Notes under the pieces: generated by a model
The model's input: only the letters and a program-made list of their open reading frames with translations
What the model was told of the DNA's origin: nothing
Database searches by the model: none
Assembly (NCBI RefSeq): GCF_007997135.1
Contig: NZ_VORU01000009.1
Coordinates: forward strand, 1 to 64,000
DNA from: Aequorivita lipolytica
Lineage (GTDB): Bacteria; Bacteroidota; Bacteroidia; Flavobacteriales; Flavobacteriaceae
Direction: 5' to 3'
DNA length: 64,000 nt
Part shown: one piece after another, positions 1 to 64,000 of the stretch
How positions within the stretch are numbered: position 1 is the stretch's first letter
Layout: each line of letters opens with the position of its first letter
Made by a program: the position numbers and the translations under genes

Positions 1-125
1 AGACAAACCTTCGCACAATGCAGGGTGAGAAAGCAGTGGATGTATCGTCCCTTGCCGCTGGAGTTTATGTAGTTCAGATTATTGGTGAAAACGCAAGCAC
101 TGTAAAGCGCTTGATTAAAGAGTAA
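1..125 (+). CDS. 3' end of a T9SS-exported protein (sorting-domain tail)
   Basis: Only the last ~40 codons are inside the window; the frame runs from base 3 to a TAA at 123-125. The tail contains VDVSSLAAGVYVVQI followed by a basic end (VKRLIKE). This is the final beta-strand pattern of type A C-terminal sorting domains, which type IX secretion recognises in the outer membrane of Bacteroidota. The passenger lies upstream of the window, so its function is unknown. A strong rho-independent terminator follows 25 bases later, so this is the end of a transcription unit. Confidence 0.85.
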   Translation, partial: TNLRTMQGEKAVDVSSLAAGVYVVQIIGENASTVKRLIKE

Positions 126-150
126 TCACCAAATAACCAACCAAAGAAGG

Positions 151-185
151 AAACCCCTTCAGCTTTTGCTGAGGGGGTTTTTGAT
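151..185 (+). terminator. Rho-independent terminator
   Basis: A 13-bp stem (151-163 with 168-180, one G-T pair) closes a TTTT loop and runs into a T-rich tract. It lies directly behind the partial T9SS gene and separates it from the M3 peptidase gene. Confidence 0.85.
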
Positions 186-251
186 TTTAGAAGATTCAGA
201 TAAAATCTTCACTAATTCTATACCTTTACATTTCAATAAATAAATCAACAA

Positions 252-2378
252 ATGAATAAAGCAATTCCCTTTTTGGCACTCGCCTTAATCATTGCCGCTT
301 GTAATGATTCCAAAGAAAAAGAAAAAACAAACTTAAGTGAAGAACAGATGGACAATACCGAAAATCCGCTACTTTCAGAAAGTACTTTGCCCTACGGAGC
401 ACCGAACTTTTCAAAAATAAAAGATGAAAACTTTAAGCCTGCAATGCTTGAAGGAATAGAACAACAAAAGAACGCGGTAGAGACAATAGCTAATTCTGAA
501 GAGGAACCTACATTTGACAATACGGTACTCGCCCTTGAAAAAAGTGGTGAGCTTTTAAATAGGTCATCAGAAATATTTTATACCCTCGCTGGTGCCAATA
601 CTAATGAAACCCTACAGTCAGTAGAGGAAGAAATGGCTCCAAAATTTGCAGCCCAAAACGATATGATTTATTTAAACGAGAAATTGTTTAAACGTTTTAA
701 AACTTTACACGATAAAAAGGAAACTCTAAATCTGGAAGCCGAATCCTTAAAACTTCTTGAGGAATATTATGAAGATTTTGAAATAGCAGGCGCTAATCTT
801 TCTTCAGAAGACAAAGAAAAACTTAAAGTATATAACGAGAAGATTGCAACCCTTACTACTAAATTCGGGAAAACATTGTTAGACGCCAACAATGCTGGTG
901 CAGTAACATTTATGAATAAAGAAGACTTGGCAGGTGTAGATGAAGATTTTTTGAAATCTAAAGAAAACAAAGACGGTAAAGGCTGGACCATTCCGTTGCA
1001 AAACACTACCCAACAACCTTTGTTGCAATCTATGGAGAATAGGGCAAGTCGCGAAAAACTGTATAAAGCCGCTTGGCATAGGGCAGATCAAGGCGCTAAC
1101 GATACCAGAGAACTAATTAAAGAGCTAGTGGAAGTACGCGCCCAAAAAGCAAAACTATTAGGATTTAATAATTATGCTGAATGGAGCCTTCAAAAAACAA
1201 TGGCCAAAACGCCCGAAAATGTAAACAAATTCTTTAGCGGACTTATTCCAGCTGCAACCACAAAGGCACAAGCTGAATCTGATGAAATTCAAAAAATGAT
1301 AAAATCCAAAGGACAGGATTTCAAATTGGAGCCTTGGGACTGGAACTATTATGCCGAAATGGTTCGGAAAGAGAAATACGACTTGGATGAAAATCAAATA
1401 AAGCCCTATTTTGAATTAAAGAATGTATTGGAAAAAGGCGTGTTTTACGCTGCAAACAAACTTTACGGCATCACCTATAAACCCAGAACCGATATTCCAA
1501 CCTATCATGAAGATGTATTTGTTTATGAATTGTTTGAAGAAAACGGAGACGCCCTTGGCCTATTTTATGCAGATTTCTTTGCGCGCCCTAGCAAGAGTGG
1601 AGGCGCTTGGATGAGCAACTTTGTTACCCAATCTAAATTGTACAATAAGAAGCCAGTAATATATAATGTACTTAATATTCCAAAACCAGCTGGTAATGAA
1701 CCTGCTTTATTGACCTATGACGAAGTATCTACTATGTTCCACGAGTTCGGACATGCACTTCACGGCTTTTTTGCCGATCAACAATATCCTTCATTATCCG
1801 GAACGGCTGTGGCACGCGATTTCGTAGAATTCCCTTCACAGTTTAATGAAAACTGGGCGCTATACCCAGAAATACTTAAAAACTATGCGCTTCATTATAA
1901 AACTGGAGAACAAATTCCACAACAATTGATTGATAAAATTAAAAACTCTGGTACTTTCAACCAAGGTTATAGTTTAACGGAAAATTTGGCTGGCTCAAAC
2001 CTGGATATGCAATGGCATACCATTTCACCAGATAAAAAGATAGAAGATGTAAATGCTTTTGAAAAACAAGCGTTAAGCAATACCAAACTTGATTTGGTTC
2101 ATGCCGTACCACCAAGATACCGTTCCACCTATTTCTCCCATATTTTTGCTGGTGGATATGCTGCGGGATATTATTCGTATTCATGGACTGAAATGCTGCA
2201 TCACGATGCATACAATTGGTTTGAAAACAATGGAGGTTTAACGCGTGAAAACGGACAGCGTTTCCGCGATATGGTTTTATCAAAAGGAAATACTTTGAAC
2301 CTCGAAAAAATGTACAAAGACTGGCGCGGAAGCGATCCCAAAATTCAGCCAATGCTTAAGGCACGAGGGTTGAAGTAG
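252..2378 (+). CDS. M3 family metallopeptidase lipoprotein (peptidyl-dipeptidase Dcp type)
   Basis: 708 aa. The N-terminus is a lipoprotein signal with lipobox IIAAC (Cys17), so the protein should be membrane-anchored, probably in the periplasm or outer membrane. The zinc motif HEFGH is at 497-501, and the third ligand is the Glu of RDFVEFPSQ (Glu526), the usual M3 spacing. The family hydrolyses short peptides, and full-length homologues (~670-720 aa) include peptidyl-dipeptidase Dcp and oligopeptidase A. The gene is monocistronic: it follows a terminator and faces the M15 gene across a hairpin. A TACATTTC sequence about 25 bases before ATG is a plausible -7 element. Dcp versus OpdA specificity cannot be decided from sequence. 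Confidence 0.93.
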   Translation: MNKAIPFLALALIIAACNDSKEKEKTNLSEEQMDNTENPLLSESTLPYGAPNFSKIKDENFKPAMLEGIEQQKNAVETIANSEEEPTFDNTVLALEKSGELLNRSSEIFYTLAGANTNETLQSVEEEMAPKFAAQNDMIYLNEKLFKRFKTLHDKKETLNLEAESLKLLEEYYEDFEIAGANLSSEDKEKLKVYNEKIATLTTKFGKTLLDANNAGAVTFMNKEDLAGVDEDFLKSKENKDGKGWTIPLQNTTQQPLLQSMENRASREKLYKAAWHRADQGANDTRELIKELVEVRAQKAKLLGFNNYAEWSLQKTMAKTPENVNKFFSGLIPAATTKAQAESDEIQKMIKSKGQDFKLEPWDWNYYAEMVRKEKYDLDENQIKPYFELKNVLEKGVFYAANKLYGITYKPRTDIPTYHEDVFVYELFEENGDALGLFYADFFARPSKSGGAWMSNFVTQSKLYNKKPVIYNVLNIPKPAGNEPALLTYDEVSTMFHEFGHALHGFFADQQYPSLSGTAVARDFVEFPSQFNENWALYPEILKNYALHYKTGEQIPQQLIDKIKNSGTFNQGYSLTENLAGSNLDMQWHTISPDKKIEDVNAFEKQALSNTKLDLVHAVPPRYRSTYFSHIFAGGYAAGYYSYSWTEMLHHDAYNWFENNGGLTRENGQRFRDMVLSKGNTLNLEKMYKDWRGSDPKIQPMLKARGLK

Positions 2379-2391
2379 AGAGAAAAAAAAT

Positions 2392-2443
2392 AAGCCACGA
2401 ATTCACGAATGATTATTTAAAACTATTCGTGAATTCGTGGCTT
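2392..2443. repeat. 19-bp perfect inverted repeat between convergent genes
   Basis: Arms 2392-2410 and 2425-2443 are perfectly complementary around a 14-base loop. Each arm is built from two CACGAAT units one base apart. It follows the M3 stop codon by 13 bases and faces the end of the M15 gene, so it can act as a terminator in both directions. The A-run before it and T-run after it support that. Confidence 0.75.
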
Positions 2444-2495
2444 TTAATAGGTACGCTTTTTGAATAAACTAAGAATACCTATTGAAATTCCTAGT

Positions 2496-2518
2496 GTCAC
2501 CCTGAGCTTGTCGAAGGG
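2496..2518. repeat. Dispersed intergenic repeat, CCCTGAGCTTGTCGAAGGG type
   Basis: The 23-base stretch carries the core CCTGAGCTTGTCGAAGG with flanking complementary ACCCT/AGGGT ends. I recognise this core as an intergenic repeat common in many bacterial genomes. It sits ten bases beyond the stop codon of the M15 gene. Only one copy is seen in this window. Confidence 0.5.
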
Positions 2519-2528
2519 TTGAATCAAT

Positions 2529-3275
2529 TCAGGGAATTAACTTTGGATTAATATCTAATATATTTTCAGTTAAATATTTTGAAACAAAGCCTTCGGAAAA
2601 GTACTCGTTGCCAAGTATCTTTTCTTCTGAAAGCATTTTTTTCACATCAATTTTTTCTTTGTATTCTTTTAGCATTGGGATAGAAACGGGCGCGTAGCTA
2701 AAATGCCACGGCTCATATTTAAAGCCTTTTCGGTTGCCGTTGTCTGTATAAACTTCGTAAAAGTCAAATTTTTCAGCATTATCATCTAGCCACATTTTCA
2801 ATTTGCAGAAAGGTCCGTTTCCGTGAAAATTCTCAGGCATTAGCACATTTGCAGGTCGCGGAGCGTTGGCGTCAATTATATCGATATCGGTTCCCCAATG
2901 ATGGCGCGAAGTGCCGGGAATGGTGGAATATTCAATAATTTTTTCAATCGCTTTTTCAGGGGGAAGACCTTCATTAGTGAATCTTTTATATTTCCCTTCA
3001 AAAATTTCCTTTTGCCGCTGAAAGCTTCGGTAGGCTGAAACCACTTCAATATTTATATTTTCTTTTGCTGCTGCGGCCTTCATTTTATTGAATGCTTCTT
3101 TCGCAGTTTTGTGCATTTTTGAGGTATAGCTATCACCCACAATATCTGGGTTTCCCTTTCCTATCAATTGGTTTCGGGTAAATCCTTCTGAAAAATTACT
3201 GAAAGAAAACTGCGGAAAAATTGCCAAACTTAGTCCTGCTATACCTGAAATTTTAATAAATTCGTTGCGCTTCAT
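2529..3275 (-). CDS. M15 family D-Ala-D-Ala carboxypeptidase (VanY/LdcB-like)
   Basis: 248 aa. The zinc site reads SRHHWGTDID at 123-132 (His125, Asp132) and EPWHF with His191, matching the SxHxxGxxxD...WH pattern of M15B peptidases that trim peptidoglycan stem peptides. The conserved AYRSFQRQ block precedes it. The N-terminus (KRNEFIKISGIAGLSL) looks like a Tat signal with Lys-Arg in place of the twin arginine. It is divergent from the GNAT gene with 36 bases between starts. Carboxypeptidase versus endopeptidase activity is unresolved. Confidence 0.88.
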   Translation of the reverse strand: MKRNEFIKISGIAGLSLAIFPQFSFSNFSEGFTRNQLIGKGNPDIVGDSYTSKMHKTAKEAFNKMKAAAAKENINIEVVSAYRSFQRQKEIFEGKYKRFTNEGLPPEKAIEKIIEYSTIPGTSRHHWGTDIDIIDANAPRPANVLMPENFHGNGPFCKLKMWLDDNAEKFDFYEVYTDNGNRKGFKYEPWHFSYAPVSIPMLKEYKEKIDVKKMLSEEKILGNEYFSEGFVSKYLTENILDINPKLIP

Positions 3276-3311
3276 TTTATAGTTTAGTGAAGTTTTAAAA
3301 TTACCATTATT

Positions 3312-3746
3312 TTGAAAGATAACGCCTTTTACATTCGTATTATTGATTCAAACGAAATTTTCAGCATTATTCCTCTTTTGCAAAAATTAGGAAATTATTC
3401 CGTTTCCGAAGCACTGTTAAAAGAACGTTTGCAGGAAATGACGCAGCAGAATTACGAATGTCTCGGAATTTTTGATGCTGAAAAATTAATTGGTACTTGC
3501 GGTTTGTGGTTTCAAACCCGTCATTATGCTGGCAAAAGTGTAGAGATGGATCATGTGATAATTGACGATGCATACCGAAGCCACGGTATTGGCAAAATGC
3601 TTATTGAATTTATAAGCGATTACGCCAAGAAAAAATCATGCAATTGGGTAGAGCTTAATAGCTATGTTCACAATTTTCCTTCCCATAAATTCTTTTATAA
3701 TCAAGGTTTTGTGGCTAAGGGGTATCATTTTGTGAAGGAGCTTTGA
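3312..3746 (+). CDS. GNAT family N-acetyltransferase
   Basis: 144 aa. The acetyl-CoA binding motif A is visible as VIIDDAYRSHGIGKMLIEF, with the RxxGxGK core near residues 90-98, followed by the C-terminal FFYNQGFV strand typical of GNAT enzymes. The start is a TTG; the first in-frame ATG would remove over 40 residues including the first beta strand, so TTG is preferred. The acceptor substrate cannot be predicted. It is convergent with pepE. Confidence 0.82.
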   Translation: MKDNAFYIRIIDSNEIFSIIPLLQKLGNYSVSEALLKERLQEMTQQNYECLGIFDAEKLIGTCGLWFQTRHYAGKSVEMDHVIIDDAYRSHGIGKMLIEFISDYAKKKSCNWVELNSYVHNFPSHKFFYNQGFVAKGYHFVKEL

Positions 3747-3769
3747 AAAGATTTGAGACCGCTACGCTA

Positions 3770-3790
3770 TAAGACTTAAGATGTAAGACA
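3770..3790. repeat. Heptanucleotide array, three TAAGACT-like units
   Basis: TAAGACT, TAAGATG and TAAGACA follow one another with no gap between the 3' ends of the GNAT and pepE genes. It is one of several period-7 arrays at gene boundaries in this window. Confidence 0.55.
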
Positions 3791-3798
3791 CATTCTGG

Positions 3799-4536
3799 TT
3801 AGAAATTTGAACACTTAGTTCCAGTTTCAACTTCATAAGGTTCTTTCCCTTGTTCAAAAACACGCGCTTTCAATTCTCCTTTCAAAATAATTTCATCTCC
3901 TTTTACTTGTAGCCAACTGCCTTCTCGCAAGCCAACTACCGGAACTGTATTTTGGGTATGAAATTCTGCAATACGCGTTTCGCGAGTTTCGCCCATATGT
4001 TTGCTGCCGAGATCGGGATCTAAATAGTGTGGATTTAAATTGAAGGGAATTACGCCTAAAGTTTTAAATGAAGGTGGATACACTATCGGCATATCGTTAG
4101 TAGTCTGCATAGAAACGCCGCAAATATTACTTCCGGCGCTGGTTCCCAAATACGGCAGACCTTTAAAAATAGCTTCGCGTAGCGGTTGCATAAGTTCCAA
4201 TCGGTAAAGTGCGCTCACTAAAACAAAAGTATTTCCGCCACCCGTAAATGCTCCTTTTGCATTTTTCAAAGCTTCCGCAGGATTTTTAAATGTGTGCAGC
4301 CCAACCAGTTTTTTGCCAATTTTTTGAAATGCTTTTGCTGCTTTTTCAGTGTATTCATCGTGGCTGATGCCGCCGGGGCGGGCGTAAGGAATGAAGATTA
4401 CTTCTTCAGTATCCTTAAATAGATCGGACATTTCACTAGTGAGATAATCTAAATATTCGCCACCGTAAACGGTGCTGGTACTTGCTATTACCAGTTCCCG
4501 CGAAGGCGGGAATCTCTTTGTTTCAGAATTGTTCAT
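3799..4536 (-). CDS. pepE: Peptidase E (alpha-aspartyl dipeptidase, family S51)
   Basis: 245 aa. S51 peptidases hydrolyse N-terminal Asp-Xaa dipeptides in the cytoplasm. The nucleophile elbow GTSAGS places the catalytic Ser at 133; Asp148 (TNDMP) and His170 (LNPHYL) fit the rest of the triad. The GGGNTF oxyanion-side motif is at ~99-104. Length matches the family (~230-245 aa), and no signal peptide is present. It is an isolated minus-strand gene. Confidence 0.9.
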   Translation of the reverse strand: MNNSETKRFPPSRELVIASTSTVYGGEYLDYLTSEMSDLFKDTEEVIFIPYARPGGISHDEYTEKAAKAFQKIGKKLVGLHTFKNPAEALKNAKGAFTGGGNTFVLVSALYRLELMQPLREAIFKGLPYLGTSAGSNICGVSMQTTNDMPIVYPPSFKTLGVIPFNLNPHYLDPDLGSKHMGETRETRIAEFHTQNTVPVVGLREGSWLQVKGDEIILKGELKARVFEQGKEPYEVETGTKCSNF

Positions 4537-4626
4537 GATTGACTAATTTTTCAGAGTTGTAAATTTAGCTATTGCAATTGTAAACTTTAAGTTTTCACTA
4601 ACAAAACAAATATGTACTTTTAGTGA

Positions 4627-5445
4627 ATGACAAAAAACCTACTCCTACTTCTATTTATTGTTGCCGCACCCGTGCTTTTTGCGCAGGACATAGACCGCAC
4701 AAAAGTTTCCGGCAAAATACACGTTCCGCAGGGTGAAGATTCTGAAGGGATTTCTGTATATAATATTTCTTCACAGAAAGGAACAATTACCAGTGCCGAT
4801 GGTACTTTTGAAATTGAACTAGCCGAAAACGATCGCATTCAGATTACTGCACTGCAATATCAGTCGTTCACAGTAGTTGTAGACAGAGGTATTATACAAA
4901 GAAAAGTTATAAATATTTTTCTGAATCCCGCAGTTAATCAACTCGAAGAGGTTGTTGTGAGACCGTACGATCTTACGGGAAACATAAATGTGGACGTAAA
5001 AAAAATCCCAACGTATAACGTTACAAAGAACTGGGATTTGAGTTACAAAAATTTGGAATACGGCTATACTTTTGAACAGGATGATAAAACTGCTATTGCG
5101 GGAAATGCCGCAGAGGAAGCACTTCACGGCAACGCCTTAAAGAATGGTGCAAATGTTTTAGCACTTTTGGGTGGGGTAGCACAATTGCTTTTTCCGAAAG
5201 GAGATAAAATTTCACCAGCCCAGGAACAGGAAGATTTAAGCACTATTAGCAACAATATACAGCAGCGTTTTAGTAAAGATTTTATTGCGGCAAACTTTGC
5301 TATTCCTGAAGATAAAGCAGTTGATTTTTTATTTTTTGCCCAAGAAAATGGTTTGAATAAAGATTTGCTCAAACCTGAAAACGAAATGCAATTAATGGAA
5401 TTTCTCTTCAAAAAAAGCAATGAATACAAAAAGCGTAGTGAGTAA
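4627..5445 (+). CDS. Exported protein with carboxypeptidase-like regulatory domain
   Basis: 272 aa. A cleavable signal peptide (MTKNLLLLLFIVAAPVLFAQ) is followed by a ~90-residue beta-sandwich segment (VSGKI...GTITSADGTFEI...LEEVVV). This resembles the CarboxypepD_reg-like domain found in front of TonB receptors, but no barrel follows. The rest (residues 110-272) is helical and charged, with no recognised motif. It may be a periplasmic or outer-membrane-associated accessory protein. A TACTTTTA -7-like box ends four bases before the ATG, suggesting a leaderless message. Confidence 0.72.
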   Translation: MTKNLLLLLFIVAAPVLFAQDIDRTKVSGKIHVPQGEDSEGISVYNISSQKGTITSADGTFEIELAENDRIQITALQYQSFTVVVDRGIIQRKVINIFLNPAVNQLEEVVVRPYDLTGNINVDVKKIPTYNVTKNWDLSYKNLEYGYTFEQDDKTAIAGNAAEEALHGNALKNGANVLALLGGVAQLLFPKGDKISPAQEQEDLSTISNNIQQRFSKDFIAANFAIPEDKAVDFLFFAQENGLNKDLLKPENEMQLMEFLFKKSNEYKKRSE

Positions 5446-5581
5446 AAATAACTTTTACAGCATAATTATAGTATAAATCAAAATTTTAAACCTGTCCTAC
5501 TTCAGAAGAAAGTAAAACTTAGAAAATTGTAACATCTCAAAATTGAAACCGTCTAATGTTTCATTATTTCCCAATTTTTAT

Positions 5582-6085
5582 ATGAAGTATTTTAAAACTC
5601 TCCTTTTAGTTCTGGTTTTTCCGCTTGTTTCAGCAACTTCTGCACATAAATTTTACGTTAGCATCACAAAAATTGAATACGTAAAAGAGAAAAAATCACT
5701 TCAGATAATCACTAAAATCTTTACTGATGATATTGAAGATGCGCTTCAGCAACGTTACGACGCCTCAATTTCACTAGACACAAATAAGGAAACCGAAGTC
5801 GCAGATGAAGATTTAAAAAAATACATTCTTCAGAAACTGAAGATAAAGGTGAATGGAAAACCAGTTAAACTTACTTATATTGGGAAAGAGTATGATACAG
5901 ATATGCTAATTGCCTACCTAGAAGTTACTGATGTAGCAAACCTTAAATCCATTGAAATAGAAAATAAAGTATTGCTGGAAATGTTTCCCGACCAACAAAA
6001 CATAATCCATCTTAAAACTCCCAATAGCCGAAAAAGTTTAATTCTCGACAGCGACGAATCAAGCGGTAAATTGGAATTTAATTAA
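5582..6085 (+). CDS. DUF6702 family exported protein
   Basis: 167 aa from the ATG at 5582; a longer frame starting at 5543 would put 13 non-hydrophobic residues ahead of the signal peptide. The signal (MKYFKTLLLVLVFPLVSATSA) is followed by the HKFYVSITKIEY opening typical of DUF6702. The protein is a small all-beta periplasmic candidate of unknown function. It lies 44 bases upstream of the M1 peptidase gene on the same strand, a pairing I recall from flavobacterial genomes, so the two are probably cotranscribed. Confidence 0.78.
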   Translation: MKYFKTLLLVLVFPLVSATSAHKFYVSITKIEYVKEKKSLQIITKIFTDDIEDALQQRYDASISLDTNKETEVADEDLKKYILQKLKIKVNGKPVKLTYIGKEYDTDMLIAYLEVTDVANLKSIEIENKVLLEMFPDQQNIIHLKTPNSRKSLILDSDESSGKLEFN

Positions 6086-6129
6086 TAAATTGCCAATCCA
6101 AAAAATATCATTAAAACTTTCTAATTAGT

Positions 6130-8436
6130 ATGAGATTATTTAATTCACTTCTGTTTACTGCGCTTTTTCTTGTTGCGGGTACAATTTCAGCACAAGATGA
6201 AACCGAAACCCAAAAGCGTGACCCCGGTCATTATAATACAAATCGTTTTAAACAACTTTACGAAGAGTTTTCAACTCCAAATATGTTCCGAACTGCAAGC
6301 GGTGCTCCTGGCCCAAACTACTACCAACAGCAGGCAGACTACGTTATGGATATAGAACTTGATGATAAAAACAAAAAAATCTCTGGTTTCGAAACCATTA
6401 CTTATAGCAATAATTCACCAGACCCGCTGGAATTTCTTTGGGTTCAATTGGATCAAAACAAACGGGCAAAAGATTCTAAATCACCTTTAATTGAATCATC
6501 AGCTTCGTTGCCTGGTGATATGGCCGGAAATTTCGTGAAAAATTATATGGGAGCTCCATTTGATGGAGGTTTCAACATTTTGGAAGTCAAGGACGCCAAA
6601 GGCAATCCTTTAAAGTACATCATCAATCAAACGATGATGCGTATTGATATGGCTAAAGTTTTAAAGCCAGGAGAAAAATATGTATTCTCCATAAAGTGGT
6701 GGTATAACGTAAATGATCATGTTATAGATCGTGCGCGGAGTGGTTATGAAGTTTTTGAGGATGGCAACCGTGGTTACGTGATTGCACAGTTTTACCCGCG
6801 TATGGCGGTATATAATGATGTGGAAGGTTGGCAAAACAGCCAATTTTGGGGAAGGGATGAATTTGCGCTTCCCTTCGGAAATTTTGAAGTGAACATTACC
6901 GTTCCGGCAGATCATATTCTCGATGCAACGGGAGAACTTCAGAATAGAAAAGATATTTTCAGCAAAGAAATGATGAGCCGTTATGAAGCTGCTCAAAAAT
7001 CGTATGATAAACCTGTTATAATTGTAACTCAAGCTGAAGCGGAAACTGCTTCAAAAAGTTTTTCATCGGCAAAGAAAACGTGGAAATTTAAGGCTGAAAA
7101 TGTACGTGATTATGCATTTGCTACTTCACGTCGCTACATTTGGGATATGATGGCTGTAAAGATGGGCAATCGTAGTGTAATGGCTGTTTCAATGTATCCG
7201 CCAGAAGGAAACCCATTGTGGGAAGATTGGTCAACGCGGGCTGTTGCTAGTACCTTGAAAACATATTCGCGAATGACGTTTGATTATCCATACCCCAAAG
7301 CAATTTCAGTAAACGCAAAAAACCAAGGGATGGAATACCCAATGATTTGCTGGAATTACGGTAGACCGGATAAAGATGGAAGCATCAGCGACCGCACAAA
7401 ATACGGAATGATTAGCGTGATTATTCACGAAGTGGGGCACAACTATTTCCCGATGATTGTGAATAGCGACGAACGCCAATGGACCTGGATGGATGAAGGG
7501 TTAAATACTTTTTCACAATATGTAGCAGAGCAGGATTTTGCCGAAGCTTATCCTGAAGCCATAGCACCAAATAAACAATATCCGTCCCGTCGCGGTCCTG
7601 CAAATAAAATTGTAGATTATATGGCTGGAGACCAAAGCCAGTTGGCACCTATTATGACCAAAGGTTTAAACACCTACAATTTTGGTGCAAATGCCTACGC
7701 AAAGCCAGCCACGGCGCTGAACATTTTGCGTGAAACTATTATGGGTCGCGAGCTTTTTGACTTCGCATTTAAAACCTACGCAAACCGCTGGATGTTCAAG
7801 CATCCCACACCCGAAGATTTTTTCAGAACTATGGAAGATGCCTCTGCAGTTGATTTAGATTGGTATTGGAGGTCTTGGTTTTATACTACAGACTATGTGG
7901 ATATTGGGTTGAAAGAAGTTAAAAAATTCTATGTTACTTCAAAAATGAATAAAGAAGCTAGAGAAATGATGGAGACCAACGGTATAAAGGAGAGTGATTT
8001 GCCACCTTTGGTATATTTTGTAAAAGAAGAAAGTGAAGATTTTGAAGAAAGCATGCGTGATGTAAAAATTGAGGATGTGAAAAGTTTGAATGAATACATA
8101 ATGGATAACTTTTCTGCAGAAGAGCGCGCCAGTCTGAAAAAGCCCACATTTTTCTACGAGATAACTTTTGAAAAGTCAGGAGGAATACCTATGCCTATTA
8201 TAGCTCAATACACGTACAGCGATGGAACTTCTGAAAAAGTTACCTATCCTGCTGAAATATGGAGAAAAAATGACACCTCCGTAGGAAAATTTATAGCTTC
8301 AGAAAAGGAAATTACCAAAATAGAAGTTGACCCAGACGAAGAAACCGCTGATATTGATACGAGCAATAACACTTGGCCAGAACGCAAAAAACTAGGCGCT
8401 TTTGACCAATTTAAAAATAAAACAAAGACAGATTAA
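6130..8436 (+). CDS. M1 family metallopeptidase, exported
   Basis: 768 aa with signal peptide (ending GTISAQ). The gluzincin site is HEVGHN at 433-438, with the third zinc ligand Glu456 in MDEGLN: exactly HExxH-x18-E. The N-terminal region (~60-330) has the beta-rich aminopeptidase-like domain, and residues ~590-768 form a C-terminal extension with acidic stretches. It probably degrades peptides in the periplasm for nutrient use. It follows the DUF6702 gene and ends at a strong terminator. Confidence 0.9.
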   Translation: MRLFNSLLFTALFLVAGTISAQDETETQKRDPGHYNTNRFKQLYEEFSTPNMFRTASGAPGPNYYQQQADYVMDIELDDKNKKISGFETITYSNNSPDPLEFLWVQLDQNKRAKDSKSPLIESSASLPGDMAGNFVKNYMGAPFDGGFNILEVKDAKGNPLKYIINQTMMRIDMAKVLKPGEKYVFSIKWWYNVNDHVIDRARSGYEVFEDGNRGYVIAQFYPRMAVYNDVEGWQNSQFWGRDEFALPFGNFEVNITVPADHILDATGELQNRKDIFSKEMMSRYEAAQKSYDKPVIIVTQAEAETASKSFSSAKKTWKFKAENVRDYAFATSRRYIWDMMAVKMGNRSVMAVSMYPPEGNPLWEDWSTRAVASTLKTYSRMTFDYPYPKAISVNAKNQGMEYPMICWNYGRPDKDGSISDRTKYGMISVIIHEVGHNYFPMIVNSDERQWTWMDEGLNTFSQYVAEQDFAEAYPEAIAPNKQYPSRRGPANKIVDYMAGDQSQLAPIMTKGLNTYNFGANAYAKPATALNILRETIMGRELFDFAFKTYANRWMFKHPTPEDFFRTMEDASAVDLDWYWRSWFYTTDYVDIGLKEVKKFYVTSKMNKEAREMMETNGIKESDLPPLVYFVKEESEDFEESMRDVKIEDVKSLNEYIMDNFSAEERASLKKPTFFYEITFEKSGGIPMPIIAQYTYSDGTSEKVTYPAEIWRKNDTSVGKFIASEKEITKIEVDPDEETADIDTSNNTWPERKKLGAFDQFKNKTKTD

Positions 8437-8456
8437 TTAGTGATTATTTTGAGATT

Positions 8457-8490
8457 CCCTTCTTCAATATTTATTGTGGAAGGGTTTTTT
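8457..8490 (+). terminator. Rho-independent terminator
   Basis: Hairpin 8457-8484 (CCCTTC paired with GAAGGG, continued by CAAT with ATTG across one mismatch) followed by six Ts. It terminates the DUF6702-M1 transcription unit 20 bases past the stop. Confidence 0.8.
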
Positions 8491-8526
8491 GATTATATCA
8501 TTTTCAGAAAAACTCTTCGTCAAACA

Positions 8527-8547
8527 CCTATAACTCATAACTCATTA
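8527..8547. repeat. Degenerate heptanucleotide array before tatA
   Basis: CCTATAA, CTCATAA and CTCATTA follow in register immediately upstream of the tatA -7 box. Only three units, one of them degenerate, so this is a weak member of the period-7 set. Confidence 0.4.
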
Positions 8548-8548
8548 G

Positions 8549-8556
8549 TATATTTG
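8549..8556 (+). promoter_or_regulatory. -7 box TATATTTG of tatA
   Basis: Exact match to the Bacteroidota -7 consensus TAnnTTTG, ending four bases before the tatA ATG (8561). Transcription would start at or next to the ATG, implying a leaderless or nearly leaderless message. Confidence 0.6.
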
Positions 8557-8560
8557 CAAC

Positions 8561-8848
8561 ATGATTTTACAGGCAATTTTTCTTTTCATTAGCGGTGCCG
8601 AAATAGGTTTTATCCTCTTCATCGTACTTTTGGTTTTTGGCGCAGATAAAGTACCAGACATTGCCCGCGGCATAGGAAAAGCGATGCGACAGGTAAAGGA
8701 CGCAACGAACGATATTAAATCTGAAATTTCAAAAGGTGCCCAAAAACAGGGGATAGATATAGATATCACCAAAGACGTCCAAAAGCAAATAGACAAAGTA
8801 AAAGAAAACGTAGACGAAGTTACAGGGCCTATTAAGAGAAAATTTTAA
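8561..8848 (+). CDS. tatA: TatA/TatE-type twin-arginine translocase subunit
   Basis: 95 aa. One N-terminal membrane helix (~8-28), a hinge and an amphipathic helix (ADKVPDIARGIGKAMRQVK) form the TatA/Hcf106 arrangement, followed by a charged coiled tail. TatA subunits oligomerise to form the path for folded proteins at the inner membrane. No tatC is in this window. It is convergent with the O-methyltransferase, only 8 bases between stops. Confidence 0.85.
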   Translation: MILQAIFLFISGAEIGFILFIVLLVFGADKVPDIARGIGKAMRQVKDATNDIKSEISKGAQKQGIDIDITKDVQKQIDKVKENVDEVTGPIKRKF

Positions 8849-8856
8849 TTGTTTTA

Positions 8857-9501
8857 CTAATTCACAACACGTGAAATAGTAAGGCCATCGCGAATGGGAA
8901 GCAACACCGTTTCAAGTCTTGGGTGCTCGTTTAATAATTTATTATAATGAAGAAGCGCTTTCGTATCTTCATCATCATCTTTTAAATCTTCAACTACTTT
9001 TCCGCTCCACAACACATTATCGCTCAATATTACAGCTCCTTTTTTTAGCTTCGGAAGAATTATTTCGAGATAATTGGGATAATTATTTTTATCGGCATCA
9101 ATAAATACCAAATCAAACGTTTTATCGAGCTTTGGAATTATTTCCAAAGCATTTCCCAGATGCTGAAAGATCTGTTTTCCAAAAGGTGACTCATCAAAAT
9201 ATTTTCGTTGGAAATCAATTAATTCTTCGTTAATATCTATGGTGTGCAATTCACCATTATGCTGCATTCCTTCAGCTAAACACAAAGCGGAATAACCTGT
9301 ATAAGTCCCTATTTCCAAAATGTTTATCGGCTGGATCAATTTCGAAATCATACTCAAAACCCGACCTTGCAAATGTCCGCTCAACATTCTTGGTACTAGC
9401 ACTTTTTGCCATGTTTCACGATTTAGTTTTTGGAGTAATTCTGGCTCAGGTTGGGAATGTTTCTCAACGTAATCGTTTAATTTTTCAGAAAGAAAATCCA
9501 T
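8857..9501 (-). CDS. Class I SAM-dependent O-methyltransferase (CCoAOMT-like)
   Basis: 214 aa. The SAM-binding motif ILEIGTYTGYSALCLAEGM (~60-78) and the metal/catalytic block LVFIDADKNNYPNYLE...LSDNVLWSG identify the COMT/CCoAOMT-like family, which methylates catechol-type hydroxyls using a divalent metal. It is the last gene of the kynurenine-degradation run (46 bases after the ACMSD gene). A link to catecholic tryptophan metabolites such as 3-hydroxyanthranilate is possible but only inferred from position. Confidence 0.85.
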   Translation of the reverse strand: MDFLSEKLNDYVEKHSQPEPELLQKLNRETWQKVLVPRMLSGHLQGRVLSMISKLIQPINILEIGTYTGYSALCLAEGMQHNGELHTIDINEELIDFQRKYFDESPFGKQIFQHLGNALEIIPKLDKTFDLVFIDADKNNYPNYLEIILPKLKKGAVILSDNVLWSGKVVEDLKDDDEDTKALLHYNKLLNEHPRLETVLLPIRDGLTISRVVN

Positions 9502-9547
9502 TTTTTTAGTAATCAGTTATAAATAGTTAGTGATGTTGGAATTGCAT

Positions 9548-10636
9548 TTAACTTTCACCAAGAATTCTTTTTATTAGTTTCTGCTTTGCGGCCTCATCAT
9601 CACCACATAACCATTGAATTACGTTGTCTTCCCACATTGCGTCGGATTGCTTTTCGGTAATTATTTTTCGCTCAACCGCTAAATCCAAAATTTTCCCGGG
9701 GTAAGAGGACTGTGGTGCGCTTTCCATTTCGCCAAGTGGATATGGATCGTCCAGTCCAACTAAAACTTGTTTTGCGCCCTGGTTTTTCACAACCAATTCA
9801 AGGGAACCTGTATCGTGTACTAAAGTATCAAAGAAAATATTTTTGTGTCCAACAGATTTCCGAGGATGGGTTTTCCCTTCAAAAAGGTCTGGCCGGCCAT
9901 CAAAACCTTGAATTCTTCTGCCTAAATTAATCTGCGCCAATTGTCCACCGTGAGCGAAGCAAGTTCGCATTCCAGGATATTTGTCAGCGTAGCCATTCAG
10001 AGTCAGAAAGTGATAAGCATCGGCACATTGTGCAAGCATCCAAATAAGGTGAAACCGCCAAGCCGTGTTTTCAAGTTTTATGAACTTTTCACCATCGTAA
10101 GGGTGTATTTCAACTGCCAAATTATACTTTGAGGCAAGTTCGAAAATAGGTTCGTTTTCTTCATCAAAAATGCACCGCCAAGTACCAATAGTATCCATAT
10201 AATGTGTTGGCAAACAAAGCAGTTGCATACCAAGCTCTTCTACACAGCGTTCCATTTCCCATTGTGCACCACGCACAAAACCGGGATGCACCACAAAGCC
10301 ACAAGTAAATTTTGAAGGATGCTCTCGTTGTACTTTTGCGTTGAAATCATTCTGAAAACGAAGTGCTTGCTTCATTTCTTCCACGCGCAGCCCATTTCCG
10401 TAAAGCTGTGAAAGGTTCAAAACTACCGCGTGGTCTATTTTGAAACGCTCCATCCATTCCAGTTTTTCATCCAAAAAGAAACTGGAATCTGTAACTGGGC
10501 GACTCCAATCTTTTTGAAGCATAAATTTTCGGTCTTTATCTACCCAAAAAATCCCCTTATCCTGCATAAACTGTGGAATTTCCTCAGGATAGGGAAGTAA
10601 GTGTGAATGGCCGTTAATGCGGAGTTTTCGTTTCAT
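9548..10636 (-). CDS. 2-amino-3-carboxymuconate-6-semialdehyde decarboxylase (ACMSD)
   Basis: 362 aa amidohydrolase-fold enzyme. Metal ligands are visible at NGHSH (His10, His12), VEIHPYD (His178) and GLDDPYPLG (Asp296), with catalytic His229 in FAHGGQ; positions are within one or two residues of bacterial ACMSDs. The reaction turns 2-amino-3-carboxymuconate semialdehyde into 2-aminomuconate semialdehyde, diverting it from quinolinate. It lies 24 bases downstream of the SDR gene in the kynurenine cluster, and the ALDH and RidA-like genes nearby encode the next two steps. Confidence 0.9.
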   Translation of the reverse strand: MKRKLRINGHSHLLPYPEEIPQFMQDKGIFWVDKDRKFMLQKDWSRPVTDSSFFLDEKLEWMERFKIDHAVVLNLSQLYGNGLRVEEMKQALRFQNDFNAKVQREHPSKFTCGFVVHPGFVRGAQWEMERCVEELGMQLLCLPTHYMDTIGTWRCIFDEENEPIFELASKYNLAVEIHPYDGEKFIKLENTAWRFHLIWMLAQCADAYHFLTLNGYADKYPGMRTCFAHGGQLAQINLGRRIQGFDGRPDLFEGKTHPRKSVGHKNIFFDTLVHDTGSLELVVKNQGAKQVLVGLDDPYPLGEMESAPQSSYPGKILDLAVERKIITEKQSDAMWEDNVIQWLCGDDEAAKQKLIKRILGES

Positions 10637-10660
10637 AAGAAAATTTAAAGAATGTTAAAG

Positions 10661-11446
10661 TTACAAACTTTTGGTTCGTCCACCATCAACTGGAAGGTTT
10701 ATTCCGTTGATGTAACTTGCGGCTTCACTAGCAAGGAATGCAACCGCATTGGCTATTTCTCCCGGTTGAGCAAAACGTTTTGCAGGAACAAGACTTTTCA
10801 TAAATTCGCTGGCTCCTTTTTCGGTTTTATCCATTCGTTTTGCAGCGTTGCCTACAATATCATCTAACCTGTCAGTAGCGGTAAAACCTGGCAAAACGTT
10901 ATTTACTGTAATTCCGAATTGGCCCAATTCATTTGCAAGCGTTTTGCTCCAACTGGCAACTGCGCCACGAATGGTATTACTAACGCCAAGTCCGTCAATG
11001 GGTTGCTTTACAGAAGTTGAAATTATATTTATAATGCGTCCGTAATCAGCTTCTTTCATTCCAGGAACAACTGCTTGTACCAAAATCTGGTTACAAATTA
11101 CGTGCATAGAAAATGCTTTTTCAAACTCCTCCGTTGCCGCAGAAAATATGGGGCCGCCTTTTGGACCTCCAGTATTATTTAGCAAAATGTGAAAAATTTT
11201 GTTGGAAACCGCAACTTCCACTTTGTCTTTCAACTGTTGTGGATTTGTAAAATCTGCCACAAAATAATTATGTTTCTGTCCTTTATCGTATGCGAGTTCA
11301 ATTAAAGTTTCTTTTAATTTTTCTTCATCGCGGGCAACCAAAGTTACGGTCGCTCCAAGTTTTGCCAATAGAATGGCGGTTGCTTTTCCAATGCCGGCGG
11401 TACTTCCGCAGACTAAGGCGTTTTTATCTGTTAAGTCTAGATTCAT
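10661..11446 (-). CDS. SDR-family protein with altered catalytic tetrad
   Basis: 261 aa. The Rossmann nucleotide motif is present as GSTAGIG (14-20) with the LLNNTGG strand at ~88-94. The catalytic Ser143 (ISTS) is kept, but the expected Tyr-x3-Lys 13 residues later reads Ser156-Asn-Thr-Ile-Arg160. The C-terminal VDGG motif is normal. Such a protein may bind NAD(P)(H) without acting as a standard dehydrogenase. Its position between ALDH and ACMSD suggests a role in the 2-aminomuconate branch. An eight-unit heptamer array ends six bases before its ATG. Confidence 0.82.
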   Translation of the reverse strand: MNLDLTDKNALVCGSTAGIGKATAILLAKLGATVTLVARDEEKLKETLIELAYDKGQKHNYFVADFTNPQQLKDKVEVAVSNKIFHILLNNTGGPKGGPIFSAATEEFEKAFSMHVICNQILVQAVVPGMKEADYGRIINIISTSVKQPIDGLGVSNTIRGAVASWSKTLANELGQFGITVNNVLPGFTATDRLDDIVGNAAKRMDKTEKGASEFMKSLVPAKRFAQPGEIANAVAFLASEAASYINGINLPVDGGRTKSL

Positions 11447-11452
11447 ATTTTC

Positions 11453-11508
11453 AGTATTGAGTATTGAGTATTGAGTATTGAGTATTGAGTATTGGGTATT
11501 GAGTATTA
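11453..11508. repeat. Heptanucleotide array (AGTATTG)x8
   Basis: Six perfect AGTATTG copies (11453-11494) are followed by GGTATTG and AGTATTA. The array lies in the short leader of the SDR gene, six bases from its start codon. Changes in copy number would move any promoter by seven bases per unit. Confidence 0.95.
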
Positions 11509-11523
11509 GTGTTCGGTGCTCAG

Positions 11524-11559
11524 TTCAACTTCAATTTCAACTTCGATTTTAATTTCAAT
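11524..11559. repeat. Hexanucleotide array (TTCAAY)x6
   Basis: TTCAAC, TTCAAT, TTCAAC, TTCGAT, TTTAAT and TTCAAT are contiguous in the gap between the ALDH and SDR genes. This is a second array, with a different period, 15 bases from the heptamer array. Confidence 0.75.
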
Positions 11560-11567
11560 TCAATGTT

Positions 11568-11580
11568 CCCCCTTCGGGGG
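11568..11580. repeat. C5-TTC-G5 hairpin abutting ALDH stop
   Basis: CCCCC and GGGGG flank a three-base loop directly beside the TAA of the ALDH gene (11581-11583). No T tract follows on the minus strand, so it is more likely an RNA-stabilising or repeat-derived hairpin than a terminator. Confidence 0.55.
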
Positions 11581-13035
11581 TTAGGGGGTCTCTTCATATT
11601 TAATACACACATTCTTTGTCTCCGTAAAAAATCTTAATGCTTCAAATCCACCTTCGCGGCCTACGCCACTGTCTTTCATTCCGCCGAAAGGAGTTCTTAA
11701 ATCTCTATTTAGCCAAGTGTTTACCCAAACTATTCCTGCTTCAATTTCTTTAGAAATGCGCATTGTGCGGTTTAAATCTGAAGTCCAAAGGGTAGCGGAT
11801 AGGCCGTATTTTACGGAATTTGCCATTTGCAATGCTTCTTCTTCGGTTTCAAAAGGCATAATGGTGACAACCGGTCCGAAAATTTCTTCCTGGTTCACCC
11901 GGCATTGATCGTCAAAAACTTCAATAACCGTGGGCTCTAAATAATACCCATTTTCAAAGTCTTTTACTGTTACCCGATTTCCACCACAAAGTATTTTTCC
12001 GCCTTCTTTTTCTGCGATTTTAATGTAAGACTCTACTTTTTCTAAATGTGGTTTTGAAACCAATGCCCCTAAATTTGATTCAGCATCAAACGGATTACCA
12101 ACTTTTAATTGTTTTACTTTTTCGACGAAGTCTTTTTTGAATTTTTCATAGATGGGCTTTTCAACAAAAATTCTACTTCCGCAAAGGCAAATCTGACCTT
12201 GGTTTGCGAATGAAGAGCGCACTGTTACTTCCAACATTTTCTCATAATCGCAATCGGCAAATATGAGGTTTGGGTTTTTTCCGCCGAGTTCCAAAGAGAG
12301 TTTTTTGAACATTGGCGCAGCGGTTCGGGCAATGTGTTCACCCGTTTTTGTTCCGCCGGTAAAAGATATTGCTTTAATGTTTTTATGCTCCACAATGGCT
12401 TGCCCTGCGGAAGGCCCCGTGCCATGGACGATATTCAAAACGCCTTTTGGCAGTCCCGCTTCGGTGCAGATTTCGCCTAAAAGAAAAGCGGTTAATGGCG
12501 TTATTTCGCTTGGTTTGGCAACCACCGTATTTCCAGCAGCGATTGCTGGAGCTATTTTCCAAGTGAATAAATACAAAGGAAGATTCCAAGGTGAAATGCA
12601 ACCAACCACGCCAAGAGGTTGACGCAGAGTAAAATTCATTGTGTTCAAACCCACACTTTCGTGTGCTTCGCTTGAAAATTGAGTAATAGCATTTCCGAAA
12701 AACCTAAAGTTTGAAGAGGCTCTCGGAATATCAACAGCCAAAGCTAAAGTTAGCGGTTTGCCATTGTCCTTTGCTTCAGCTTCGGCTAAGGCGAATAGCT
12801 TTTCTTCAATTAAATCTGCAATTTTTAAAAGAATTCGGCTGCGTTCGTCAATGGTTGTGTTGCTCCATTTTGGGAAAGCTTCTTTCGCAGCTTGGTATGC
12901 GTTTTCAATATCTTCTGTATTTGAATCTGCAATCTGTGAATACACTTCGCCATTGGAAGGATTGTAGTTATCCAACCATTTTTTCGAAAGCGGTTCAATG
13001 TATTCGCCGTTTATGTAGTTTAGGATTTTTTGCAT
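11581..13035 (-). CDS. Aldehyde dehydrogenase, probable 2-aminomuconate semialdehyde dehydrogenase
   Basis: 484 aa from the ATG at 13035; an in-frame ATG at 13044 would add three residues. ALDH hallmarks are SPWNLP (Asn151 oxyanion), LELGGKNP (Glu249 general base) and FANQGQIC (Cys283 nucleophile). In the kynurenine pathway this family (AMSDH/2-hydroxymuconic semialdehyde dehydrogenase) oxidises 2-aminomuconate semialdehyde with NAD+. It follows the RidA-like gene by under 30 bases, separated by a heptamer array. Substrate assignment rests mostly on gene context. Confidence 0.88.
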   Translation of the reverse strand: MQKILNYINGEYIEPLSKKWLDNYNPSNGEVYSQIADSNTEDIENAYQAAKEAFPKWSNTTIDERSRILLKIADLIEEKLFALAEAEAKDNGKPLTLALAVDIPRASSNFRFFGNAITQFSSEAHESVGLNTMNFTLRQPLGVVGCISPWNLPLYLFTWKIAPAIAAGNTVVAKPSEITPLTAFLLGEICTEAGLPKGVLNIVHGTGPSAGQAIVEHKNIKAISFTGGTKTGEHIARTAAPMFKKLSLELGGKNPNLIFADCDYEKMLEVTVRSSFANQGQICLCGSRIFVEKPIYEKFKKDFVEKVKQLKVGNPFDAESNLGALVSKPHLEKVESYIKIAEKEGGKILCGGNRVTVKDFENGYYLEPTVIEVFDDQCRVNQEEIFGPVVTIMPFETEEEALQMANSVKYGLSATLWTSDLNRTMRISKEIEAGIVWVNTWLNRDLRTPFGGMKDSGVGREGGFEALRFFTETKNVCIKYEETP

Positions 13036-13041
13036 CTCTCT

Positions 13042-13076
13042 CATAACTCTGCACTCTTAACTCTTAACTTTTAACT
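13042..13076. repeat. Heptanucleotide array spanning ridA stop and upstream ALDH ATG
   Basis: On the minus strand five units follow in register: AGTTAAA, AGTTAAG, AGTTAAG, AGTGCAG, AGTTATG. The TAA stop of the RidA-like gene lies in the second unit, and the last unit supplies the first of two candidate ATG codons of the ALDH gene. Confidence 0.7.
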
Positions 13077-13492
13077 GGAGAATAAGCCATCGCCTTTATC
13101 TCCACCACCAAATGCGGATGCGGCAATTGATGTACCGCAACTGTAGTACGGGCTGGCCCAGTTTCTTTGTTGAAATATTCTGCATAAACTTCGTTGTAGC
13201 CTGCAAAGTCATTCATATTCACCAAAAAACTGGTCACGTCAACCACATCGGCCATTGTGGCGCCTTCGGTGGCTAAGTAATCCTTTATGTTTTCCAGCAC
13301 CGCGCGGGTTTGTTCTTTTATGTCGAAATGCATCGTGCCCATTTCGTCAATTTTATGAACGCCGGCAAAGGTATTGTCGGGTAAACGTGAACTTGTTCCG
13401 CTAATAAATATGAAATCACCCACGCGTTTTACGTGAGGATATGCGCCTCTTGGTGTTGCTTTGCCTTCTACTAATCTGCTTTTGTTACTCAT
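13064..13492 (-). CDS. RidA-family deaminase, probable 2-aminomuconate deaminase
   Basis: 142 aa. The YjgF/RidA fold is indicated by [11 protein letters not shown], the VTSFLVNM strand and the conserved GPARTTVAV (substrate-binding Arg) near the C-terminus. In kynurenine clusters this subgroup hydrolyses 2-aminomuconate to 4-oxalocrotonate and ammonia. Standard RidA would instead clear reactive enamines, but the position between KMO and ALDH favours the pathway role. The last three codons and the stop come from a heptamer array. Confidence 0.85.
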
Positions 13493-13532
13493 TATGTACT
13501 ATGTTTATTGTTATTGCTTTTACCCCTTCCGT

Positions 13533-13552
13533 CCCCGACGAAAAAGTCGGGG
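13533..13552. repeat. CCCCGAC/GTCGGGG hairpin between kmo and ridA
   Basis: Seven-base arms (13533-13539, 13546-13552) around GAAAAA. It adjoins a second hairpin element at 13554-13581, making a compact pair of stem-loops inside the kynurenine cluster. Confidence 0.65.
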
Positions 13553-13553
13553 C

Positions 13554-13581
13554 CACCTTCCCCTAAAAAAGGGGAAGGAGC
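13554..13581. repeat. Hairpin element CACCTTCCCC...GGAAGGAGC, copy 1
   Basis: CCTTCCCC and GGGGAAGG pair around TAAAAAA. A diverged relative with the same ends and A-rich loop lies at 15070-15098, on the other side of kmo. I recognise this type as a recurrent intergenic element in Bacteroidota. Confidence 0.65.
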
Positions 13582-13606
13582 CAATTGCTTTTTATTTAAA
13601 TGAGTT

Positions 13607-15025
13607 CTATCCAAATGCTACTTCATCATTGTGAAGGATGGTTTCGGTTTCTTTTTTTACTAGTTCTAACTTTTCTTTTAAAGACATTTCTTCGGTTATT
13701 TTTCCGTCATCCAAAAGATTTAAAATGGCTTTGTCCTGCGCCCTTCCACGTTTCATTGCTTCGGAATAGGTTATTGATTCCTTAAAGGTAACCAAAGAAT
13801 ATTTGCTGTAATAATCTTGGGGGAATTCAGCTTCAAATGCAGTTTCCAGTTTTCTTTTTCTTTGGAAAATTTCCATCGCGGTATGCTCTTTCATTTCGTG
13901 GAAATTATCTACGGCTAAATCTGCAATGGCATCGGTATCTTTTTTCCGAACGGCTTCGTATTCCTTGAAAATTGTGTTCCAACTTATCTTTTCATCTGAA
14001 TTGAATTTCTCAAGTACTTCATCAAAAACCACTACATCTTCAAAACTAGCGTTCATTCCCTGACCATAAAAAGGAACGATGGCGTGTGCGGCATCGCCCA
14101 ATAAAAGCACTTTTCCGAAGCTATTCCACGGTGAACATTTTACGGTTCCGAGCGGTCCCGTTGGGTTGTTGAAAAACTCTTCGGAAAGGTTTGGGATCAT
14201 TTCCACCACATCTGGAAATTCTTTGTTGAAATATTCATTGACCATTTCTGGAGTCGTCAAATTAGCGAAACAATAATCGCTGTTTTCATAGGGAAGGAAT
14301 AGTGTAACCGTAAAACTTCCGTCCAGATTTGGTAACGCAATTAGCATATCTTCGCCTCGTGGCCAAATGTGCAGTGAATTTTTATACGTTCGGTAACCAT
14401 CGTTTTTTGAAGTTTTTTCTGCTGTTGGCAAAGCGGGAATTTCAAGTTCTTTGTAACCGTGACTTAGCCATTGCTGCGAAAAGCTAAAAAGAAATTTACG
14501 GCTCTCAAACATATTTTTACGAACTACCGAGCCTGCGCCGTCAGTTGCCAAAATCACGTCTGCAGTTATTTTAGTTTCTTCTTTTGAATTGAAATCCCTA
14601 AAAGTAGCCGAAGCATTTTCTAAATCCACTTCTTCGCAAGCTTGATTAAAAATGATTTTTACGTTAGTCATTTTTTCGGCTTCATCCAGCAACAGCATAT
14701 TTAGTCCCGGGCGGGAAATTGAGTTTATATATTCATCATTTCTGCCGCTGTACGGACTTAAAAAAGTATTTCCAGCTTTATCGTGAATCATCCTTCCGTT
14801 CATTGGGATACAGAGTTTTTTAGCCTCTTCTTCAACTCCAGCCAAGCGTAGTCCTCGCAAACCGCGATCGCTCAGCGCTAAGTTTATGGAGCGCCCGGCA
14901 TCTTGTGTAGTTTTTCTTAAATCGGGGCGTTTTTCAACTAAGGTTACTTGATAGCCGCGTTGTGCCATTCTTAGTGCTAGCAAGCTTCCGCAGAGTCCCG
15001 CGCCGATGATTAGTATATTGTTCAT
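13607..15025 (-). CDS. kmo: Kynurenine 3-monooxygenase (FAD-dependent)
   Basis: 472 aa. FAD-binding GxGxxG is at the N-terminus (LIIGAGLCGS), the second FAD motif is GDAAHAIVPFYGQGMN, and the DG motif region is ATDGAGS. This matches class A aromatic hydroxylases of the KMO type, which use NADPH and O2 to convert kynurenine into 3-hydroxykynurenine. The C-terminus is extended and charged, as in membrane-associated KMOs. It follows kynU by 79 bases on the same strand; the gap holds a hairpin-type repeat. Confidence 0.93.
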   Translation of the reverse strand: MNNILIIGAGLCGSLLALRMAQRGYQVTLVEKRPDLRKTTQDAGRSINLALSDRGLRGLRLAGVEEEAKKLCIPMNGRMIHDKAGNTFLSPYSGRNDEYINSISRPGLNMLLLDEAEKMTNVKIIFNQACEEVDLENASATFRDFNSKEETKITADVILATDGAGSVVRKNMFESRKFLFSFSQQWLSHGYKELEIPALPTAEKTSKNDGYRTYKNSLHIWPRGEDMLIALPNLDGSFTVTLFLPYENSDYCFANLTTPEMVNEYFNKEFPDVVEMIPNLSEEFFNNPTGPLGTVKCSPWNSFGKVLLLGDAAHAIVPFYGQGMNASFEDVVVFDEVLEKFNSDEKISWNTIFKEYEAVRKKDTDAIADLAVDNFHEMKEHTAMEIFQRKRKLETAFEAEFPQDYYSKYSLVTFKESITYSEAMKRGRAQDKAILNLLDDGKITEEMSLKEKLELVKKETETILHNDEVAFG

Positions 15026-15069
15026 TTTTTATTTTTATTATTATTTCAGTCCTAACAATTTTTTGAATG

Positions 15070-15098
15070 CACCTTCCGCTGAAAAAGGTTGGAGGAGC
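15070..15098. repeat. Hairpin element, diverged copy 2 (between kynU and kmo)
   Basis: Begins CACCTTCC and ends GGAGGAGC around an A-rich centre, aligning end to end with the element at 13554-13581 at most positions. The stem is decayed (CCTTCC opposite GGTTGG). Confidence 0.5.
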
Positions 15099-15104
15099 TT
15101 CTAA

Positions 15105-16367
15105 CTATTTCAAAACTTCCTTAATTTTTTTTGAAAACCTAAAAACATCTTCAAAACTGTTATAAAGTGGGGCTGGAGCAACGCGTATTACATCTGGCTC
15201 GCGCCAATCGCTTACTACGCCAGCTTGCGTTAATTTTGTGTGTAAATTTTTGTCAGCTTTTTTTACCTGTATTGAAAGTTGGCAGCCACGTTCTTCAGGA
15301 TTTCTGGGTGTTATAATTTTTATAGAATCATTCTTCATTTCATCCAGCAAAAACTCTAAATAACAAGTAAGTTTTTCAGATTTCTTTCTAATATTTTCAA
15401 AACCTGCTTCTGCAAAAGTGTCTAGTGAGGCACGAATTGCAGCCATTGATAAAATTGGAGGATTGCTCAATTGCCAACCTTCGGCGCCGGGCAAAGCATC
15501 AAACTCGTGGCGCATATTAAAACGCGTTTTTTTGTTGTGACCCCACCATCCTGCAAAACGATTTAGGTTTTCATTGTTAGCGTGGCGTTCATGAACAAAA
15601 CAGCCGCCCAAACTTCCGGGACCGCTATTTAAATATTTATAGGTACACCAAACAGCAAAGTCTGCGCCTGTTTCGTGAAGATTTGGTTGAATATTTCCAG
15701 CGCCGTGCGCTAAATCAAAACCTACCATGCAGTCGTATTTATGCCCTAATTCGGTAATTTTTTTCAGCGGAAAAGATTGTCCCGTGTAATAATTGGTGCT
15801 GCCAATCATTACCAAAGCAATTTCATTTCCGTGATTTTTCATTATTTCTTCCAAATCCTCAAAACGGCAGAGTTCTTCATCTTTTCTGGGTTTCCAAAGT
15901 ATTAAACCATCTTTTGGATCTATCCCGTGGAATTTCAGCTGGCTTTCAACAGCATATTTATCACTTGGAAAAGCGTCACTTTCAACCACAATTTTATATT
16001 TGGTTTTTGTGGGTTGGTAAAATGAGACCATCATTAAATGGAGGTTCGTTGTCAAAGTGTTCATCACAACAACTTCCGAAGGTTTTGCGCCAACAATTTT
16101 CGCCATGTTTTCTGCCAAAAACTCGTGGTATGGGAGCCAAGCGCGTTTTGCTTCGGTATGGCCTTCAACGCCATATTTTGCCCAATCTTTCAAAACATCA
16201 TCTATATATTCCGAAGTAATTTTTGGTTGTAGGCCTAACGAATTTCCGCAGAGATAGATAAGTTTTTCTCCAGAAGTATTTTTTGGAATGTGGAATTTAT
16301 TTCTGAAAGGAGCCAAAGCATCTTCAGCGTCTTGTTTTTTTGCGTATTCTAAAGAGTTCTGAAACAT
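15105..16367 (-). CDS. kynU: Kynureninase
   Basis: 420 aa PLP enzyme, normal length. PLP Lys244 lies in CTYKYLNSGPG; the preceding FDLAHGAGN carries the Asp that holds the pyridine nitrogen and the conserved His. It cleaves kynurenine or 3-hydroxykynurenine to anthranilate or 3-hydroxyanthranilate plus alanine. It is the first gene of the minus-strand cluster. A TATTTTTG -7 box lies 29 bases before its ATG, so the cluster promoter is probably here, back to back with the secreted haloperoxidase-like gene. Confidence 0.94.
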   Translation of the reverse strand: MFQNSLEYAKKQDAEDALAPFRNKFHIPKNTSGEKLIYLCGNSLGLQPKITSEYIDDVLKDWAKYGVEGHTEAKRAWLPYHEFLAENMAKIVGAKPSEVVVMNTLTTNLHLMMVSFYQPTKTKYKIVVESDAFPSDKYAVESQLKFHGIDPKDGLILWKPRKDEELCRFEDLEEIMKNHGNEIALVMIGSTNYYTGQSFPLKKITELGHKYDCMVGFDLAHGAGNIQPNLHETGADFAVWCTYKYLNSGPGSLGGCFVHERHANNENLNRFAGWWGHNKKTRFNMRHEFDALPGAEGWQLSNPPILSMAAIRASLDTFAEAGFENIRKKSEKLTCYLEFLLDEMKNDSIKIITPRNPEERGCQLSIQVKKADKNLHTKLTQAGVVSDWREPDVIRVAPAPLYNSFEDVFRFSKKIKEVLK

Positions 16368-16396
16368 TCGGCTCGTTGAATTTTATGGGCTTTTCA

Positions 16397-16404
16397 CAAA
16401 AATA
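16397..16404 (-). promoter_or_regulatory. -7 box TATTTTTG of the kynurenine cluster
   Basis: Exact TAnnTTTG match on the minus strand, 29 bases upstream of the kynU ATG. No convincing TTG -33 element is seen at the expected distance. Confidence 0.5.
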
Positions 16405-16472
16405 GGAATTAATATTTGTTTAATTTGCAGTACCATTCAAAAGTCTTGTGACTATTGGCAATACCATATAAA

Positions 16473-18629
16473 ATGCTTCGGAAATTACTTTTATATTTCT
16501 TTTTAATTCTTTGCGGACAGACTTTTTCGCAGTCTATTGCGAGGCAGTGGAACGAGGAAATGCTGCATGGTATTCGGAATGATTATGCGCGGCCGGTTGT
16601 TCACGCCCGAAATTTATTTCACGCTTCTGTTATAATGTATGATGCGTGGGCCGTTCTTAATAAACAGGCCGACACGTATTTTTTGGGAAAAGATGTTGGG
16701 GGATTTCAATGTCCTTTTAGTGGTTTCAAAACAGACGAACCTATTTTGGAAGCTCAGAAAAAGGCAATTAGCTACGGTATTTACAGATTGATGAGACATC
16801 GTTTTGCAAATTCGCCCGAAAGTGAAGAGATATCGCAATCGATCAACAATTTAATGGATGCTTTAGGTTATGATAAAAGTTTTACTGATACCAATTATCA
16901 GAATGGAAACTCTGCGGCTTTAGGCAATTACATTGCCGAGAAAATGATTGAGTTCGGATTGCAGGACGGTGCAAATGAAGCAAACGATTATGCCAATCAG
17001 TTTTACGAACCGCTCAATGAACCTCTTAATATGGATATTTCTGGAAACCTTGATATGCAATTTCCAAACCATTGGCAACCATTGAAAATAGAGGCTTACG
17101 TAGATCAGAGCGGCCATACTATTCCTGGAGGTCAGCCACCATTTCTGGGTCCAGAGTGGGGAAGGGTAGTTCCATTTTCATTAACTGAAGAGAATAGGAA
17201 TATACATGCTATTTCAGGATATGATTTTTGGGTTTATTACGATCCGGGTTCCCCATGTTATATTCAAGAAGGTTTGGGTGCTGAAGATGCTTATAAATGG
17301 AATTTTTCACTAGTAGCCGCTTGGGGTGCACATTTAGATCCTTCAGACGGTGTACTGTTAGATATTTCTCCAAAGAGTTTGGGTAATTTGAATATGAGCG
17401 AATATCCAGAAACACTTTCAGAGTATAAAGCATTTTACAATTTCGAAAATGGCGGTGACCCCAGTGAAGGTAGAGAAATAAACCCGATTAGTGGACAATC
17501 GTACCAGCCCCAAATGGTTTATAGAGGTGATTATGTTAGAGCATTGGCTGAATTTTGGGCAGACGGCCCCAATAGCGAGACCCCGCCGGGACATTGGTTT
17601 GTGTTGCTCAATTATGTTAGCGATAATCCATCCACCATTAAAAAATTTAAAGGCACCGGTCCGGTTTTATCAGATTTGGAATGGGACGTAAAGAGCTACT
17701 TTATTTTAGGAGGAACATTGCACGATGTGGCAATTTCGGCTTGGGGAATAAAAGGATATTATGATTTTGTCCGTCCCGTTAGTGCTATTCGGTATATGGG
17801 AGATCACGGTCAGTCAAGCGATCCGAACTTGCCAAGTTACGATCCACACGGGTTGCCCATCATTCCCGGAAGGATAGAATTGATAAAGGAAGGAGATTCC
17901 TTGGCTGGGAATTTCAATGAAAATGTGGATAAAATGAAACTTTACACTTGGCGTGGCCCTGACTATATAGTCAATCCAAACATTGACGAGGCGGGTGTTG
18001 GGTGGATAATATCTTCGGAATGGTGGCCATACCAAAGACCGTCGTTCGTTACGCCACCATTCGCAGGTTACGTTTCCGGACATTCCACTTTTTCACGTGC
18101 TGCGGCTGAAGTTTTAACTATGCTTACGGGAAGCGAATATTTTCCAGACGGAATGGGAACTTTCGATATTCAGAAAAACGAATTTTTAGTTTTTGAAGAG
18201 GGGCCGAGCCAGGACTTTCAATTGCAATGGGCAACGTACCGAGATGCATCGGATCAATGCAGTCTTTCAAGAATTTGGGGAGGAATCCATCCTCCGGTTG
18301 ACGACATTGCTGGAAGAAAAATTGGTTATGAGATAGGGATCGAGGCTTTCAATTTTGCAGAAAAATATTTCACTGGTGAAATTGCCGAAAAAGGCGTGAT
18401 TTTTCCAAATCCTGCGAATGAAAAAGTAACGGTACTCTATAAAACCAATAGAAACTTAGAAGCTGTAATCTTTGATGTTTCTGGAAGAAAAGTGCTTCAG
18501 AACGTTACAAATTTCAATACAAATAATGAATTTGAAATAGACGTTTCCAATCTGCTTCCAGGCTTGTATTTCTTCAGCTTACGTGATGGAGAGAAAAATA
18601 TGTGGACGCAAAAACTTCTAAAAAATTAG
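16473..18629 (+). CDS. T9SS-exported vanadium haloperoxidase/PAP2-family protein
   Basis: 718 aa from the ATG at 16473, which starts directly at a signal peptide (ending GQTFSQ); an upstream TTG at 16455 would add six residues. Phosphate/vanadate-site motifs are present: FVRPVSAIR (Arg434), SGHSTFSR (Ser535-His537) and SRIWGGIHPPVDD (Arg600, His606). Residues ~640-718 form a type A T9SS sorting domain (IFPNPANEKV ... LPGLYFFSL). The protein should therefore be secreted or surface-bound. Haloperoxidase versus acid phosphatase activity cannot be told from sequence. Confidence 0.88.
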   Translation: MLRKLLLYFFLILCGQTFSQSIARQWNEEMLHGIRNDYARPVVHARNLFHASVIMYDAWAVLNKQADTYFLGKDVGGFQCPFSGFKTDEPILEAQKKAISYGIYRLMRHRFANSPESEEISQSINNLMDALGYDKSFTDTNYQNGNSAALGNYIAEKMIEFGLQDGANEANDYANQFYEPLNEPLNMDISGNLDMQFPNHWQPLKIEAYVDQSGHTIPGGQPPFLGPEWGRVVPFSLTEENRNIHAISGYDFWVYYDPGSPCYIQEGLGAEDAYKWNFSLVAAWGAHLDPSDGVLLDISPKSLGNLNMSEYPETLSEYKAFYNFENGGDPSEGREINPISGQSYQPQMVYRGDYVRALAEFWADGPNSETPPGHWFVLLNYVSDNPSTIKKFKGTGPVLSDLEWDVKSYFILGGTLHDVAISAWGIKGYYDFVRPVSAIRYMGDHGQSSDPNLPSYDPHGLPIIPGRIELIKEGDSLAGNFNENVDKMKLYTWRGPDYIVNPNIDEAGVGWIISSEWWPYQRPSFVTPPFAGYVSGHSTFSRAAAEVLTMLTGSEYFPDGMGTFDIQKNEFLVFEEGPSQDFQLQWATYRDASDQCSLSRIWGGIHPPVDDIAGRKIGYEIGIEAFNFAEKYFTGEIAEKGVIFPNPANEKVTVLYKTNRNLEAVIFDVSGRKVLQNVTNFNTNNEFEIDVSNLLPGLYFFSLRDGEKNMWTQKLLKN

Positions 18630-19339
18630 TTGTCACCTTCTTTTTTCACGCTAATATTCGTGAAATACAATTTAAAATTTCCGGTGCTGTCCTTGTGGGT
18701 TTTCGCAATTTCAATACCGTTAAAATTTTCGTAGTTTTCCCAAGTTGTGGACATGGAAGGTTTCTCCGAATTTCCCTTTCTGTAGTTCCATTCCCTGATT
18801 TTAAAATCCTTATCGTAGAAAAAATCATACGCATCGCCCGGTGTGTATCCTCCTTCGTTTCCATACACAATAGTAAGTTGGTTTAGCGTATCTTTTGAAA
18901 TGGGCGCCACGGCATCCTCCTTTTCTGAAATAGTAGTACCCTCGTCCCAAACAATTTGATAAGGAGCCAATAGCCAATATTTATCGTTAATAAACGCTCC
19001 GTCAGTCTTCATAATCAGGCTATCCATTTGCGAACGATTGTATTTTAAACTGTCCGTTGCAGACATCATGCTCACATCTCCCGTAATTCTATTCCAAACC
19101 CAAGAGCGTTCAAAATGATTGTCACCGCGATCTACATTAAATGTAAAGGCAATTTCCGAAACATCTTTCCAACTTTCAAAGCCGTTGGCATTTGCAATTC
19201 GCTGTGCGATATCTGAATTTTCGGTGGAATCTTTCTCTTTTAATAATTTATCAGTAGTAGGACTATTTAGTGACTTTTGGTTGTTGTTGCAGCCTATAAG
19301 AGCTAAGAGTAATAATAATACGGCAGAAATATTTTTCAT
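18626..19339 (-). CDS. Lipoprotein of unknown function
   Basis: 237 aa. Signal with lipobox LIGC (Cys17), then a low-complexity linker (~18-45) and a beta-rich domain with many aromatic residues (SWVWNRITGDVSM, WLLAPYQIVWDEG, DAYDFFYDKDFKI). It resembles the lipid-binding or outer-membrane beta-sheet lipoproteins of flavobacteria, but I do not recognise a named family. Its TAA overlaps the TAG of the convergent haloperoxidase-like gene (TTAG at 18626-18629). Confidence 0.75.
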   Translation of the reverse strand: MKNISAVLLLLLALIGCNNNQKSLNSPTTDKLLKEKDSTENSDIAQRIANANGFESWKDVSEIAFTFNVDRGDNHFERSWVWNRITGDVSMMSATDSLKYNRSQMDSLIMKTDGAFINDKYWLLAPYQIVWDEGTTISEKEDAVAPISKDTLNQLTIVYGNEGGYTPGDAYDFFYDKDFKIREWNYRKGNSEKPSMSTTWENYENFNGIEIAKTHKDSTGNFKLYFTNISVKKEGDN

Positions 19340-19433
19340 AAAACAATATTTTTCTGTAAAAGTAAGGAATACTTTTGGCTTTCATATTTTTCGTATTTTT
19401 AATGTATTGAAACTATAAAACTCCCAATTGAAA

Positions 19434-19739
19434 ATGCGTGTGATTGATAACAAAGAAAAGAATCGGTTTGAAGCCGAAGTTGATGGCAATACAGCCATTG
19501 TTGAGTATTCCGTAAAACCCGGAATTTTATCGATAAACCATACCGAAGTTCCTAAAGCACTCGAGGGGCAAGGTGTGGCTAGTGAGATGACCGAAAAAGT
19601 TTTATTGCAGATAGAGCAAAGAGGACTTAAGGTAGTACCCGTTTGTCCTTTCACTAAAAAATATATTGAAAAACATTCCGAGTGGAAATCTATAGTGGCA
19701 TCAGATGATAAAAATAAAAAGCCCTCTCAGGATAATTGA
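19434..19739 (+). CDS. Small GNAT-like N-acetyltransferase (COG2388/YidJ type)
   Basis: 101 aa from the ATG at 19434 (a TTG at 19428 is also in frame). The sequence INHTEVPKALEGQGVASEMTEKVL carries a shortened acetyl-CoA motif, and VVPVCPFTKKYIEKH is the conserved C-terminal signature with a Cys. This is the truncated GNAT domain family (~90-100 aa); activity is unproven. It is divergent from the lipoprotein gene. A terminator-like hairpin overlaps its stop codon. Confidence 0.82.
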   Translation: MRVIDNKEKNRFEAEVDGNTAIVEYSVKPGILSINHTEVPKALEGQGVASEMTEKVLLQIEQRGLKVVPVCPFTKKYIEKHSEWKSIVASDDKNKKPSQDN

Positions 19740-19748
19740 AAGGGCGTT
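19721..19748 (+). terminator. Terminator-like hairpin overlapping a stop codon
   Basis: GCCCTCTC (19721-19728) pairs with GAAAGGGC (19738-19745, one mismatch) around the stop codon of the GNAT gene, followed by a short TTT. The weak T tract lowers confidence. Confidence 0.5.
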
Positions 19749-19771
19749 TCAGTACAAATTTTAGGATTGGA

Positions 19772-19915
19772 TTAATCTACAGCGTCTTCAATATCGTCTG
19801 CTACATCGTCTGCAACGTCTTCAATTTCCTCTCCAGCTGTTTTATTTTCGCGACAGCTTGTGAAGCTTGTAGCCATTAAACCTGCAGCAAATAAAATTAG
19901 AAATACTTTTCTCAT
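19772..19915 (-). CDS. 47-aa acidic lipoprotein
   Basis: Short frame, ATG at 19915 and TAA at 19772-19774. The first 21 residues form a lipoprotein signal (MRKVFLILFAAGLMATSFTSC), and the mature part is almost wholly acidic (GEEIEDVADDVADDIEDAVD) with an Asp-Asp repeat. It resembles entericidin-sized anchored peptides in scale but not in sequence. It is followed on the same strand by nothing until the GNAT terminator, and preceded by the 52-aa membrane protein gene. Confidence 0.72.
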   Translation of the reverse strand: MRKVFLILFAAGLMATSFTSCRENKTAGEEIEDVADDVADDIEDAVD

Positions 19916-19959
19916 ATCGGTTTGGTATTTAAGGGTTAATAATTAATTTTTAATATCGT

Positions 19960-20118
19960 TTATGGTCTGCGACCTGTTGCCAATCGGTACAGAATGCCAA
20001 TAATTGCCAAGACTAATAAAATGTGAATCAGGCTACCCACGGCTTCGCTGAAACCGAAATAACCTACTAGCCATCCTATAATAAGAAGTACTACAATTAA
20101 CCAGATGATATCACCCAT
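19960..20118 (-). CDS. lmo0937-type small membrane protein
   Basis: 52 aa from the ATG at 20118; a 16-codon upstream extension lacks support. Two hydrophobic helices (IIWLIVVLLIIGWLVGYF and LIHILLVLAIIGILYRL) flank a short loop, ending in TGRRP. This is the pattern of the widespread ~50-aa lmo0937 family of stress-associated membrane proteins of unknown function. It probably forms a small unit with the acidic lipoprotein 44 bases downstream. Confidence 0.78.
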   Translation of the reverse strand: MGDIIWLIVVLLIIGWLVGYFGFSEAVGSLIHILLVLAIIGILYRLATGRRP

Positions 20119-20279
20119 AATAATAATTTTTTTAAAGTTAGTGTTTTTAAAACTACGACAAAACATTTCAGATTAAAATTAATTTAACCGATGTTTAACG
20201 AAAAATGTAAATAAATTTGAAAAACGTTAGTGAATGTATTTTTTGAGTTAATTCTTTATTTTTATAAAAAAAATGATAG

Positions 20280-21086
20280 ATGAATAATACTGAAAAGTTT
20301 GAAACCAATAGAAAAACGTGGAATAATAAAGTTGCCATTCACGCAAGGAGTGATTTTTATGATTTAGCCAATTTTAGAAAAGGAAGAACTTCACTGAATA
20401 AATATGAGTTAGAAGCTCTGGGTGATGTCTCAGGCAAAAGTATTTTGCATCTTCAGTGCCATTTTGGCCAAGATACGTTAAGTTTTGCGCGAATGGGGGC
20501 CAAGTGTACTGGGGTTGATATTTCTGATGAAGGAATTAATGTAGCGAAGCAATTGAATAGAGAACTGAAGCTGGACGCAAATTTTGTTTGCTGCAACGTT
20601 TTGGACACTTCGGAGAATATTTCGGAAAAATTCGATATTGTTTTTACAAGTTACGGAACTATAGGTTGGCTGCCAGATTTAAAACCTTGGGCCAAAATGA
20701 TTTCAGAAAAATTAAAACAGGGAGGCTTCTTTTATATTGTTGAATTCCATCCCATTGCTTGGATGTTTGATTATACAGTTTCACCACCTGCAATGAAATA
20801 TGGCTACCAACAAGATGAAGCAATTTATGAAGAATATGAGGGGACTTACGCTGATGCTAATTCAAAAATAATAAGTAAAGAATACGGTTGGAATCATAGT
20901 TTGGGTGAAGTAATTACTTCGCTTTGTGAAGCGGGACTTAAAATTGAATTTTTAAAGGAACACGATGCTTCGCCGTATGATATTTTCCCCGGTTTGGTTA
21001 AAAATACGGAAGGAATGTTTGAGCTTGCTAATAAAATGTATCCTCTAATCTTTGAAGTGAAGGCAATAAAAAATTCCACAGAATAA
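20280..21086 (+). CDS. Class I SAM-dependent methyltransferase
   Basis: 268 aa. SAM-binding motif I is ILHLQCHFGQDTLSFARMGA (~55-74), followed by GVDISDEGI (acidic residue that binds the ribose) and FDIVFTSYGTIGWL. The substrate is unknown. The opening (ETNRKTWNNKVAIHARSDFYD) is typical of a Bacteroidota/Firmicutes subgroup. The gene is monocistronic; its stop codon lies in the loop of the terminator hairpin. Confidence 0.83.
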   Translation: MNNTEKFETNRKTWNNKVAIHARSDFYDLANFRKGRTSLNKYELEALGDVSGKSILHLQCHFGQDTLSFARMGAKCTGVDISDEGINVAKQLNRELKLDANFVCCNVLDTSENISEKFDIVFTSYGTIGWLPDLKPWAKMISEKLKQGGFFYIVEFHPIAWMFDYTVSPPAMKYGYQQDEAIYEEYEGTYADANSKIISKEYGWNHSLGEVITSLCEAGLKIEFLKEHDASPYDIFPGLVKNTEGMFELANKMYPLIFEVKAIKNSTE

Positions 21087-21102
21087 ACCTGTGGAATTTT
21101 TT
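21068..21102. terminator. Bidirectional terminator
   Basis: 14-bp perfect stem (21068-21081 with 21089-21102) with A-run and T-run ends and a 7-base loop that contains the TAA of the methyltransferase gene. It serves both the methyltransferase (+) and msrA (-). Confidence 0.88.
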
Positions 21103-21119
21103 ATTGAATTATTACAATC

Positions 21120-21791
21120 TTAATGACCGCTATCTTTCTTTAAAAGTTTCGGAAATTTTTCCTTAAACTTATTTAAGCGTGGAATGGAAACATTCTGAAT
21201 GTATGGATTTCCGGGATTGTTTCGCTCGTAATTTTGGTGGTAGTTTTCTGCATCCCAAAACTTTTGGAAAGGTAAAACCTGGGCGGCTACTTTATCTCCG
21301 TCAAGTTGTTTGTTTAAAGCAGCGATTTTTTCATCAATAATTTTCTTTTCAGAATCGTTTTGATAAAAAGCAATAGAACGGTAAGATTTACCATGATCAG
21401 GCCCTTGTCCGTTTACTTGTGTTATATTTTGAGAGCCGAAATACACATCAACCAACTGAGTGAAAGATACAATTTCGGGGTCATAAATTACTTCTACAGC
21501 TTCGGCGTGGTCTGCGTGGTTTTCATAAGTTGGGTTTTCCGTCTGTCCACCACTGTAACCCGAAATAGCTTCTTTAACTCCGTTTATGCTTTCGTAAACA
21601 GCTTCAACACACCAAAAGCAACCGCTTGCAAAATAGGCCTTTTTTAAACCGTTTATTGGGTCGGTTTGAACCGGATTCTGTTCTTTCTGAGCAATGGCTT
21701 CTGCTTCTTTATTATTATCGTTGGAAGGTTTACAAGCGCCTTGAAGAGAAAACAGAAAAATACTGAATACAAAAATTGTGATTTTTTTCAT
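21120..21791 (-). CDS. msrA: Peptide-methionine (S)-S-oxide reductase MsrA, lipoprotein form
   Basis: 223 aa from the ATG at 21791; a longer frame to 21851 would bury the signal. The N-terminus has lipobox LQGAC (Cys20), so this MsrA is exported and anchored, not cytoplasmic. The catalytic site GCFWC has Cys58, and the GYSGG and NPTYENHADHAEAV blocks are canonical. It reduces methionine-S-sulfoxide in proteins, here probably envelope proteins, using an external thiol donor. Confidence 0.92.
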   Translation of the reverse strand: MKKITIFVFSIFLFSLQGACKPSNDNNKEAEAIAQKEQNPVQTDPINGLKKAYFASGCFWCVEAVYESINGVKEAISGYSGGQTENPTYENHADHAEAVEVIYDPEIVSFTQLVDVYFGSQNITQVNGQGPDHGKSYRSIAFYQNDSEKKIIDEKIAALNKQLDGDKVAAQVLPFQKFWDAENYHQNYERNNPGNPYIQNVSIPRLNKFKEKFPKLLKKDSGH

Positions 21792-21847
21792 TTTGTGTCT
21801 TTTTAAAAAGTTGGTCTTCATAAACTGAAAAACCTTGCATTTAAAGT

Positions 21848-21880
21848 ACAAAAAAAGCCCTCACTAAATGTGAAGGCTTT
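21848..21880 (-). terminator. Rho-independent terminator of the nif3-coiled-coil unit
   Basis: 11-base arms (21854-21864, 21870-21880) with one mismatch around TAAAT; the plus-strand A-run in front becomes the T tract on the minus strand. It lies 22 bases past the stop at 21902. Confidence 0.75.
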
Positions 21881-21901
21881 GTTATAATTAATTGTGAATG
21901 T

Positions 21902-22684
21902 TTATTTAAGCTTGGTGAACATCGCTTGCATTTTCTCACGTTCTTCGTTGGCCAAGTCTGGATCAACTAAGATACGACCACTATGCTCGTCTGTAATAAT
22001 TTTTTTGCGACCTGCAATTTCCATTTGCACTTGTGGTGGAATAGTAAAGAAAGAACCTCCAGATGCTCCGCGTTCAACAGGAACTACTGCCAAACCATTC
22101 TTCACGTTTGTACGTATTCTTTTGTAGGCTTTTATAAGACGCTGCTCTATTTGAGATTCAAATTTTTCAGATTCCTTGATTAAGGTTTTTTCTTCTTTTT
22201 CAGTTTCCTTTAGGATTTCGTCAAGCTCATTTTGTTTGTGCTTCAAGTGCTCAGAGCGCTCGTCAAAACGTGACTTCGTCTCTTCTACAACTTGGCTTTT
22301 TTGCTCAATCTGTGCACGGTATTCTTTAATATTCTTTTCTGCAAGTTGTATTTCAAGTTCCTGAAATTCAACTTCCTTACTTAAAGAGTTGTACTCGCGG
22401 TTGTTGCGAACATTGTCCTGCTGTGTAGAATATTTTTTGATAAGTGTTTTAGACTCTTCAATGTTGTTCTTTTTTTCCTTGATTTGGTCTTCAATTACTT
22501 CAAGATCTGCTTTAAGTTTTTCAAGACGAGTGTTCATTCCTGCCACTTCATCTTCAAGATCTTCAACTTCCAAAGGAAGTTCGCCACGAACGCTTCTTAT
22601 TTCGTCAATTCTGGAATCTATAAGTTGCAGATCGTACAGTGCTCTTAACTTCTCTTCAACAGTAACTTCGGTTTTTGTTGCCAT
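21902..22684 (-). CDS. Coiled-coil protein with degenerate C4 zinc-ribbon
   Basis: 260 aa. Residues ~10-190 are a long antiparallel-type coiled coil rich in Glu/Lys/Gln. The C-terminal domain matches the zf-RING_7/C4-type zinc-ribbon family (AVVPVERGASGGSF...IPPQVQMEI...IITDEHSGRILVD), but the four positions that normally hold Cys read Ser, Ser, Asp and Ser. Zinc binding is therefore unlikely. It follows the nif3-like gene by three bases, a pairing I recall as common in Bacteroidota. Function unknown. Confidence 0.82.
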   Translation of the reverse strand: MATKTEVTVEEKLRALYDLQLIDSRIDEIRSVRGELPLEVEDLEDEVAGMNTRLEKLKADLEVIEDQIKEKKNNIEESKTLIKKYSTQQDNVRNNREYNSLSKEVEFQELEIQLAEKNIKEYRAQIEQKSQVVEETKSRFDERSEHLKHKQNELDEILKETEKEEKTLIKESEKFESQIEQRLIKAYKRIRTNVKNGLAVVPVERGASGGSFFTIPPQVQMEIAGRKKIITDEHSGRILVDPDLANEEREKMQAMFTKLK

Positions 22685-22687
22685 AAA

Positions 22688-23782
22688 TTATAAATAGCTA
22701 ATAGGATTGGTGTTTATTTGTGATAAAAGGACTGCAAAATTAGTGATTTTTTTCTTAAGGAAAGAATGTAAAAGGTCTTTTGTGTACTGTTCGCTTTCAT
22801 AATGACCAATATCTGCCAAAAGCACAGTGTTTTCAGCCTTAAAGAAATCATGGTATTTGAAATCTGCCGAAATAAATGCATCAGCTCCTGCATTTTTTGC
22901 CGCATCTATGGCAAAACTTCCACTTCCGCCAAGTACTGCAATCTTCTTAATTGGTCTTTGGAGCATCGCAGAATGACGTACGCAATCTGTTTTCATTGTT
23001 TCTTTTAGAAATTTCAGAAATTCTTCCTCATCCATCGCTTTATCGAGTTCACCTATCATTCCCATCCCTAAATGTTGGTTTTGGTTTTCCAGGGTTGTTA
23101 TTTCGTATGCTACTTCTTCGTAGGGATGCGTTTCAAAAAGTGCTTTCAAAATAGTTGTTTGAAGATGTTTTGAAAAAGTAATCCCAATTTGGATTTCTTC
23201 TTCAAAACGAATTTCACCTTTCTTTCCAATCACGGGATTTGAATCTTTATTTCCTTTAAAACTTCCTCTTCCCTCAATATTGAAACTGCAATTTTCATAA
23301 TTGCCAATATCTCCACCACCTGCCGCAAACAGGGCGTTTCTTACTTTTTCAGCGTCTTTTGAAGGAACGAAAGTAATTAGTTTTTTAATAGTTTCATTTT
23401 GAGGAATTAAAACACTTCGATTTTTAAGTCCAAGTTTTTCACAAATCATTGCATTCACTCCATTCCACGAATTATCTAGCGCAGAGTGGTTGGAAAATAT
23501 AGCAATGTCGTGCTTTATCGCTTTTTGAACCACACGTTCCACATAGGTTTTTCCAGTGATTTTTTTCAATCCCGAAAAGATAATCGGATGAAAGCTTACA
23601 ATAAGGTTGCATTTTTTTTCAATAGCTTCATCCACCACGTTTTCCAAAGTATCCAGCGTTACCAATATTCCAGAAACGTTTGCATTTTGATCACCCAAGA
23701 GCAATCCGGTATTATCAAAATCTTCGGAATAGGGGAGTGGTGCGAGTTCTTCAAGTAGCGCAATGACTTCTTTTATCTTCAT
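22688..23782 (-). CDS. NIF3-like dinuclear metal-centre protein (YqfO/YbgI family)
   Basis: 364 aa. Metal-binding segments FHPIIF (His), NHSALDN (His, Asp) and near the C-terminus DIGHYESEQ (His, Glu) define the NIF3 fold. The middle (~130-235) is the PII/CutA-like insert of the longer bacterial form. Family members form hexameric toroids; a GTP cyclohydrolase-like or metal-chaperone role has been suggested, and the physiological function is unsettled. It is transcribed with the degenerate zinc-ribbon gene. Confidence 0.9.
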   Translation of the reverse strand: MKIKEVIALLEELAPLPYSEDFDNTGLLLGDQNANVSGILVTLDTLENVVDEAIEKKCNLIVSFHPIIFSGLKKITGKTYVERVVQKAIKHDIAIFSNHSALDNSWNGVNAMICEKLGLKNRSVLIPQNETIKKLITFVPSKDAEKVRNALFAAGGGDIGNYENCSFNIEGRGSFKGNKDSNPVIGKKGEIRFEEEIQIGITFSKHLQTTILKALFETHPYEEVAYEITTLENQNQHLGMGMIGELDKAMDEEEFLKFLKETMKTDCVRHSAMLQRPIKKIAVLGGSGSFAIDAAKNAGADAFISADFKYHDFFKAENTVLLADIGHYESEQYTKDLLHSFLKKKITNFAVLLSQINTNPISYL

Positions 23783-23873
23783 TTTTTACATTTTGAGTAA
23801 AGATAGCAGTTTACCTAATTTTTATGGACTTCTAATTTTATTTTAAAGTAATCCCAGTTTTCTTCGGAATTAG

Positions 23874-23881
23874 TACTTTCG
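23874..23881 (+). promoter_or_regulatory. -7 box TACTTTCG of lpxK
   Basis: One mismatch from TAnnTTTG, ending four bases before the lpxK ATG: the same geometry as at tatA and pyrE. Confidence 0.5.
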
Positions 23882-23885
23882 TTAA

Positions 23886-24893
23886 ATGAAATTGCTTCGA
23901 AAACTTCTCTTTCCTTTTTCGCTCTTATACGGCGGTGTTACGGCGCTTCGTAATTTGCTTTACAATAAAGGTCTGCTGAAAAGCAAAGCTTATAAATTTC
24001 CTGTTATTTGTGTGGGAAACCTTTCTACGGGCGGAACGGGTAAGTCGCCAATGATAGAACTATTGGTTTCTTTCTTAAAGGATGAAAATAGAATTGCCGT
24101 TTTGAGTCGCGGTTACAAAAGAAAAACTACGGGTTTTCGTGAAGTTTTGTCAAACAGTTCTGTGGAAGAAGTTGGCGACGAACCACTTCAGTTTAAAAGG
24201 AAATTTCCTGAAATCACTGTTGCCGTTTGTGAGGATCGCCAAACGGGGATTGAAAAACTTCAAAATACTGCAGATGTAATTTTGCTGGATGATGCTTTTC
24301 AGCATAGAAAAGTAGCGGCTTCAATAAATATTTTGCTCACGCCTTTTGATAAACTGTATGTGAACGATTGCATGCTTCCAACGGGTAATCTTCGGGAGCC
24401 GAAGTTTGGGGCGAAACGTGCTCATATTATTATTGTAACAAAATGTCCAGAAAACATCAGTAATTCTACTATTGAAACAATAAAACGAAAGCTGAAACCA
24501 AAAGCACATCAGGAAATTTATTTTTCAAAAATTAGCTACAGTGCTGAAATTATAAATCATGATGAAAGGAAGCCTATTTCGTATTTAAAAAATAAAGAAT
24601 TTCTTTTGGTTACGGGTATTGCCAATCCAAGACCATTGGTTTCACATTTGAAAAATGACGGTTTAATTTTTGAAGAAAAAGCATTTGCAGACCATCATAA
24701 TTTTAGTGCTTCTGAAATTGAGGAATTGAAAAAACATCCCTTTATTCTTACAACAGAAAAAGATTTTATGCGGTTGCCGGACCTTTCAGACTCAACTGAA
24801 ACCTATTACTTGCCAATAAAAACAGTTATTTTGAATGGAGAAGAAGCAAACTTCAAAAATAGAATTCAAAAAGTAATAACCGAGAAGCGATAG
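23886..24893 (+). CDS. lpxK: Tetraacyldisaccharide 4'-kinase LpxK
   Basis: 335 aa. The N-terminal hydrophobic helix is followed by the P-loop GNLSTGGTGKSP (44-55) and the LSRGYKR motif of LpxK. LDDAFQHRKV is the catalytic DDxxQHR signature. The enzyme phosphorylates the 4' position of lipid A disaccharide at the inner membrane, confirming a lipid A-bearing Gram-negative envelope. It is convergent with the histidine kinase; the two stop codons are adjacent without a spacer. Confidence 0.94.
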   Translation: MKLLRKLLFPFSLLYGGVTALRNLLYNKGLLKSKAYKFPVICVGNLSTGGTGKSPMIELLVSFLKDENRIAVLSRGYKRKTTGFREVLSNSSVEEVGDEPLQFKRKFPEITVAVCEDRQTGIEKLQNTADVILLDDAFQHRKVAASINILLTPFDKLYVNDCMLPTGNLREPKFGAKRAHIIIVTKCPENISNSTIETIKRKLKPKAHQEIYFSKISYSAEIINHDERKPISYLKNKEFLLVTGIANPRPLVSHLKNDGLIFEEKAFADHHNFSASEIEELKKHPFILTTEKDFMRLPDLSDSTETYYLPIKTVILNGEEANFKNRIQKVITEKR

Positions 24894-27137
24894 TTACTTT
24901 AGTAAAAAATCATTGCTACGCAGTACTCGGTTTATCTTTTCGAAGAAATCTTCAGCATTGAAAGGTTTGGGTATAAATTCATTGAAACCTGCCTTGTAAA
25001 AGTCTTCCAAATTCTCTTCTATAGTTATTGCAGTCAATGCTATAATTGGTACGGTTTTGTTGAATTCACGAATTTTTTTAGTGGCTTCAATTCCACTTAT
25101 TCCTGGCATGTGTATGTCCATTAGTATCACATCAAAATTTTCTTTCCTCGCGTGTTTTATTGCGTCCATCCCATTATCAACTACGGTGCACGTCATTTTC
25201 TTTTTCTCTAGAATTTTTTTGGTAATCATTTGATTGATTTTGTTATCCTCAACAATCATTACCGTTTTATTTTCAAAGATATCATCTTCAAAAACGACCT
25301 CCATATTTTTGAGCTCGGTTGCCTTATTTCTGGATTCGGCAATGTCATAACCTATGTTGAACCAGAATTTAGAACCTTCACCCAACTTACTTTCCAAGAA
25401 TATTTTACTTCCCATAAGCTCCAAGAGATTTTTCACAATGGAAAGCCCTAGTCCAGTTCCGCCATATTTTCTGTTTATTTGAAGCGAACCTTGTGAAAAT
25501 GATTCAAAAATGGTGTTCTGTTTTTTCTTTGAAATACCGTCTCCAGTATCTTCCACCTCAAAGTGAATAACCACTTTCTTTGTTGTTCTTTCAGCACTTT
25601 TTATGCGAACCCAAATATCTCCATTTTCTGTAAACTTTATAGAATTACTAATGAGGTTAATAAGAATCTGCGATATTTTTAGGGAATCGCCAATCACTTC
25701 ATTTGGTAAAGTGGGATCGTATTCATAATGTACGTTGTTGTTTTTTGCCTCTGCAGATTTTTTTAGCGCAATTAAAACACCATCCACTCTTTTCTTAAGA
25801 TTGAAAGGAGCTTTTTCAATTTCTACTTTGTTAGCCTCTAGTTTGTTTAGATCAAGAATGTTGTTGATTAACGAGAGCAGATATTCTCCCGAAAATTTAA
25901 GCGAATTTAGGTGTTCTTTTTGTTCTGGTTTTGGGTCTTCTTCTAGCAAAAGGTGCGTTAAGCCGGTAACGGTGTACATTGGGGTTCGCAACTCGTGGGT
26001 AATAGTAGAAAGAAACTGGGCTTTTGCCTGTGAAGCCTTTTCTGCATCTTCCTTTGCTTCTTGAAGCTCAGTGTTTTTATCCTGTAAAAGTTCGTTTGCC
26101 TTCGCTCTTAAATTATTGTTTTTATAAAGGGAAAGCGTCAAAAGTGAAAGAATCAAAATAAGCGCGATGCTTAGCCATCCTGTAAGTTTTCCAAAAAAGA
26201 GTGACTTTTCTTGTTTGCTGAGATCATCTTGCTGGGTGGCAATAATTTCATTCAAGTCACCAATAGCTGATTCCGCTTGTATTCCTCGCTCAATTGCTTT
26301 CAGGTGAATCTGCCGTAGCGAGTCTTTTTGGGTAAGGTAATATTTAAGTTCCTCCTCTGCTTCAGAGCCCATTCTCTCTGCAATCAAAACTTGTGAATTT
26401 ATACGGTGGTTTTCTACCAAGTATTTCGAAAACCCTTGTGAATATGAAATTTCAGAAACAATTTGCATTAATACTCTTGCCTCTGCCAATGGGCTTTTAT
26501 AAATTGTTGGGTCTATAAGTGAGAGTGCATCTGCAAGATAACTATAGGCACTAACTTCTTGATAAAGCAGGCCTTGGTTTTTAAAGCTTTCTGCCGCTGG
26601 TTTTAAATATGAAATGGATTTTTCGTAATTGCCAACGCGAAGTGCTAATAATCCTTTTCCATAAAGAACGTAGGCTTTGCTGTTTTCATCTTTAAGTTCT
26701 GTGAAAACTGAGTCGGCCTTGTTTAAGTATATTTCCGCTTTTTCAGATTTTCCTTTTGAAACTAATATTACACCATATAAATAGTAAGCTTTTCCCAGCT
26801 TGTAAAAATTTTTGTAGGTCTCTCCACTTTCTATTGCTTTTTCTGTTTCTTCAAGGGCTTTGTCAAAATACTCTAAATAAAAAAGTTCAGCTATGCCAAG
26901 TTCTATATTTGGTTTATAACTTCTATATTTTGGTAGCATTGCCAGTTTGCTGGCATCATTTAGATTTTTCACCGCCTCCATAAAATTTTCAGTTTCCAGT
27001 GCCTTAGCAGCTGAATATTGCAACTGTTTTATGGCAACAATAGTGTCTTGGATTTGTGTTGAAAAGGATTTAACCGAAATGAGTAAACACAAAATAAGGG
27101 GCAAGAAAATCTTATATTCTGAAGTTGGTTGGCGCAT
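24894..27137 (-). CDS. TPR hybrid sensor histidine kinase with receiver domain
   Basis: 747 aa. Order: signal peptide (1-27); periplasmic TPR-like helical repeats (~35-270); membrane helix (~320-338); coiled linker; HisKA with phospho-acceptor His381 (ITHELRTP); HATPase with N box (Asn494/Asn498), DTGDG, and GGTGLGLS (559-566); receiver domain with Asp674 (ILMDIHMPG) and Lys724 (FIPKPF). All catalytic residues are intact. There is no DNA-binding domain, so output must pass to another protein. It is an orphan with GAPDH upstream 30 bases away. Confidence 0.93.
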   Translation of the reverse strand: MRQPTSEYKIFLPLILCLLISVKSFSTQIQDTIVAIKQLQYSAAKALETENFMEAVKNLNDASKLAMLPKYRSYKPNIELGIAELFYLEYFDKALEETEKAIESGETYKNFYKLGKAYYLYGVILVSKGKSEKAEIYLNKADSVFTELKDENSKAYVLYGKGLLALRVGNYEKSISYLKPAAESFKNQGLLYQEVSAYSYLADALSLIDPTIYKSPLAEARVLMQIVSEISYSQGFSKYLVENHRINSQVLIAERMGSEAEEELKYYLTQKDSLRQIHLKAIERGIQAESAIGDLNEIIATQQDDLSKQEKSLFFGKLTGWLSIALILILSLLTLSLYKNNNLRAKANELLQDKNTELQEAKEDAEKASQAKAQFLSTITHELRTPMYTVTGLTHLLLEEDPKPEQKEHLNSLKFSGEYLLSLINNILDLNKLEANKVEIEKAPFNLKKRVDGVLIALKKSAEAKNNNVHYEYDPTLPNEVIGDSLKISQILINLISNSIKFTENGDIWVRIKSAERTTKKVVIHFEVEDTGDGISKKKQNTIFESFSQGSLQINRKYGGTGLGLSIVKNLLELMGSKIFLESKLGEGSKFWFNIGYDIAESRNKATELKNMEVVFEDDIFENKTVMIVEDNKINQMITKKILEKKKMTCTVVDNGMDAIKHARKENFDVILMDIHMPGISGIEATKKIREFNKTVPIIALTAITIEENLEDFYKAGFNEFIPKPFNAEDFFEKINRVLRSNDFLLK

Positions 27138-27167
27138 TGGTTAGTTTAAAAGGGGCATTAAATATAG

Positions 27168-28166
27168 TTATTTCACAGATATTCTTTCAATTAAATCTAT
27201 GATTCTGGATGAATAGCCAATTTCGTTATCATACCAGCCAATTATTTTTACCATTTTACCAACCACTGAGGTCATGCCCGCATCAAAAATGCAGGAATGT
27301 GGGTTGCCTATAATATCTATGGAAACAATTGGATCTTCAGTATATTCTAGAATACCGATCAGCGAAGTTTCTGAAGCTTTTTTAAAGGCCTTATTTATTT
27401 CTTCAATGGTAACTTCGTTTTTCACATTTAAAGTTACATCGGTCAAAGATCCATTTGGCACTGGAACGCGAATACCACAACCACCGATTACATCTGAAAG
27501 TTCTGGAAAAATTTTAGTCAATGCCTTTGCAGCTCCTGTGGTTGTCGGAACAATAGATTGTCCGGCGGCACGGGCCCTGCGAAGATCGCGATGCGGTTGG
27601 TCGTGTAAGCTTTGATCTGTGGTGTAACTGTGAATAGTGGTTATATACGCCTGCTCGATGCCACAAAGCTCATTGATTATTTTCAGCATGGGCGCTGCAT
27701 TGTTGGTGGTGCAGGAAGCATTTGAGATTATTAAATCTTCAGAATTTAAAATGTGGTCGTTTACACCGAGCACAACCGTTTTAATATCGTCCTCCAAAGG
27801 TGGCACGGAAAGAATTACTTTTTTTGCACCGTTTTTTAAATGATTTTCTAGTTGGTCTTTGCTTTTGAACTTACCAGTGCTTTCAACTACAACGTCAAGG
27901 TTTCCCCATGAAATATCTTCTATATTTTTTTCCGAAGAAAATTTAACTTTTTTTCCGGCAACGGTTATTGTGTTTTCCGAATGTGAAATTTCTTCCTTCA
28001 AAACACCGTGAATACTGTCGTACTTCAAAAGATGGTTCAGGGTTTTTGTGTCGGCCAAATCATTCACAGCAACAACATCAATAGATGGATGGTTTAGCAA
28101 TAATCTAAAAACATTGCGACCAATACGGCCAAAACCATTAATGCCAACAGTTATCTTTTTTCCCAT
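27168..28166 (-). CDS. gap: Glyceraldehyde-3-phosphate dehydrogenase
   Basis: 332 aa, standard type I GAPDH. NAD site GINGFGRIGR; nucleophile Cys152 in SNASCTTN; base His179 in TIHSYT. Asp36 in VNDLAD points to NAD+ rather than NADP+. It catalyses the reversible oxidation of glyceraldehyde 3-phosphate. The gene follows lipA by 15 bases and precedes the histidine kinase, so the three may share transcripts. Whether it is the glycolytic or gluconeogenic isoform is not visible from one copy. Confidence 0.94.
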   Translation of the reverse strand: MGKKITVGINGFGRIGRNVFRLLLNHPSIDVVAVNDLADTKTLNHLLKYDSIHGVLKEEISHSENTITVAGKKVKFSSEKNIEDISWGNLDVVVESTGKFKSKDQLENHLKNGAKKVILSVPPLEDDIKTVVLGVNDHILNSEDLIISNASCTTNNAAPMLKIINELCGIEQAYITTIHSYTTDQSLHDQPHRDLRRARAAGQSIVPTTTGAAKALTKIFPELSDVIGGCGIRVPVPNGSLTDVTLNVKNEVTIEEINKAFKKASETSLIGILEYTEDPIVSIDIIGNPHSCIFDAGMTSVVGKMVKIIGWYDNEIGYSSRIIDLIERISVK

Positions 28167-28181
28167 TTCAGAAATACTAGT

Positions 28182-29054
28182 TTAGGTAAGATGCTTTTGT
28201 GCTTTGTAAGAAGACCGCACCAATGCACCGCTTTCCACGTGGCGGAAACCCATTTCCAAACCTACGGTTTCATATTTTTTGAACTGTTCTGGCGTAATGA
28301 ATTCTTTTACAGGAAGATGCTTTTTTGAAGGCTGCAGATATTGGCCTATGGTTAAAATATTCAACCCAACGCCGCGCAAATCTTCCATAGTTTGAAAAAC
28401 TTCTTCTTCCATTTCACCTAAGCCGAGCATTATTCCGCTTTTGGTTCGTGAAATTCCAGATTGTTTCAAATAATTTAAAACTTCAAGGCTGCGTTCGTAT
28501 TTCGCCTGAATTCTCACTTCTCTCGTCAAGCGTTTTACGGTTTCCATATTATGGCTAACCACTTCAGGTTGTACTGCAATAATTCGGTCTATATTTCTAG
28601 TATTTCCCTGGAAATCTGGAATCAAGGTTTCCAAGGTTGTTTCAGAATTCATTCTGCGGATTGCCTTTACGGTTTCCGCCCACATTATTGAACCCATATC
28701 CTTCAAGTCATCGCGATCTACAGATGTTACAACGGCATGCTTAATGTTCATGATTTTTATGGAGCGCGCCACTTTTTCGGGCTCGTCCCAATCCACTGTT
28801 CCAGGTCTTCCAGTTTTTACGCCACAAAAACCGCATGATCGGGTACAAATATTTCCTAAAATCATAAAGGTGGCTGTGCCTTCACCCCAACATTCGCCCA
28901 TATTTGGGCAGCTACCCGAGGCGCAAATGGTGTTCAGCTTGTATTTATCTACTAAGCTGCGGAGTTCGGTGTATTTTTTTCCGGTGGGAAGTTTAACGCG
29001 TAACCATTTTGGTTTTGGCGCGGGCTTTTGAATATCCAAAGTTTCTATGCTCAT
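28182..29054 (-). CDS. lipA: Lipoyl synthase (radical SAM)
   Basis: 290 aa. Auxiliary [4Fe-4S] ligands Cys44, Cys49 and Cys55 ([12 protein letters not shown]) and radical-SAM cluster ligands Cys70, Cys74 and Cys77 (CTRSCGFC) are intact; the C-terminal RSSYKA supplies the Arg-Ser-Ser that caps the auxiliary cluster. It inserts sulfur at C6 and C8 of octanoyl chains on lipoyl domains. A TACTTTTG -7 box ends eight bases before the ATG. Confidence 0.95.
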
Positions 29055-29062
29055 AAGGGAAA

Positions 29063-29070
29063 CAAAAGTA
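29063..29070 (-). promoter_or_regulatory. -7 box TACTTTTG of lipA
   Basis: Exact TAnnTTTG match on the minus strand, eight bases before the lipA ATG, immediately downstream of a six-unit heptamer array. Confidence 0.55.
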
Positions 29071-29075
29071 CGAAA

Positions 29076-29117
29076 ATGAAAGTCGAAATAGGAAATGCAG
29101 AATATGAAATTTGGAAT
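29076..29117. repeat. Degenerate heptanucleotide array (NNGAAAT)x6
   Basis: ATGAAAG, TCGAAAT, AGGAAAT, GCAGAAT, ATGAAAT and TTGGAAT follow in register between the sigma-factor stop and the lipA promoter. The conserved half is GAAAT and the first two bases vary. Confidence 0.5.
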
Positions 29118-29131
29118 TTGTTTCTATTAAC

Positions 29132-29698
29132 TTAATCTTTCCGTGTAATAATCTCGGCAAGTAGCTTTCGGGCACGAAGTAGTCGCACTTTTACATTATT
29201 TAGTGGCTCTTCCAAAGTTTCAGAGATTTCATTATAGCTCATTTCCTGAAAATAGCGGAGATTAATTACCTCTTGATAATGTGGCTTTAATTGTTTGATG
29301 TACCTTAAAAGTTCTGCGAGGTTTTGCTCCCGAATCAATTTGTCCTCGGGAGTTGGCGAGTGGTCCGGAATTTTTTGAACCTGTTCGTTGGAGGTATCTG
29401 TGGTATTTGAGTAGATAGAGGCATTTTTTTTCCTCGTTTTGTCTATTTGGATGTTTTTTGAAATCGTAATGAGCCACGTTGAAAAGGTGTAGTTTTCATC
29501 AAAGGTTTCAATTTTATCAAAGGCCTTTGCAAAAGTCTCTATTGTAATGTCTTCAGCTTCGTGCTCATTTCGAACTCTTTTTAGCTGAAAACCATAGACT
29601 TCGTTCCAGTAATAATCCAACAAAAACTTGAAAGCGCCCTGCTTTCCTTTTTTCGCTTTATCTATTTGGTGATTTATTTCTTCTGAAATTATTTCCAT
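29132..29698 (-). CDS. ECF-type RNA polymerase sigma factor
   Basis: 188 aa. Region 2 is seen as FKFLLDYYWNEVYGFQLKRVRNEHEAEDITIETFAKAF...FSTWLITISKN, region 4 as LKPHYQEVINLRYFQEMSYNEISETLEEPLNNVKVRLLRARK (helix-turn-helix). The length fits ECF sigma factors. No anti-sigma gene adjoins it; instead its start overlaps the glycosyltransferase gene by ten bases. It probably directs a small regulon, with the control signal unknown. Confidence 0.92.
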   Translation of the reverse strand: MEIISEEINHQIDKAKKGKQGAFKFLLDYYWNEVYGFQLKRVRNEHEAEDITIETFAKAFDKIETFDENYTFSTWLITISKNIQIDKTRKKNASIYSNTTDTSNEQVQKIPDHSPTPEDKLIREQNLAELLRYIKQLKPHYQEVINLRYFQEMSYNEISETLEEPLNNVKVRLLRARKLLAEIITRKD

Positions 29699-30783
29699 CG
29701 CGAGTTTTTTTCGCTGCTGTTGGAAATAAAGATACTCAATTGTGTTAAAACCAAAAACAATTCATAAAAAGGAATGAATGGAACCAAATCCTGTTCTTTC
29801 AATTTTTTGGCTGCATAACCAATAATTATATACTGAAAAACGAGGCGAATAAAAATTATACTCAATCCAAAATACCAAAACTTAGTAAACATAGTGGCAA
29901 TGGCAAGTGGCCAAAATAATAGATTGGCCAAGTAGTAAACTCCTAAAAACAAGCGATGTTTTGGCTTATAAAGTTTTGCGGTAGAATAATGTCTCTTTTT
30001 CTGAACGAGCCAATTCTCTTTCTTTTTCTTCGGAAGGGAATACGTAAATGCCTCCGGTTCTATACATATTGAAACATTTTTTGCAGTCGCGGCTTCGTTC
30101 ACAAAAAGATCATCATCGCCAGAAGGAATTTTAATATGGCTCATAAAGCCATTGTTTTCATAATAAAGATTACTGGTATAAGCTAAATTTCTACCTACGC
30201 CCATATATGGATTGCCAGCTTTGGCATATGAAAAATATTGAACAGCGGTCATCAAGGTTTCAAAGCGGATCATTTTATTTAGAAAGCCGGTTCTTTTTTC
30301 ATAGGCACCATAGCCTAAAACCAATTGCTTTTCATTTGAAAAATTGGAAGCCATTGTTGCAAGCCATTCTTCGGAAGCCGGGTAACAGTCGGCATCGGTG
30401 AAAACCAATCGGGTATTTTTTGAACGTTTAATGCCTAGCGTAAGTGCATATTTTTTATTCGCCCAAAAAGCTTCGTTGTTCTTTACATTTACAATCTGGA
30501 TTCTAGGATCACTCTCGGCGAAAGATTCCATAACTTCAAGTGTTTGGTCCACAGAAGCATCGTTTATTAGAATAAGATCAAAGTTGTAATAGTTCTGCTT
30601 TTGCCAAAGCGGAATGTGTTTTTTTAGATTTTCAGCTTCGTTTTTGGCGCATACTATTAGAGAAATGGGATATTTTTCTGAAGAAATCTTTTCAGTAGGT
30701 TTTAAAAAGGAAAATTTCGAAAAGAGAAGATAATAAGAACAGTTAATCAATGCAACAGCACCGAAAACGTAAAGTAGCACCAT
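29689..30783 (-). CDS. Family 2 glycosyltransferase, membrane-bound
   Basis: 364 aa. One N-terminal membrane helix (1-18), a GT-A catalytic domain with ISLIVCAKNEAENL, LILINDASVDQT and the metal-binding FTDADCYP, then two or three hydrophobic helices (~275-350). Such enzymes add sugars to lipid-linked or polymeric acceptors at the inner membrane. Acceptor and sugar are unknown. Translational coupling to the ECF sigma gene through a ten-base overlap is notable. Confidence 0.88.
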   Translation of the reverse strand: MVLLYVFGAVALINCSYYLLFSKFSFLKPTEKISSEKYPISLIVCAKNEAENLKKHIPLWQKQNYYNFDLILINDASVDQTLEVMESFAESDPRIQIVNVKNNEAFWANKKYALTLGIKRSKNTRLVFTDADCYPASEEWLATMASNFSNEKQLVLGYGAYEKRTGFLNKMIRFETLMTAVQYFSYAKAGNPYMGVGRNLAYTSNLYYENNGFMSHIKIPSGDDDLFVNEAATAKNVSICIEPEAFTYSLPKKKKENWLVQKKRHYSTAKLYKPKHRLFLGVYYLANLLFWPLAIATMFTKFWYFGLSIIFIRLVFQYIIIGYAAKKLKEQDLVPFIPFYELFLVLTQLSIFISNSSEKNSRWK

Positions 30784-30860
30784 AAAAATTTACGATTGTA
30801 TATTAACAATATTTGATTGCGTGATAATCCCGAACTTACAGTATCTCTAAACTATAGAGT

Positions 30861-31085
30861 TTATTTGTTGCTGGGTGTTTCCAATTTGTGGCTTTCCTCT
30901 GCACAATTTTCAAATTGGTCTGGTGTTTTTCCGCAGAAACCACAGGCTTCACCATCTTTGTTCAAAAACGGACTTTGGCTAGCGCAAGTTCCCGCAAATT
31001 TTCCATCTTTTTTGGCCCAGATTTTTATTGCGATTCCCGCAACGCCAAGTAATAAAAGTATAAATGTGATAAGTAAAAGTTTCAT
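30861..31085 (-). CDS. Small single-pass membrane protein with paired Cys
   Basis: 74 aa from the ATG at 31085, which opens directly with a membrane helix (LLLITFILLLLGVAGIAIKIW); the open frame extends upstream without a better start. The short soluble part has FAGTCASQSP, GEACGFCGK and ENCAEE, giving four Cys including a CxxC that could bind metal or form disulfides. I recognise it only as a conserved small protein of flavobacteria of unknown function. Confidence 0.72.
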   Translation of the reverse strand: MKLLLITFILLLLGVAGIAIKIWAKKDGKFAGTCASQSPFLNKDGEACGFCGKTPDQFENCAEESHKLETPSNK

Positions 31086-31260
31086 CCTTAAGAGATTATT
31101 TGGTAAATAAGAAGAAGTAATGCCCAAAAAATAGTCTTCTCCCGGTTCAAATTTATGCAGGACATTTCCATGCTTTAAAATAGACCACAAAAATACAATC
31201 TTTCTTGCTGTTATGCTCGGAATTTAAGTATTTTTAGCCTCTATTTTAAATATTTTAAAG

Positions 31261-31887
31261 ATGCTGAAACCTATCACTTTTTTATTCATTTCAATGTTTG
31301 CGCTGTCAATTGTTTCTTGCAAAAATGACGCAGAGGATTCAAAAAAAATAAAAACTGAAACTGCTGAAATAAATACTGTGCAAAAAAAACCAGTGAAACG
31401 TGCTGCCAAAAGAGATTTGACTACCGAAGACCAAGCAATGCTTAAAAGCGTGATGTCTCGTGTAATGACCGAGCCACAATTGAAAAAATTTGCCAGCTAT
31501 ATTGTTAGCGCAGAATTGGCGACACAGCTTTTAAACGAGGCGGGTCCGTTTACAGTTTTTGGCCCATCAAATGCTGCAATTGAATCTTTAACTGCTGAAA
31601 ACAAGAAATTTTACTCAAATCCTGAGAATAGGGAAAAGCTGATTGAAATGTTGAAATCGCACATTGTTTCAGGCAAAATTGATAAGGAAACTTTGTTGCA
31701 AACCATCAACAAAAACGGAAATGCGAAGCTCAAAACTTTATCGGGAATAACTATTACCGTTACAAAATCTGGAGAAGATATGGTTATTTCTGGCGGAAAA
31801 GGTGCAAAGGCAACTATTGTTAAAGGCAGTATTGAGGGTTCAAATGGAATGGTTTATATTGTTGATAATTTATTGAACGCGAACTAG
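31261..31887 (+). CDS. Fasciclin-domain lipoprotein
   Basis: 208 aa. Lipobox SIVSC (Cys20), a charged linker (~22-55), then one fasciclin (FAS1) domain with FTVFGPSNAAIESL and the terminal H2 box VYIVDNLLN. FAS1 domains mediate adhesion or extracellular interactions. Its TAG stop overlaps the TAG of murB on the other strand within the palindrome CTAG (31884-31887). Confidence 0.9.
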   Translation: MLKPITFLFISMFALSIVSCKNDAEDSKKIKTETAEINTVQKKPVKRAAKRDLTTEDQAMLKSVMSRVMTEPQLKKFASYIVSAELATQLLNEAGPFTVFGPSNAAIESLTAENKKFYSNPENREKLIEMLKSHIVSGKIDKETLLQTINKNGNAKLKTLSGITITVTKSGEDMVISGGKGAKATIVKGSIEGSNGMVYIVDNLLNAN

Positions 31888-32897
31888 AAAACGTTCACTT
31901 CCGGTTCAATAAAAATTCCGGTCATTTCCTTTACCTTTTTTTGGATGTCCATTGCAAGTTGCCATATTTCTTTGCCGCTCGCATTGCCATGATTCACTAA
32001 AACTAATGCTTGGTTTTTATGTACTCCGGCATCACCAAATCGTTGTCCTTTAAATCCTGCTTTTTCAATGAGCCAGCCTGCTGGGATTTTAAATTCGGTA
32101 GGTGAGATTTCGTAAAAAGGAGCATCAGGAAAATTTCTTCTAAATTCTTGAAACGTTTCAGCATCCACCATAGGGTTTTTAAAGAAACTACCGCTATTTC
32201 CCAGTAATTTAGGATCTGGAAGTTTGGATTGACGAATTGCGATTACTGCTTCCGAAATATCTTTGATGGTTGGAGTTAAAATGTGTCTTTCAACTAAATT
32301 CTTTTGAATATCGCCGTACGCAACACTCGTTTTGTGATCTTTTTTCGTCAGTCGAAAAGTTACGCTAGTAATAATGTATTTTCCCTTTGCTTCATTTTTG
32401 AAAATAGAATTTCTGTATTCAAATGTACATTCCGCTTTGCTGAACTCCCTTTCCTTTAAAGTTTCAATTTCGAGCGTGTCGCAACTTTCAAAAGTATCTT
32501 TCAGCTCTACGCCATAGGCTCCAATATTTTGAATTGGTGCAGTGCCGATGTTTCCTGGAATTAATGAAAGGTTTTCCAAACCACCAAAATCCTTTGTAAT
32601 ACAATACTGAACAAATTCGTGCCAGTTTTCGCCAGCCATTGCTTTTACAAGAACTTCAGTTTCGGTTTCTTTCAGGATTTCGATTCCCTTTAAATTTATG
32701 TGAAGTACAAACACATCCAAATCTCCAGTAAGCAACATATTGCTGCCGCCGCCAAGAATAAAAAGTTCTTCAGAAGGTTTTTCTAAAAGAGCTTGTTTAA
32801 GTTCTTCAATAGTTTCAACCGAAACAAAATAGCGCGCATTGCAGGCTATGCCAAAAGTATTGTGATGTTTAAGCGATTTGTTTTCTTCAATCCGCAT
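31884..32897 (-). CDS. murB: UDP-N-acetylenolpyruvoylglucosamine reductase MurB
   Basis: 337 aa from the ATG at 32897 (a TTG one codon upstream is in frame). FAD-binding FILGGGSNML, the mid-domain IPGNIGTAPIQNIGAYG, and GNSGSFFKNP with the catalytic Ser proton donor are clear, as is the Glu near the C-terminus (FIEPEVNVF). The length fits type I (E. coli-like) MurB. It reduces UDP-GlcNAc-enolpyruvate to UDP-MurNAc with NADPH. Start and aminotransferase stop overlap as TGATG, indicating translational coupling. Confidence 0.94.
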   Translation of the reverse strand: MRIEENKSLKHHNTFGIACNARYFVSVETIEELKQALLEKPSEELFILGGGSNMLLTGDLDVFVLHINLKGIEILKETETEVLVKAMAGENWHEFVQYCITKDFGGLENLSLIPGNIGTAPIQNIGAYGVELKDTFESCDTLEIETLKEREFSKAECTFEYRNSIFKNEAKGKYIITSVTFRLTKKDHKTSVAYGDIQKNLVERHILTPTIKDISEAVIAIRQSKLPDPKLLGNSGSFFKNPMVDAETFQEFRRNFPDAPFYEISPTEFKIPAGWLIEKAGFKGQRFGDAGVHKNQALVLVNHGNASGKEIWQLAMDIQKKVKEMTGIFIEPEVNVF

Positions 32898-34087
32898 CAA
32901 TCTTTATATTTTTGAAGCGCAATTTTTAGGATTTCAACTGCTCTGATAAGGCTTTCTTTCTTTAAAACATAAGCAATTCTCACTTGGTTCAAACCTACGC
33001 CTGGGCTGGAATAAAAACCTCCTGCGGGGGCAACCATTATAGTTTCGCCGTTGTCTTCAAATTCTTCTAAAAGCCACTGTGCAAAGGCATCGCTGTTTTT
33101 TATGGGTAATTGTACGATGCAGTAAAAAGCACCTTTCGGCTCACCCACTTGAACGCCGGGAATAGCCTTTAGGGCCGCTACAAGCGTGTTTCTTCTATCT
33201 TGGTATTCAACGATCACTTCGTCAAAATAACTTTGTGGGGTTTGCAGCGCTGCTTCACTTGCAATCTGTGCGAAAGTTGGAGGACTTAATCGAGCCTGTG
33301 CAAATTTTAAAGCAGTGGCAATAACTTGTTTGTTTTTTGAAACCAAACAGCCAATGCGTGCGCCGCACATACTATATCTTTTTGAAACTGAATCTATGAT
33401 TATTCCGTTCTCGGCCAAACTTTCTTCCTCAAGAATAGAGTAATGCTGGTAACCATCATAGGTAAATTCACGATACACTTCATCCGCAACCAAAAACAAA
33501 TCATGTTTTTTCACAATTTTTGCCAAGGTTTGTATTTCTTTTTTTGAATAGAGGTAGCCTGTTGGGTTACCAGGATTGCAAATTAGGATTGCCTTTGTTC
33601 GCGGGGTAATAAGTTTTTCAAATTCTGAAATAGGAGGAAGTGCGAAATTGTCTTCAATTTTTGAAATAACCGGAACAATCTTGACATCCGAAGCTGTAGC
33701 GAAACCATTGTAATTTGCATAAAACGGCTCTGGGATTATAATTTCATCGCCGGCATCTGCAATAGTTCCCATAGCGAATAGCAGCGCTTCGCTACCACCG
33801 GTTGTAACTATAATATCAGCTGCTTCAACGGGAATATTATTTTTATGGTAATAACCTGCAATTTTTTCACGGTACTCCTGCGAACCTTCAGAACGAGTAT
33901 AGGCAAGAATTTCCAAATGGTGATTTGCTACGGCTTCCATCGCTATTTCTGGCGACTTTATATCGGGCTGGCCAATGTTTAGGTGGTAGACGGTTTTGTT
34001 TGCTTTGTAAGCTTTTTCGGCGAAAGGAACCAGCTTGCGGATTGGACTTTCCGGCATGTGCTTCCCTTTATTTGAAACTGAAGGCAT
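32897..34087 (-). CDS. PLP-dependent aminotransferase, class I/II (aspartate aminotransferase-like)
   Basis: 396 aa from the ATG at 34087; a GTG at 34105 would add six residues. Conserved elements: HLNIGQPDIKSP, the CNPGNPTGYLYS Asn, VADEVYREF Asp/Tyr, SVSKRYSMCGARIG with the PLP Lys, and RIAY with the carboxylate Arg. Fold type I, subgroup I-gamma-like. The amino donor (Asp, aromatic, or other) is not predictable. It is coupled to murB by a one-base overlap. Confidence 0.9.
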   Translation of the reverse strand: MPSVSNKGKHMPESPIRKLVPFAEKAYKANKTVYHLNIGQPDIKSPEIAMEAVANHHLEILAYTRSEGSQEYREKIAGYYHKNNIPVEAADIIVTTGGSEALLFAMGTIADAGDEIIIPEPFYANYNGFATASDVKIVPVISKIEDNFALPPISEFEKLITPRTKAILICNPGNPTGYLYSKKEIQTLAKIVKKHDLFLVADEVYREFTYDGYQHYSILEEESLAENGIIIDSVSKRYSMCGARIGCLVSKNKQVIATALKFAQARLSPPTFAQIASEAALQTPQSYFDEVIVEYQDRRNTLVAALKAIPGVQVGEPKGAFYCIVQLPIKNSDAFAQWLLEEFEDNGETIMVAPAGGFYSSPGVGLNQVRIAYVLKKESLIRAVEILKIALQKYKD

Positions 34088-34201
34088 AATGTGATTATTT
34101 AACACAAAGTTGCAAAATATATTTTATAAATCCGTTACGCCTAGAGCAACATTCCTCTTTTTTTTATATCTTCAAATCAATTCAAAATAATTCTTAAAAC
34201 T

Positions 34202-35530
34202 TTGCACAAATCCTGTATTCTGTGGCTTTTAATTCTCTTTTCTGCTTCATTGGCGGCGCAATCGGGATTTTTTCTGAAACACAACAAAAAAAAAGATCGA
34301 ATTCCTTTTAAGGTGGTGAACAATCTGCCCATTATTGACGTGGAAATTAACGGCACGCCACTTTCTTTTATTCTTGATACGGGTGTTAGATCCACCATTC
34401 TTTTCAGTTTGGAAGCAGCGGACAGCGTGCAGCTTCGCAATACTTCTTCGGTTAAGTTACAAGGTTTGGGCGCTGGAGGATCGGTGGATGCGTTAAAAAG
34501 TTTAAATAATAGAGTGCGAGTTGGTGATGTTTTGGATAACGATCATGATCTCTATATAATTTTCGATAGTACTCTTAATTTTTCACCAAGAATGGGGATT
34601 CCAATCCACGGTATTTTAGGAAATGAATTTTTCCAGAATTTCATTGTAAAAATTAAGTATTCGTCCAAAATTATTACTGTTTACGATTCTCAGAAATATT
34701 CACTGAAACCATGTAAAAAATGTGAGGATTTAGCGTTGAATTTTGTGGGAAGCAAACCTTATATTTCTTTAACAGTTGCTTCAGAAGAAAAACAGGAAGA
34801 GGTGAAATTACTTGTTGATTCTGGGTCCAGCGATGTAATTTGGCTTTTTGATGATTATGATTTTATTGAAGAATCTCCGAAAAATTATTTTAAAGATTTT
34901 CTAGGACTTGGACTTAGCGGGAATATTTTTGGCAAGCGCGCAAGAATACCCCTGTTGTCGATGGGTGATTTCCAACTAAAAAACGTTAATACTTCTTTTC
35001 CTGAGGAAGATGCAATCCTGAAAGCACGTTATTATGAAGATCGCGACGGCAGTTTAGGCGGTGGGTTTTTAAGCAGATTTACCGTCACCTTTGATTATGG
35101 AAACAAAAAAGTTCGATTCAAGAAAAACAATAAGTTTAATGATCCCTTCAATTACAATATGAGTGGGTTAACTTTAGAACACGCGGGAATGGAACTTGTG
35201 AAAGAGGAACGACAGGCCGCAGTAAATACGAACAGAGCAAATCAAAACGAAAGTTTAACATTTAACAGTATTTCGGTAACAACTGAAGTTAATTTTTCAC
35301 TGGTTCCAAAATATGTTGTGGCAGATGTGCGTGATAATTCTCCGGCTGCTTTGGCTGGAATTCAAAAAGGGGATGAAGTTATAACAATTAATGGAAAACC
35401 TTGCTATCATTACAAGCTTTACGAATTAATTGAAATGTTTTCAACAGATGAAGGCAAAAGAATAACAATGGAAGTAAAAAGGGAGGGGTATATGAACAAA
35501 GTGAAATTCTACCTTAAAAGTGTATTCTAA
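34202..35530 (+). CDS. Exported retropepsin-like aspartyl protease with PDZ domain
   Basis: 442 aa. TTG start is favoured because it begins a proper signal peptide (CILWLLILFSASLAAQ) and no earlier ATG exists. Two aspartyl protease half-sites are present: FILDTG (Asp59) and LLVDSG (Asp206), so both catalytic Asp come from one chain. Residues ~355-440 form a PDZ domain (NSPAALAGIQKGDEVITING). It should act in the periplasm or on the cell surface, with the PDZ recruiting substrates. Ends at a bidirectional terminator. Confidence 0.87.
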   Translation: MHKSCILWLLILFSASLAAQSGFFLKHNKKKDRIPFKVVNNLPIIDVEINGTPLSFILDTGVRSTILFSLEAADSVQLRNTSSVKLQGLGAGGSVDALKSLNNRVRVGDVLDNDHDLYIIFDSTLNFSPRMGIPIHGILGNEFFQNFIVKIKYSSKIITVYDSQKYSLKPCKKCEDLALNFVGSKPYISLTVASEEKQEEVKLLVDSGSSDVIWLFDDYDFIEESPKNYFKDFLGLGLSGNIFGKRARIPLLSMGDFQLKNVNTSFPEEDAILKARYYEDRDGSLGGGFLSRFTVTFDYGNKKVRFKKNNKFNDPFNYNMSGLTLEHAGMELVKEERQAAVNTNRANQNESLTFNSISVTTEVNFSLVPKYVVADVRDNSPAALAGIQKGDEVITINGKPCYHYKLYELIEMFSTDEGKRITMEVKREGYMNKVKFYLKSVF

Positions 35531-35534
35531 AAAA

Positions 35535-35572
35535 AAATCCGATTGAAGAATTTGTCTTCAACCGGATTTCTT
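35535..35572. terminator. Bidirectional terminator
   Basis: AAATCCG (35535-35541) with CGGATTT (35563-35569) and TTGAAGA with TCTTCAA pair around ATTTG, flanked by an A-run and a T-rich end. It separates the aspartyl protease gene from the convergent DUF1573 gene. Confidence 0.8.
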
Positions 35573-35591
35573 TCTAAAACAGTAAAGTTAT

Positions 35592-35987
35592 CTAGCTCTT
35601 TTCTAGAACACTGGCAGAGTCGCCCATCACTTCTCCTTTAATTTTTAGAGCTAACATAGGTTCACTCGCATTTGAATAAACAGTAACAGTTTTTCTAATT
35701 GGACCAACGCGGTTTGTATCGTATTTAACCTCAATAGTACTACTTGCGCCAGGAGCGATAGGACCATTTGGTTTTTTCGGTACAGTGCAGCCGCAGCTGG
35801 ACTTTACATCACTAATAATAAGCGGGGCATCGCCAGTATTGGTGAATTCAAATACACGAACGCCGTCACTACCTTTTGCAATAGTGCCGTAGTCCACAGT
35901 GTCTTCCTTGAAACTGATTTTTGCTTGTTGCGCTTGAGCGGCAAAACCGATAAAGGCAACAAGAGCCATAAGAGCTAATTTTTTCAT
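35592..35987 (-). CDS. DUF1573 exported protein
   Basis: 131 aa with a cleaved signal peptide (ending AAQAQ). The rest is one immunoglobulin-like DUF1573 domain: VFEFTNTGDAPLIISDVKSSCGCTVP, with the conserved CGC, then the PGAS...VKYDTN strand. This family is abundant in Bacteroidota and related to ASH/MSP-like folds. Function unknown. It faces the valS promoter region upstream. Confidence 0.9.
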   Translation of the reverse strand: MKKLALMALVAFIGFAAQAQQAKISFKEDTVDYGTIAKGSDGVRVFEFTNTGDAPLIISDVKSSCGCTVPKKPNGPIAPGASSTIEVKYDTNRVGPIRKTVTVYSNASEPMLALKIKGEVMGDSASVLEKS

Positions 35988-36077
35988 GATTTTGTGTTTT
36001 TTAATATTGCTAAAGTATATAACTTTTGAACAACGAGCAAAATAACTTATTCACTTTTATTATCCTCTAGTTATAAT

Positions 36078-36085
36078 TACTTTTG
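36078..36085 (+). promoter_or_regulatory. -7 box TACTTTTG of valS
   Basis: Exact TAnnTTTG match 30 bases before the chosen ATG; a TTG start at 36083 would lie inside this box, which argues for the ATG at 36116. Confidence 0.55.
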
Positions 36086-36115
36086 CAACTCATTACACAA
36101 ATACCAGACCAAAGT

Positions 36116-38746
36116 ATGGCTTTAGAAGCAAAATATAATGCAAAAGAGATTGAGAATAAGTGGTATAGCTACTGGATGGAAAACAAATATTTCCACTCAG
36201 AGGTTGATGAAAGAACACCATATACAATCGTCATTCCACCGCCAAACGTAACTGGAGTATTGCACATGGGCCACATGCTAAACAACACATTGCAGGATGT
36301 TTTGATTCGTCGCGCACGTTTGCAGGGTTTTAACGCTTGTTGGGTGCCGGGAACGGATCACGCTTCTATTGCTACGGAAGCCAAAGTTGTTGCGAAATTG
36401 AAAGCTGAAGGAATTGACAAAGCAAAGCTCTCACGTGAAGAATTTTTAGAGCATGCTTGGGAATGGACCCACAAACACGGCGGAATAATTTTGGAACAAC
36501 TTAAGAAACTTGGCGCTTCCTGTGATTGGGATCGAACTAAGTTCACGATGGATGAAGATATGTCAGCCTCCGTGATAAAAGTTTTTGTGGATTTATACCG
36601 AAAAGGAAATATTTATCGTGGCTACCGAATGGTAAATTGGGACCCACAGGCAAAGACTACCCTTTCTGATGAAGAAGTAATTTATGAAGAAAAACAGGGT
36701 AACCTCTATTATATAAACTATAAAATTGAAGGTAGGGATGACGTTTTAACCATCGCCACCACACGTCCCGAAACCATTTTGGGAGATACTGCCATTTGCG
36801 TCAACCCAAATGATGAGCGTTTTGCACACCTTCGTGGCAAGAAAGCAATCGTTCCCGTTTGCAACCGAGTAATTCCAATTATTGAAGACGAATATGTAGA
36901 TGTAGAATTCGGTACAGGTTGTTTGAAAGTTACACCTGCACACGATGAGAACGATAAAATACTGGGCGATAAGCACAATCTTGAAATAGTAGATATTCTG
37001 AATGATGACGGAACCTTGAACAGCTTCGGTCTTCATTACGAAGGAAAAGACCGTTTTGTGGTTCGCAAGGAAATTGTAAAGGAACTTGAAAGCATGGGTG
37101 TAGTTTCAAAAATAGAAACCCATATGCATAAAGTTGGAACTAGCGAACGTACCGGCGCGGTTATAGAACCAAAACTCAGTGATCAATGGTTCCTTAAAAT
37201 GAAGGAGCTTGCGCAACCTGCTTTGGATGCAGTGCTTGAAAAGGAAGTTCATCTGGTTCCCGAGAAATTCATAAACACCTACCGCCACTGGATGGAAAAC
37301 GTACGCGATTGGAACATTTCCCGCCAACTTTGGTGGGGACAACAAATTCCCGCATATTTTTATGGCGACGGAAAAGAGGATTTTGTAGTTGCCGAAAATA
37401 TTGAAGAGGCACTAAAGCTTGCAAAAGAAAAGACCAACAACCAACAGCTATCAACAAACAACCTAAAACAAGACCCAGATGCTCTAGACACTTGGTTCTC
37501 TTCGTGGCTATGGCCCATCAGCGTTTTCAACGGAATCTTAGAACCGGACAACAAGGAAATAAACTATTACTACCCAACCAACGACCTCGTTACTGCTCCC
37601 GAAATACTATTTTTTTGGGTAGCGAGAATGATTATTGCGGGTTACGAATATAGAAACGAAAAGCCATTCACAAATGTTTATCTAACAGGCATTGTACGCG
37701 ACAAACAGCGCAGAAAAATGAGCAAATCGCTAGGTAATTCGCCAGATCCTATAGATTTAATGGAAACCTACGGCGCAGATGGCGTGCGTGTGGGGATGCT
37801 TTTGAGTTCGCCTGCGGGTAACGATTTAATGTTCGAAGAAGATCTCTGCAAACAGGGGAGTGGTTTCGTAAATAAAATCTGGAATGCTTATAGATTAATT
37901 GACGGCTGGGAAGTTTCCCTGGAAATGGAACAATCAGAGAGCGACATTATTGCTCTAAAATGGTATCACAGTAAATTCCAAAAAACATTGGCTGAAATAG
38001 AAGACCATTACAGCAAATATCGCATTAGCGATGCTTTGATGTCAACCTATAAGTTGGTGTGGGACGATTTCTGTTCGTGGCTGCTTGAAATGGTAAAACC
38101 ACCTTTTGGCGAAAAAATTTCAGAAAAAACCTATTTAGAAGTTATCTCCGTTTTGGAAGATAACCTAAAAGTATTGCATCCTTTCGTTCCCTTTATTTCT
38201 GAGGAAATATGGCAGCACATTACCCAACGCGACATTTCAAAAGCCCTAATAATTTCTGAATGGCCAAAGGCTGAAGTTTTTGACGAAAAAATAATCAAAG
38301 ATTTCGAATTCGCTTCCGAAGTAATCTCTGGAATTAGAACTGTTCGTAAAGAAAAGAACATTTCTTTTAAAGATACTATACAGCTTGCTGTGCTGAATAA
38401 CGACAATGCTTCAAAAGAATTTGATGCAGTAATTTGCAAGCTGGGTAATATTTCAGAATTAAATTATATAACCGAAAAGATTGACGGCGCATTGACTTTC
38501 CGCGCAAAAAGCAACGAATATTTCATCCCAATCGCAGGCGCCATAAATGTGGAAGAAGAAATAGCAAAGCTTTCTGAAGAACTCAAGTACACCGAAGGTT
38601 TCCTTAAAAGTGTTCAAGGCAAACTTAAAAACGAACGTTTCGTAAGCGGCGCCCCTGAACAGGTGGTAACACTAGAAAAGCAGAAGGAAGCGGATGCACT
38701 GGCCAAGATTGAGACTTTGAAGGCAAGCTTGTCGGGCTTGAAATAG
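36116..38746 (+). CDS. valS: Valine--tRNA ligase
   Basis: 876 aa from the ATG at 36116; an upstream TTG (36083) would add 11 unconserved residues. Class I signatures: PPPNVTGVLHMGH (41-53) and KMSKS (534-538). The CP1 editing region includes the TTRPETILGDTAI block. The C-terminal ~70 residues form the ValS coiled-coil arm (EEIAKLSEELKYTEGFLKSV). It charges tRNA-Val and edits Thr. It stands alone with its own promoter. Confidence 0.96.
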   Translation: MALEAKYNAKEIENKWYSYWMENKYFHSEVDERTPYTIVIPPPNVTGVLHMGHMLNNTLQDVLIRRARLQGFNACWVPGTDHASIATEAKVVAKLKAEGIDKAKLSREEFLEHAWEWTHKHGGIILEQLKKLGASCDWDRTKFTMDEDMSASVIKVFVDLYRKGNIYRGYRMVNWDPQAKTTLSDEEVIYEEKQGNLYYINYKIEGRDDVLTIATTRPETILGDTAICVNPNDERFAHLRGKKAIVPVCNRVIPIIEDEYVDVEFGTGCLKVTPAHDENDKILGDKHNLEIVDILNDDGTLNSFGLHYEGKDRFVVRKEIVKELESMGVVSKIETHMHKVGTSERTGAVIEPKLSDQWFLKMKELAQPALDAVLEKEVHLVPEKFINTYRHWMENVRDWNISRQLWWGQQIPAYFYGDGKEDFVVAENIEEALKLAKEKTNNQQLSTNNLKQDPDALDTWFSSWLWPISVFNGILEPDNKEINYYYPTNDLVTAPEILFFWVARMIIAGYEYRNEKPFTNVYLTGIVRDKQRRKMSKSLGNSPDPIDLMETYGADGVRVGMLLSSPAGNDLMFEEDLCKQGSGFVNKIWNAYRLIDGWEVSLEMEQSESDIIALKWYHSKFQKTLAEIEDHYSKYRISDALMSTYKLVWDDFCSWLLEMVKPPFGEKISEKTYLEVISVLEDNLKVLHPFVPFISEEIWQHITQRDISKALIISEWPKAEVFDEKIIKDFEFASEVISGIRTVRKEKNISFKDTIQLAVLNNDNASKEFDAVICKLGNISELNYITEKIDGALTFRAKSNEYFIPIAGAINVEEEIAKLSEELKYTEGFLKSVQGKLKNERFVSGAPEQVVTLEKQKEADALAKIETLKASLSGLK

Positions 38747-38846
38747 AATCTAAAAGCCGTTAAAAACTCTTAATTTCTTTTAAAACATGGTTAATTAATA
38801 CATTTTGAAAACCATTTGCCCGTACCTTGTCCAAAATAAAAAAATC

Positions 38847-39089
38847 ATGGACCAATCAAAGTACAATGAAATGGAAGCGATGCTTCATAAACTGGAAGAC
38901 ATTAAGAATAGTCAAAAAAGTATAATTGACAAAATTAATCATGTAATTACAGACCTATTTCAGCACCCAGACAAAGATCTTGAAAAAGCGATGGAAGCCG
39001 CGCACGAGAAGGCTTCAGAAAATGTTGATAAAATTAGGGAAGCAATAGAGGAGTATGAAATAAAATTCAACAAGGCGCAGCAGGAATAA
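38847..39089 (+). CDS. Small coiled-coil protein of unknown function
   Basis: 80 aa from the ATG at 38847 (upstream frame to 38805 lacks an ATG between). Almost entirely alpha-helical and charged: YNEMEAMLHKLEDIKNSQKS, then AMEAAHEKASENVDKIREAI. No signal, membrane helix or known domain. Its stop codon abuts the stop of the acyl-CoA-binding protein gene on the other strand. Confidence 0.65.
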   Translation: MDQSKYNEMEAMLHKLEDIKNSQKSIIDKINHVITDLFQHPDKDLEKAMEAAHEKASENVDKIREAIEEYEIKFNKAQQE

Positions 39090-39356
39090 TTATTTACGAT
39101 ATAAAAAGTATTGATTTACGGCCTCAATATATAATTGTTTGGCCTCGTCAGTTGTAAGTCCGCGCGTTTGGAAAAGGGCGTTAGTTTTAAAAGCCGATAT
39201 GTGTGGGTTTCCTCCTCTTATCGTATCTGCGTCGTTTGTAGCTCGTTTGTAATATGCGTATAGGCGCAATAACACATCTGCCGGGAAAGGTTCAGTATGA
39301 TCGTTTATACTGTTTACAGCGTTTTTAAAAGCTATATCTAGCTCCTGTGAAGTCAT
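39090..39356 (-). CDS. Acyl-CoA-binding protein (ACBP)
   Basis: 88 aa, a complete single-domain ACBP. The signature LLRLYAYYKRATNDAD carries the Tyr/Lys that bind the CoA phosphate, and the last helix is EAKQLYIEAVNQYF. ACBPs bind medium- and long-chain acyl-CoA esters in the cytoplasm; they are patchy in bacteria. Here it overlaps the phosphatidylserine decarboxylase gene by four bases (ATGA), linking it to phospholipid synthesis. Confidence 0.9.
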   Translation of the reverse strand: MTSQELDIAFKNAVNSINDHTEPFPADVLLRLYAYYKRATNDADTIRGGNPHISAFKTNALFQTRGLTTDEAKQLYIEAVNQYFLYRK

Positions 39357-40006
39357 TCTTTTTCAGCAATTATTGAGACACCTCCTTTTACTTTTTGGTT
39401 AAGAACCACTTTTATTTTAGCATCCAGAGGAAGGTAAATATCTACACGAGAGCCAAATTTTATGAAACCACTGTCTGAAGCTTGGTCCACTTCTTGGTTT
39501 ACTTCGGCATAGTTCACAATGCGCTTTGCCATTGCCCCAGCAATCTGTCTGAACATTACGTCACCGAAAGCATCATTATTTATAACCACCGTAGTACGTT
39601 CATTTTCTTCGGATGACTTTGGGTGCCAAGCAACTAAATATTTCCCTGGGTGGTATTTACTGTACACCACTTTTCCGCCTACCGGATAGCGTGTTACGTG
39701 TACATTAATTGGGCTCATAAACACAGAAATCTGTAGCCTTTTATCATTGAAATATTCCTTTTCAAAAACTTCTTCAATAACAACAACCTTTCCGTCAACA
39801 GACGAAAGTATCTGGTTTGGATGCACTAAAAAGTTTCGTTTGGGATTCCTGAAAAATTGTAAAACCAATAGCAGAAGGATTATTAGCGATATAATAACGC
39901 CGCCACGAATGGTTGGGTTTTCCACAAACAAATTCGCCAAAAGGCTAAGACCGATAACGATTATCAGCGCTATAAAAATAATTTTAAATCCTTCTTTATG
40001 AAACAT
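39353..40006 (-). CDS. psd: Phosphatidylserine decarboxylase (short, archaeal/Bacteroidota type)
   Basis: 217 aa from the ATG at 40006 (a TTG at 40015 is the alternative). Two N-terminal membrane helices, then the decarboxylase domain with MSPINVHVTRYPVGG and the self-cleavage site FGSR, where the Ser becomes the pyruvoyl cofactor. It makes phosphatidylethanolamine. The gene overlaps cdsA by 11 bases upstream and the ACBP gene downstream. Confidence 0.9.
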   Translation of the reverse strand: MFHKEGFKIIFIALIIVIGLSLLANLFVENPTIRGGVIISLIILLLLVLQFFRNPKRNFLVHPNQILSSVDGKVVVIEEVFEKEYFNDKRLQISVFMSPINVHVTRYPVGGKVVYSKYHPGKYLVAWHPKSSEENERTTVVINNDAFGDVMFRQIAGAMAKRIVNYAEVNQEVDQASDSGFIKFGSRVDIYLPLDAKIKVVLNQKVKGGVSIIAEKE

Positions 40007-40829
40007 TGTCAACAATTAATAAAAATGCATAAACAAATGGGCTGGTGTAAATAATACTGTCTAGCCTATCATACAATCCGCCGTGTCCCGGCATAATAAT
40101 GCCGCTGTCCTTAACGCCAGCCTGTCTTTTAAACTTTGATTGGATCAAATCGCCAATTGTTCCAAATATAGACACAATTATTGCCATCACTATCCAAACC
40201 CACAACGGGTATTTCTCAGCATCCAAGGGGCTGTAATTTTCCAGCACCTTAAAGATAATGAATCCTGCCAAAAGAGCACCCAGCATTCCGCCTACAAAAC
40301 CTTCGATAGTTTTTTTTGGTGAAATACGCTCCAACAGCTTATGTTTTCCAAAGTTTTTACCAATAAGATATGCGAAAGTATCATTACTCCAAACCAGAAT
40401 AAAAACCGCAACAATTATTTCGGGCATAAACTTGCCGTCTATATTCATAATAGGAATTAGGGTAAGAAATACGAAACCGCTTATGATATAAAATATGACA
40501 GTAATGTATTTTTTCTTTTCAAACATGGGGATTTTGCTGGTCCAGAGTACATCTTTCAGCAAATAGAGATCTACGAAAACGGTCAAAATCAAAAAAAGAT
40601 AAACGGCGTTGTCGGCAAAAACTTTATAGCTCAAAAAGTAAAAAGCCGCCGCAAGCAGAATGTAGGCAAGATAACTGGTAAGGTGCACCAGTTTTAAATA
40701 TTCACTGAGAGTGACTATTCCGAGTGCAAAGAAAAGCCCCATAAACCATTCGCGCGAGGTGAACATTGCAAAAATGATGATCGAAATGTATAATACGCCC
40801 GAGAGGGTCCGTACGAGAATTTCCTTCAT
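39996..40829 (-). CDS. cdsA: Phosphatidate cytidylyltransferase CdsA
   Basis: 277 aa from the ATG at 40829; the longer frame to 40880 has 17 residues that do not fit the family. About eight membrane helices, ending in the CDP-alcohol signature KFKRQAGVKDSGIIMPGHGGxxDRxD (written with x for variable residues). It makes CDP-diacylglycerol, the precursor for the phosphatidylserine used by the next gene. The two-step adjacency is a clear phospholipid operon. Confidence 0.93.
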   Translation of the reverse strand: MKEILVRTLSGVLYISIIIFAMFTSREWFMGLFFALGIVTLSEYLKLVHLTSYLAYILLAAAFYFLSYKVFADNAVYLFLILTVFVDLYLLKDVLWTSKIPMFEKKKYITVIFYIISGFVFLTLIPIMNIDGKFMPEIIVAVFILVWSNDTFAYLIGKNFGKHKLLERISPKKTIEGFVGGMLGALLAGFIIFKVLENYSPLDAEKYPLWVWIVMAIIVSIFGTIGDLIQSKFKRQAGVKDSGIIMPGHGGLYDRLDSIIYTSPFVYAFLLIVDNVS

Positions 40830-40830
40830 A

Positions 40831-41442
40831 TTATAAGTCTTCCAGTAGCAACAAATATAGGTTTTTTGTGCTACTTCCATAACTCATAAAATCCTTTTCT
40901 TTTTCGGTTTCAAAGTCTTGAATGGTAGTAATGTTACTGGGAATGTAACTTGAACTCTGATTTTTTATAATTCGCAGTCCTTCGCTAATTGTGTCAACAA
41001 TCTGGCTGGTGGTGGCGAAAATGATAAAATTTGAAGGAAGTTCATTCAACTTCTTCTCTTTTATTTGGTTTGAGGAAAGCAAAATGGAACCATTATTAGA
41101 AACCAATGATTCACAAGTGGAGAGGAAGAATTTTGAATCTGTATTCTTTACGAAGTTGAGGTTAAAGCCTTCAAATTTTTTAGAAAGCATTTCGTTCACA
41201 CAAAATACGTCCTGCTCGTACCAATCATTTTCAAGCATTACATTGTCAAAAGCCTCTGTAACCTCTTCCCAATTTTCACAGTAGATGAATTTCCCGCCAT
41301 TATTTTTGAAATTATAGGTAAATTTTTCATCAATGGGAAGTTTTTGCTCTGGGTAATAGCTGCTATGGTCGGCTTTGTCGGCTCTCTTAGCCTTCTCTTC
41401 CGACTTGTAATTTGGGTTTAAAAGTCTTTTGAATAGACTCAT
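40831..41442 (-). CDS. LUD (LutC-like) domain protein
   Basis: 203 aa. The domain resembles LutC/YkgG: VSNNGSILLSSNQI and SNFIIFATTSQIVDTISEGL are the conserved cores. LutC proteins take part in lactate utilisation with LutAB, but no LutA or LutB is nearby, so the role here is open. It lies one base upstream of cdsA and is probably transcribed with it. I recall the LUD-cdsA-psd-ACBP order as common in flavobacteria. Confidence 0.8.
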   Translation of the reverse strand: MSLFKRLLNPNYKSEEKAKRADKADHSSYYPEQKLPIDEKFTYNFKNNGGKFIYCENWEEVTEAFDNVMLENDWYEQDVFCVNEMLSKKFEGFNLNFVKNTDSKFFLSTCESLVSNNGSILLSSNQIKEKKLNELPSNFIIFATTSQIVDTISEGLRIIKNQSSSYIPSNITTIQDFETEKEKDFMSYGSSTKNLYLLLLEDL

Positions 41443-41555
41443 TAATAATGAATTGAGGAGTTCCTATATATGTTAAACTTCAAATATATAAAATCTATGT
41501 TGAAGTTGTGTTACCTATAATCAAAGTTTCAAGACGAAACCAAAATTGGCAACAT

Positions 41556-43517
41556 TTAGGTCGTTGCCGGTCTTGGTGCTTCTTCTGATTTTACAAATGG
41601 TCTGTCTCCAAATATTTTTTGAAGATTGTCCTTAAATATTACTTCTTTTTCAAGAAGAACGTTAGCCAATTCCGTCAATTTATCTTTATTGTCTTCTAAA
41701 AGTTTCACAGCACGTTGGTACTGACTTTCAATAAGGATTGAGATTTCCTTATCAATCAATTCCGCAGTTTTCTCGCTGTAAGGTTTTGAGAAATTATATT
41801 CAGACTGCCCACTGCTATCGTAATAAGTGAGATTGCCTATTTTATCGTTTAGACCATAAATGGTCACCATTGCACGAGCCTGTTTTGTTACTTTTTCAAG
41901 ATCGCTCAAAGCTCCGGTAGATATACGGTTAAACATTACTTTTTCTGCAGCGCGACCGCCAAGGGCTGCACACATTTCGTCTAGCATTTGCTCTGGATGA
42001 ACAATCAACCTCTCTTCTGGCAGGTACCATGCAGCTCCTAGGGATTGTCCACGGGGTACAATAGTCACTTTTACTAATGGTGCTGCGTGTTCAAGCATCC
42101 AGCTAACTGTGGCGTGACCAGCTTCGTGAAAGGCAATGGCGCGTTTTTCATCCACTGTCATTATTTTATTTTTCTTTTCAAGACCGCCAACAATCCTATC
42201 CACGGCATCAAGGAAATCTTGTTTACCAACGGATTTTTTACCGTTTCTCGCTGCAATCAAAGCTGCTTCGTTACAAACATTTGCAATATCTGCTCCTGAG
42301 AAGCCAGGGGTTTGTTTTGAAAGAAAATCGGTATCTAAATTGTCGTCCTTCTTGATTGGGCGCAAGTGTACTTCAAAAATTTCTTTGCGTTCGCGAACGT
42401 CTGGAAGATCCACATATATCTGTCTGTCAAAACGCCCGGCACGCATCAAGGCCTTGTCCAAAACGTCTGCTCTGTTTGTTGCGGCAAGTACAATTACGTT
42501 TGTATTTGTTCCAAAACCGTCCATTTCGGTAAGTAGCTGGTTCAAGGTGTTTTCGCGCTCATCGTTGCTTCCGGAGAAGTTATTCTTCCCACGGGCTCGG
42601 CCAATGGCATCAATTTCATCAATAAAAATAATAGCTGGAGATTTGTCTTTCGCTTGTTTGAAAAGATCACGAACACGAGATGCACCCACCCCCACAAACA
42701 TTTCCACAAAATCTGAACCTGAAAGTGAGAAGAATGGTACTTTAGCCTCACCAGCTACAGCTTTTGCCAATAAAGTTTTACCGGTTCCAGGAGGTCCCAC
42801 GAGCAGTGCTCCCTTAGGAATTTTACCTCCCAAAGAGGTGTATTTTTCAGGTTGTTTCAGGAAATCTACAATTTCCTGTACTTCTTCCTTAGCACCTTCA
42901 AGGCCTGCAACATCTTTGAAGGAGGTTTTTACATCGGTCTTTTCGTCAAAAAGTTTTGCTTTAGATTTTCCGATGTTAAACAATTGCCCTCCAGCACCGC
43001 CGCCGGCTCCTGAAGACATTCTTCGCATAATGAAGATCCAAATAGCAATAATGATTACGAATGGTAAAATACCCATCAAAACATCACCCCAAACGTTACT
43101 GTCTGTTTCAAAATTTAGTGAGGTAGTTAAATTGTTCTCTGCCTTAATATCTTGGAAATCTTTTTGAAAAATTTGAAGATCACCGAATTCAAACTGGTAA
43201 TCTGGATCATTCGGTCCAGGCGCTAAAAATGAAGGAGTATTTTCTTTTTTAGCATGAACTTCTTTTTCTTTTGCAGCATCGCTAAGATAGACTTTGGCGA
43301 TTTTTTTATTGATGACGTCTACTTTTTCAACATCGCCACTTCTCAAAAATTCTTCAAATTTAGCTTGATTTGTTTTTTCGGGCTGTGACCAACTGCCGCC
43401 GCCAAAAATTTGGATACCAAAAAAGAGCAGGATTATTGCTGCATAGACCCAGTAATACGAAGCCTTTGGCTTTTTTGAATCGTTCTTTTTATTTTTATTT
43501 TTATTTTCTTCAGCCAT
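41556..43517 (-). CDS. ftsH: ATP-dependent zinc metalloprotease FtsH
   Basis: 653 aa. Two membrane helices (~22-38 and ~146-164) bracket a periplasmic segment; the AAA+ module has Walker A GPPGTGKT (241-248), Walker B IIFIDEID and the SRH region; the peptidase has HEAGH (464-468). It degrades membrane and regulatory proteins such as LpxC-type targets in other species. It is 14 bases downstream of rsfS. Confidence 0.96.
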   Translation of the reverse strand: MAEENKNKNKKNDSKKPKASYYWVYAAIILLFFGIQIFGGGSWSQPEKTNQAKFEEFLRSGDVEKVDVINKKIAKVYLSDAAKEKEVHAKKENTPSFLAPGPNDPDYQFEFGDLQIFQKDFQDIKAENNLTTSLNFETDSNVWGDVLMGILPFVIIIAIWIFIMRRMSSGAGGGAGGQLFNIGKSKAKLFDEKTDVKTSFKDVAGLEGAKEEVQEIVDFLKQPEKYTSLGGKIPKGALLVGPPGTGKTLLAKAVAGEAKVPFFSLSGSDFVEMFVGVGASRVRDLFKQAKDKSPAIIFIDEIDAIGRARGKNNFSGSNDERENTLNQLLTEMDGFGTNTNVIVLAATNRADVLDKALMRAGRFDRQIYVDLPDVRERKEIFEVHLRPIKKDDNLDTDFLSKQTPGFSGADIANVCNEAALIAARNGKKSVGKQDFLDAVDRIVGGLEKKNKIMTVDEKRAIAFHEAGHATVSWMLEHAAPLVKVTIVPRGQSLGAAWYLPEERLIVHPEQMLDEMCAALGGRAAEKVMFNRISTGALSDLEKVTKQARAMVTIYGLNDKIGNLTYYDSSGQSEYNFSKPYSEKTAELIDKEISILIESQYQRAVKLLEDNKDKLTELANVLLEKEVIFKDNLQKIFGDRPFVKSEEAPRPATT

Positions 43518-43531
43518 AAGGCAATTATCTT

Positions 43532-43903
43532 TTAGTGTGTTGTTTCTATTTTAACCGATTTTGCATCTCCCCAAAGTCCTTCAATATCATAAAATTCACG
43601 AATATGCTTTTGAAAAACATGTACTACTACGTGCACATAATCCATAAGAACCCATTCCGAGTTATCGCTGCCTTCAACGTGCCACGGTTTTTCTTTTAAA
43701 GCTTTACTTACGGATTTTTGAACGGAATTAACAATAGCGTTAACTTGGGTGTTGGAGGTACCATTGCAGATTATAAAATAGTCACAAACGGTATTTTCTA
43801 TATCTCGTAGGTCAAGAATCTCTATGTCTTGGCCTTTTACATCTTCAATCCCTCGTATTATTTGAGTAATAAGTTGATCTGTTCCTGCTTGTTTTTTCTG
43901 CAT
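43532..43903 (-). CDS. rsfS: Ribosomal silencing factor RsfS
   Basis: 123 aa. Conserved motifs: DIEILDLRDIENTVCDYFIICNG, the HVEG in KPWHVEGSDNSEW, and DYVHVVVHVF. RsfS binds uL14 and blocks subunit joining during starvation. Upstream it is divergent from birA; the rsfS-ftsH pair is typical of flavobacteria. Confidence 0.94.
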   Translation of the reverse strand: MQKKQAGTDQLITQIIRGIEDVKGQDIEILDLRDIENTVCDYFIICNGTSNTQVNAIVNSVQKSVSKALKEKPWHVEGSDNSEWVLMDYVHVVVHVFQKHIREFYDIEGLWGDAKSVKIETTH

Positions 43904-43992
43904 TAATTATTTTTCTTTTCTTTTGCGCAAAGTTATTACTTTTTTGTTTCTTGAAGCGCCTTAAAGGCGTAATACTAAACTTAATTATCGTT

Positions 43993-44724
43993 TTGAACAT
44001 AATCAAACTTAGTGCCATCGATTCCACTAATACCTACCTGAAGCAGTTGGCAAAGGAAACGCAGTTGCCGGATGAAACCGTAGTGACAACTCAAAAACAA
44101 CTTTCTGGTCGTGGACAAATGGGTAATGGTTGGCTTTCACGAGAAGGTCAAAGCCTTACTTTCAGTATCTTAAAAGAGTTTAAAGGCCTATTGGCAGAAC
44201 GGCAGTTTATGGTTTCAATGGCAGTTTCATTGGCTATTTTGGATGCCTTGCATAACCAACATGTCCCGAATATTTCAATAAAGTGGCCAAACGACATATT
44301 GTCAGCAAAAAAGAAAGTTGGCGGTATCTTAATTGAAAATGTACTGGAGCGAAGTTGTGTGAAATATTCCGTAATTGGTGTCGGGTTAAATGTGAATGAA
44401 ACCGATTTTCCGAATTTACCACAAGCAAGCTCTTTAAAACTTGAAACGGGGAAGACTTTTGATTTGGACGAAATATTCGAAAAAACCACGAATTCGATCT
44501 TTAAGAACTTGCGAAATCTTTCAGAAAAGGACTTTTCAGAAATGATGCAACGTTACGAAAGCAACCTATTCCAAAAAGGAGTAATCTCAGTTTTTGAAAG
44601 TCCCGAAGGCTTACGCTTTAATGGAATAATTAAAGGCGTTTCAGAAATTGGCGAACTGTACGTTGAAACTGAAAATACCTCAGTTAAAAAATTTCAGTTG
44701 AAAGATGTAAGATTAATTTATTAG
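43993..44724 (+). CDS. birA: Biotin--[acetyl-CoA carboxylase] ligase
   Basis: 243 aa from a TTG at 43993, chosen because family members begin just before the IIKLSAIDSTNTYL block; a TTG at 43951 would add 14 hydrophobic residues. Ligase motifs: SGRGQMGNGW (biotinyl-AMP loop) and IKWPNDI. No N-terminal helix-turn-helix, so it is a ligase without repressor function. It is convergent with the SRPBCC gene, 8 bases apart. Confidence 0.9.
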   Translation: MNIIKLSAIDSTNTYLKQLAKETQLPDETVVTTQKQLSGRGQMGNGWLSREGQSLTFSILKEFKGLLAERQFMVSMAVSLAILDALHNQHVPNISIKWPNDILSAKKKVGGILIENVLERSCVKYSVIGVGLNVNETDFPNLPQASSLKLETGKTFDLDEIFEKTTNSIFKNLRNLSEKDFSEMMQRYESNLFQKGVISVFESPEGLRFNGIIKGVSEIGELYVETENTSVKKFQLKDVRLIY

Positions 44725-44732
44725 ACTTTCAA

Positions 44733-45125
44733 TTAAAGCCGCTCTAAGTTTGTGGCAAGCGTTTCAATAAATTTTGAAATTGGTCCTTTTACCATCATCG
44801 CCATCATAGTGTTGAATTCACCTTCAAAAAGTAATTCTACGGTTGAAGTATTTTCAGAAACTTCTTCAATATTTCCAGTTAATGAAAATGGAATTTTATC
44901 ACTGATTGCTCCCAAAACAACCTTGTTTGGTTTTTCAACTTCTTTAACTTCCAATGCAATTTCCGGCATTCCCTTTAATGCAAAAACAAAGGCATTATTT
45001 CTTATGACCTCAAATTTGCTGATGTTCTCTGGCATTAATGTTTCAAAATTCTTTACATCGGTCAAAAAATCACATAGTTCTGCTGCAGATTTTTGAACGG
45101 TTACTTTTTTGCTGTTTAATCTCAT
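44733..45125 (-). CDS. SRPBCC-fold (START/polyketide cyclase-like) protein
   Basis: 130 aa. The order of strands and helices (SKKVTVQKSAAELCDFLTDV, then EVEKPNKVVLG, ending in a long helix KFIETLATNLERL) fits the helix-grip SRPBCC fold that binds hydrophobic ligands. The ligand is unknown. It follows pyrE on the same strand, separated by a seven-copy heptamer array. Confidence 0.78.
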   Translation of the reverse strand: MRLNSKKVTVQKSAAELCDFLTDVKNFETLMPENISKFEVIRNNAFVFALKGMPEIALEVKEVEKPNKVVLGAISDKIPFSLTGNIEEVSENTSTVELLFEGEFNTMMAMMVKGPISKFIETLATNLERL

Positions 45126-45211
45126 TTTGGAAGTTTATGTGTTTAAATGCTTATGCGTTTAGAGAAAAAAAATCTAATTTTCTCTTTGATATCAATCCCT
45201 CAATATATTTT

Positions 45212-45263
45212 CTGATAACTGATAACTGATAACTGATAACTGATAACTGATAACTGATAACTG
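45212..45263. repeat. Heptanucleotide array (CTGATAA)x7
   Basis: Seven perfect CTGATAA copies plus CTG, between pyrE and the SRPBCC gene. On the coding strand it reads CAGTTAT repeated and begins three bases after the pyrE TGA. The same unit starts an array at 60606-60634. Confidence 0.95.
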
Positions 45264-45266
45264 AAA

Positions 45267-45905
45267 TCACCCCCAAGTTTCAGGATTCTCCCGCCATTCA
45301 GAAAGTAACGCAGCTTCTTCAGAATTTATATATCTTGATTTTTCGGCTTCTTCCAGCAACATTTCATAATTGCTCAAAGTGTTCAAAGTAACGTGGGCAT
45401 TCCTAAAATTTTCTTCCGCAGTTTTAAAGCCGTAGCTGAAAATTGCCAACATTCCTTTCACATTTGCATCTGCTTCCTTTAAAGCTTCAACAGCCAGCAA
45501 GCTACTCTTTCCGGTGCTTATTAGGTCTTCCACAACTATTACGCTGGTGTTTGGTTCCAAATGGCCCTCAATTTTATTTTGGCGTCCGTGGCCTTTTGCT
45601 TCGGGACGAACGTAACAAAAAGGAACGTTCAAATAATCGGCTACCAAAGCGCCCATCCCAATTGCTCCAGTAGCTACACCGGCAATCATTTCGGGCTTTC
45701 CGTAAAGTTCCTCAATTTGTTTGGCGAGGTTTTCACGAATGTAATTTCGTATCATTGGATAGGAAAGTGTGATGCGATTATCGCAATAGATAGGAGATTT
45801 CCATCCCGATGCCCATGTAAAAGGGTTTTGTGGTTGTAATTTTATTGCATTAATTTGCAATAGCAACGCAGCGGTTTTTTGTGCCGTTTCTTTGTTTAAT
45901 ATCAT
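45267..45905 (-). CDS. pyrE: Orotate phosphoribosyltransferase
   Basis: 212 aa from the ATG at 45905; an upstream extension to 45956 has no support and would run into the NUDIX gene. The PRPP-binding motif VIVVEDLISTGKSS and the flexible-loop VRPEAKGHGRQNKIEG with its conserved Lys are intact. It forms OMP from orotate and PRPP in pyrimidine synthesis. Its -7 box overlaps the start codon of the divergent NUDIX gene. Confidence 0.94.
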   Translation of the reverse strand: MILNKETAQKTAALLLQINAIKLQPQNPFTWASGWKSPIYCDNRITLSYPMIRNYIRENLAKQIEELYGKPEMIAGVATGAIGMGALVADYLNVPFCYVRPEAKGHGRQNKIEGHLEPNTSVIVVEDLISTGKSSLLAVEALKEADANVKGMLAIFSYGFKTAEENFRNAHVTLNTLSNYEMLLEEAEKSRYINSEEAALLSEWRENPETWG

Positions 45906-45909
45906 CGTG

Positions 45910-45917
45910 CAAATGTA
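45910..45917 (-). promoter_or_regulatory. -7 box TACATTTG of pyrE, overlapping the NUDIX ATG
   Basis: Exact TAnnTTTG match on the minus strand, ending four bases before the pyrE ATG. The NUDIX start codon (45913-45915) lies inside this box, so both genes share eight to ten bases of control DNA. Confidence 0.6.
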
Positions 45918-46536
45918 TAAAGTTTTTGTAAAAGAAATTCCTATTATTCTTTCCACTGAGAAAAATATTGGGGAGCATTATACTACCATCCCTTTAAAAC
46001 AAGCTCGTTTTAAGAAGTTGATAAAAAAAATAAACAATGGTGAACTGCTCTACGTGAACCTTTATCACAAAAATGCAGAAAAGTTGGAACGCTTTCTTCG
46101 GAAAAAAATAAAAGTTGTGGAAGCCGCCGGAGGAATGGTCTATAACAGTAAAAAAGAAATTCTTTTTATCCGAAGAAACAAGAAATGGGATCTTCCCAAA
46201 GGTAAAATTGAAAAAGGAGAAACCCATCGCGAAGCAGCTGTGAGAGAAGTTATTGAGGAAACTGGTGTGAAAGATCTGGAAATTCGAGATTTTATAATGA
46301 CCACCTACCACGTTTTTACCCGCAACGATAAATTCCGACTCAAAATAACGTATTGGTACGAAATGTTTAGCGATTACGATGGTCCGCTGGTTCCTGAACC
46401 CCAAGAGGGAATTAAAAAGGTAAAGTGGAAGAATTTTGAAAAATCCCAAAAAGCGTTGTTGGATTCTTACGAAAATATAAAACTGCTCTTTCCGAAGGAA
46501 TATCTAACCACCCACCCGAACGATAGGATAACGTAA
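45913..46536 (+). CDS. NUDIX hydrolase family protein
   Basis: 207 aa from the ATG at 45913. The NUDIX box is complete: GKIEKGETHREAAVREVIEE followed by TG, matching Gx5Ex7REUxEExGU. Residues 1-75 form an extra N-terminal domain. The family hydrolyses nucleoside diphosphates linked to another moiety; the substrate is unknown. Its start is seven bases from the divergent pyrE start, and its 3' end overlaps the M14 peptidase gene by 33 bases. Confidence 0.9.
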   Translation: MYKVFVKEIPIILSTEKNIGEHYTTIPLKQARFKKLIKKINNGELLYVNLYHKNAEKLERFLRKKIKVVEAAGGMVYNSKKEILFIRRNKKWDLPKGKIEKGETHREAAVREVIEETGVKDLEIRDFIMTTYHVFTRNDKFRLKITYWYEMFSDYDGPLVPEPQEGIKKVKWKNFEKSQKALLDSYENIKLLFPKEYLTTHPNDRIT

Positions 46537-48240
46537 GTGCGATTTTTCGTAATTGGGCGATTGTTTGTGGATCCAATCTAATTGGGCGTACCAGTTTTGT
46601 GCAAACTCTGGTTCAGTGTCTTTTTTAGCTTCGAATTCTTTTTTGATTTCAGGATTTTCATTTAAAAATTTTTCAGCCATATCTTCCCAAACGTAGGGCG
46701 AAAAACCTTCTTTTTGTGGAAGTATTGCGTCAAAAAAATTCCAGTTAAAAAACGAATCGGGGGCGGATGGTTCTAGTGTTTCCAACAAATAGCGTACGCC
46801 CGGCTGTTGGGTATTTACCAAAATATCACCTGCTTTAATGGAAACAATTTGTGCAGTTTTTGATACTTCGGTTTTGTAATGCAGATAATGTCCTTCAAAA
46901 GGATTTTTCACAGTTTCAAAACTTTTAATTTTATAAACTTCAGCGGAAATAATCGAATCATTTTTAATTTCCGAAAAAGAGATACCGTTCAATTTCAGAA
47001 GTTCGATAATGTTCCAATATCCTTTGGGAACAATGTATGCCGAAGGAATTTTAACTGAATCCGCCACTTTAAAATAATTATAATAAGTTACATTTTTGGT
47101 AAAAGGTTTGTCAGGAAAATACTTCAAACGATCTGCACCCGTAATTTTACTCGGAATCATTTTTCCCTCATAACCTTTAAATGAAAGAGTAGAAGTTTTG
47201 GAAGAATCCACTTCCCAGGAAATAGGGTAGTAGCTTCCTGCTTTGTATTTTTCAAATGAATTTTTCCGCAGTGTTTTAATTTTTTCTGCATCCGTGTCAG
47301 CAATATTTATAAAAGATTTCACTAGTTCATAAGTACCTTCAACTCTTTGTTTATAAGGTTTCAGCATATGCGTTTCCACCATCATTCCAAAGGTATTAAA
47401 CAATGCTGCGTAACCAGTGGAATAACGCGGCGAATCTAAAAACTGTTCAAAACCAATTTCGGGAACTTGGTTAAAAACGTTTATATAGGGTGTGATATCC
47501 CATTTTTTTTGATGGAGAGAATCCTCCAATTGGGGCATCAGCGAGCTGTGCAAATAATTTCCCAATTCGCCGCCCAATTTGTTGTGCTGCGTAAAAAGAT
47601 GCGTAAGCACATATTGATAATCGGCGCCGTTGCTTACGTGATTATCAATGAATAAATCTGGGTTTAACCAATGGAATATTTCGGCGAAAGCGTGCGCATT
47701 TTTAGTGTCAGATTTGATGAAATCCCGGTTCAAATCGTAATTTCTTGCGTTGCCGCGAAAACCGTATTCTTCGGGTCCGTTTTGATTGGTTCTGCTGGTA
47801 CTGTTTCTGTTTAAAGCCCCGCCAATGTTGTAAATAGGGATTGCTGCAATTATAGTGTTCTTAGGAACGGGAATTTTATTTTCGGCAAAATCACGAAAAA
47901 GAAGCATAGTGGCGTCAATGCCGTCAGGCTCTCCCGGATGGATTCCGTTATTGATTAGCAATAGGTTTTTGCCATTTTTTGAGAAGGCTTCTTTTGAATT
48001 CTTATTAGTTTTATTTTCGGAATCAAAAATAACCACATGCAGCGGAAAACCGCTATCGGTCTGTCCCATTTCAAAAACTGTTATTGATGGAAATTTCTTT
48101 TCCAGAGTTAAATAGTAGGCTATGACTTCTTCATATGTTTCGGTTTGATTGCCATTTGAAGTTTCAAAAACGGTTTGGGAATGTTGTGCGATTATGGTAT
48201 TGAAAATGAAAAATATAAAAATTTTGAGGAAAGACTTCAT
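46504..48240 (-). CDS. M14 family zinc carboxypeptidase, exported
   Basis: 578 aa with a signal peptide (ending TIIAQ). Zinc ligands: NNGIHPGEPDG (His and Glu of HxxE) and FIDNHVSNG (His); the base Glu is in MVETHML. The C-terminal ~200 residues are an extra domain. It probably trims peptides in the periplasm. The last ten codons overlap the NUDIX gene on the other strand. Confidence 0.88.
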   Translation of the reverse strand: MKSFLKIFIFFIFNTIIAQHSQTVFETSNGNQTETYEEVIAYYLTLEKKFPSITVFEMGQTDSGFPLHVVIFDSENKTNKNSKEAFSKNGKNLLLINNGIHPGEPDGIDATMLLFRDFAENKIPVPKNTIIAAIPIYNIGGALNRNSTSRTNQNGPEEYGFRGNARNYDLNRDFIKSDTKNAHAFAEIFHWLNPDLFIDNHVSNGADYQYVLTHLFTQHNKLGGELGNYLHSSLMPQLEDSLHQKKWDITPYINVFNQVPEIGFEQFLDSPRYSTGYAALFNTFGMMVETHMLKPYKQRVEGTYELVKSFINIADTDAEKIKTLRKNSFEKYKAGSYYPISWEVDSSKTSTLSFKGYEGKMIPSKITGADRLKYFPDKPFTKNVTYYNYFKVADSVKIPSAYIVPKGYWNIIELLKLNGISFSEIKNDSIISAEVYKIKSFETVKNPFEGHYLHYKTEVSKTAQIVSIKAGDILVNTQQPGVRYLLETLEPSAPDSFFNWNFFDAILPQKEGFSPYVWEDMAEKFLNENPEIKKEFEAKKDTEPEFAQNWYAQLDWIHKQSPNYEKSHLRYPIVRVGG

Positions 48241-48398
48241 TGGTTAATTCATTTAATTATTCTCTTAGAGTTTGTCTGAACACAATATTACGCAAGTTGC
48301 TAATAAGTAAATAGAAAAACTTAAAAATATAAGTTGTGTCTTTTTTCTTGCGGATTTTTTTTTGTTTAACTTGCTTACTCACTGTTTATTGTATTTTT

Positions 48399-49253
48399 AT
48401 GAAAACAATTACTTTACTTCACGCAACATTCCTACTTATTTTCTTTTTGGGCATAAAATCACACGCTCAAACTCCAGAAAATGAAATTATTCTTTCACAA
48501 AACATTAGTCAAATTTTATTGCTCAATGGTGGCTTGGCTTGTGCTGGTGGCGATAACCAATGGTATCGGGCATATAGACTTATTGACAAAGGCATAAATA
48601 CCTCTGTGGCACTAACAGGGGTTGAGTTTGGCGTTCAGGCTATTGATGCTTCAACAGAACTGGAAGTTTTTGCTTATGATTATGAAGAATTTCCTGATGG
48701 TTTTGACATCAGTAATCCACCCACACCCTTAGCATCTGGAACTGTTACTGTGGGCACCGGAGATGTGGGGGTTTTTATAAGGGCATATTTTGATACCCCT
48801 GCGGTGGTTTTGCCCAGTACAACTGTTGTTGTGAGTGTCGTACAACCTACTGTAGATGGTGTTAATTTCTTTCTGGGGATTACGGAAAGCGAAACAAAAC
48901 CAAGTTTTAAATCTAGTGCACAATGTGGGCCCTCAACACCTATTTCTATGATTGATTTAGGGTTTCCCGATTCCCGCCATTTGGTTAACTTAATCCTTGA
49001 AGATGAACTATCCGTACCTGCGCGAACTATTGAAAACTTTACGGTATATCCAAACCCTGCGAAAGAGGTACTAAACCTATTCCTTGCTTCTTTAACTATT
49101 AAAGATATTGAACTATACGATATTGTTGGAAAGAAATTAAACTGCAATTACAGTGATTCGACCATTGACGTTTCGGGTCTTTCCGAAGGAACTTACTTTT
49201 CAAAAATAAGTACAGACACTACCGTTTTTACCCGAAAGTTTGTGAAAGAATAG
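48399..49253 (+). CDS. T9SS-exported protein of unknown function
   Basis: 284 aa from the ATG at 48399, which begins the signal peptide (ending KSHAQ); an upstream TTG at 48336 would place 21 residues in front of it. The body (~45-205) is beta-rich with no recognised catalytic motif. The C-terminus is a type A sorting domain (NFTVYPNPAKEVLNL ... LSEGTYFSKI). It is probably a small secreted or cell-surface protein. Confidence 0.83.
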   Translation: MKTITLLHATFLLIFFLGIKSHAQTPENEIILSQNISQILLLNGGLACAGGDNQWYRAYRLIDKGINTSVALTGVEFGVQAIDASTELEVFAYDYEEFPDGFDISNPPTPLASGTVTVGTGDVGVFIRAYFDTPAVVLPSTTVVVSVVQPTVDGVNFFLGITESETKPSFKSSAQCGPSTPISMIDLGFPDSRHLVNLILEDELSVPARTIENFTVYPNPAKEVLNLFLASLTIKDIELYDIVGKKLNCNYSDSTIDVSGLSEGTYFSKISTDTTVFTRKFVKE

Positions 49254-49285
49254 TTTTCAATTAATAAAATCGAAATGAATTTATT

Positions 49286-49315
49286 AAAAAGCCCCGCAAA
49301 ACTTTTGCGGGGCTT
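49286..49315 (-). terminator. Terminator of rho (also faces the T9SS gene)
   Basis: AAGCCCCGCAAAA and TTTTGCGGGGCTT form a perfect inverted repeat; on the minus strand it is followed by TTTTT, giving a classic rho-independent terminator for rho. The plus-strand side has only a weak T tract. Confidence 0.8.
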
Positions 49316-49337
49316 GATATTTTCAGTTTAAAGAATT

Positions 49338-51041
49338 TTAACCGTTCATCGAAATCAAAAACTCTTCGTTGTTTTTGGTTTTTTTAATTCGGTCGTTGAT
49401 GAATTCCATTGCTTCCACAGGGTTCATATCTGCAAGGTATTTGCGCAATACCCACATACGTTGGAGTGTGTTTTCATCAAGCAGCAAATCGTCGCGACGT
49501 GTGCTGGAAGAAGTAAGGTCTATGGCTGGGAAAATTCTTCGGTTGGAAATTTTTCTATCCAATTGAAGTTCCATGTTGCCGGTTCCTTTAAATTCCTCAA
49601 AAATAACCTCGTCCATTTTAGAACCCGTTTCAGTCAGAGCAGTTGCAATGATAGTTAAAGAACCACCGTTTTCAATATTACGGGCAGCACCAAAGAAACG
49701 TTTTGGTTTGTGAAGCGCATTTGCATCCACACCACCACTTAATATTTTACCGCTCGCTGGCTGAACTGTGTTATAAGCTCTCGCCAAACGCGTAATGGAA
49801 TCCAAAAGAATTACTACATCGTGACCACATTCTACCAATCGTTTTGCTTTATCTATAACTAGATTTGCTACACGCACATGTTCCGTAGCTTCTTTATCAA
49901 AAGTTGAAGCAACCACTTCACCACGAACATTTCGTTGCATATCGGTAACTTCCTCCGGGCGTTCGTCAATTAAAAGAATAATTTGGTAAACTTCCGGATG
50001 GTTTGCGGCTATTGCATTTGCAATATCTTTCAACAACATAGTTTTACCCGTTTTTGGCTGGGAAACAATCATTCCACGCTGTCCTTTTCCGATAGGTGCA
50101 AAAAGATCTATAATCCTTGTTGAAATAGTACTTTGCTTATCGGCAAGGTTGAATTTTTCTTGTGGGAAAAGCGGCGTTAAATGCTCAAAAGAAACTCGGT
50201 CGCGAACCACATTAGGGTTTAGACCATTTATTTTGTTCACCTTAATTAAAGGAAAATATTTTTCACCTTCCTTTGGCGGACGCACTTCGCCTAAAACAGT
50301 ATCTCCAGTTTTTAAACCGAAAAGACGAATCTGTGATTGCGAAACGTAAATATCATCGGGAGATGACAGATAATTGTAATCGCTGGAACGCAAAAATCCA
50401 TAGCCATCCTGCATTAGATCAAGCACACCTTCGCTTTCAATTATTCCATCAAACTCATAATCTGGCTCGCGATAACGGTTTCGGGAATCTTTGTTTCCGT
50501 TACTTCTATTATCCTGCACATTGCCGTCCTTTTGTTTTTGGTTTTGATGTTTTGGGCGGTTGTCTGAGTTGTTATTGTCGTTGCGCTGGTTTTTCTGCCT
50601 GTTGTCAGTATCGTTAGAAACTGGCCGCGGATTAGGCTTTTTGTGTTGCGGCTTTTTGTCGCTTTCCTTTTTATCCTTTTTATCGTTGCTCGAACGCTTG
50701 TCGTCAGCAGTTTTTTTATCATCATCACTTTTTTTATCGTGATGTGGTTTATTTGGCTGCGGCTTTTTGTTTCTGTTGTCGTTCTTCTGCGGGCGCGGTT
50801 TTGAATCTTTCTCGCGATTATCACTAGAAGAAGCGGTTTTTTCCTCCTTTTTTGTTTCTGAAGAAGACTCTTCCGCTTTAATGACTGCTTTTACCGCCTT
50901 TGGATTGGCAGCTTGGTAATCGAGGATTTGATATACCAAGTCTAATTTTTTTTGTGTGCGATATTTCGGCACATTGAGGTCTTTGGCTATATCCTGAAGC
51001 TCAGGTAGCTTTTTACTTTTTAAATCTGAAATTTCAAACAT
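49338..51041 (-). CDS. rho: Transcription termination factor Rho with long disordered insert
   Basis: 567 aa. Rho N-domain (1-45), a ~140-residue disordered segment (~55-195) made of Lys, Asp, Asn, Gln, Arg and Pro, then the RNA-binding cold-shock-like domain (~196-280) and the ATPase with Walker A PKTGKT (329-334) and Walker B Asp414 ([14 protein letters not shown]). All ring residues appear intact. The insert makes it much longer than E. coli Rho (419 aa). In Bacteroides thetaiotaomicron a comparable segment has been reported to drive phase separation. Confidence 0.95.
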
Positions 51042-51212
51042 GTAGAAAATACTGTAGTTTAAGTTTATACTGTTATGTTCCTTTTGAGAAGGTAAGTACG
51101 TTGAAAAAATTTTCGAAGACTAAGTAACCTTGATTGAGTTGGTTACAAATTGTTACTGCAATAATACAACAATAAATTAAAAAGCAGCGTTATTTTTTTT
51201 AAAAAGAAACAG

Positions 51213-51220
51213 TATTTTTG
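51213..51220 (+). promoter_or_regulatory. -7 box TATTTTTG of the DUF4293 gene
   Basis: Exact TAnnTTTG match, 23 bases before the ATG at 51244. Confidence 0.5.
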
Positions 51221-51243
51221 CTGCTTAATTGAGTTTTTGTAAA

Positions 51244-51654
51244 ATGATACAACGCATTCAGACCATTTATTTAATTGTTTCCGCCCTTGTTATGGGAGCC
51301 TTGTTTATGTGGTTTCCAGTTGTATTGGGAGCAGATGGTTCGGTAATTATGGACCGTAATGAGCCTTTGCTTTTTGGACTCATATTTGTTTCAATCGCGC
51401 TGGCGATTCTTTCAATCTTAAATTTCAAAAAACGGCAGACACAGTTTGTGATAAACCGTTTAAATATAATATCAAACTTTGTATTACTGGGAGTTTTCGT
51501 TTACAGGTTGCTAACTTTATCCGGAGAAACTATTGTTTCAGAGAAGGGTATTGGGGTGCTTTTTCCCATCATTTCTATCGTATTTTTAGTGCTGGCCAAT
51601 AAGGCTATAAAAAGGGATGAGGACCTCGTAAAATCTGTTGATCGTTTACGATAA
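51244..51654 (+). CDS. DUF4293 membrane protein
   Basis: 136 aa from the ATG at 51244 (an in-frame TTG at 51229 is less likely). Four membrane helices with the family opening MIQRIQTIYLIVSALVMG. The family occurs in Bacteroidota next to rho or truA and has no known function. It ends 24 bases before a strong terminator. Confidence 0.88.
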   Translation: MIQRIQTIYLIVSALVMGALFMWFPVVLGADGSVIMDRNEPLLFGLIFVSIALAILSILNFKKRQTQFVINRLNIISNFVLLGVFVYRLLTLSGETIVSEKGIGVLFPIISIVFLVLANKAIKRDEDLVKSVDRLR

Positions 51655-51678
51655 ACCGATCTTAGTATATTAGTGCAG

Positions 51679-51718
51679 AACCCCTGAAGTATGCCAACTT
51701 CGGGGGTTTTTTGTTTTT
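51679..51718 (+). terminator. Rho-independent terminator
   Basis: 12-bp stem (51679-51690 with 51697-51708, one G-T pair) around ATGCCA, followed by a T-rich tract. It ends the DUF4293 transcript. Confidence 0.85.
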
Positions 51719-51723
51719 TGTTA

Positions 51724-51784
51724 AGTTCAAAGTTCAAGTTTTAAGCTGAATTTTCACTAATTCCTCTTCGCTATTCGCTCTTCG
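51724..51784. repeat. Two heptanucleotide arrays: AGTTCAA and CTCTTCG units
   Basis: AGTTCAA, AGTTCAA, GTTTTAA occur at 51724-51744, and CTAATTC, CTCTTCG, CTATTCG, CTCTTCG at 51757-51784. Both lie between the DUF4293 terminator and the convergent phosphodiesterase gene. Confidence 0.5.
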
Positions 51785-51791
51785 TTAAAAC

Positions 51792-52283
51792 TTATTTCCC
51801 AAACTCAATAACTTCCAAATTCTGGATTTTCTCCCCATCAATTTCAAAACGGAGCATGGTGCGCACTTTCTGAAAACCGTGTTTGCCAGCGGCGCCAGGA
51901 TTCATATGTAGCAGTCCCGTTTTTTTATCTGGTATCACTTTTAAAATATGCGAGTGGCCAGAGATGAAAATTTTTGGAGGGTTGGAATAAATTTCCTGCC
52001 TAATAGAAGGATTGTACTTTCCGGGATAGCCACCAATGTGGGTTATCCAAACGTCAACCCCTTCGCACATAAAACGATTGTTCAGTGGAAACTCCATGCG
52101 TGCTTCGGTATTATCTATATTTCCATAAACAGCTCGCAAAGGCTTGAGTTTTTTTATGGCATCTGTAACAGAAAGATCGCCAATATCGCCAGCATGCCAC
52201 ACTTCATCGGCCTGTTTTACATATTGCAGAATTTTTTCATCTATATAACTGTGGGTATCGCTTAGCAGGAGAATTTTTTTCAA
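51792..52283 (-). CDS. YfcE/MJ0936-type metallophosphoesterase
   Basis: 163 aa. Metal-binding motifs in order: LLSDTHSY (DxH), VWHAGDIGDL (GD), AVYGNIDNTE (GNxD), VWITHIGGYP (H) and ISGHSHI (GHxH). This is the small calcineurin-like phosphodiesterase family. Substrates in homologues are cyclic nucleotides or phosphodiesters; the natural one is unsettled. It is divergent from truA. Confidence 0.9.
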   Translation of the reverse strand: MKKILLLSDTHSYIDEKILQYVKQADEVWHAGDIGDLSVTDAIKKLKPLRAVYGNIDNTEARMEFPLNNRFMCEGVDVWITHIGGYPGKYNPSIRQEIYSNPPKIFISGHSHILKVIPDKKTGLLHMNPGAAGKHGFQKVRTMLRFEIDGEKIQNLEVIEFGK

Positions 52284-52357
52284 TTTGGATGGAATTTTTG
52301 TTTTGCGAAGGTATTAAGTTTTTCAAATTTATAACAGAATTGCTGGCTTGTAAATCG

Positions 52358-52365
52358 TAATTTTG
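52358..52365 (+). promoter_or_regulatory. -7 box TAATTTTG of truA
   Basis: Exact TAnnTTTG match, 21 bases before the TTG start at 52387. A TTG at 52363 lies inside this box and so is unlikely to be the start. Confidence 0.5.
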
Positions 52366-52386
52366 TCAATTCTGAAAAAAATCCAA

Positions 52387-53130
52387 TTGCGATACTTTAT
52401 TGAAATAGCCTATAATGGGAAAAACTATTTTGGATGGCAGCGCCAGCCCGAACAGATTAGCGTGCAGCAGGTTTTGGAAGAGACGCTTTCAACATTGCTT
52501 CGGAAGGAAATAAAACTTATGGGAGCGGGCAGAACGGATGCAGGTGTTCATGCAAAACAACTGTTTGCACATTTTGATTTTGATGAATTGGACAATAAAG
52601 ATGAATTTCTTTTCAGAATAAATTCTTTTCTTCCAAAGGATATTTCTGTAAAAAATATTTTTGAAGTAAAGGGAGATGCCCACGCACGTTTTGATGCTAT
52701 TGAAAGGGAATATGAATATTTAATTTCACTTGGGAAAGATCCTTTTTCCCAGGATTTTGCGTTTCAAATAAACAACAAACCCGATGTGGATTTGATGAAC
52801 AAAGCCGCAGAATTGTTATTGCACCATAAAAATTTCCAATGCTTTTCGCGCTCCAAAACTGATGTAAAAACGTACAATTGCACAATTGTAAAAGCACGTT
52901 GGGAAGCTAAAAATAATAGACTTATTTTTACCATCGCCGCAGATCGTTTTCTTCGGAATATGGTCCGTGCAATCGTTGGAACGCTATTGGATGTGGGTCA
53001 CGGAAAGACTACTTTGGAAGATTTTAAAGCAATATTGAACAGTAAAAGTAGGGAAGAAGCTGGTGCCTCAGCTCCAGCGCATGGTCTGTATTTAACGAAA
53101 GTTGTTTATCCGGAAGTTTTATTAATTTAG
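52387..53130 (+). CDS. truA: tRNA pseudouridine synthase A (TruA)
   Basis: 247 aa from a TTG at 52387, so the protein begins with the family's RYFIEIAYNGKNYFGWQ block. The catalytic Asp is in GAGRTDAGVHA, and RFLRNMVRAIVGT is the conserved C-terminal motif. It makes pseudouridine at positions 38-40 of tRNA anticodon arms. The downstream membrane-protein gene starts 12 bases after its stop. Confidence 0.93.
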   Translation: MRYFIEIAYNGKNYFGWQRQPEQISVQQVLEETLSTLLRKEIKLMGAGRTDAGVHAKQLFAHFDFDELDNKDEFLFRINSFLPKDISVKNIFEVKGDAHARFDAIEREYEYLISLGKDPFSQDFAFQINNKPDVDLMNKAAELLLHHKNFQCFSRSKTDVKTYNCTIVKARWEAKNNRLIFTIAADRFLRNMVRAIVGTLLDVGHGKTTLEDFKAILNSKSREEAGASAPAHGLYLTKVVYPEVLLI

Positions 53131-53142
53131 AAAAAAGCAACA

Positions 53143-53562
53143 TTGATAAAAAGATATAGAAATCAAAAGATTGTTCAATTGACAATTGGAATAATATGGT
53201 TATTCGGAATTTACTTTTTTGTAGATTATGACTTCATTCGAATTGGAATGCTAGCCTTTATTTTTTTTATAGGAATAATATATAACACGAAATTATTGAC
53301 AAATATTAAAATGAACAATGGATTTTACTTTCTTGAGACATACTCAATTATAACTCAAAAGGAAGAAATTAAAATTTCGGAATCACAAATTGTTCAAATA
53401 ATTTATAAAGCTAATTCATTATTTAATTCTCATAACTTGGTTTTAAAATATAATGGTACAAATGGTATTATAATCAAAAAGCTTTATCTGAATGCAGCAC
53501 CTTGGAGTGAACTGACTTTTGAGCTAAGCCAAATAAAAAAAAGTATAGCCAAAAATGTATAA
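53143..53562 (+). CDS. Membrane protein with PH-like domain, unknown function
   Basis: 139 aa, TTG start. Two adjacent membrane helices (~12-28 and ~33-48) are followed by a beta-rich domain (NGFYFLETYSIITQKEEIKI...ELTFELSQIKKSI) like bacterial PH or membrane-flanked DUF proteins. Base use is visibly more A/T-rich and Ile/Asn/Lys-rich than the flanking truA and ABC genes, so it may be an insertion in this segment. No recognised family. Confidence 0.62.
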   Translation: MIKRYRNQKIVQLTIGIIWLFGIYFFVDYDFIRIGMLAFIFFIGIIYNTKLLTNIKMNNGFYFLETYSIITQKEEIKISESQIVQIIYKANSLFNSHNLVLKYNGTNGIIIKKLYLNAAPWSELTFELSQIKKSIAKNV

Positions 53563-53635
53563 TAGCCCTCTTATAAAGGGAATAGTTGGAATAAATTTAT
53601 TACTTATTAACGAATTTACAAATTAACAGTTTAAA

Positions 53636-55402
53636 GTGTCAGAATCTACAGGAAACGCATTTGATTTTAAGCTTTTTAAGCGATTGTTAGCTTTTACGAA
53701 GCCATATCGTGGCGTGTTTTATTTTGTAGCTTTTGCGGCAATTATAATGTCGGGACTTGCTGTTTTGCGGCCCTATCTTTTGCAATTGGCCATAGATAAT
53801 TCTATGGTTCCCAAAGATGGTGACGGTTTTATGGAGTACATCATTTTGATGGTGATAGTTCTTTTTCTTGAGGTGATTTTTCAGTTCGCTTTTATTTTTT
53901 GCACCAACTGGCTCGGACAAAGTGTAATCCGTGATATGCGTCAAAAGCTCTTTCGGCTAATGATGAGTTTCAAAATGAAATATTTTGATAAGAGCGCCGT
54001 GGGAAGATTGACAACCCGAGCTGTGAACGATGTGGAAACCATCTCAAGTATTTTTAGCGAAGGGCTTTTTATGATTATTAGTGATCTTTTAAAAATGCTT
54101 GTCATCGCGGGATTTATGCTTTATCAAAGCTGGCGATTGTCTTTAATAGTATTTATTATTCTGCCTTTTATATTATATGCAACGCGTGTTTTTCAAAAAG
54201 CAATGAAAGTAGCTTTTGAAGACGTTCGTAACCAAGTTGCAAATCTAAATACCTTTGTACAGGAACGAATCACAGGGATGAAAATAGTACAGATTTTCAC
54301 TCGTGAGAAAACGGAATACCAGCATTTTCAGGAAATAAATAAAGACCATCGAAAGGCTTGGATAAAAACCGTTTGGTACAACTCCATTTTTTTTCCAATC
54401 GCTGAAACCGCGGGAGCTGTGGCTACTGGTTTAGTAGTTTGGTACGGTGGCCTGAACGTTATTGGCGGCGGCTTTGTTACTTTGGGTATTATTACTGCCT
54501 TTATACAATATTCCGAAATGCTTTTTAGGCCACTTCGGCAAATTGCAGATAAATTTAATACCCTACAAATGGGAATGGTAGCTGCAAACCGTGTGTTTGG
54601 AATTCTCGATACCAAAGCACACATTGCCGATACGGGAACGGTTGATTATACAAGTACGAAAGGCGATATTGAATTCAGGAATGTATACTTTGGTTATAAT
54701 GAAGACGAAGAAGTAATTAAAGGAATTTCGTTTAAGGCGAATCCGGGCGAAACTGTGGCAATTGTCGGCGCTACGGGTGCTGGAAAAAGTACAATCGTTA
54801 ATCTACTAAATCGTTTTTATGAAATAAACCGTGGCGAAATTTTAATTGACGCAATTTCTATAAAAGATTACAAATTAGCTTCGCTTCGCAACCAGATAGC
54901 TGTTGTTTTGCAGGATGTTTTCCTTTTTGCAGATTCTATTTTGAACAATATTACGCTCAACAATCCCAATATTTCCGAAGAAGAAGTTATTGCAGCAGCA
55001 AAGGAAATTGGCGTCCACAAATTTATTGAATCGCTTCCGGGCGGCTATCATTATAACGTAAAGGAACGTGGCAGTATGCTTTCTTCCGGGCAGCGACAGC
55101 TCATTTCATTCTTGCGCGCCTACGTAAGTAAACCAAGTATTTTGATACTGGACGAGGCCACTTCTTCCGTAGATACCTATTCTGAAGAATTAATACAAAC
55201 GGCAACAGATAAAATAACTAAAGGCCGAACTTCAATAGTGATTGCCCACCGTTTGGCAACTATTAAAAAAGCTGATAAAATTATAGTGATGGATGCTGGA
55301 AAGATCATGGAGGAGGGAACGCACAAAGAATTGCTGAAACTTGAAAACGGTTTTTACAGAAATCTTTACGAGGTACAGTTTATGGCAGAAGAAGCAATCT
55401 AA
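53636..55402 (+). CDS. ABC transporter, fused permease-ATPase (type IV exporter)
   Basis: 588 aa with a GTG start. Six membrane helices (~20-310) precede the ATPase: Walker A GATGAGKST (378-386), signature LSSGQRQL, Walker B SILILDEAT and the H-loop IVIAHRLATI. This is the MsbA/MdlB-like half-exporter and works as a dimer. The substrate (lipid, peptide or drug) cannot be called. It is convergent with cdaA, two bases between the stops. Confidence 0.92.
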   Translation: MSESTGNAFDFKLFKRLLAFTKPYRGVFYFVAFAAIIMSGLAVLRPYLLQLAIDNSMVPKDGDGFMEYIILMVIVLFLEVIFQFAFIFCTNWLGQSVIRDMRQKLFRLMMSFKMKYFDKSAVGRLTTRAVNDVETISSIFSEGLFMIISDLLKMLVIAGFMLYQSWRLSLIVFIILPFILYATRVFQKAMKVAFEDVRNQVANLNTFVQERITGMKIVQIFTREKTEYQHFQEINKDHRKAWIKTVWYNSIFFPIAETAGAVATGLVVWYGGLNVIGGGFVTLGIITAFIQYSEMLFRPLRQIADKFNTLQMGMVAANRVFGILDTKAHIADTGTVDYTSTKGDIEFRNVYFGYNEDEEVIKGISFKANPGETVAIVGATGAGKSTIVNLLNRFYEINRGEILIDAISIKDYKLASLRNQIAVVLQDVFLFADSILNNITLNNPNISEEEVIAAAKEIGVHKFIESLPGGYHYNVKERGSMLSSGQRQLISFLRAYVSKPSILILDEATSSVDTYSEELIQTATDKITKGRTSIVIAHRLATIKKADKIIVMDAGKIMEEGTHKELLKLENGFYRNLYEVQFMAEEAI

Positions 55403-55404
55403 GC

Positions 55405-56178
55405 TTAGCTTAAATCTTTCTTCAAAATTTTCATAAGCTCGTCTGTATTTTCAAACAGCACAAAATTGCCATCTTTTAGATAAGAAATTGTCCCATTTTC
55501 TTCGGAAACAACTAAACAAACAGCGTCAGTTTTTTCAGTAATACCAACGGCAGCACGATGCCGAAGTCCGAATCGTAATGGAATTTTTCGGTCATTTGAA
55601 ACTGGAAGAATAACACGGGTAGCTGTAATTCGGTTTTCTTCAATAATCATTGCGCCGTCGTGCAACGGACTGTTTTTGAAAAAGACACTTTCAATAATGG
55701 GCTGGTTTACTTCAAGATTCATTTCATCTCCTGTATTTTTTACAAAATCAAGACTATTGTTGCGTTGAAGTACAATTAAAGCACCTGTATTTGTGCTCGA
55801 CATTTTTTTGCAGGCCGCCATTATTCCGTCCACGTTCATTTTAAGAATTCTATCATTTCCCGAAAATTTAAAATTCTTTAAAAATCTTCGGCGTGCATTG
55901 AAATTTGTAGAACCCAACATTAAAAGAAATTTTCGTATTTCAGGCTGAAAAACAACCACCAAAGCGAACATTCCCACCCCCAAAAAGCCACCGAGAATCT
56001 TGCTTAGCAGTTCCATTTCTAAAAGTTCGGTGAAAACGTAAATGGCGTAAACAATTATAATGCCTACCAAAATATTTATGGCCACGGTGCCTTTTACCAA
56101 ATTATAGAGATAGTATAGCAGGAATGCCACTAGCACGATGTCTACAATATCTAGAATCCGAATGTCGAGAAAATCCAA
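55405..56178 (-). CDS. cdaA: Diadenylate cyclase CdaA (c-di-AMP synthase)
   Basis: 257 aa. Three N-terminal membrane helices (~10-75) and a DAC domain with the DGA motif (SPLHDGAMII) and the RHR motif (GLRHRAAVGI). It forms c-di-AMP from two ATP at the inner membrane. It lies downstream of folP on the same strand (81-base gap), a conserved neighbourhood in flavobacteria. The presence of c-di-AMP signalling implies receptors elsewhere in the genome. Confidence 0.94.
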   Translation of the reverse strand: MDFLDIRILDIVDIVLVAFLLYYLYNLVKGTVAINILVGIIIVYAIYVFTELLEMELLSKILGGFLGVGMFALVVVFQPEIRKFLLMLGSTNFNARRRFLKNFKFSGNDRILKMNVDGIMAACKKMSSTNTGALIVLQRNNSLDFVKNTGDEMNLEVNQPIIESVFFKNSPLHDGAMIIEENRITATRVILPVSNDRKIPLRFGLRHRAAVGITEKTDAVCLVVSEENGTISYLKDGNFVLFENTDELMKILKKDLS

Positions 56179-56259
56179 GTATGTGCGTTTTTTTGTAAAA
56201 GTACTTTAAAAATTGATTCTATTGAAACTGTTGTTTTTATTGATACTATTGTTCGTTTT

Positions 56260-57096
56260 TTATTTCGTGATATTTTTTAGGCTTTCAAACAATTTCACAC
56301 ATTCCACAGCTTCTTTTACATCGTGTACTCTTAAGATTGATGCACCTTTTAAAAGTGAAATTGTGTTGAGCGCTGTTGTTCCGTTTAATGCATCTTCTGA
56401 GGAAATCTCCAAGGTTGTGTAAATCATCGATTTTCTGGATACGCCCACTAAAACGGGAATATCTAAATTCTGAAAAAGCTCTAGATTGTTTAAGATCTGA
56501 AAACTTTGTTCACGTGTTTTTGCAAAACCAAAACCTGGATCGACGATTATATCATCAATGCCTTCGGCCCGGGCCAATGCAATTTTTTCAGATAAATTTT
56601 TTAAAACTTCAATGGTTACATTCATGTAATCATTGAGTTTCGCCATTGTTTTTGGGGTGCCGCGCATGTGCATCAAAATGTACGGAACTTTCAGTTTTGC
56701 AACCGTTTTATACATTTCGGCATCCAAAGTTCCGCCGGAAACGTCATTTACCATTGCAGCTCCGGCTTCCACAGCTTTTTTTGCAACTTTACTACGGAAG
56801 CTGTCTACAGAAATCAATGCTTCAGAAAAAATTTTCAGAATAATTTCGATCGCTTCTACAACCCTTCGCGTTTCTTCGCTTTCAGAAATTTCATCTGCAC
56901 CCGGCCGTGTGCTATAGCCGCCAATGTCCAGGAACGTAGCGCCTTCCGAAAGCATTTTTTCGGCTTGCTTTAAAATTTCTTTTTCAGTAAAGGTTTTTCC
57001 GCCGTCATAAAACGAATCTGGAGTAACATTAATGATGCCCATCACTTTGGGCACAGAGAGGTCTATTAGTTTGCCGTGGCAATTAAGGGTCTGCAA
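56260..57096 (-). CDS. folP: Dihydropteroate synthase
   Basis: 278 aa. Pterin-binding motifs: GIINVTPDSFYDGGK, the GATFLDIGGYSTRPGA pABA loop, and DPGFGFAKT. It condenses pABA with hydroxymethyl-dihydropterin diphosphate and is the sulfonamide target. It starts the folP-cdaA unit and is divergent from the DUF1599 gene. Confidence 0.95.
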   Translation of the reverse strand: MQTLNCHGKLIDLSVPKVMGIINVTPDSFYDGGKTFTEKEILKQAEKMLSEGATFLDIGGYSTRPGADEISESEETRRVVEAIEIILKIFSEALISVDSFRSKVAKKAVEAGAAMVNDVSGGTLDAEMYKTVAKLKVPYILMHMRGTPKTMAKLNDYMNVTIEVLKNLSEKIALARAEGIDDIIVDPGFGFAKTREQSFQILNNLELFQNLDIPVLVGVSRKSMIYTTLEISSEDALNGTTALNTISLLKGASILRVHDVKEAVECVKLFESLKNITK

Positions 57097-57144
57097 TTTT
57101 TTAAAATTTGTTTTTTTAAAATCAATATGCTAGTTGCTGAATAA

Positions 57145-57172
57145 CTTTAAGCTTTGAACTTTGAACTTTGAA
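57145..57172. repeat. Heptanucleotide array (CTTTGAA)x3 plus a relative
   Basis: CTTTAAG followed by three perfect CTTTGAA units in the divergent region between folP and the DUF1599 gene, within 41 bases of the latter's ATG. The unit is the reverse complement of the AGTTCAA unit (rotated) seen at 51724. Confidence 0.75.
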
Positions 57173-57212
57173 CTATTTAAGCGAAATTTACGCAAAATCT
57201 TACACATCACTA

Positions 57213-57788
57213 ATGGCGGATACTTCAAATCAATATAACGACCAGATTGAAAAATGCAGAGCGCTGTTTATCAATAAAATGCACGATTACGGAAGTGCAT
57301 GGCGTATTCTCCGGCTTCCATCGTTGACAGACCAAATTTTTATAAAAGCGCAGCGCATCCGTGGTTTGCAGAAAAATGCCGAACAAAAAATTGAAGAAGA
57401 CGAAGCCAGCGAGTTTATTGGCATTGTAAATTATTCAATAATGGCGCTTATTCAGTTGGATAAAGGCATTGTGGAACAACCAGATTTTTCTTTGGAAGAA
57501 GCAACACAACTTTACGATGAAGAAGTTTTTAAAACCAAACAATTAATGATGGACAAAAATCACGATTACGGCGAAGCTTGGCGTGATATGCGAGTAAGTT
57601 CGTTAACAGATTTGATACTTCAGAAATTATTGCGTGTTAAACAAATTGAAAATAATAGTGGAAAAACGTTAGTTTCTGAAGGAATTGATGCTAATTACCA
57701 AGATATGATTAATTATGCGGTATTTGCGTTGATTCATTTGGAAGAAAGACAAGAGAAGAAAGAAGAAAGAAGAAAGAAAAAAGAATAA
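57213..57788 (+). CDS. DUF1599 protein with internal duplication and heptad-repeat tail
   Basis: 191 aa from the ATG at 57213 (a TTG at 57168 would sit in the heptamer array). The domain occurs twice: INKMHDYGSAWRILRLPSLTD (~20-40) and MDKNHDYGEAWRDMRVSSLTD (~125-145), both with the HDYGxAWR core. The last 15 residues EERQEKKEERRKKKE come from a heptanucleotide array that runs into the stop codon. Function unknown; it is upstream of the DoxX fusion. Confidence 0.85.
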   Translation: MADTSNQYNDQIEKCRALFINKMHDYGSAWRILRLPSLTDQIFIKAQRIRGLQKNAEQKIEEDEASEFIGIVNYSIMALIQLDKGIVEQPDFSLEEATQLYDEEVFKTKQLMMDKNHDYGEAWRDMRVSSLTDLILQKLLRVKQIENNSGKTLVSEGIDANYQDMINYAVFALIHLEERQEKKEERRKKKE

Positions 57789-57789
57789 G
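57741..57789. repeat. Heptanucleotide array (GAAGAAA)x7 running through the DUF1599 stop codon
   Basis: GAAGAAA, GACAAGA, GAAGAAA x3, GAAAAAA, GAATAAG are contiguous. It is the only array here that lies mainly inside a coding frame; because 7 is coprime to 3 it encodes a seven-residue peptide repeat. Confidence 0.8.
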
Positions 57790-57818
57790 AAATTCATTAC
57801 AGGATAGAAACAATACTT

Positions 57819-59525
57819 ATGAAAATATTAGTTGGAATATCAAGAATAATAGTCGGAGTACTTTTTATTATAAGCGGATTAATTAAGTTGAACGACCCCG
57901 TGGGTTTTTCATTTAAGCTGAAAGATTACTTCGCACCTGAAGTTTTGGACCTTGGTTTTCTGGTTCCCTATGCACTGCTTATTGCAATCTTTGTTGTAAT
58001 TATTGAGGTTTTGCTGGGTGTTGCTCTCATTTTGGGCTATTTAAAAAAGTTTACGCTTTGGGCGCTATTGCTGATGATTGTGTTTTTTACGTTCCTCACG
58101 TTTTATTCGGCATATTTCAATAAAGTGACAGATTGTGGATGCTTTGGCGACGCTATAAAACTCACTCCTTGGGAATCGTTTAGCAAAGACATCGTGCTGC
58201 TGGTTTTGATCTTGATTCTTTTCTTCGGAAGAAAATATATTCAACCCTTTTTCAGCAGCGCAACACGGAGTATTATCATTTTTGTATCTTTTGTGGGCTG
58301 CCTTGGTATAACTTATTACGTGCTACAACACCTACCGATTATAGATTTTCGTCCGTATAAAATTGGGGCAAACATTAAAGATGGGATGACAGTTCCCGAA
58401 GATGCACCCGGCCCCATTTATGAATATATGTGGAAATTCAACATTAATGGTGAAGAAAAAGTGATAACCACAAACGGTGAATATCCGCAAGTTGAAGGCG
58501 AGCTGATAAGCACTGAAACTGAAATGATCCAAGAAGGCTATACGCCACCAATTCACGATTTTTCTATGGAACGTGACGGAGAGGATTATACAACCCAATT
58601 TTTGGAAGAGGAAAATCTAGTTGTAATTATTGCTTACAGCTTAGGAAATACTGAAAAAGACGGTTACATTCCAATCAGGGAGGTTACCGATAAAGCCTTA
58701 AAAAATGGCTATAATGTGATCGGTCTATCAGCTTCATCGCAAGAAATGACAGAGGCGCTTGTAGAAAAATACAAATTGAATTTCAAGTTTTATTTCTGTG
58801 ATGAAACTACGTTAAAAACTATTGTTCGCAGTAATCCGGGTATTTTGGAATTAGATAATGGAACCATTAAACAAAAACTTCATTGGAATGACGCGCAAAA
58901 ATTGGAACTTCCTACAGTGGAAAATGCAAAGCCCAAACTGGATTTGGATATGAAACGCCGATTGGACAGTATTGCGGTTTTGGATCAAAAATATAGGAAA
59001 CTGATGCACGAAGAGTCGCCTGAAGCTCGTGCAGAACTCGGAAAAAAAATGGGGCTTTCCGAAGCGGAGTACAGCGGAGATCTTTGGAAAATGCAAGTTG
59101 TCATTGACAGTGCGAATATGAATTATGTTGAAAGAATATTTCAGACAAAAGGCTATCCAGGCAAGTCCATGGTTGGTGAACCCACTAACACTGCCGCTTG
59201 GTACGTTTTGCAACATTCAACTAAAATAGCGCAATACCTTCCAATTATAAAAAAGGCAGGAGAAGAAGGCGAGATTCCAATGAATTTAGTAGCTATGATG
59301 GAAGATCGCTATTTAATGCATGAAGGCAAGCCACAAATTTATGGTACCCAAGGCCAAATGCAGCATGACGAGAAATTTATTTGGCCCATAGAAAACCCCG
59401 AAACTGTAAACGAAAGAAGAAAAAAAGCAGGATTTACTAGCACCATTGAAGAATACGCAAAAAGCTTATTTGGAGAAGATTTTGAATATAAAGTATTGAC
59501 GGTAGAACAAGCAAACCAAATATAA
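57819..59525 (+). CDS. BT_3928-like DoxX/MauE membrane protein fused to thioredoxin-like and DUF6624-like domains
   Basis: 568 aa. Residues 1-170: four membrane helices of the DoxX/MauE type with the DCGCFGD motif. Residues ~175-360: a linker and thioredoxin-fold-like segment (NLVVIIAYSLGNTEKDG...NVIGLSAS) lacking a CxxC. Residues ~375-560: a helical DUF6624-like module (LDQKYRKLMHEESPEARAEL...TAAWYVLQHS). BT_3928-family proteins are usually ~360 aa, so the third part is an unusual addition. Cysteine pairs near the membrane suggest thiol-redox work in the envelope. Confidence 0.8.
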   Translation: MKILVGISRIIVGVLFIISGLIKLNDPVGFSFKLKDYFAPEVLDLGFLVPYALLIAIFVVIIEVLLGVALILGYLKKFTLWALLLMIVFFTFLTFYSAYFNKVTDCGCFGDAIKLTPWESFSKDIVLLVLILILFFGRKYIQPFFSSATRSIIIFVSFVGCLGITYYVLQHLPIIDFRPYKIGANIKDGMTVPEDAPGPIYEYMWKFNINGEEKVITTNGEYPQVEGELISTETEMIQEGYTPPIHDFSMERDGEDYTTQFLEEENLVVIIAYSLGNTEKDGYIPIREVTDKALKNGYNVIGLSASSQEMTEALVEKYKLNFKFYFCDETTLKTIVRSNPGILELDNGTIKQKLHWNDAQKLELPTVENAKPKLDLDMKRRLDSIAVLDQKYRKLMHEESPEARAELGKKMGLSEAEYSGDLWKMQVVIDSANMNYVERIFQTKGYPGKSMVGEPTNTAAWYVLQHSTKIAQYLPIIKKAGEEGEIPMNLVAMMEDRYLMHEGKPQIYGTQGQMQHDEKFIWPIENPETVNERRKKAGFTSTIEEYAKSLFGEDFEYKVLTVEQANQI

Positions 59526-59526
59526 T

Positions 59527-60603
59527 TTGATAGGCTACATACTTCAAAAACTAGGTTATGCAGTACTCACGTTGTTTGGGGTTGTAACCGTGATTTTCTT
59601 TCTTTTCACTGTTCTTCCCGGCGATCCCGCACGAATGATGCTCGGTCAAAATGAAACTGCGGAACAGCTTGCAGTGGTGAAAAAAAAATATGGTTTTGAT
59701 CAGCCAGTTTCCGTGCAATATTTAAGGTATTTGAATGACCTGTCTCCTATTTCGTTTCACAGTAAAACTCCAAACGATTATACTTACTTGGCGGAAGGAA
59801 AATACAATGCAGCGAAATTATTTTCAGTTGCAAATACAAACGTAGTTTTAAAAACACCGTACTTGCGCGAATCATTCCAAAAAAACGGAAAAGAAGTGAG
59901 CGAAGTAATAGCTGAAACCCTTCCCAACACATTTATTTTGGCAGTTTCAGCAATTGTTATTGCGATGCTAATTGGCGTTTTCCTCGGAATTATTTCGGTG
60001 CTTTTTAAGGATGGTTTTATTGATAAGATGATTCAATTAGTAAGCACTTTGGGAATGAGCGTTCCTTCGTTTTTCAGTGCAATTATTTTTGCGTGGATTT
60101 TCGGCTTTTTGCTTCACGAGTACACAAATTTAAATATGACTGGAAGCCTTTATGAAGTAGATGATTTCGGTGAAGAAAAATACATTCAGTGGAAAAACTT
60201 GATACTTCCCGCAATTGTTTTGGGAATTCGACCACTGGCAGTTGTTAGCCAATTAATGCGCAATTCGTTATTGGAAGTCTTGAACCAGGATTACATTCGC
60301 ACGGCAAAGGCAAAAGGTCTTTCTTTTTATCAAATTATAAAAAGACACGCGCTTAAAAACTCATTAAACCCGGTGGTTACAGCTATTTCGGGCTGGTTTG
60401 CAAGTATGCTTGCAGGTGCAGTTTTTGTGGAATACATCTTCGGGTGGAACGGATTGGGTAAAGAAATTGTGAACGCATTGAATACGTTGGATCTGCCTGT
60501 AATTATGGGAGCAGTAATTGTTATAGCAACATTGTTTATTATTATTAATATTTTTGTTGATATAATTTATGGTTGGCTAGATCCTAAAATTAGTAGGCAG
60601 TAA
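59527..60603 (+). CDS. Opp/Dpp-type ABC transporter permease (orphan)
   Basis: 358 aa, TTG start one base after the previous stop. Six membrane helices with FTVLPGDPARMMLG at the N-terminus and the EAA-type DYIRTAKAKGL loop that contacts the ATPase. The OppB/DppB family normally partners OppC, two ATPases and a binding protein, none of which is nearby. A ~70-residue extracytoplasmic insert (~65-130) follows the first helix. It is translationally close-coupled to the DoxX fusion. Confidence 0.88.
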   Translation: MIGYILQKLGYAVLTLFGVVTVIFFLFTVLPGDPARMMLGQNETAEQLAVVKKKYGFDQPVSVQYLRYLNDLSPISFHSKTPNDYTYLAEGKYNAAKLFSVANTNVVLKTPYLRESFQKNGKEVSEVIAETLPNTFILAVSAIVIAMLIGVFLGIISVLFKDGFIDKMIQLVSTLGMSVPSFFSAIIFAWIFGFLLHEYTNLNMTGSLYEVDDFGEEKYIQWKNLILPAIVLGIRPLAVVSQLMRNSLLEVLNQDYIRTAKAKGLSFYQIIKRHALKNSLNPVVTAISGWFASMLAGAVFVEYIFGWNGLGKEIVNALNTLDLPVIMGAVIVIATLFIIINIFVDIIYGWLDPKISRQ

Positions 60604-60605
60604 AT

Positions 60606-60634
60606 CAGTTATCGGTTATCGGTTATCGGTTATC
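60606..60634. repeat. Heptanucleotide array, CAGTTAT then (CGGTTAT)x3
   Basis: Starts two bases after the permease TAA. The first unit is identical to the repeat unit downstream of pyrE read in the same sense; the others differ at one base. Confidence 0.8.
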
Positions 60635-60636
60635 AT

Positions 60637-60644
60637 TAAATTTG
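60637..60644 (+). promoter_or_regulatory. -7 box TAAATTTG of the thioredoxin-like gene
   Basis: Exact TAnnTTTG match immediately after the heptamer array and 22 bases before the ATG at 60667. Confidence 0.5.
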
Positions 60645-60666
60645 CAATACTATCAAATCTCAAAAT

Positions 60667-61143
60667 ATGAAAACATTAATTGCCCTTCTATTATTTGTAA
60701 CCTTTGCGCAGGCGCAACAAAAAACCTTCACGGAAGCAGCGTTGAGTGAAAAATTTCTTTCAGAAAATAGCGCAGAAATAAGCTTTTCAGAAATACTTCA
60801 GCAATACAAAGGCAAAACCGTTTTCATAGATATTTGGGCCAGTTGGTGTAAAGATTGTATTGTGGGAATGCCAAAAGTGCAAAAGTTGCGCGAGGAAAAT
60901 CCCGAAGTTATTTTTTTATTCCTTTCGTTAGATAAAGAAACCGAGAGTTGGAGGCACGGCATTAAAAAGTATGGCGTAGTGGGCGAAAATTATTTTATAC
61001 CAGCAGGGTGGAAAGGTGCCTTTTGTTCTTCTATAGATTTAGATTGGATTCCGAGATATATGGTGGTTGATACTGGAGGCGAAATAAGTCTATACAAAGC
61101 GATTGAAACGAACGACGAAAATCTTTTAAAAGCATTAAAATGA
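60667..61143 (+). CDS. TlpA-like thioredoxin-family protein, exported
   Basis: 158 aa with a signal peptide (ending FAQAQ). The active site is WCKDC (Cys61, Cys64) in FIDIWASWCKDC, and a cis-Pro region (DLDWIPRYMVVD) follows. It probably reduces disulfides or delivers reductant in the periplasm. Its TGA overlaps the tpiA ATG (ATGA), so the two are translationally coupled despite unrelated functions. Confidence 0.9.
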   Translation: MKTLIALLLFVTFAQAQQKTFTEAALSEKFLSENSAEISFSEILQQYKGKTVFIDIWASWCKDCIVGMPKVQKLREENPEVIFLFLSLDKETESWRHGIKKYGVVGENYFIPAGWKGAFCSSIDLDWIPRYMVVDTGGEISLYKAIETNDENLLKALK

Positions 61144-61895
61144 GAAGAAAAATAGTAGCAGGTAACTGGAAAATGAACTACGATTTAGCCGAAACTGAAC
61201 TGTTTTTGGTTGAATTGAAAAAGCAAGTTTTCCCCGAAAATGTAATGGTAATGATAGCTCCGGCCTTCACAAATTTGAATCATGCTTTTAATTCGGTGCG
61301 TGAGCATCCCGTGACAATCGTTGCCCAAAATATGCATCAAAACAACGAAGGTGCTTTTACTGGTGAAATCTCTGCAAAAATGCTTAAAAGCATTGGGGTG
61401 ACCACTGTCATTTTGGGTCATAGCGAGCGCCGCGCATATTTTAATGAAAACAGCACTGTTCTTTCCGAAAAAGTAAATACTGCTTTAGAAAATGAGATGA
61501 CGGCTATTTTTTGTGTAGGTGAGGAGTTAAAGGATAGAAAGGAAGAAACCCATTTTGAATTGATAAAAACACAACTCTCTGAAGGAATTTTCCACATTTC
61601 TGACGATGCTTGGAAGAATATAGTTATCGCCTATGAGCCCGTTTGGGCAATTGGTACCGGCGAAACAGCAAGCCCAGAGCAAGCGCAGGAAATGCACAAA
61701 TTCATCCGGAAAACTATTGCTGAAAAATATTCAAAAGAAATAGCAGATAAAGTTTCAATCCTTTACGGAGGCAGTGTAAAAGCAGACAATGCCACTGAGA
61801 TTTTTGGACAGGAAGATGTGGATGGCGGATTGATTGGGGGCGCATCGCTGAAAGTAGATAGTTTTATGAAAATAATTAACGCCTTCGGGACTTAA
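61140..61895 (+). CDS. tpiA: Triosephosphate isomerase
   Basis: 251 aa. Catalytic residues are seen in GNWKMN (Lys11), ILGHSERR (His) and AYEPVWAIGTG (Glu, loop 6), with the phosphate loop YGGSVK. It interconverts DHAP and G3P. The gene follows the thioredoxin gene with a four-base overlap and ends in a period-7 region. Confidence 0.96.
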   Translation: MRRKIVAGNWKMNYDLAETELFLVELKKQVFPENVMVMIAPAFTNLNHAFNSVREHPVTIVAQNMHQNNEGAFTGEISAKMLKSIGVTTVILGHSERRAYFNENSTVLSEKVNTALENEMTAIFCVGEELKDRKEETHFELIKTQLSEGIFHISDDAWKNIVIAYEPVWAIGTGETASPEQAQEMHKFIRKTIAEKYSKEIADKVSILYGGSVKADNATEIFGQEDVDGGLIGGASLKVDSFMKIINAFGT

Positions 61896-62006
61896 ATAAC
61901 AAATTCCAAATCATAAATAAATTCCAAATCCCTAAAAAGCAAATTTCAACTTTGCTTTTTGCTTTTTATTTGGAATTTGGTGCTTGTAATTTGAGATTTT
62001 TTTTCG
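61894..62006. repeat. Period-7 region with nested inverted repeats after tpiA
   Basis: Left part: AAATAAC, AAATTCC, AAATCAT, AAATAAA. Right part (from 61951): TTTGCTT, TTTGCTT, TTTATTT, GGAATTT, GGTGCTT, GTAATTT, GAGATTT. AAAAAGCAAA (61934-61943) pairs with TTTGCTTTTT (61951-61960), and AAATTCCAAAT (61919-61929) with ATTTGGAATTT (61968-61978), giving a large stem-loop. It starts in the tpiA stop codon. Confidence 0.7.
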
Positions 62007-62022
62007 TCTAGAATTTAAAATT

Positions 62023-62850
62023 ATGAATTATATAGAATACATTTTTAAAGTAGCTCCGCTCCAGCCAGGAACAGAAATCTTGATTGCTGAATTGGGTTAC
62101 GCAGGTTTTGAAAGCTTCGTGGAAACGGAAGATGGCGTAACGGCATACATTCAAAAAGACGAATGGAACGGTACTATTTTGGACGATATTAATATTTTGG
62201 ATTCCAAAGAATTTAAAATTGAGTTTACTTTTTCAGAAATAGAACAAATAAACTGGAACGCTGAATGGGAAAAGAATTTTGATTCAATTGAAGTTGATGG
62301 AAAATGTACCGTGCGAGCGCCATTTCATCCAACTAAAAATTTTGAGTACGAAATTGTAATCGAACCCAAAATGTCTTTCGGCACAGGGCATCACGAGACT
62401 ACTTTTATGATGCTGCAGTTTATATTAGAAAATAATTTTGAAAATAAAACCGTGCTTGATATGGGCTGCGGAACTGCTGTGCTGGCTATTTTAGCAGCGA
62501 TGCGCGGTGCTTCAAAACTAGATGCTATTGATATAGACGAATGGTGTTTTGAGAATTCAACCGAAAATATTGAAAGAAATAATTGTAAAAATATTTCAGT
62601 TTTTCTTGGTGATGCGGCATTGCTTTCAGGAAAAAAATATGATGTAATAATTGCTAATATAAACAGAAATATTCTTTTGAATGATATGGAAACATATCGT
62701 AAATGTTTAGATGAGGGCGGTGAACTTTATTTAAGTGGCTTTTATAAAGAAGATTTGACCATTATTACGGAGAGTTGCAATAATCTGGGATTCACTTTCG
62801 TTAAAAATAAAGAAAAAAACAAATGGGTTGCGGCAAAGTTTAAAATTTAG
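62023..62850 (+). CDS. prmA: Ribosomal protein L11 methyltransferase
   Basis: 275 aa. N-terminal ferredoxin-like domain (~1-95), then a SAM-dependent domain with MSFGTGHHETTFMML, VLDMGCGTAVLAILAAMRGA (motif I) and VIIANINRN (NPPY-like). It methylates ribosomal protein L11 on several amino groups. It lies in a plus-strand run with clpS 33 bases downstream. Confidence 0.94.
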   Translation: MNYIEYIFKVAPLQPGTEILIAELGYAGFESFVETEDGVTAYIQKDEWNGTILDDINILDSKEFKIEFTFSEIEQINWNAEWEKNFDSIEVDGKCTVRAPFHPTKNFEYEIVIEPKMSFGTGHHETTFMMLQFILENNFENKTVLDMGCGTAVLAILAAMRGASKLDAIDIDEWCFENSTENIERNNCKNISVFLGDAALLSGKKYDVIIANINRNILLNDMETYRKCLDEGGELYLSGFYKEDLTIITESCNNLGFTFVKNKEKNKWVAAKFKI

Positions 62851-62883
62851 TAAATTTAAATTGTTAGGAATTTTAAAGATATT

Positions 62884-63159
62884 ATGAGTACCAAAGAAAA
62901 AATACAAGAAGATGTTTCGGTTGCTGAAAAGGAAAGTAATCTCAACGAAATTGTGCTTTACAATGACGATGTAAACACTTTTGACCACGTTATAAGCAGT
63001 TTGATTTTCGCTTGTGAACACACACCAGAACAGGCTGAGCAGTGTTCCATAATTGTTCATTATAAGGGAAAATGTACTGTAAAGACAGGTGATTTCAACG
63101 AATTAAAGCCACGATGTTCAATGCTTTTGGAAGCTGGATTAAGTGCCGAAATAGTTTAA
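62884..63159 (+). CDS. clpS: ATP-dependent Clp protease adaptor ClpS
   Basis: 91 aa. The N-degron pocket motif IVLYNDDVNTFDHVISSL (matching the LYNDDxxTMEFV region) and CEHTPEQAEQCSIIVHYKGK are conserved. ClpS delivers N-end-rule substrates to ClpA/ClpC. Its TAA overlaps the stop of the convergent 52-aa membrane-protein gene (TTAA at 63156-63159). Confidence 0.94.
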   Translation: MSTKEKIQEDVSVAEKESNLNEIVLYNDDVNTFDHVISSLIFACEHTPEQAEQCSIIVHYKGKCTVKTGDFNELKPRCSMLLEAGLSAEIV

Positions 63160-63314
63160 AACCATTCAAAATATACAGCCGAAATGATTACGGCAACTAT
63201 TAAGATTATTAAGACGGTAATTATAAAACCTGCCCCAAAGCGGGTTTTTTTATTGTCTTGAAGAATATAATCTTTTTCTTTTTCGTTATCTGAATCTTTT
63301 ACGATTTTAGTCAT
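63156..63314 (-). CDS. 52-aa single-pass membrane protein
   Basis: From the ATG at 63314: a charged N-terminus (KDSDNEKEKDYILQDNKKTR) and one C-terminal membrane helix (FIITVLIILIVAVIISAVYF). A longer open frame upstream reads across the tRNA terminator region and is not credible. Its stop overlaps clpS. Small proteins of this plan are common in flavobacteria; function unknown. Confidence 0.6.
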   Translation of the reverse strand: MTKIVKDSDNEKEKDYILQDNKKTRFGAGFIITVLIILIVAVIISAVYFEWF

Positions 63315-63378
63315 TTTGATGGTTTTTGAAGAGTACAAATTAATTAAAAATCTGGAATTGTTGTGAAATTTTAGCAAT

Positions 63379-63411
63379 AAAAAAACCACGTTTTTTAGAA
63401 CGTGGTTTTTT
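63379..63411. terminator. Terminator downstream of tRNA-Arg
   Basis: AAAAAACCACGTT (63380-63392) and AACGTGGTTTTTT (63399-63411) form a 13-bp stem with T-tracts on both strands. It ends the minus-strand tRNA-Arg transcript eight bases past its 3' end. Confidence 0.85.
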
Positions 63412-63418
63412 AATTTCG

Positions 63419-63492
63419 TGACCTTGCCAAGATTCAAACTTGGAACCTCCTGAGCCGTAATCAGGTGCGCTATTCAGTTGCGCCACAAGGCC
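63419..63492 (-). tRNA. tRNA-Arg (anticodon ACG)
   Basis: Cloverleaf read on the minus strand: acceptor GGCCTTG/CAAGGTC, D stem GCGC/GCGC, anticodon stem CCTGA/TCAGG with loop TTACGGC, and T stem CCAAG/CTTGG. The ACG anticodon would be converted to ICG by TadA to read CGU, CGC and CGA. CCA is not encoded (ACGA follows the acceptor), so it is added post-transcriptionally. Confidence 0.93.
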
Positions 63493-63564
63493 AATTTATT
63501 TTCGCTTTAAGCGGGTGCAAATATATTTCTTTTTAAATTGCAAGACAAATTAAAATAGTAAAAA

Positions 63565-64000
63565 ATGGATTTATCTAAATTTATTCGAAATGTTGAAGAC
63601 TTTCCCAAGGCTGGAGTTCAGTTTAAGGACGTAACGCCATTGCTTGGTAATAGCGAGGCAATGGAGAGCTGTATTGAACAATTATTGGCTTTAATTGGCG
63701 ACCAGAAAATTGATAAAGTTGCAGCAATAGAATCTCGCGGTTTTTTCTTCGGCACACTCTTGGCGCAAAGGCTCAATGCCGGTTTCGTTCCTATTAGAAA
63801 ACCTGGCAAGCTTCCTTATAAAACGCTGAAAGAACCCTATCAATTAGAATATGGACTTAATGCTCTGGAGATTCATGAAGATGCAATTAAAAAGGGGGAG
63901 CGGGTTCTGTTGCACGATGATGTTTTGGCGACAGGGGGAACGGCTAGGGCAGCTTGTAATTTAATAGAACAATTGGGTGGAGAAATTGTGCAATGTAATT
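63565..64000 (+). CDS. apt: Adenine phosphoribosyltransferase (5' part)
   Basis: The first 145 codons are in the window; the frame continues past its end. FIRNVEDFPKAGVQFKDVTPLL is the family opening, AAIESRGFFFG the substrate-side loop, and VLLHDDVLATGGTA the PRPP-binding motif. It salvages adenine to AMP. The gene lies 73 bases beyond the divergent tRNA-Arg. Confidence 0.93.
   Translation, partial: MDLSKFIRNVEDFPKAGVQFKDVTPLLGNSEAMESCIEQLLALIGDQKIDKVAAIESRGFFFGTLLAQRLNAGFVPIRKPGKLPYKTLKEPYQLEYGLNALEIHEDAIKKGERVLLHDDVLATGGTARAACNLIEQLGGEIVQCN

Follow-up and report, generated by a model that had tools for sequence, protein, structure and literature searches.

Tandem seven-base repeats of many units between the genes of a genome near Aequorivita

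Heptamer arrays in the window

The window, the whole 64,000-nucleotide stretch of DNA analyzed, carries tandem repeats of seven-base units between its genes, and many different words are repeated at this one period. The preliminary description had placed period-7 runs at twelve positions. Scored by lag-7 self-match (+1 per match, −1.3 per mismatch), six of these are strong and two moderate, and the remaining four (3770, 29076, 61894, and 51757) are indistinguishable from chance or unconfirmed. The features are listed here, none with an assigned strand.

11450-11507, no strand: heptamer array of AGTATTG in about 8 copies; score 44.1, strong
45212-45264, no strand: heptamer array of CTGATAA, which is TAACTGA rotated, in 7.6 copies; score 46.0, strong
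60604-60634, no strand: heptamer array, 4.4 copies of ATCGGTT/ATCAGTT; score 21.7, strong
57145-57174, no strand: heptamer array of CTTTGAA (AACTTTG); score 18.4, strong
13046-13076, no strand: degenerate array, ACTCTGC ACTCTTA ACTCTTA ACTTTTA ACT; score 17.1, strong
57747-57793, no strand: purine-rich period-7 run of AGAAGAA type, 89% within an ORF; score 23.9, strong
51706-51745, no strand: degenerate run, GTTTTTT then TCAAAGT; score 12.3, moderate
8530-8545, no strand: two-copy ATAACTC repeat; score 9.0, moderate
61951-61980, no strand: TTTGCTT run between 61140-61895 (+) and 62023-62850 (+)
3770-3788, no strand: TAAGACT TAAGATG TAAGACA; score 7.4, singly not separable from chance
29078-29096 (given as 29076 in the preliminary description), no strand: GAAANNN run; score 5.1, indistinguishable from chance

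As a group, the window segments scoring at least 7 number 11 versus 1.37 expected. The 4285 intergenic bases of the window harbor eight period-7 segments with scores of 9 or more (0.18 expected) and six with scores of 11 or more (0.03 expected); the corresponding counts are 2 and 2 for period 6, 1 and 0 for period 8, and 2 and 0 for period 9.

The array at 11450-11507 lies upstream of an SDR-like gene (10661-11446, −), 3 nt from its start, and arrays occupy the orthologous place in 6 of 11 congeners. The array at 45212-45264, with TAACTGA as its unit in at least two copies, qualifies as a TAACTGA repeat. It begins 2 nt past the stop of the gene at 45267-45956 (−), where its sense is TCAGTTA. 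Unlike the majority of BOGUAY repeats, which are forward and just upstream of a start, it is in reverse sense and 86 nt from the next start. No array reaches a score of 12 at this junction in 12 syntenic congeners; among 28 genus loci, L178, L196, and L202 also have post-stop heptamer arrays, of other units. The first base of the array at 60604-60634 directly follows the stop of 59527-60603 (+), and four congeners have arrays of other units there. The array at 57145-57174 is found between a divergent folP-like gene (56260-57096, −) and an ORF (57168-57788, +), and its AACTTTG unit is kept in 9 of 12 congeners at a score of at least 11. The degenerate array at 13046-13076 spans the 19-nt junction of 11581-13044 (−) and 13064-13492 (−) and enters the second ORF; three congeners have the identical unit. 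The run at 57747-57793 is mostly coding and lies at the 3′ end of the ORF at 57168-57788 (+).

The moderate run at 51706-51745, between 51229-51654 (+) and 51792-52283 (−), is the only segment that the scan gives near 51757, which is not separately confirmed. The repeat at 8530-8545 precedes the start at 8561 (+) by 15 nt, and its junction carries ACTCATA/ACTCATT-type arrays in four congeners and AATTCTG in a fifth. The position 61894 scores 6.5 and is singly not separable from chance; two congeners have CCAAATT/AAATCCC arrays at the junction of 61951-61980. Degenerate arrays occur in four congeners at the junction of 29078-29096.

Genome-wide period-7 signal

The sample comprises 1.245 Mb (sixty stretches and the window) of a 3.31-Mb genome near Aequorivita. 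Genes were called with a greedy ORF caller made for the analysis, and start positions are therefore rough. The period spectrum has a spike exactly at 7 and a smaller one at 8. As in heptanucleotide LSSR, heptamers are the commonest class among units of 5-11 nt, and the tandem seven-base units exceed chance length. Intergenic DNA has 53 exact lag-7 runs with 14 or more matches, versus 0.0 expected under a second-order Markov model; the corresponding counts for periods 6, 8, and 9 are 4, 9, and 5. Chance or low-complexity composition, to which the four weak or unconfirmed places of the window could be assigned, is refuted genome-wide by this excess and is scarcely credible as an account of the arrays.

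At a threshold of at least 10 matches, period 7 has 113 intergenic and 24 coding runs, compared to 9 and 19 for period 6, 15 and 14 for period 8, and 10 and 8 for period 9. The arrays are thus scarce in coding DNA (113 of 137 exact runs are intergenic), in keeping with a unit length not divisible by three. The preliminary description had named two outcomes that would refute it, a lack of excess of period 7 and arrays just as frequent in shuffled intergenic sequence, and neither is observed.

Intergenic segments scoring at least 14 for periods 6, 7, 8, and 9, respectively, number 4, 86, 19, and 6 in the own genome; 0, 22, 8, and 1 in 12 congeners; 0, 13, 3, and 0 in G007; and 1, 43, 9, and 3 in 72 other loci. 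The last set (L077-L148) is by title nearly all Flavobacteriaceae, with a few loci under other titles and one contig present twice (L097, L101). This dominance of period 7 in four sets counts in favor of slippage arrays. The own genome has 57 intergenic period-7 segments scoring at least 20, and array density across 20-kb bins varies beyond Poisson (chi-square 183.8, 62 df).

Diversity and structure of the units

A constant period with many units had also been proposed, and it holds: 75 arrays of the own genome have 58 distinct units, so related heptamers are not rare as they are in BOGUAY. However, the unit sequence is not wholly free. Some units are found more than once in the genome, with 19 sharing pairs versus 4.1 for shuffled units (maximum 15). 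In arrays of at least 56 bases, copy likeness is 0.86 at one unit apart and 0.76 at six apart; neighboring copies are more alike than distant ones, as local duplication predicts.

Two structural origins of the unit are rejected. A hairpin with a 4-nt stem and 3-nt loop is not indicated by unit energy (−2.38 versus −2.62 for shuffled units, sd 0.34), and palindromes of 4 nt show no enrichment (22 of 75 units versus 29.6), so the units are no more self-complementary than shuffled ones. A fixed 4-mer followed by three free bases is likewise not apparent, the best four columns being contiguous in only 14 of 49 arrays (0.29 versus 0.2 by chance). Columns are uneven in 29 of 49 degenerate arrays, which is explainable because copies share descent.

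Inheritance across species

Species pairs that share a junction have the identical unit in 62 of 114 cases, while for pairs at different junctions a comparison on both strands gives 3 of 1109. Therefore, the arrays have not been spread by a single mobile element, and the earlier rejection of copying of one element stands. Identical sequence at many unrelated sites, as in a mobile or REP-like element, is not observed. Array-sharing pairs number 114 versus 39.9 in random draws (maximum 92 in 2000), a comparison that is not a probability because the species are related. Copy number at the junction of 11450-11507 ranges from 3.9 to 14.6 between species, and arrays occupy 52 of 664 junction-species cells, a patchy distribution.

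Horizontal movement of a repeat (for example, TAACTGA), or spread by a mobile element, would account for the recurrence of units within the genome, for the three cross-junction species pairs with a common unit (one of which is TAACTGA), and for the presence of TAACTGA in distant phyla (PMC4679880). However, the near absence of unit identity across junctions largely contradicts it for the genus, and TAACTGA is just one of many AACTNNN words at spacing 7 in the phylum. Spread of this kind is highly improbable.

The preliminary description had further suggested a general base-counting machine with a seven-base register, which is not upheld. In alignable intergenic DNA of congeners outside arrays, indels of size 7, 6, and 12 number 8, 12, and 14, with no peak at 7; these counts are not independent, as congener pairs share branches. 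With arrays masked, lag-7 self-similarity is 0.2968, at the level of its neighbors (0.2971 at lag 6 and 0.3006 at lag 8). The seven-base preference is visible only inside arrays, and the missing indel peak means that the register is not a general property of slippage.

Position, polarity, and folding at gene ends

In the adjacency test, observed and simulated arrays are treated alike regarding overlap with genes. Arrays abut stops in the own genome (26 of 74 clean stop ends within 7 nt versus 12.4 at random, maximum 21 in 4000) and in the other loci (8 of 28 versus 2.8). The excess fails in the small sets, with 4 of 20 versus 2.5 in congeners and 3 of 12 versus 1.4 in G007. Adjacency to starts matches random expectation in the own genome (12 of 70 versus 11.1) and is slightly raised in congeners with overlap allowed (11 of 36 versus 7.2, P 0.06).

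When the strand is read outward from the gene, arrays with G>C outnumber those with G<C near gene ends (33:9, 21:7, 9:1, and 8:2), compared to 16:18 in mid-junction. This polarity is absent in G007 (stop-proximal, 1 with G>C and 4 with G<C) and at tandem stops of congeners (6:5). The polarity of arrays at starts equals the background, and after stops the arrays are G-rich in sense, the reverse of the array-free background. Seeding from the end of the preceding gene is rejected, unit likeness being 5.89 versus 5.94 for the ends of other genes (47 arrays). In composition, stop-proximal arrays (A.372, C.125, G.216, T.287) nearly match the last 30 coding bases (A.369, C.145, G.197, T.289). Because the post-stop G-rich sense runs against the background and the units do not resemble the gene end, neither constraint nor seeding explains it. 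Where a spacer has two arrays, their polarity is opposite in 12 of 20 cases and their units are commonly different.

Start-proximal arrays fold more weakly in sense than in antisense (−0.049 versus −0.094 kcal/mol/nt, n = 33), and stop-proximal arrays slightly more strongly (−0.108 versus −0.081, n = 51). F. johnsoniae adjusts initiation through mRNA structure and does so without SD sites (PMC6847099).

Stop abutment, outward polarity near gene ends, and retention of AACTTTG at the folP-like junction would suit functional RNA or DNA elements, with start arrays as unstructured leaders, stop arrays acting on mRNA 3′ ends or as binding platforms, and selection keeping period and polarity. However, array presence is patchy, the units are too diverse for a single sequence-specific binder, and starts show random adjacency in the own genome and background polarity; such a role is possible but unlikely. 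A different and quite improbable suggestion is that something reading gene ends makes or keeps the arrays, as the strand richer in G tends to lead out of the gene, 5′ to 3′, at both stops and starts and for genes on either strand. An outward-growing process, e.g., repeated 3′ extension at spacer breaks, would yield position, polarity, and free unit together.

Distribution in Bacteroidota

AACT-anchored period 7 is found in 46 of 118 Bacteroidota, compared to 4, 13, and 7 for periods 6, 8, and 9. G079 has AACT-anchored spacing of 8 and none at 7, and in G142 and G072 the two spacings occur together. The class relative G141 has 55 AACT matches at period 9; a genome-specific 8- or 9-base register is rejected here, since a reversed anchor gives only 1 match and the matches may therefore represent one repeat family. 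G141 carries degenerate 9-base AGTTTGGNN arrays, with the polarity of the own genome in four intergenic stretches. Under the improbable gene-end reading, the period may be set by lineage.

Proposed origin of the arrays

The observed period, positions, inheritance at orthologous junctions, diversity of units, and scarcity in coding DNA are probably best read as inherited slippage arrays of seven-base units, filtered by constraint at gene ends. An array would originate in non-coding DNA from a short word that arose by chance or was duplicated, grow and shrink by whole units through replication slippage, and be inherited in place while its unit mutates, such that one junction would have related, drifting units across species. 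Selection would limit where arrays persist, namely outside reading frames and often against a stop codon, and would hold arrays beside starts in the orientation that is poor in G and folds weakly, as may suit a phylum that initiates translation without Shine-Dalgarno sites. Several results weigh against this reading, namely the missing indel peak outside arrays, the array density beyond Poisson, the recurrence of some units, and the G-rich sense and slightly stronger sense folding after stops. The period of seven probably reflects a need for the slipped strand to re-pair over approximately the length gripped by a polymerase, as proposed earlier.

Relation to known heptamer repeats

Published observations of seven-base repeats in scattered bacteria go back to at least 2007. 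The cyanobacterial STRR heptamers are seven-base tandem repeats with a few fixed units. As far as their accessible text goes, the existing papers on heptamer repeats propose a reason for the period without demonstrating it. With its 57 segments, its many units, and relatives that are named and in culture, the own genome allows the cause to be tested as polymerase, selection, or gene-end process.

The preliminary description knew of no named equivalent in Bacteroidota, which does not hold: MacGregor (2015; PMC4679880) reports TAACTGA repeats in five Bacteroidetes, accompanied by other heptamer repeats in Gramella forsetii, Aequorivita sublithincola, and Elizabethkingia anophelis. The array at 45212-45264 has the unit reported there in A. 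sublithincola and G. forsetii. Its reversed orientation is like that of the post-stop set of F. litoralis, in contrast to the forward sets of A. sublithincola (PMC4679880). BOGUAY has few related heptamers, and horizontal transfer of TAACTGA has been considered there (PMC4679880). In the own genome, TAACTGA is one among at least 58 units, and orthologous junctions have arrays in common; this sharing weakens the case for such transfer in this group.

Mrazek et al. (2007), known here via later descriptions (PMC4679880, PMC4692102), found heptamers to be the commonest class and are credited in PMC4679880 with the idea of a 7-nt polymerase contact. Their heptanucleotide LSSR resemble the present arrays in the abundance of seven-base units and in that lengths not divisible by three lie mostly outside genes; the own genome differs in its many units, stop abutment, and gene-end polarity. 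The GGGAATC and GGGGA(T/C)T repeats of Xanthomonas and Nostoc are also perfect or degenerate heptamer arrays in intergenic excess, yet they have one G-quadruplex-forming consensus per genome, in contrast to many A/T-rich units here (PMC4692102). Borg tandem repeats vary in unit length (18, 20, and 21 nt; PMC9879509), whereas the present arrays are fixed near 7.

Thus, the kind of repeat is already known, and the polymerase-contact idea was proposed earlier by others. No description of stop abutment or gene-end polarity over many units was found in PMC4679880, PMC4692102, PMC9879509, and PMC6847099, the openly accessible papers that the comparison covered. To the known kind, the present arrays add the diversity of 58 units in 75 arrays, junction-bound inheritance, stop abutment, outward G-rich polarity, and, for AACT-anchored period 7, a spread over 46 of 118 Bacteroidota.

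Abundance of Period-Seven Arrays

The contig whose bases 1–64000 form the window is 135,327 bases long and belongs to a draft genome of 3.31 Mb; counts beyond the window cover 1,244,855 bases of this genome in six contigs or contig parts, the window included. The named records nearest to its dihydropteroate synthase are from Aequorivita, with protein identities of 74–87%. Tandem Repeats Finder and an exact scan place clear heptamer arrays at 11453, 45212, 57143, 57741, and 60604 of the window; the 57741 run lies largely within coding DNA. Of the twelve places listed in the preliminary description, six score individually as strong and two as moderate, while 3770, 29076, and 61894 cannot individually be told from chance and 51757 lacks separate confirmation.

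Intergenic DNA in the 1.245 Mb contains 113 exact runs of period 7 with at least ten matches, and coding DNA contains 24 (845 vs 22 per megabase); at period 8, the counts are 15 and 14. The anticipated excess at seven is borne out by 53 intergenic runs of at least 14 matches, where a second-order Markov model fitted to that intergenic DNA predicts 0.0, and periods 6, 8, and 9 yield 4, 9, and 5. With degenerate arrays included, intergenic segments scoring at least 14 (self-match at the given lag, +1 match, −1.3 mismatch) number 86 at period 7 and 4, 19, and 6 at periods 6, 8, and 9. The 86 arrays total 5172 bases; once they are masked, self-similarity at lag 7 is no higher than at lags 6 and 8, so the signal resides in discrete arrays.

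Arrays per 20-kb bin are overdispersed relative to spacer length. In genome G000, the bins at contig C45 40–60 kb and C14 360–380 kb hold 10 each, and nine bins of C14 1–180 kb hold 2 in all.

Units and Internal Structure

Consensus units were obtained for 75 of the 86 arrays, the remaining 11 having no usable exact repeat, and 58 are distinct. A constant period with free sequence had been proposed; many units do occur at period seven, but the words are not wholly free, because 19 pairs of arrays share a unit compared with 4.1 for shuffled units. In arrays of at least 56 bases, identity is 86% between neighboring copies and 76–79% between those at a distance of six or more, and some arrays switch words midway with the register kept. 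This gradient and these switches are as local duplication with mutation gives. A minisatellite of ~90-bp units at G000 C45 49975–50543 combines heptamers (GGTTCTC, GGTTGCA) with a block of ~20 bases.

Descent at Orthologous Junctions

The proteins flanking three arrays are present in 26, 28, and 28 of 28 genus genomes. In syntenic 60-kb stretches of 12 congeners taken together with the window, 52 of 664 junction-species cells carry arrays. An array at a common junction is seen in 114 species pairs, where placing arrays at random by spacer length gives 39.9 and at most 92 in 2000 draws, and units are identical in 62 of these 114 pairs and, both strands compared, in 3 of 1109 pairs at different junctions; because close relatives count several times, these pair counts describe inheritance, not probabilities.

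The 11453 junction shows unit drift among species: AGTATTG in the own genome, G001, and G008; AGTATTC in G022; ATTCTC- and ATATTCA-type words in G026 and G002. G023 has a CCTCATC array of 14.6 copies. By eye, a REP-like palindrome of types CCCTTCGACTGCGCTCAGGGTGAC and GAGCGCAGTCGAGG is also seen at this junction, 3′ of an ALDH-like gene, in congener loci L154, L157, L161, L165, L167, L170, L171, and L174.

Period-7 arrays of score 12 are absent from the 45212 junction in all 12 syntenic congeners. Over all 28 genus loci, four carry post-stop heptamer arrays, all with different units.

Post-stop units at the 45212 junction
TCAGTTA, own genome
ATTTCAG, locus L178
GTAGGCA, locus L196
ATTAGCA, locus L202

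An 8-base AAACTCAT-like array lies further on in eight of the 28 loci, and L196 and L202 have both array types. Upstream of the folP-like gene (56260–57096, minus strand), inspection by eye finds an AGTTCAA array with roughly 80–90 bp of extra sequence in loci L069–L073 and a spacer without this array in L074–L076.

Position and Polarity at Gene Ends

Adjacency was assessed at junctions with exactly one array (score at least 11) and no gene overlap. In the own genome, 26 of 74 stop ends have an array no more than 7 nt from the stop codon vs a random 12.4 (maximum 21 of 4000), and start adjacency is at the random level (12 of 70 vs 11.1). Stop adjacency recurs in the other loci, which belong almost entirely to Flavobacteriaceae (8 of 28 vs 2.8, P 0.0013); it is not significant in the congener and G007 sets, both of which are small.

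Polarity was read outward from the nearest gene for arrays within 40 nt of its end, ties omitted. On the stop side, G exceeds C in 33 of 42 arrays of tandem junctions and 9 of 10 of convergent ones; on the start side, it does so in 21 of 28 tandem and 8 of 10 divergent cases. Arrays more than 40 nt away split evenly (16 to 18). Start-side arrays have the polarity of array-free spacers (194:77 and 151:65), and stop-side arrays, which are C-poor when stop-proximal, have the reverse of it (113:161 and 55:65). At 0–20 nt after a stop, sense G exceeds C in 25 of 34 arrays vs 168 of 394 array-free cases in the own genome (p = 0.00057) and in 18 of 19 vs 170 of 465 in the other loci (p = 3e-07). Exceptions are G007 and the tandem stops of congeners (6:5). 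At least two arrays of period 7 or 8 stand in each of 20 junctions: in 12 of these the left-most is G-rich and the right-most C-rich, and in 1 the reverse holds; five show the same sign twice and two a tie.

Start-proximal arrays fold more weakly in sense than in antisense. Their orientation fits translation initiation in the phylum, which depends on mRNA structure without Shine–Dalgarno sites (PMC6847099).

Arrays of Other Periods

Four AACT words at spacing 7 occur in 46 of 118 Bacteroidota genomes, and at spacings 8, 9, and 6 in 13, 7, and 4; a reversed control with TCAA as second anchor, counted by eye, gives 44, 15, 18, and 13 genomes at spacings 7, 8, 9, and 6. G141 has 55 matches at spacing 9 with AGTTTGGNN units; of six stretches examined, four have them in intergenic DNA and two have them overlapping ORF calls. 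Matches number 22 at spacing 9 in G096, and 19 at spacing 8 and 0 at 7 in G079. Period-7 and period-8 arrays occur together in G142 and G072.

G141 (L287–L292), a class relative, has a genome of 2.0 Mb, and its 9-base arrays are degenerate; two of them face each other in a stop-to-start spacer (L292, 670–710 and 717–758). Separate 9-base arrays, ACAGAATCA and GATTCTGTT, lie near heptamer arrays in G000 (C45, 86259; C47, 124779).

Eight-base AAAC arrays are found in G000 (C45, 8924; C47, 124873) and in pre-start spacers of L181, L185, L187, L191, L193, L196, L199, and L202. They look like AACTNNN heptamers with one A added. In the own genome, they share the heptamer polarity (stop-proximal 9:0, start-proximal 0:8).

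Mechanism and Relation to Known Repeats

With one genome per species compared, the best-supported reading is that the arrays, which are passed on at the same junction, would grow by slippage with a preference for seven bases, with gene-end constraint filtering which remain. The general 7-base register suggested in the preliminary description is not supported, as no indel peak at seven appears outside arrays between congeners; either single steps are too few to reveal so weak a preference, or the preference arises only when repeats already present lengthen. By hairpin and self-complementarity comparisons, folding of the unit on itself is not the cause. Polymerase contact may set the seven-base period, an idea proposed earlier by others for heptamers, as described in PMC4679880.

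In searches of an open-access library, no report was met of unit diversity combined with sharing at orthologous junctions, of stop-codon abutment by heptamer arrays, or of gene-end polarity across many units. The class of heptamer repeats, its abundance, and the polymerase idea are already known, and the supposition that Bacteroidota hold no named equivalent is incorrect: TAACTGA, of which the 45212 unit is a rotation, and other heptamer repeats are already known in Aequorivita.
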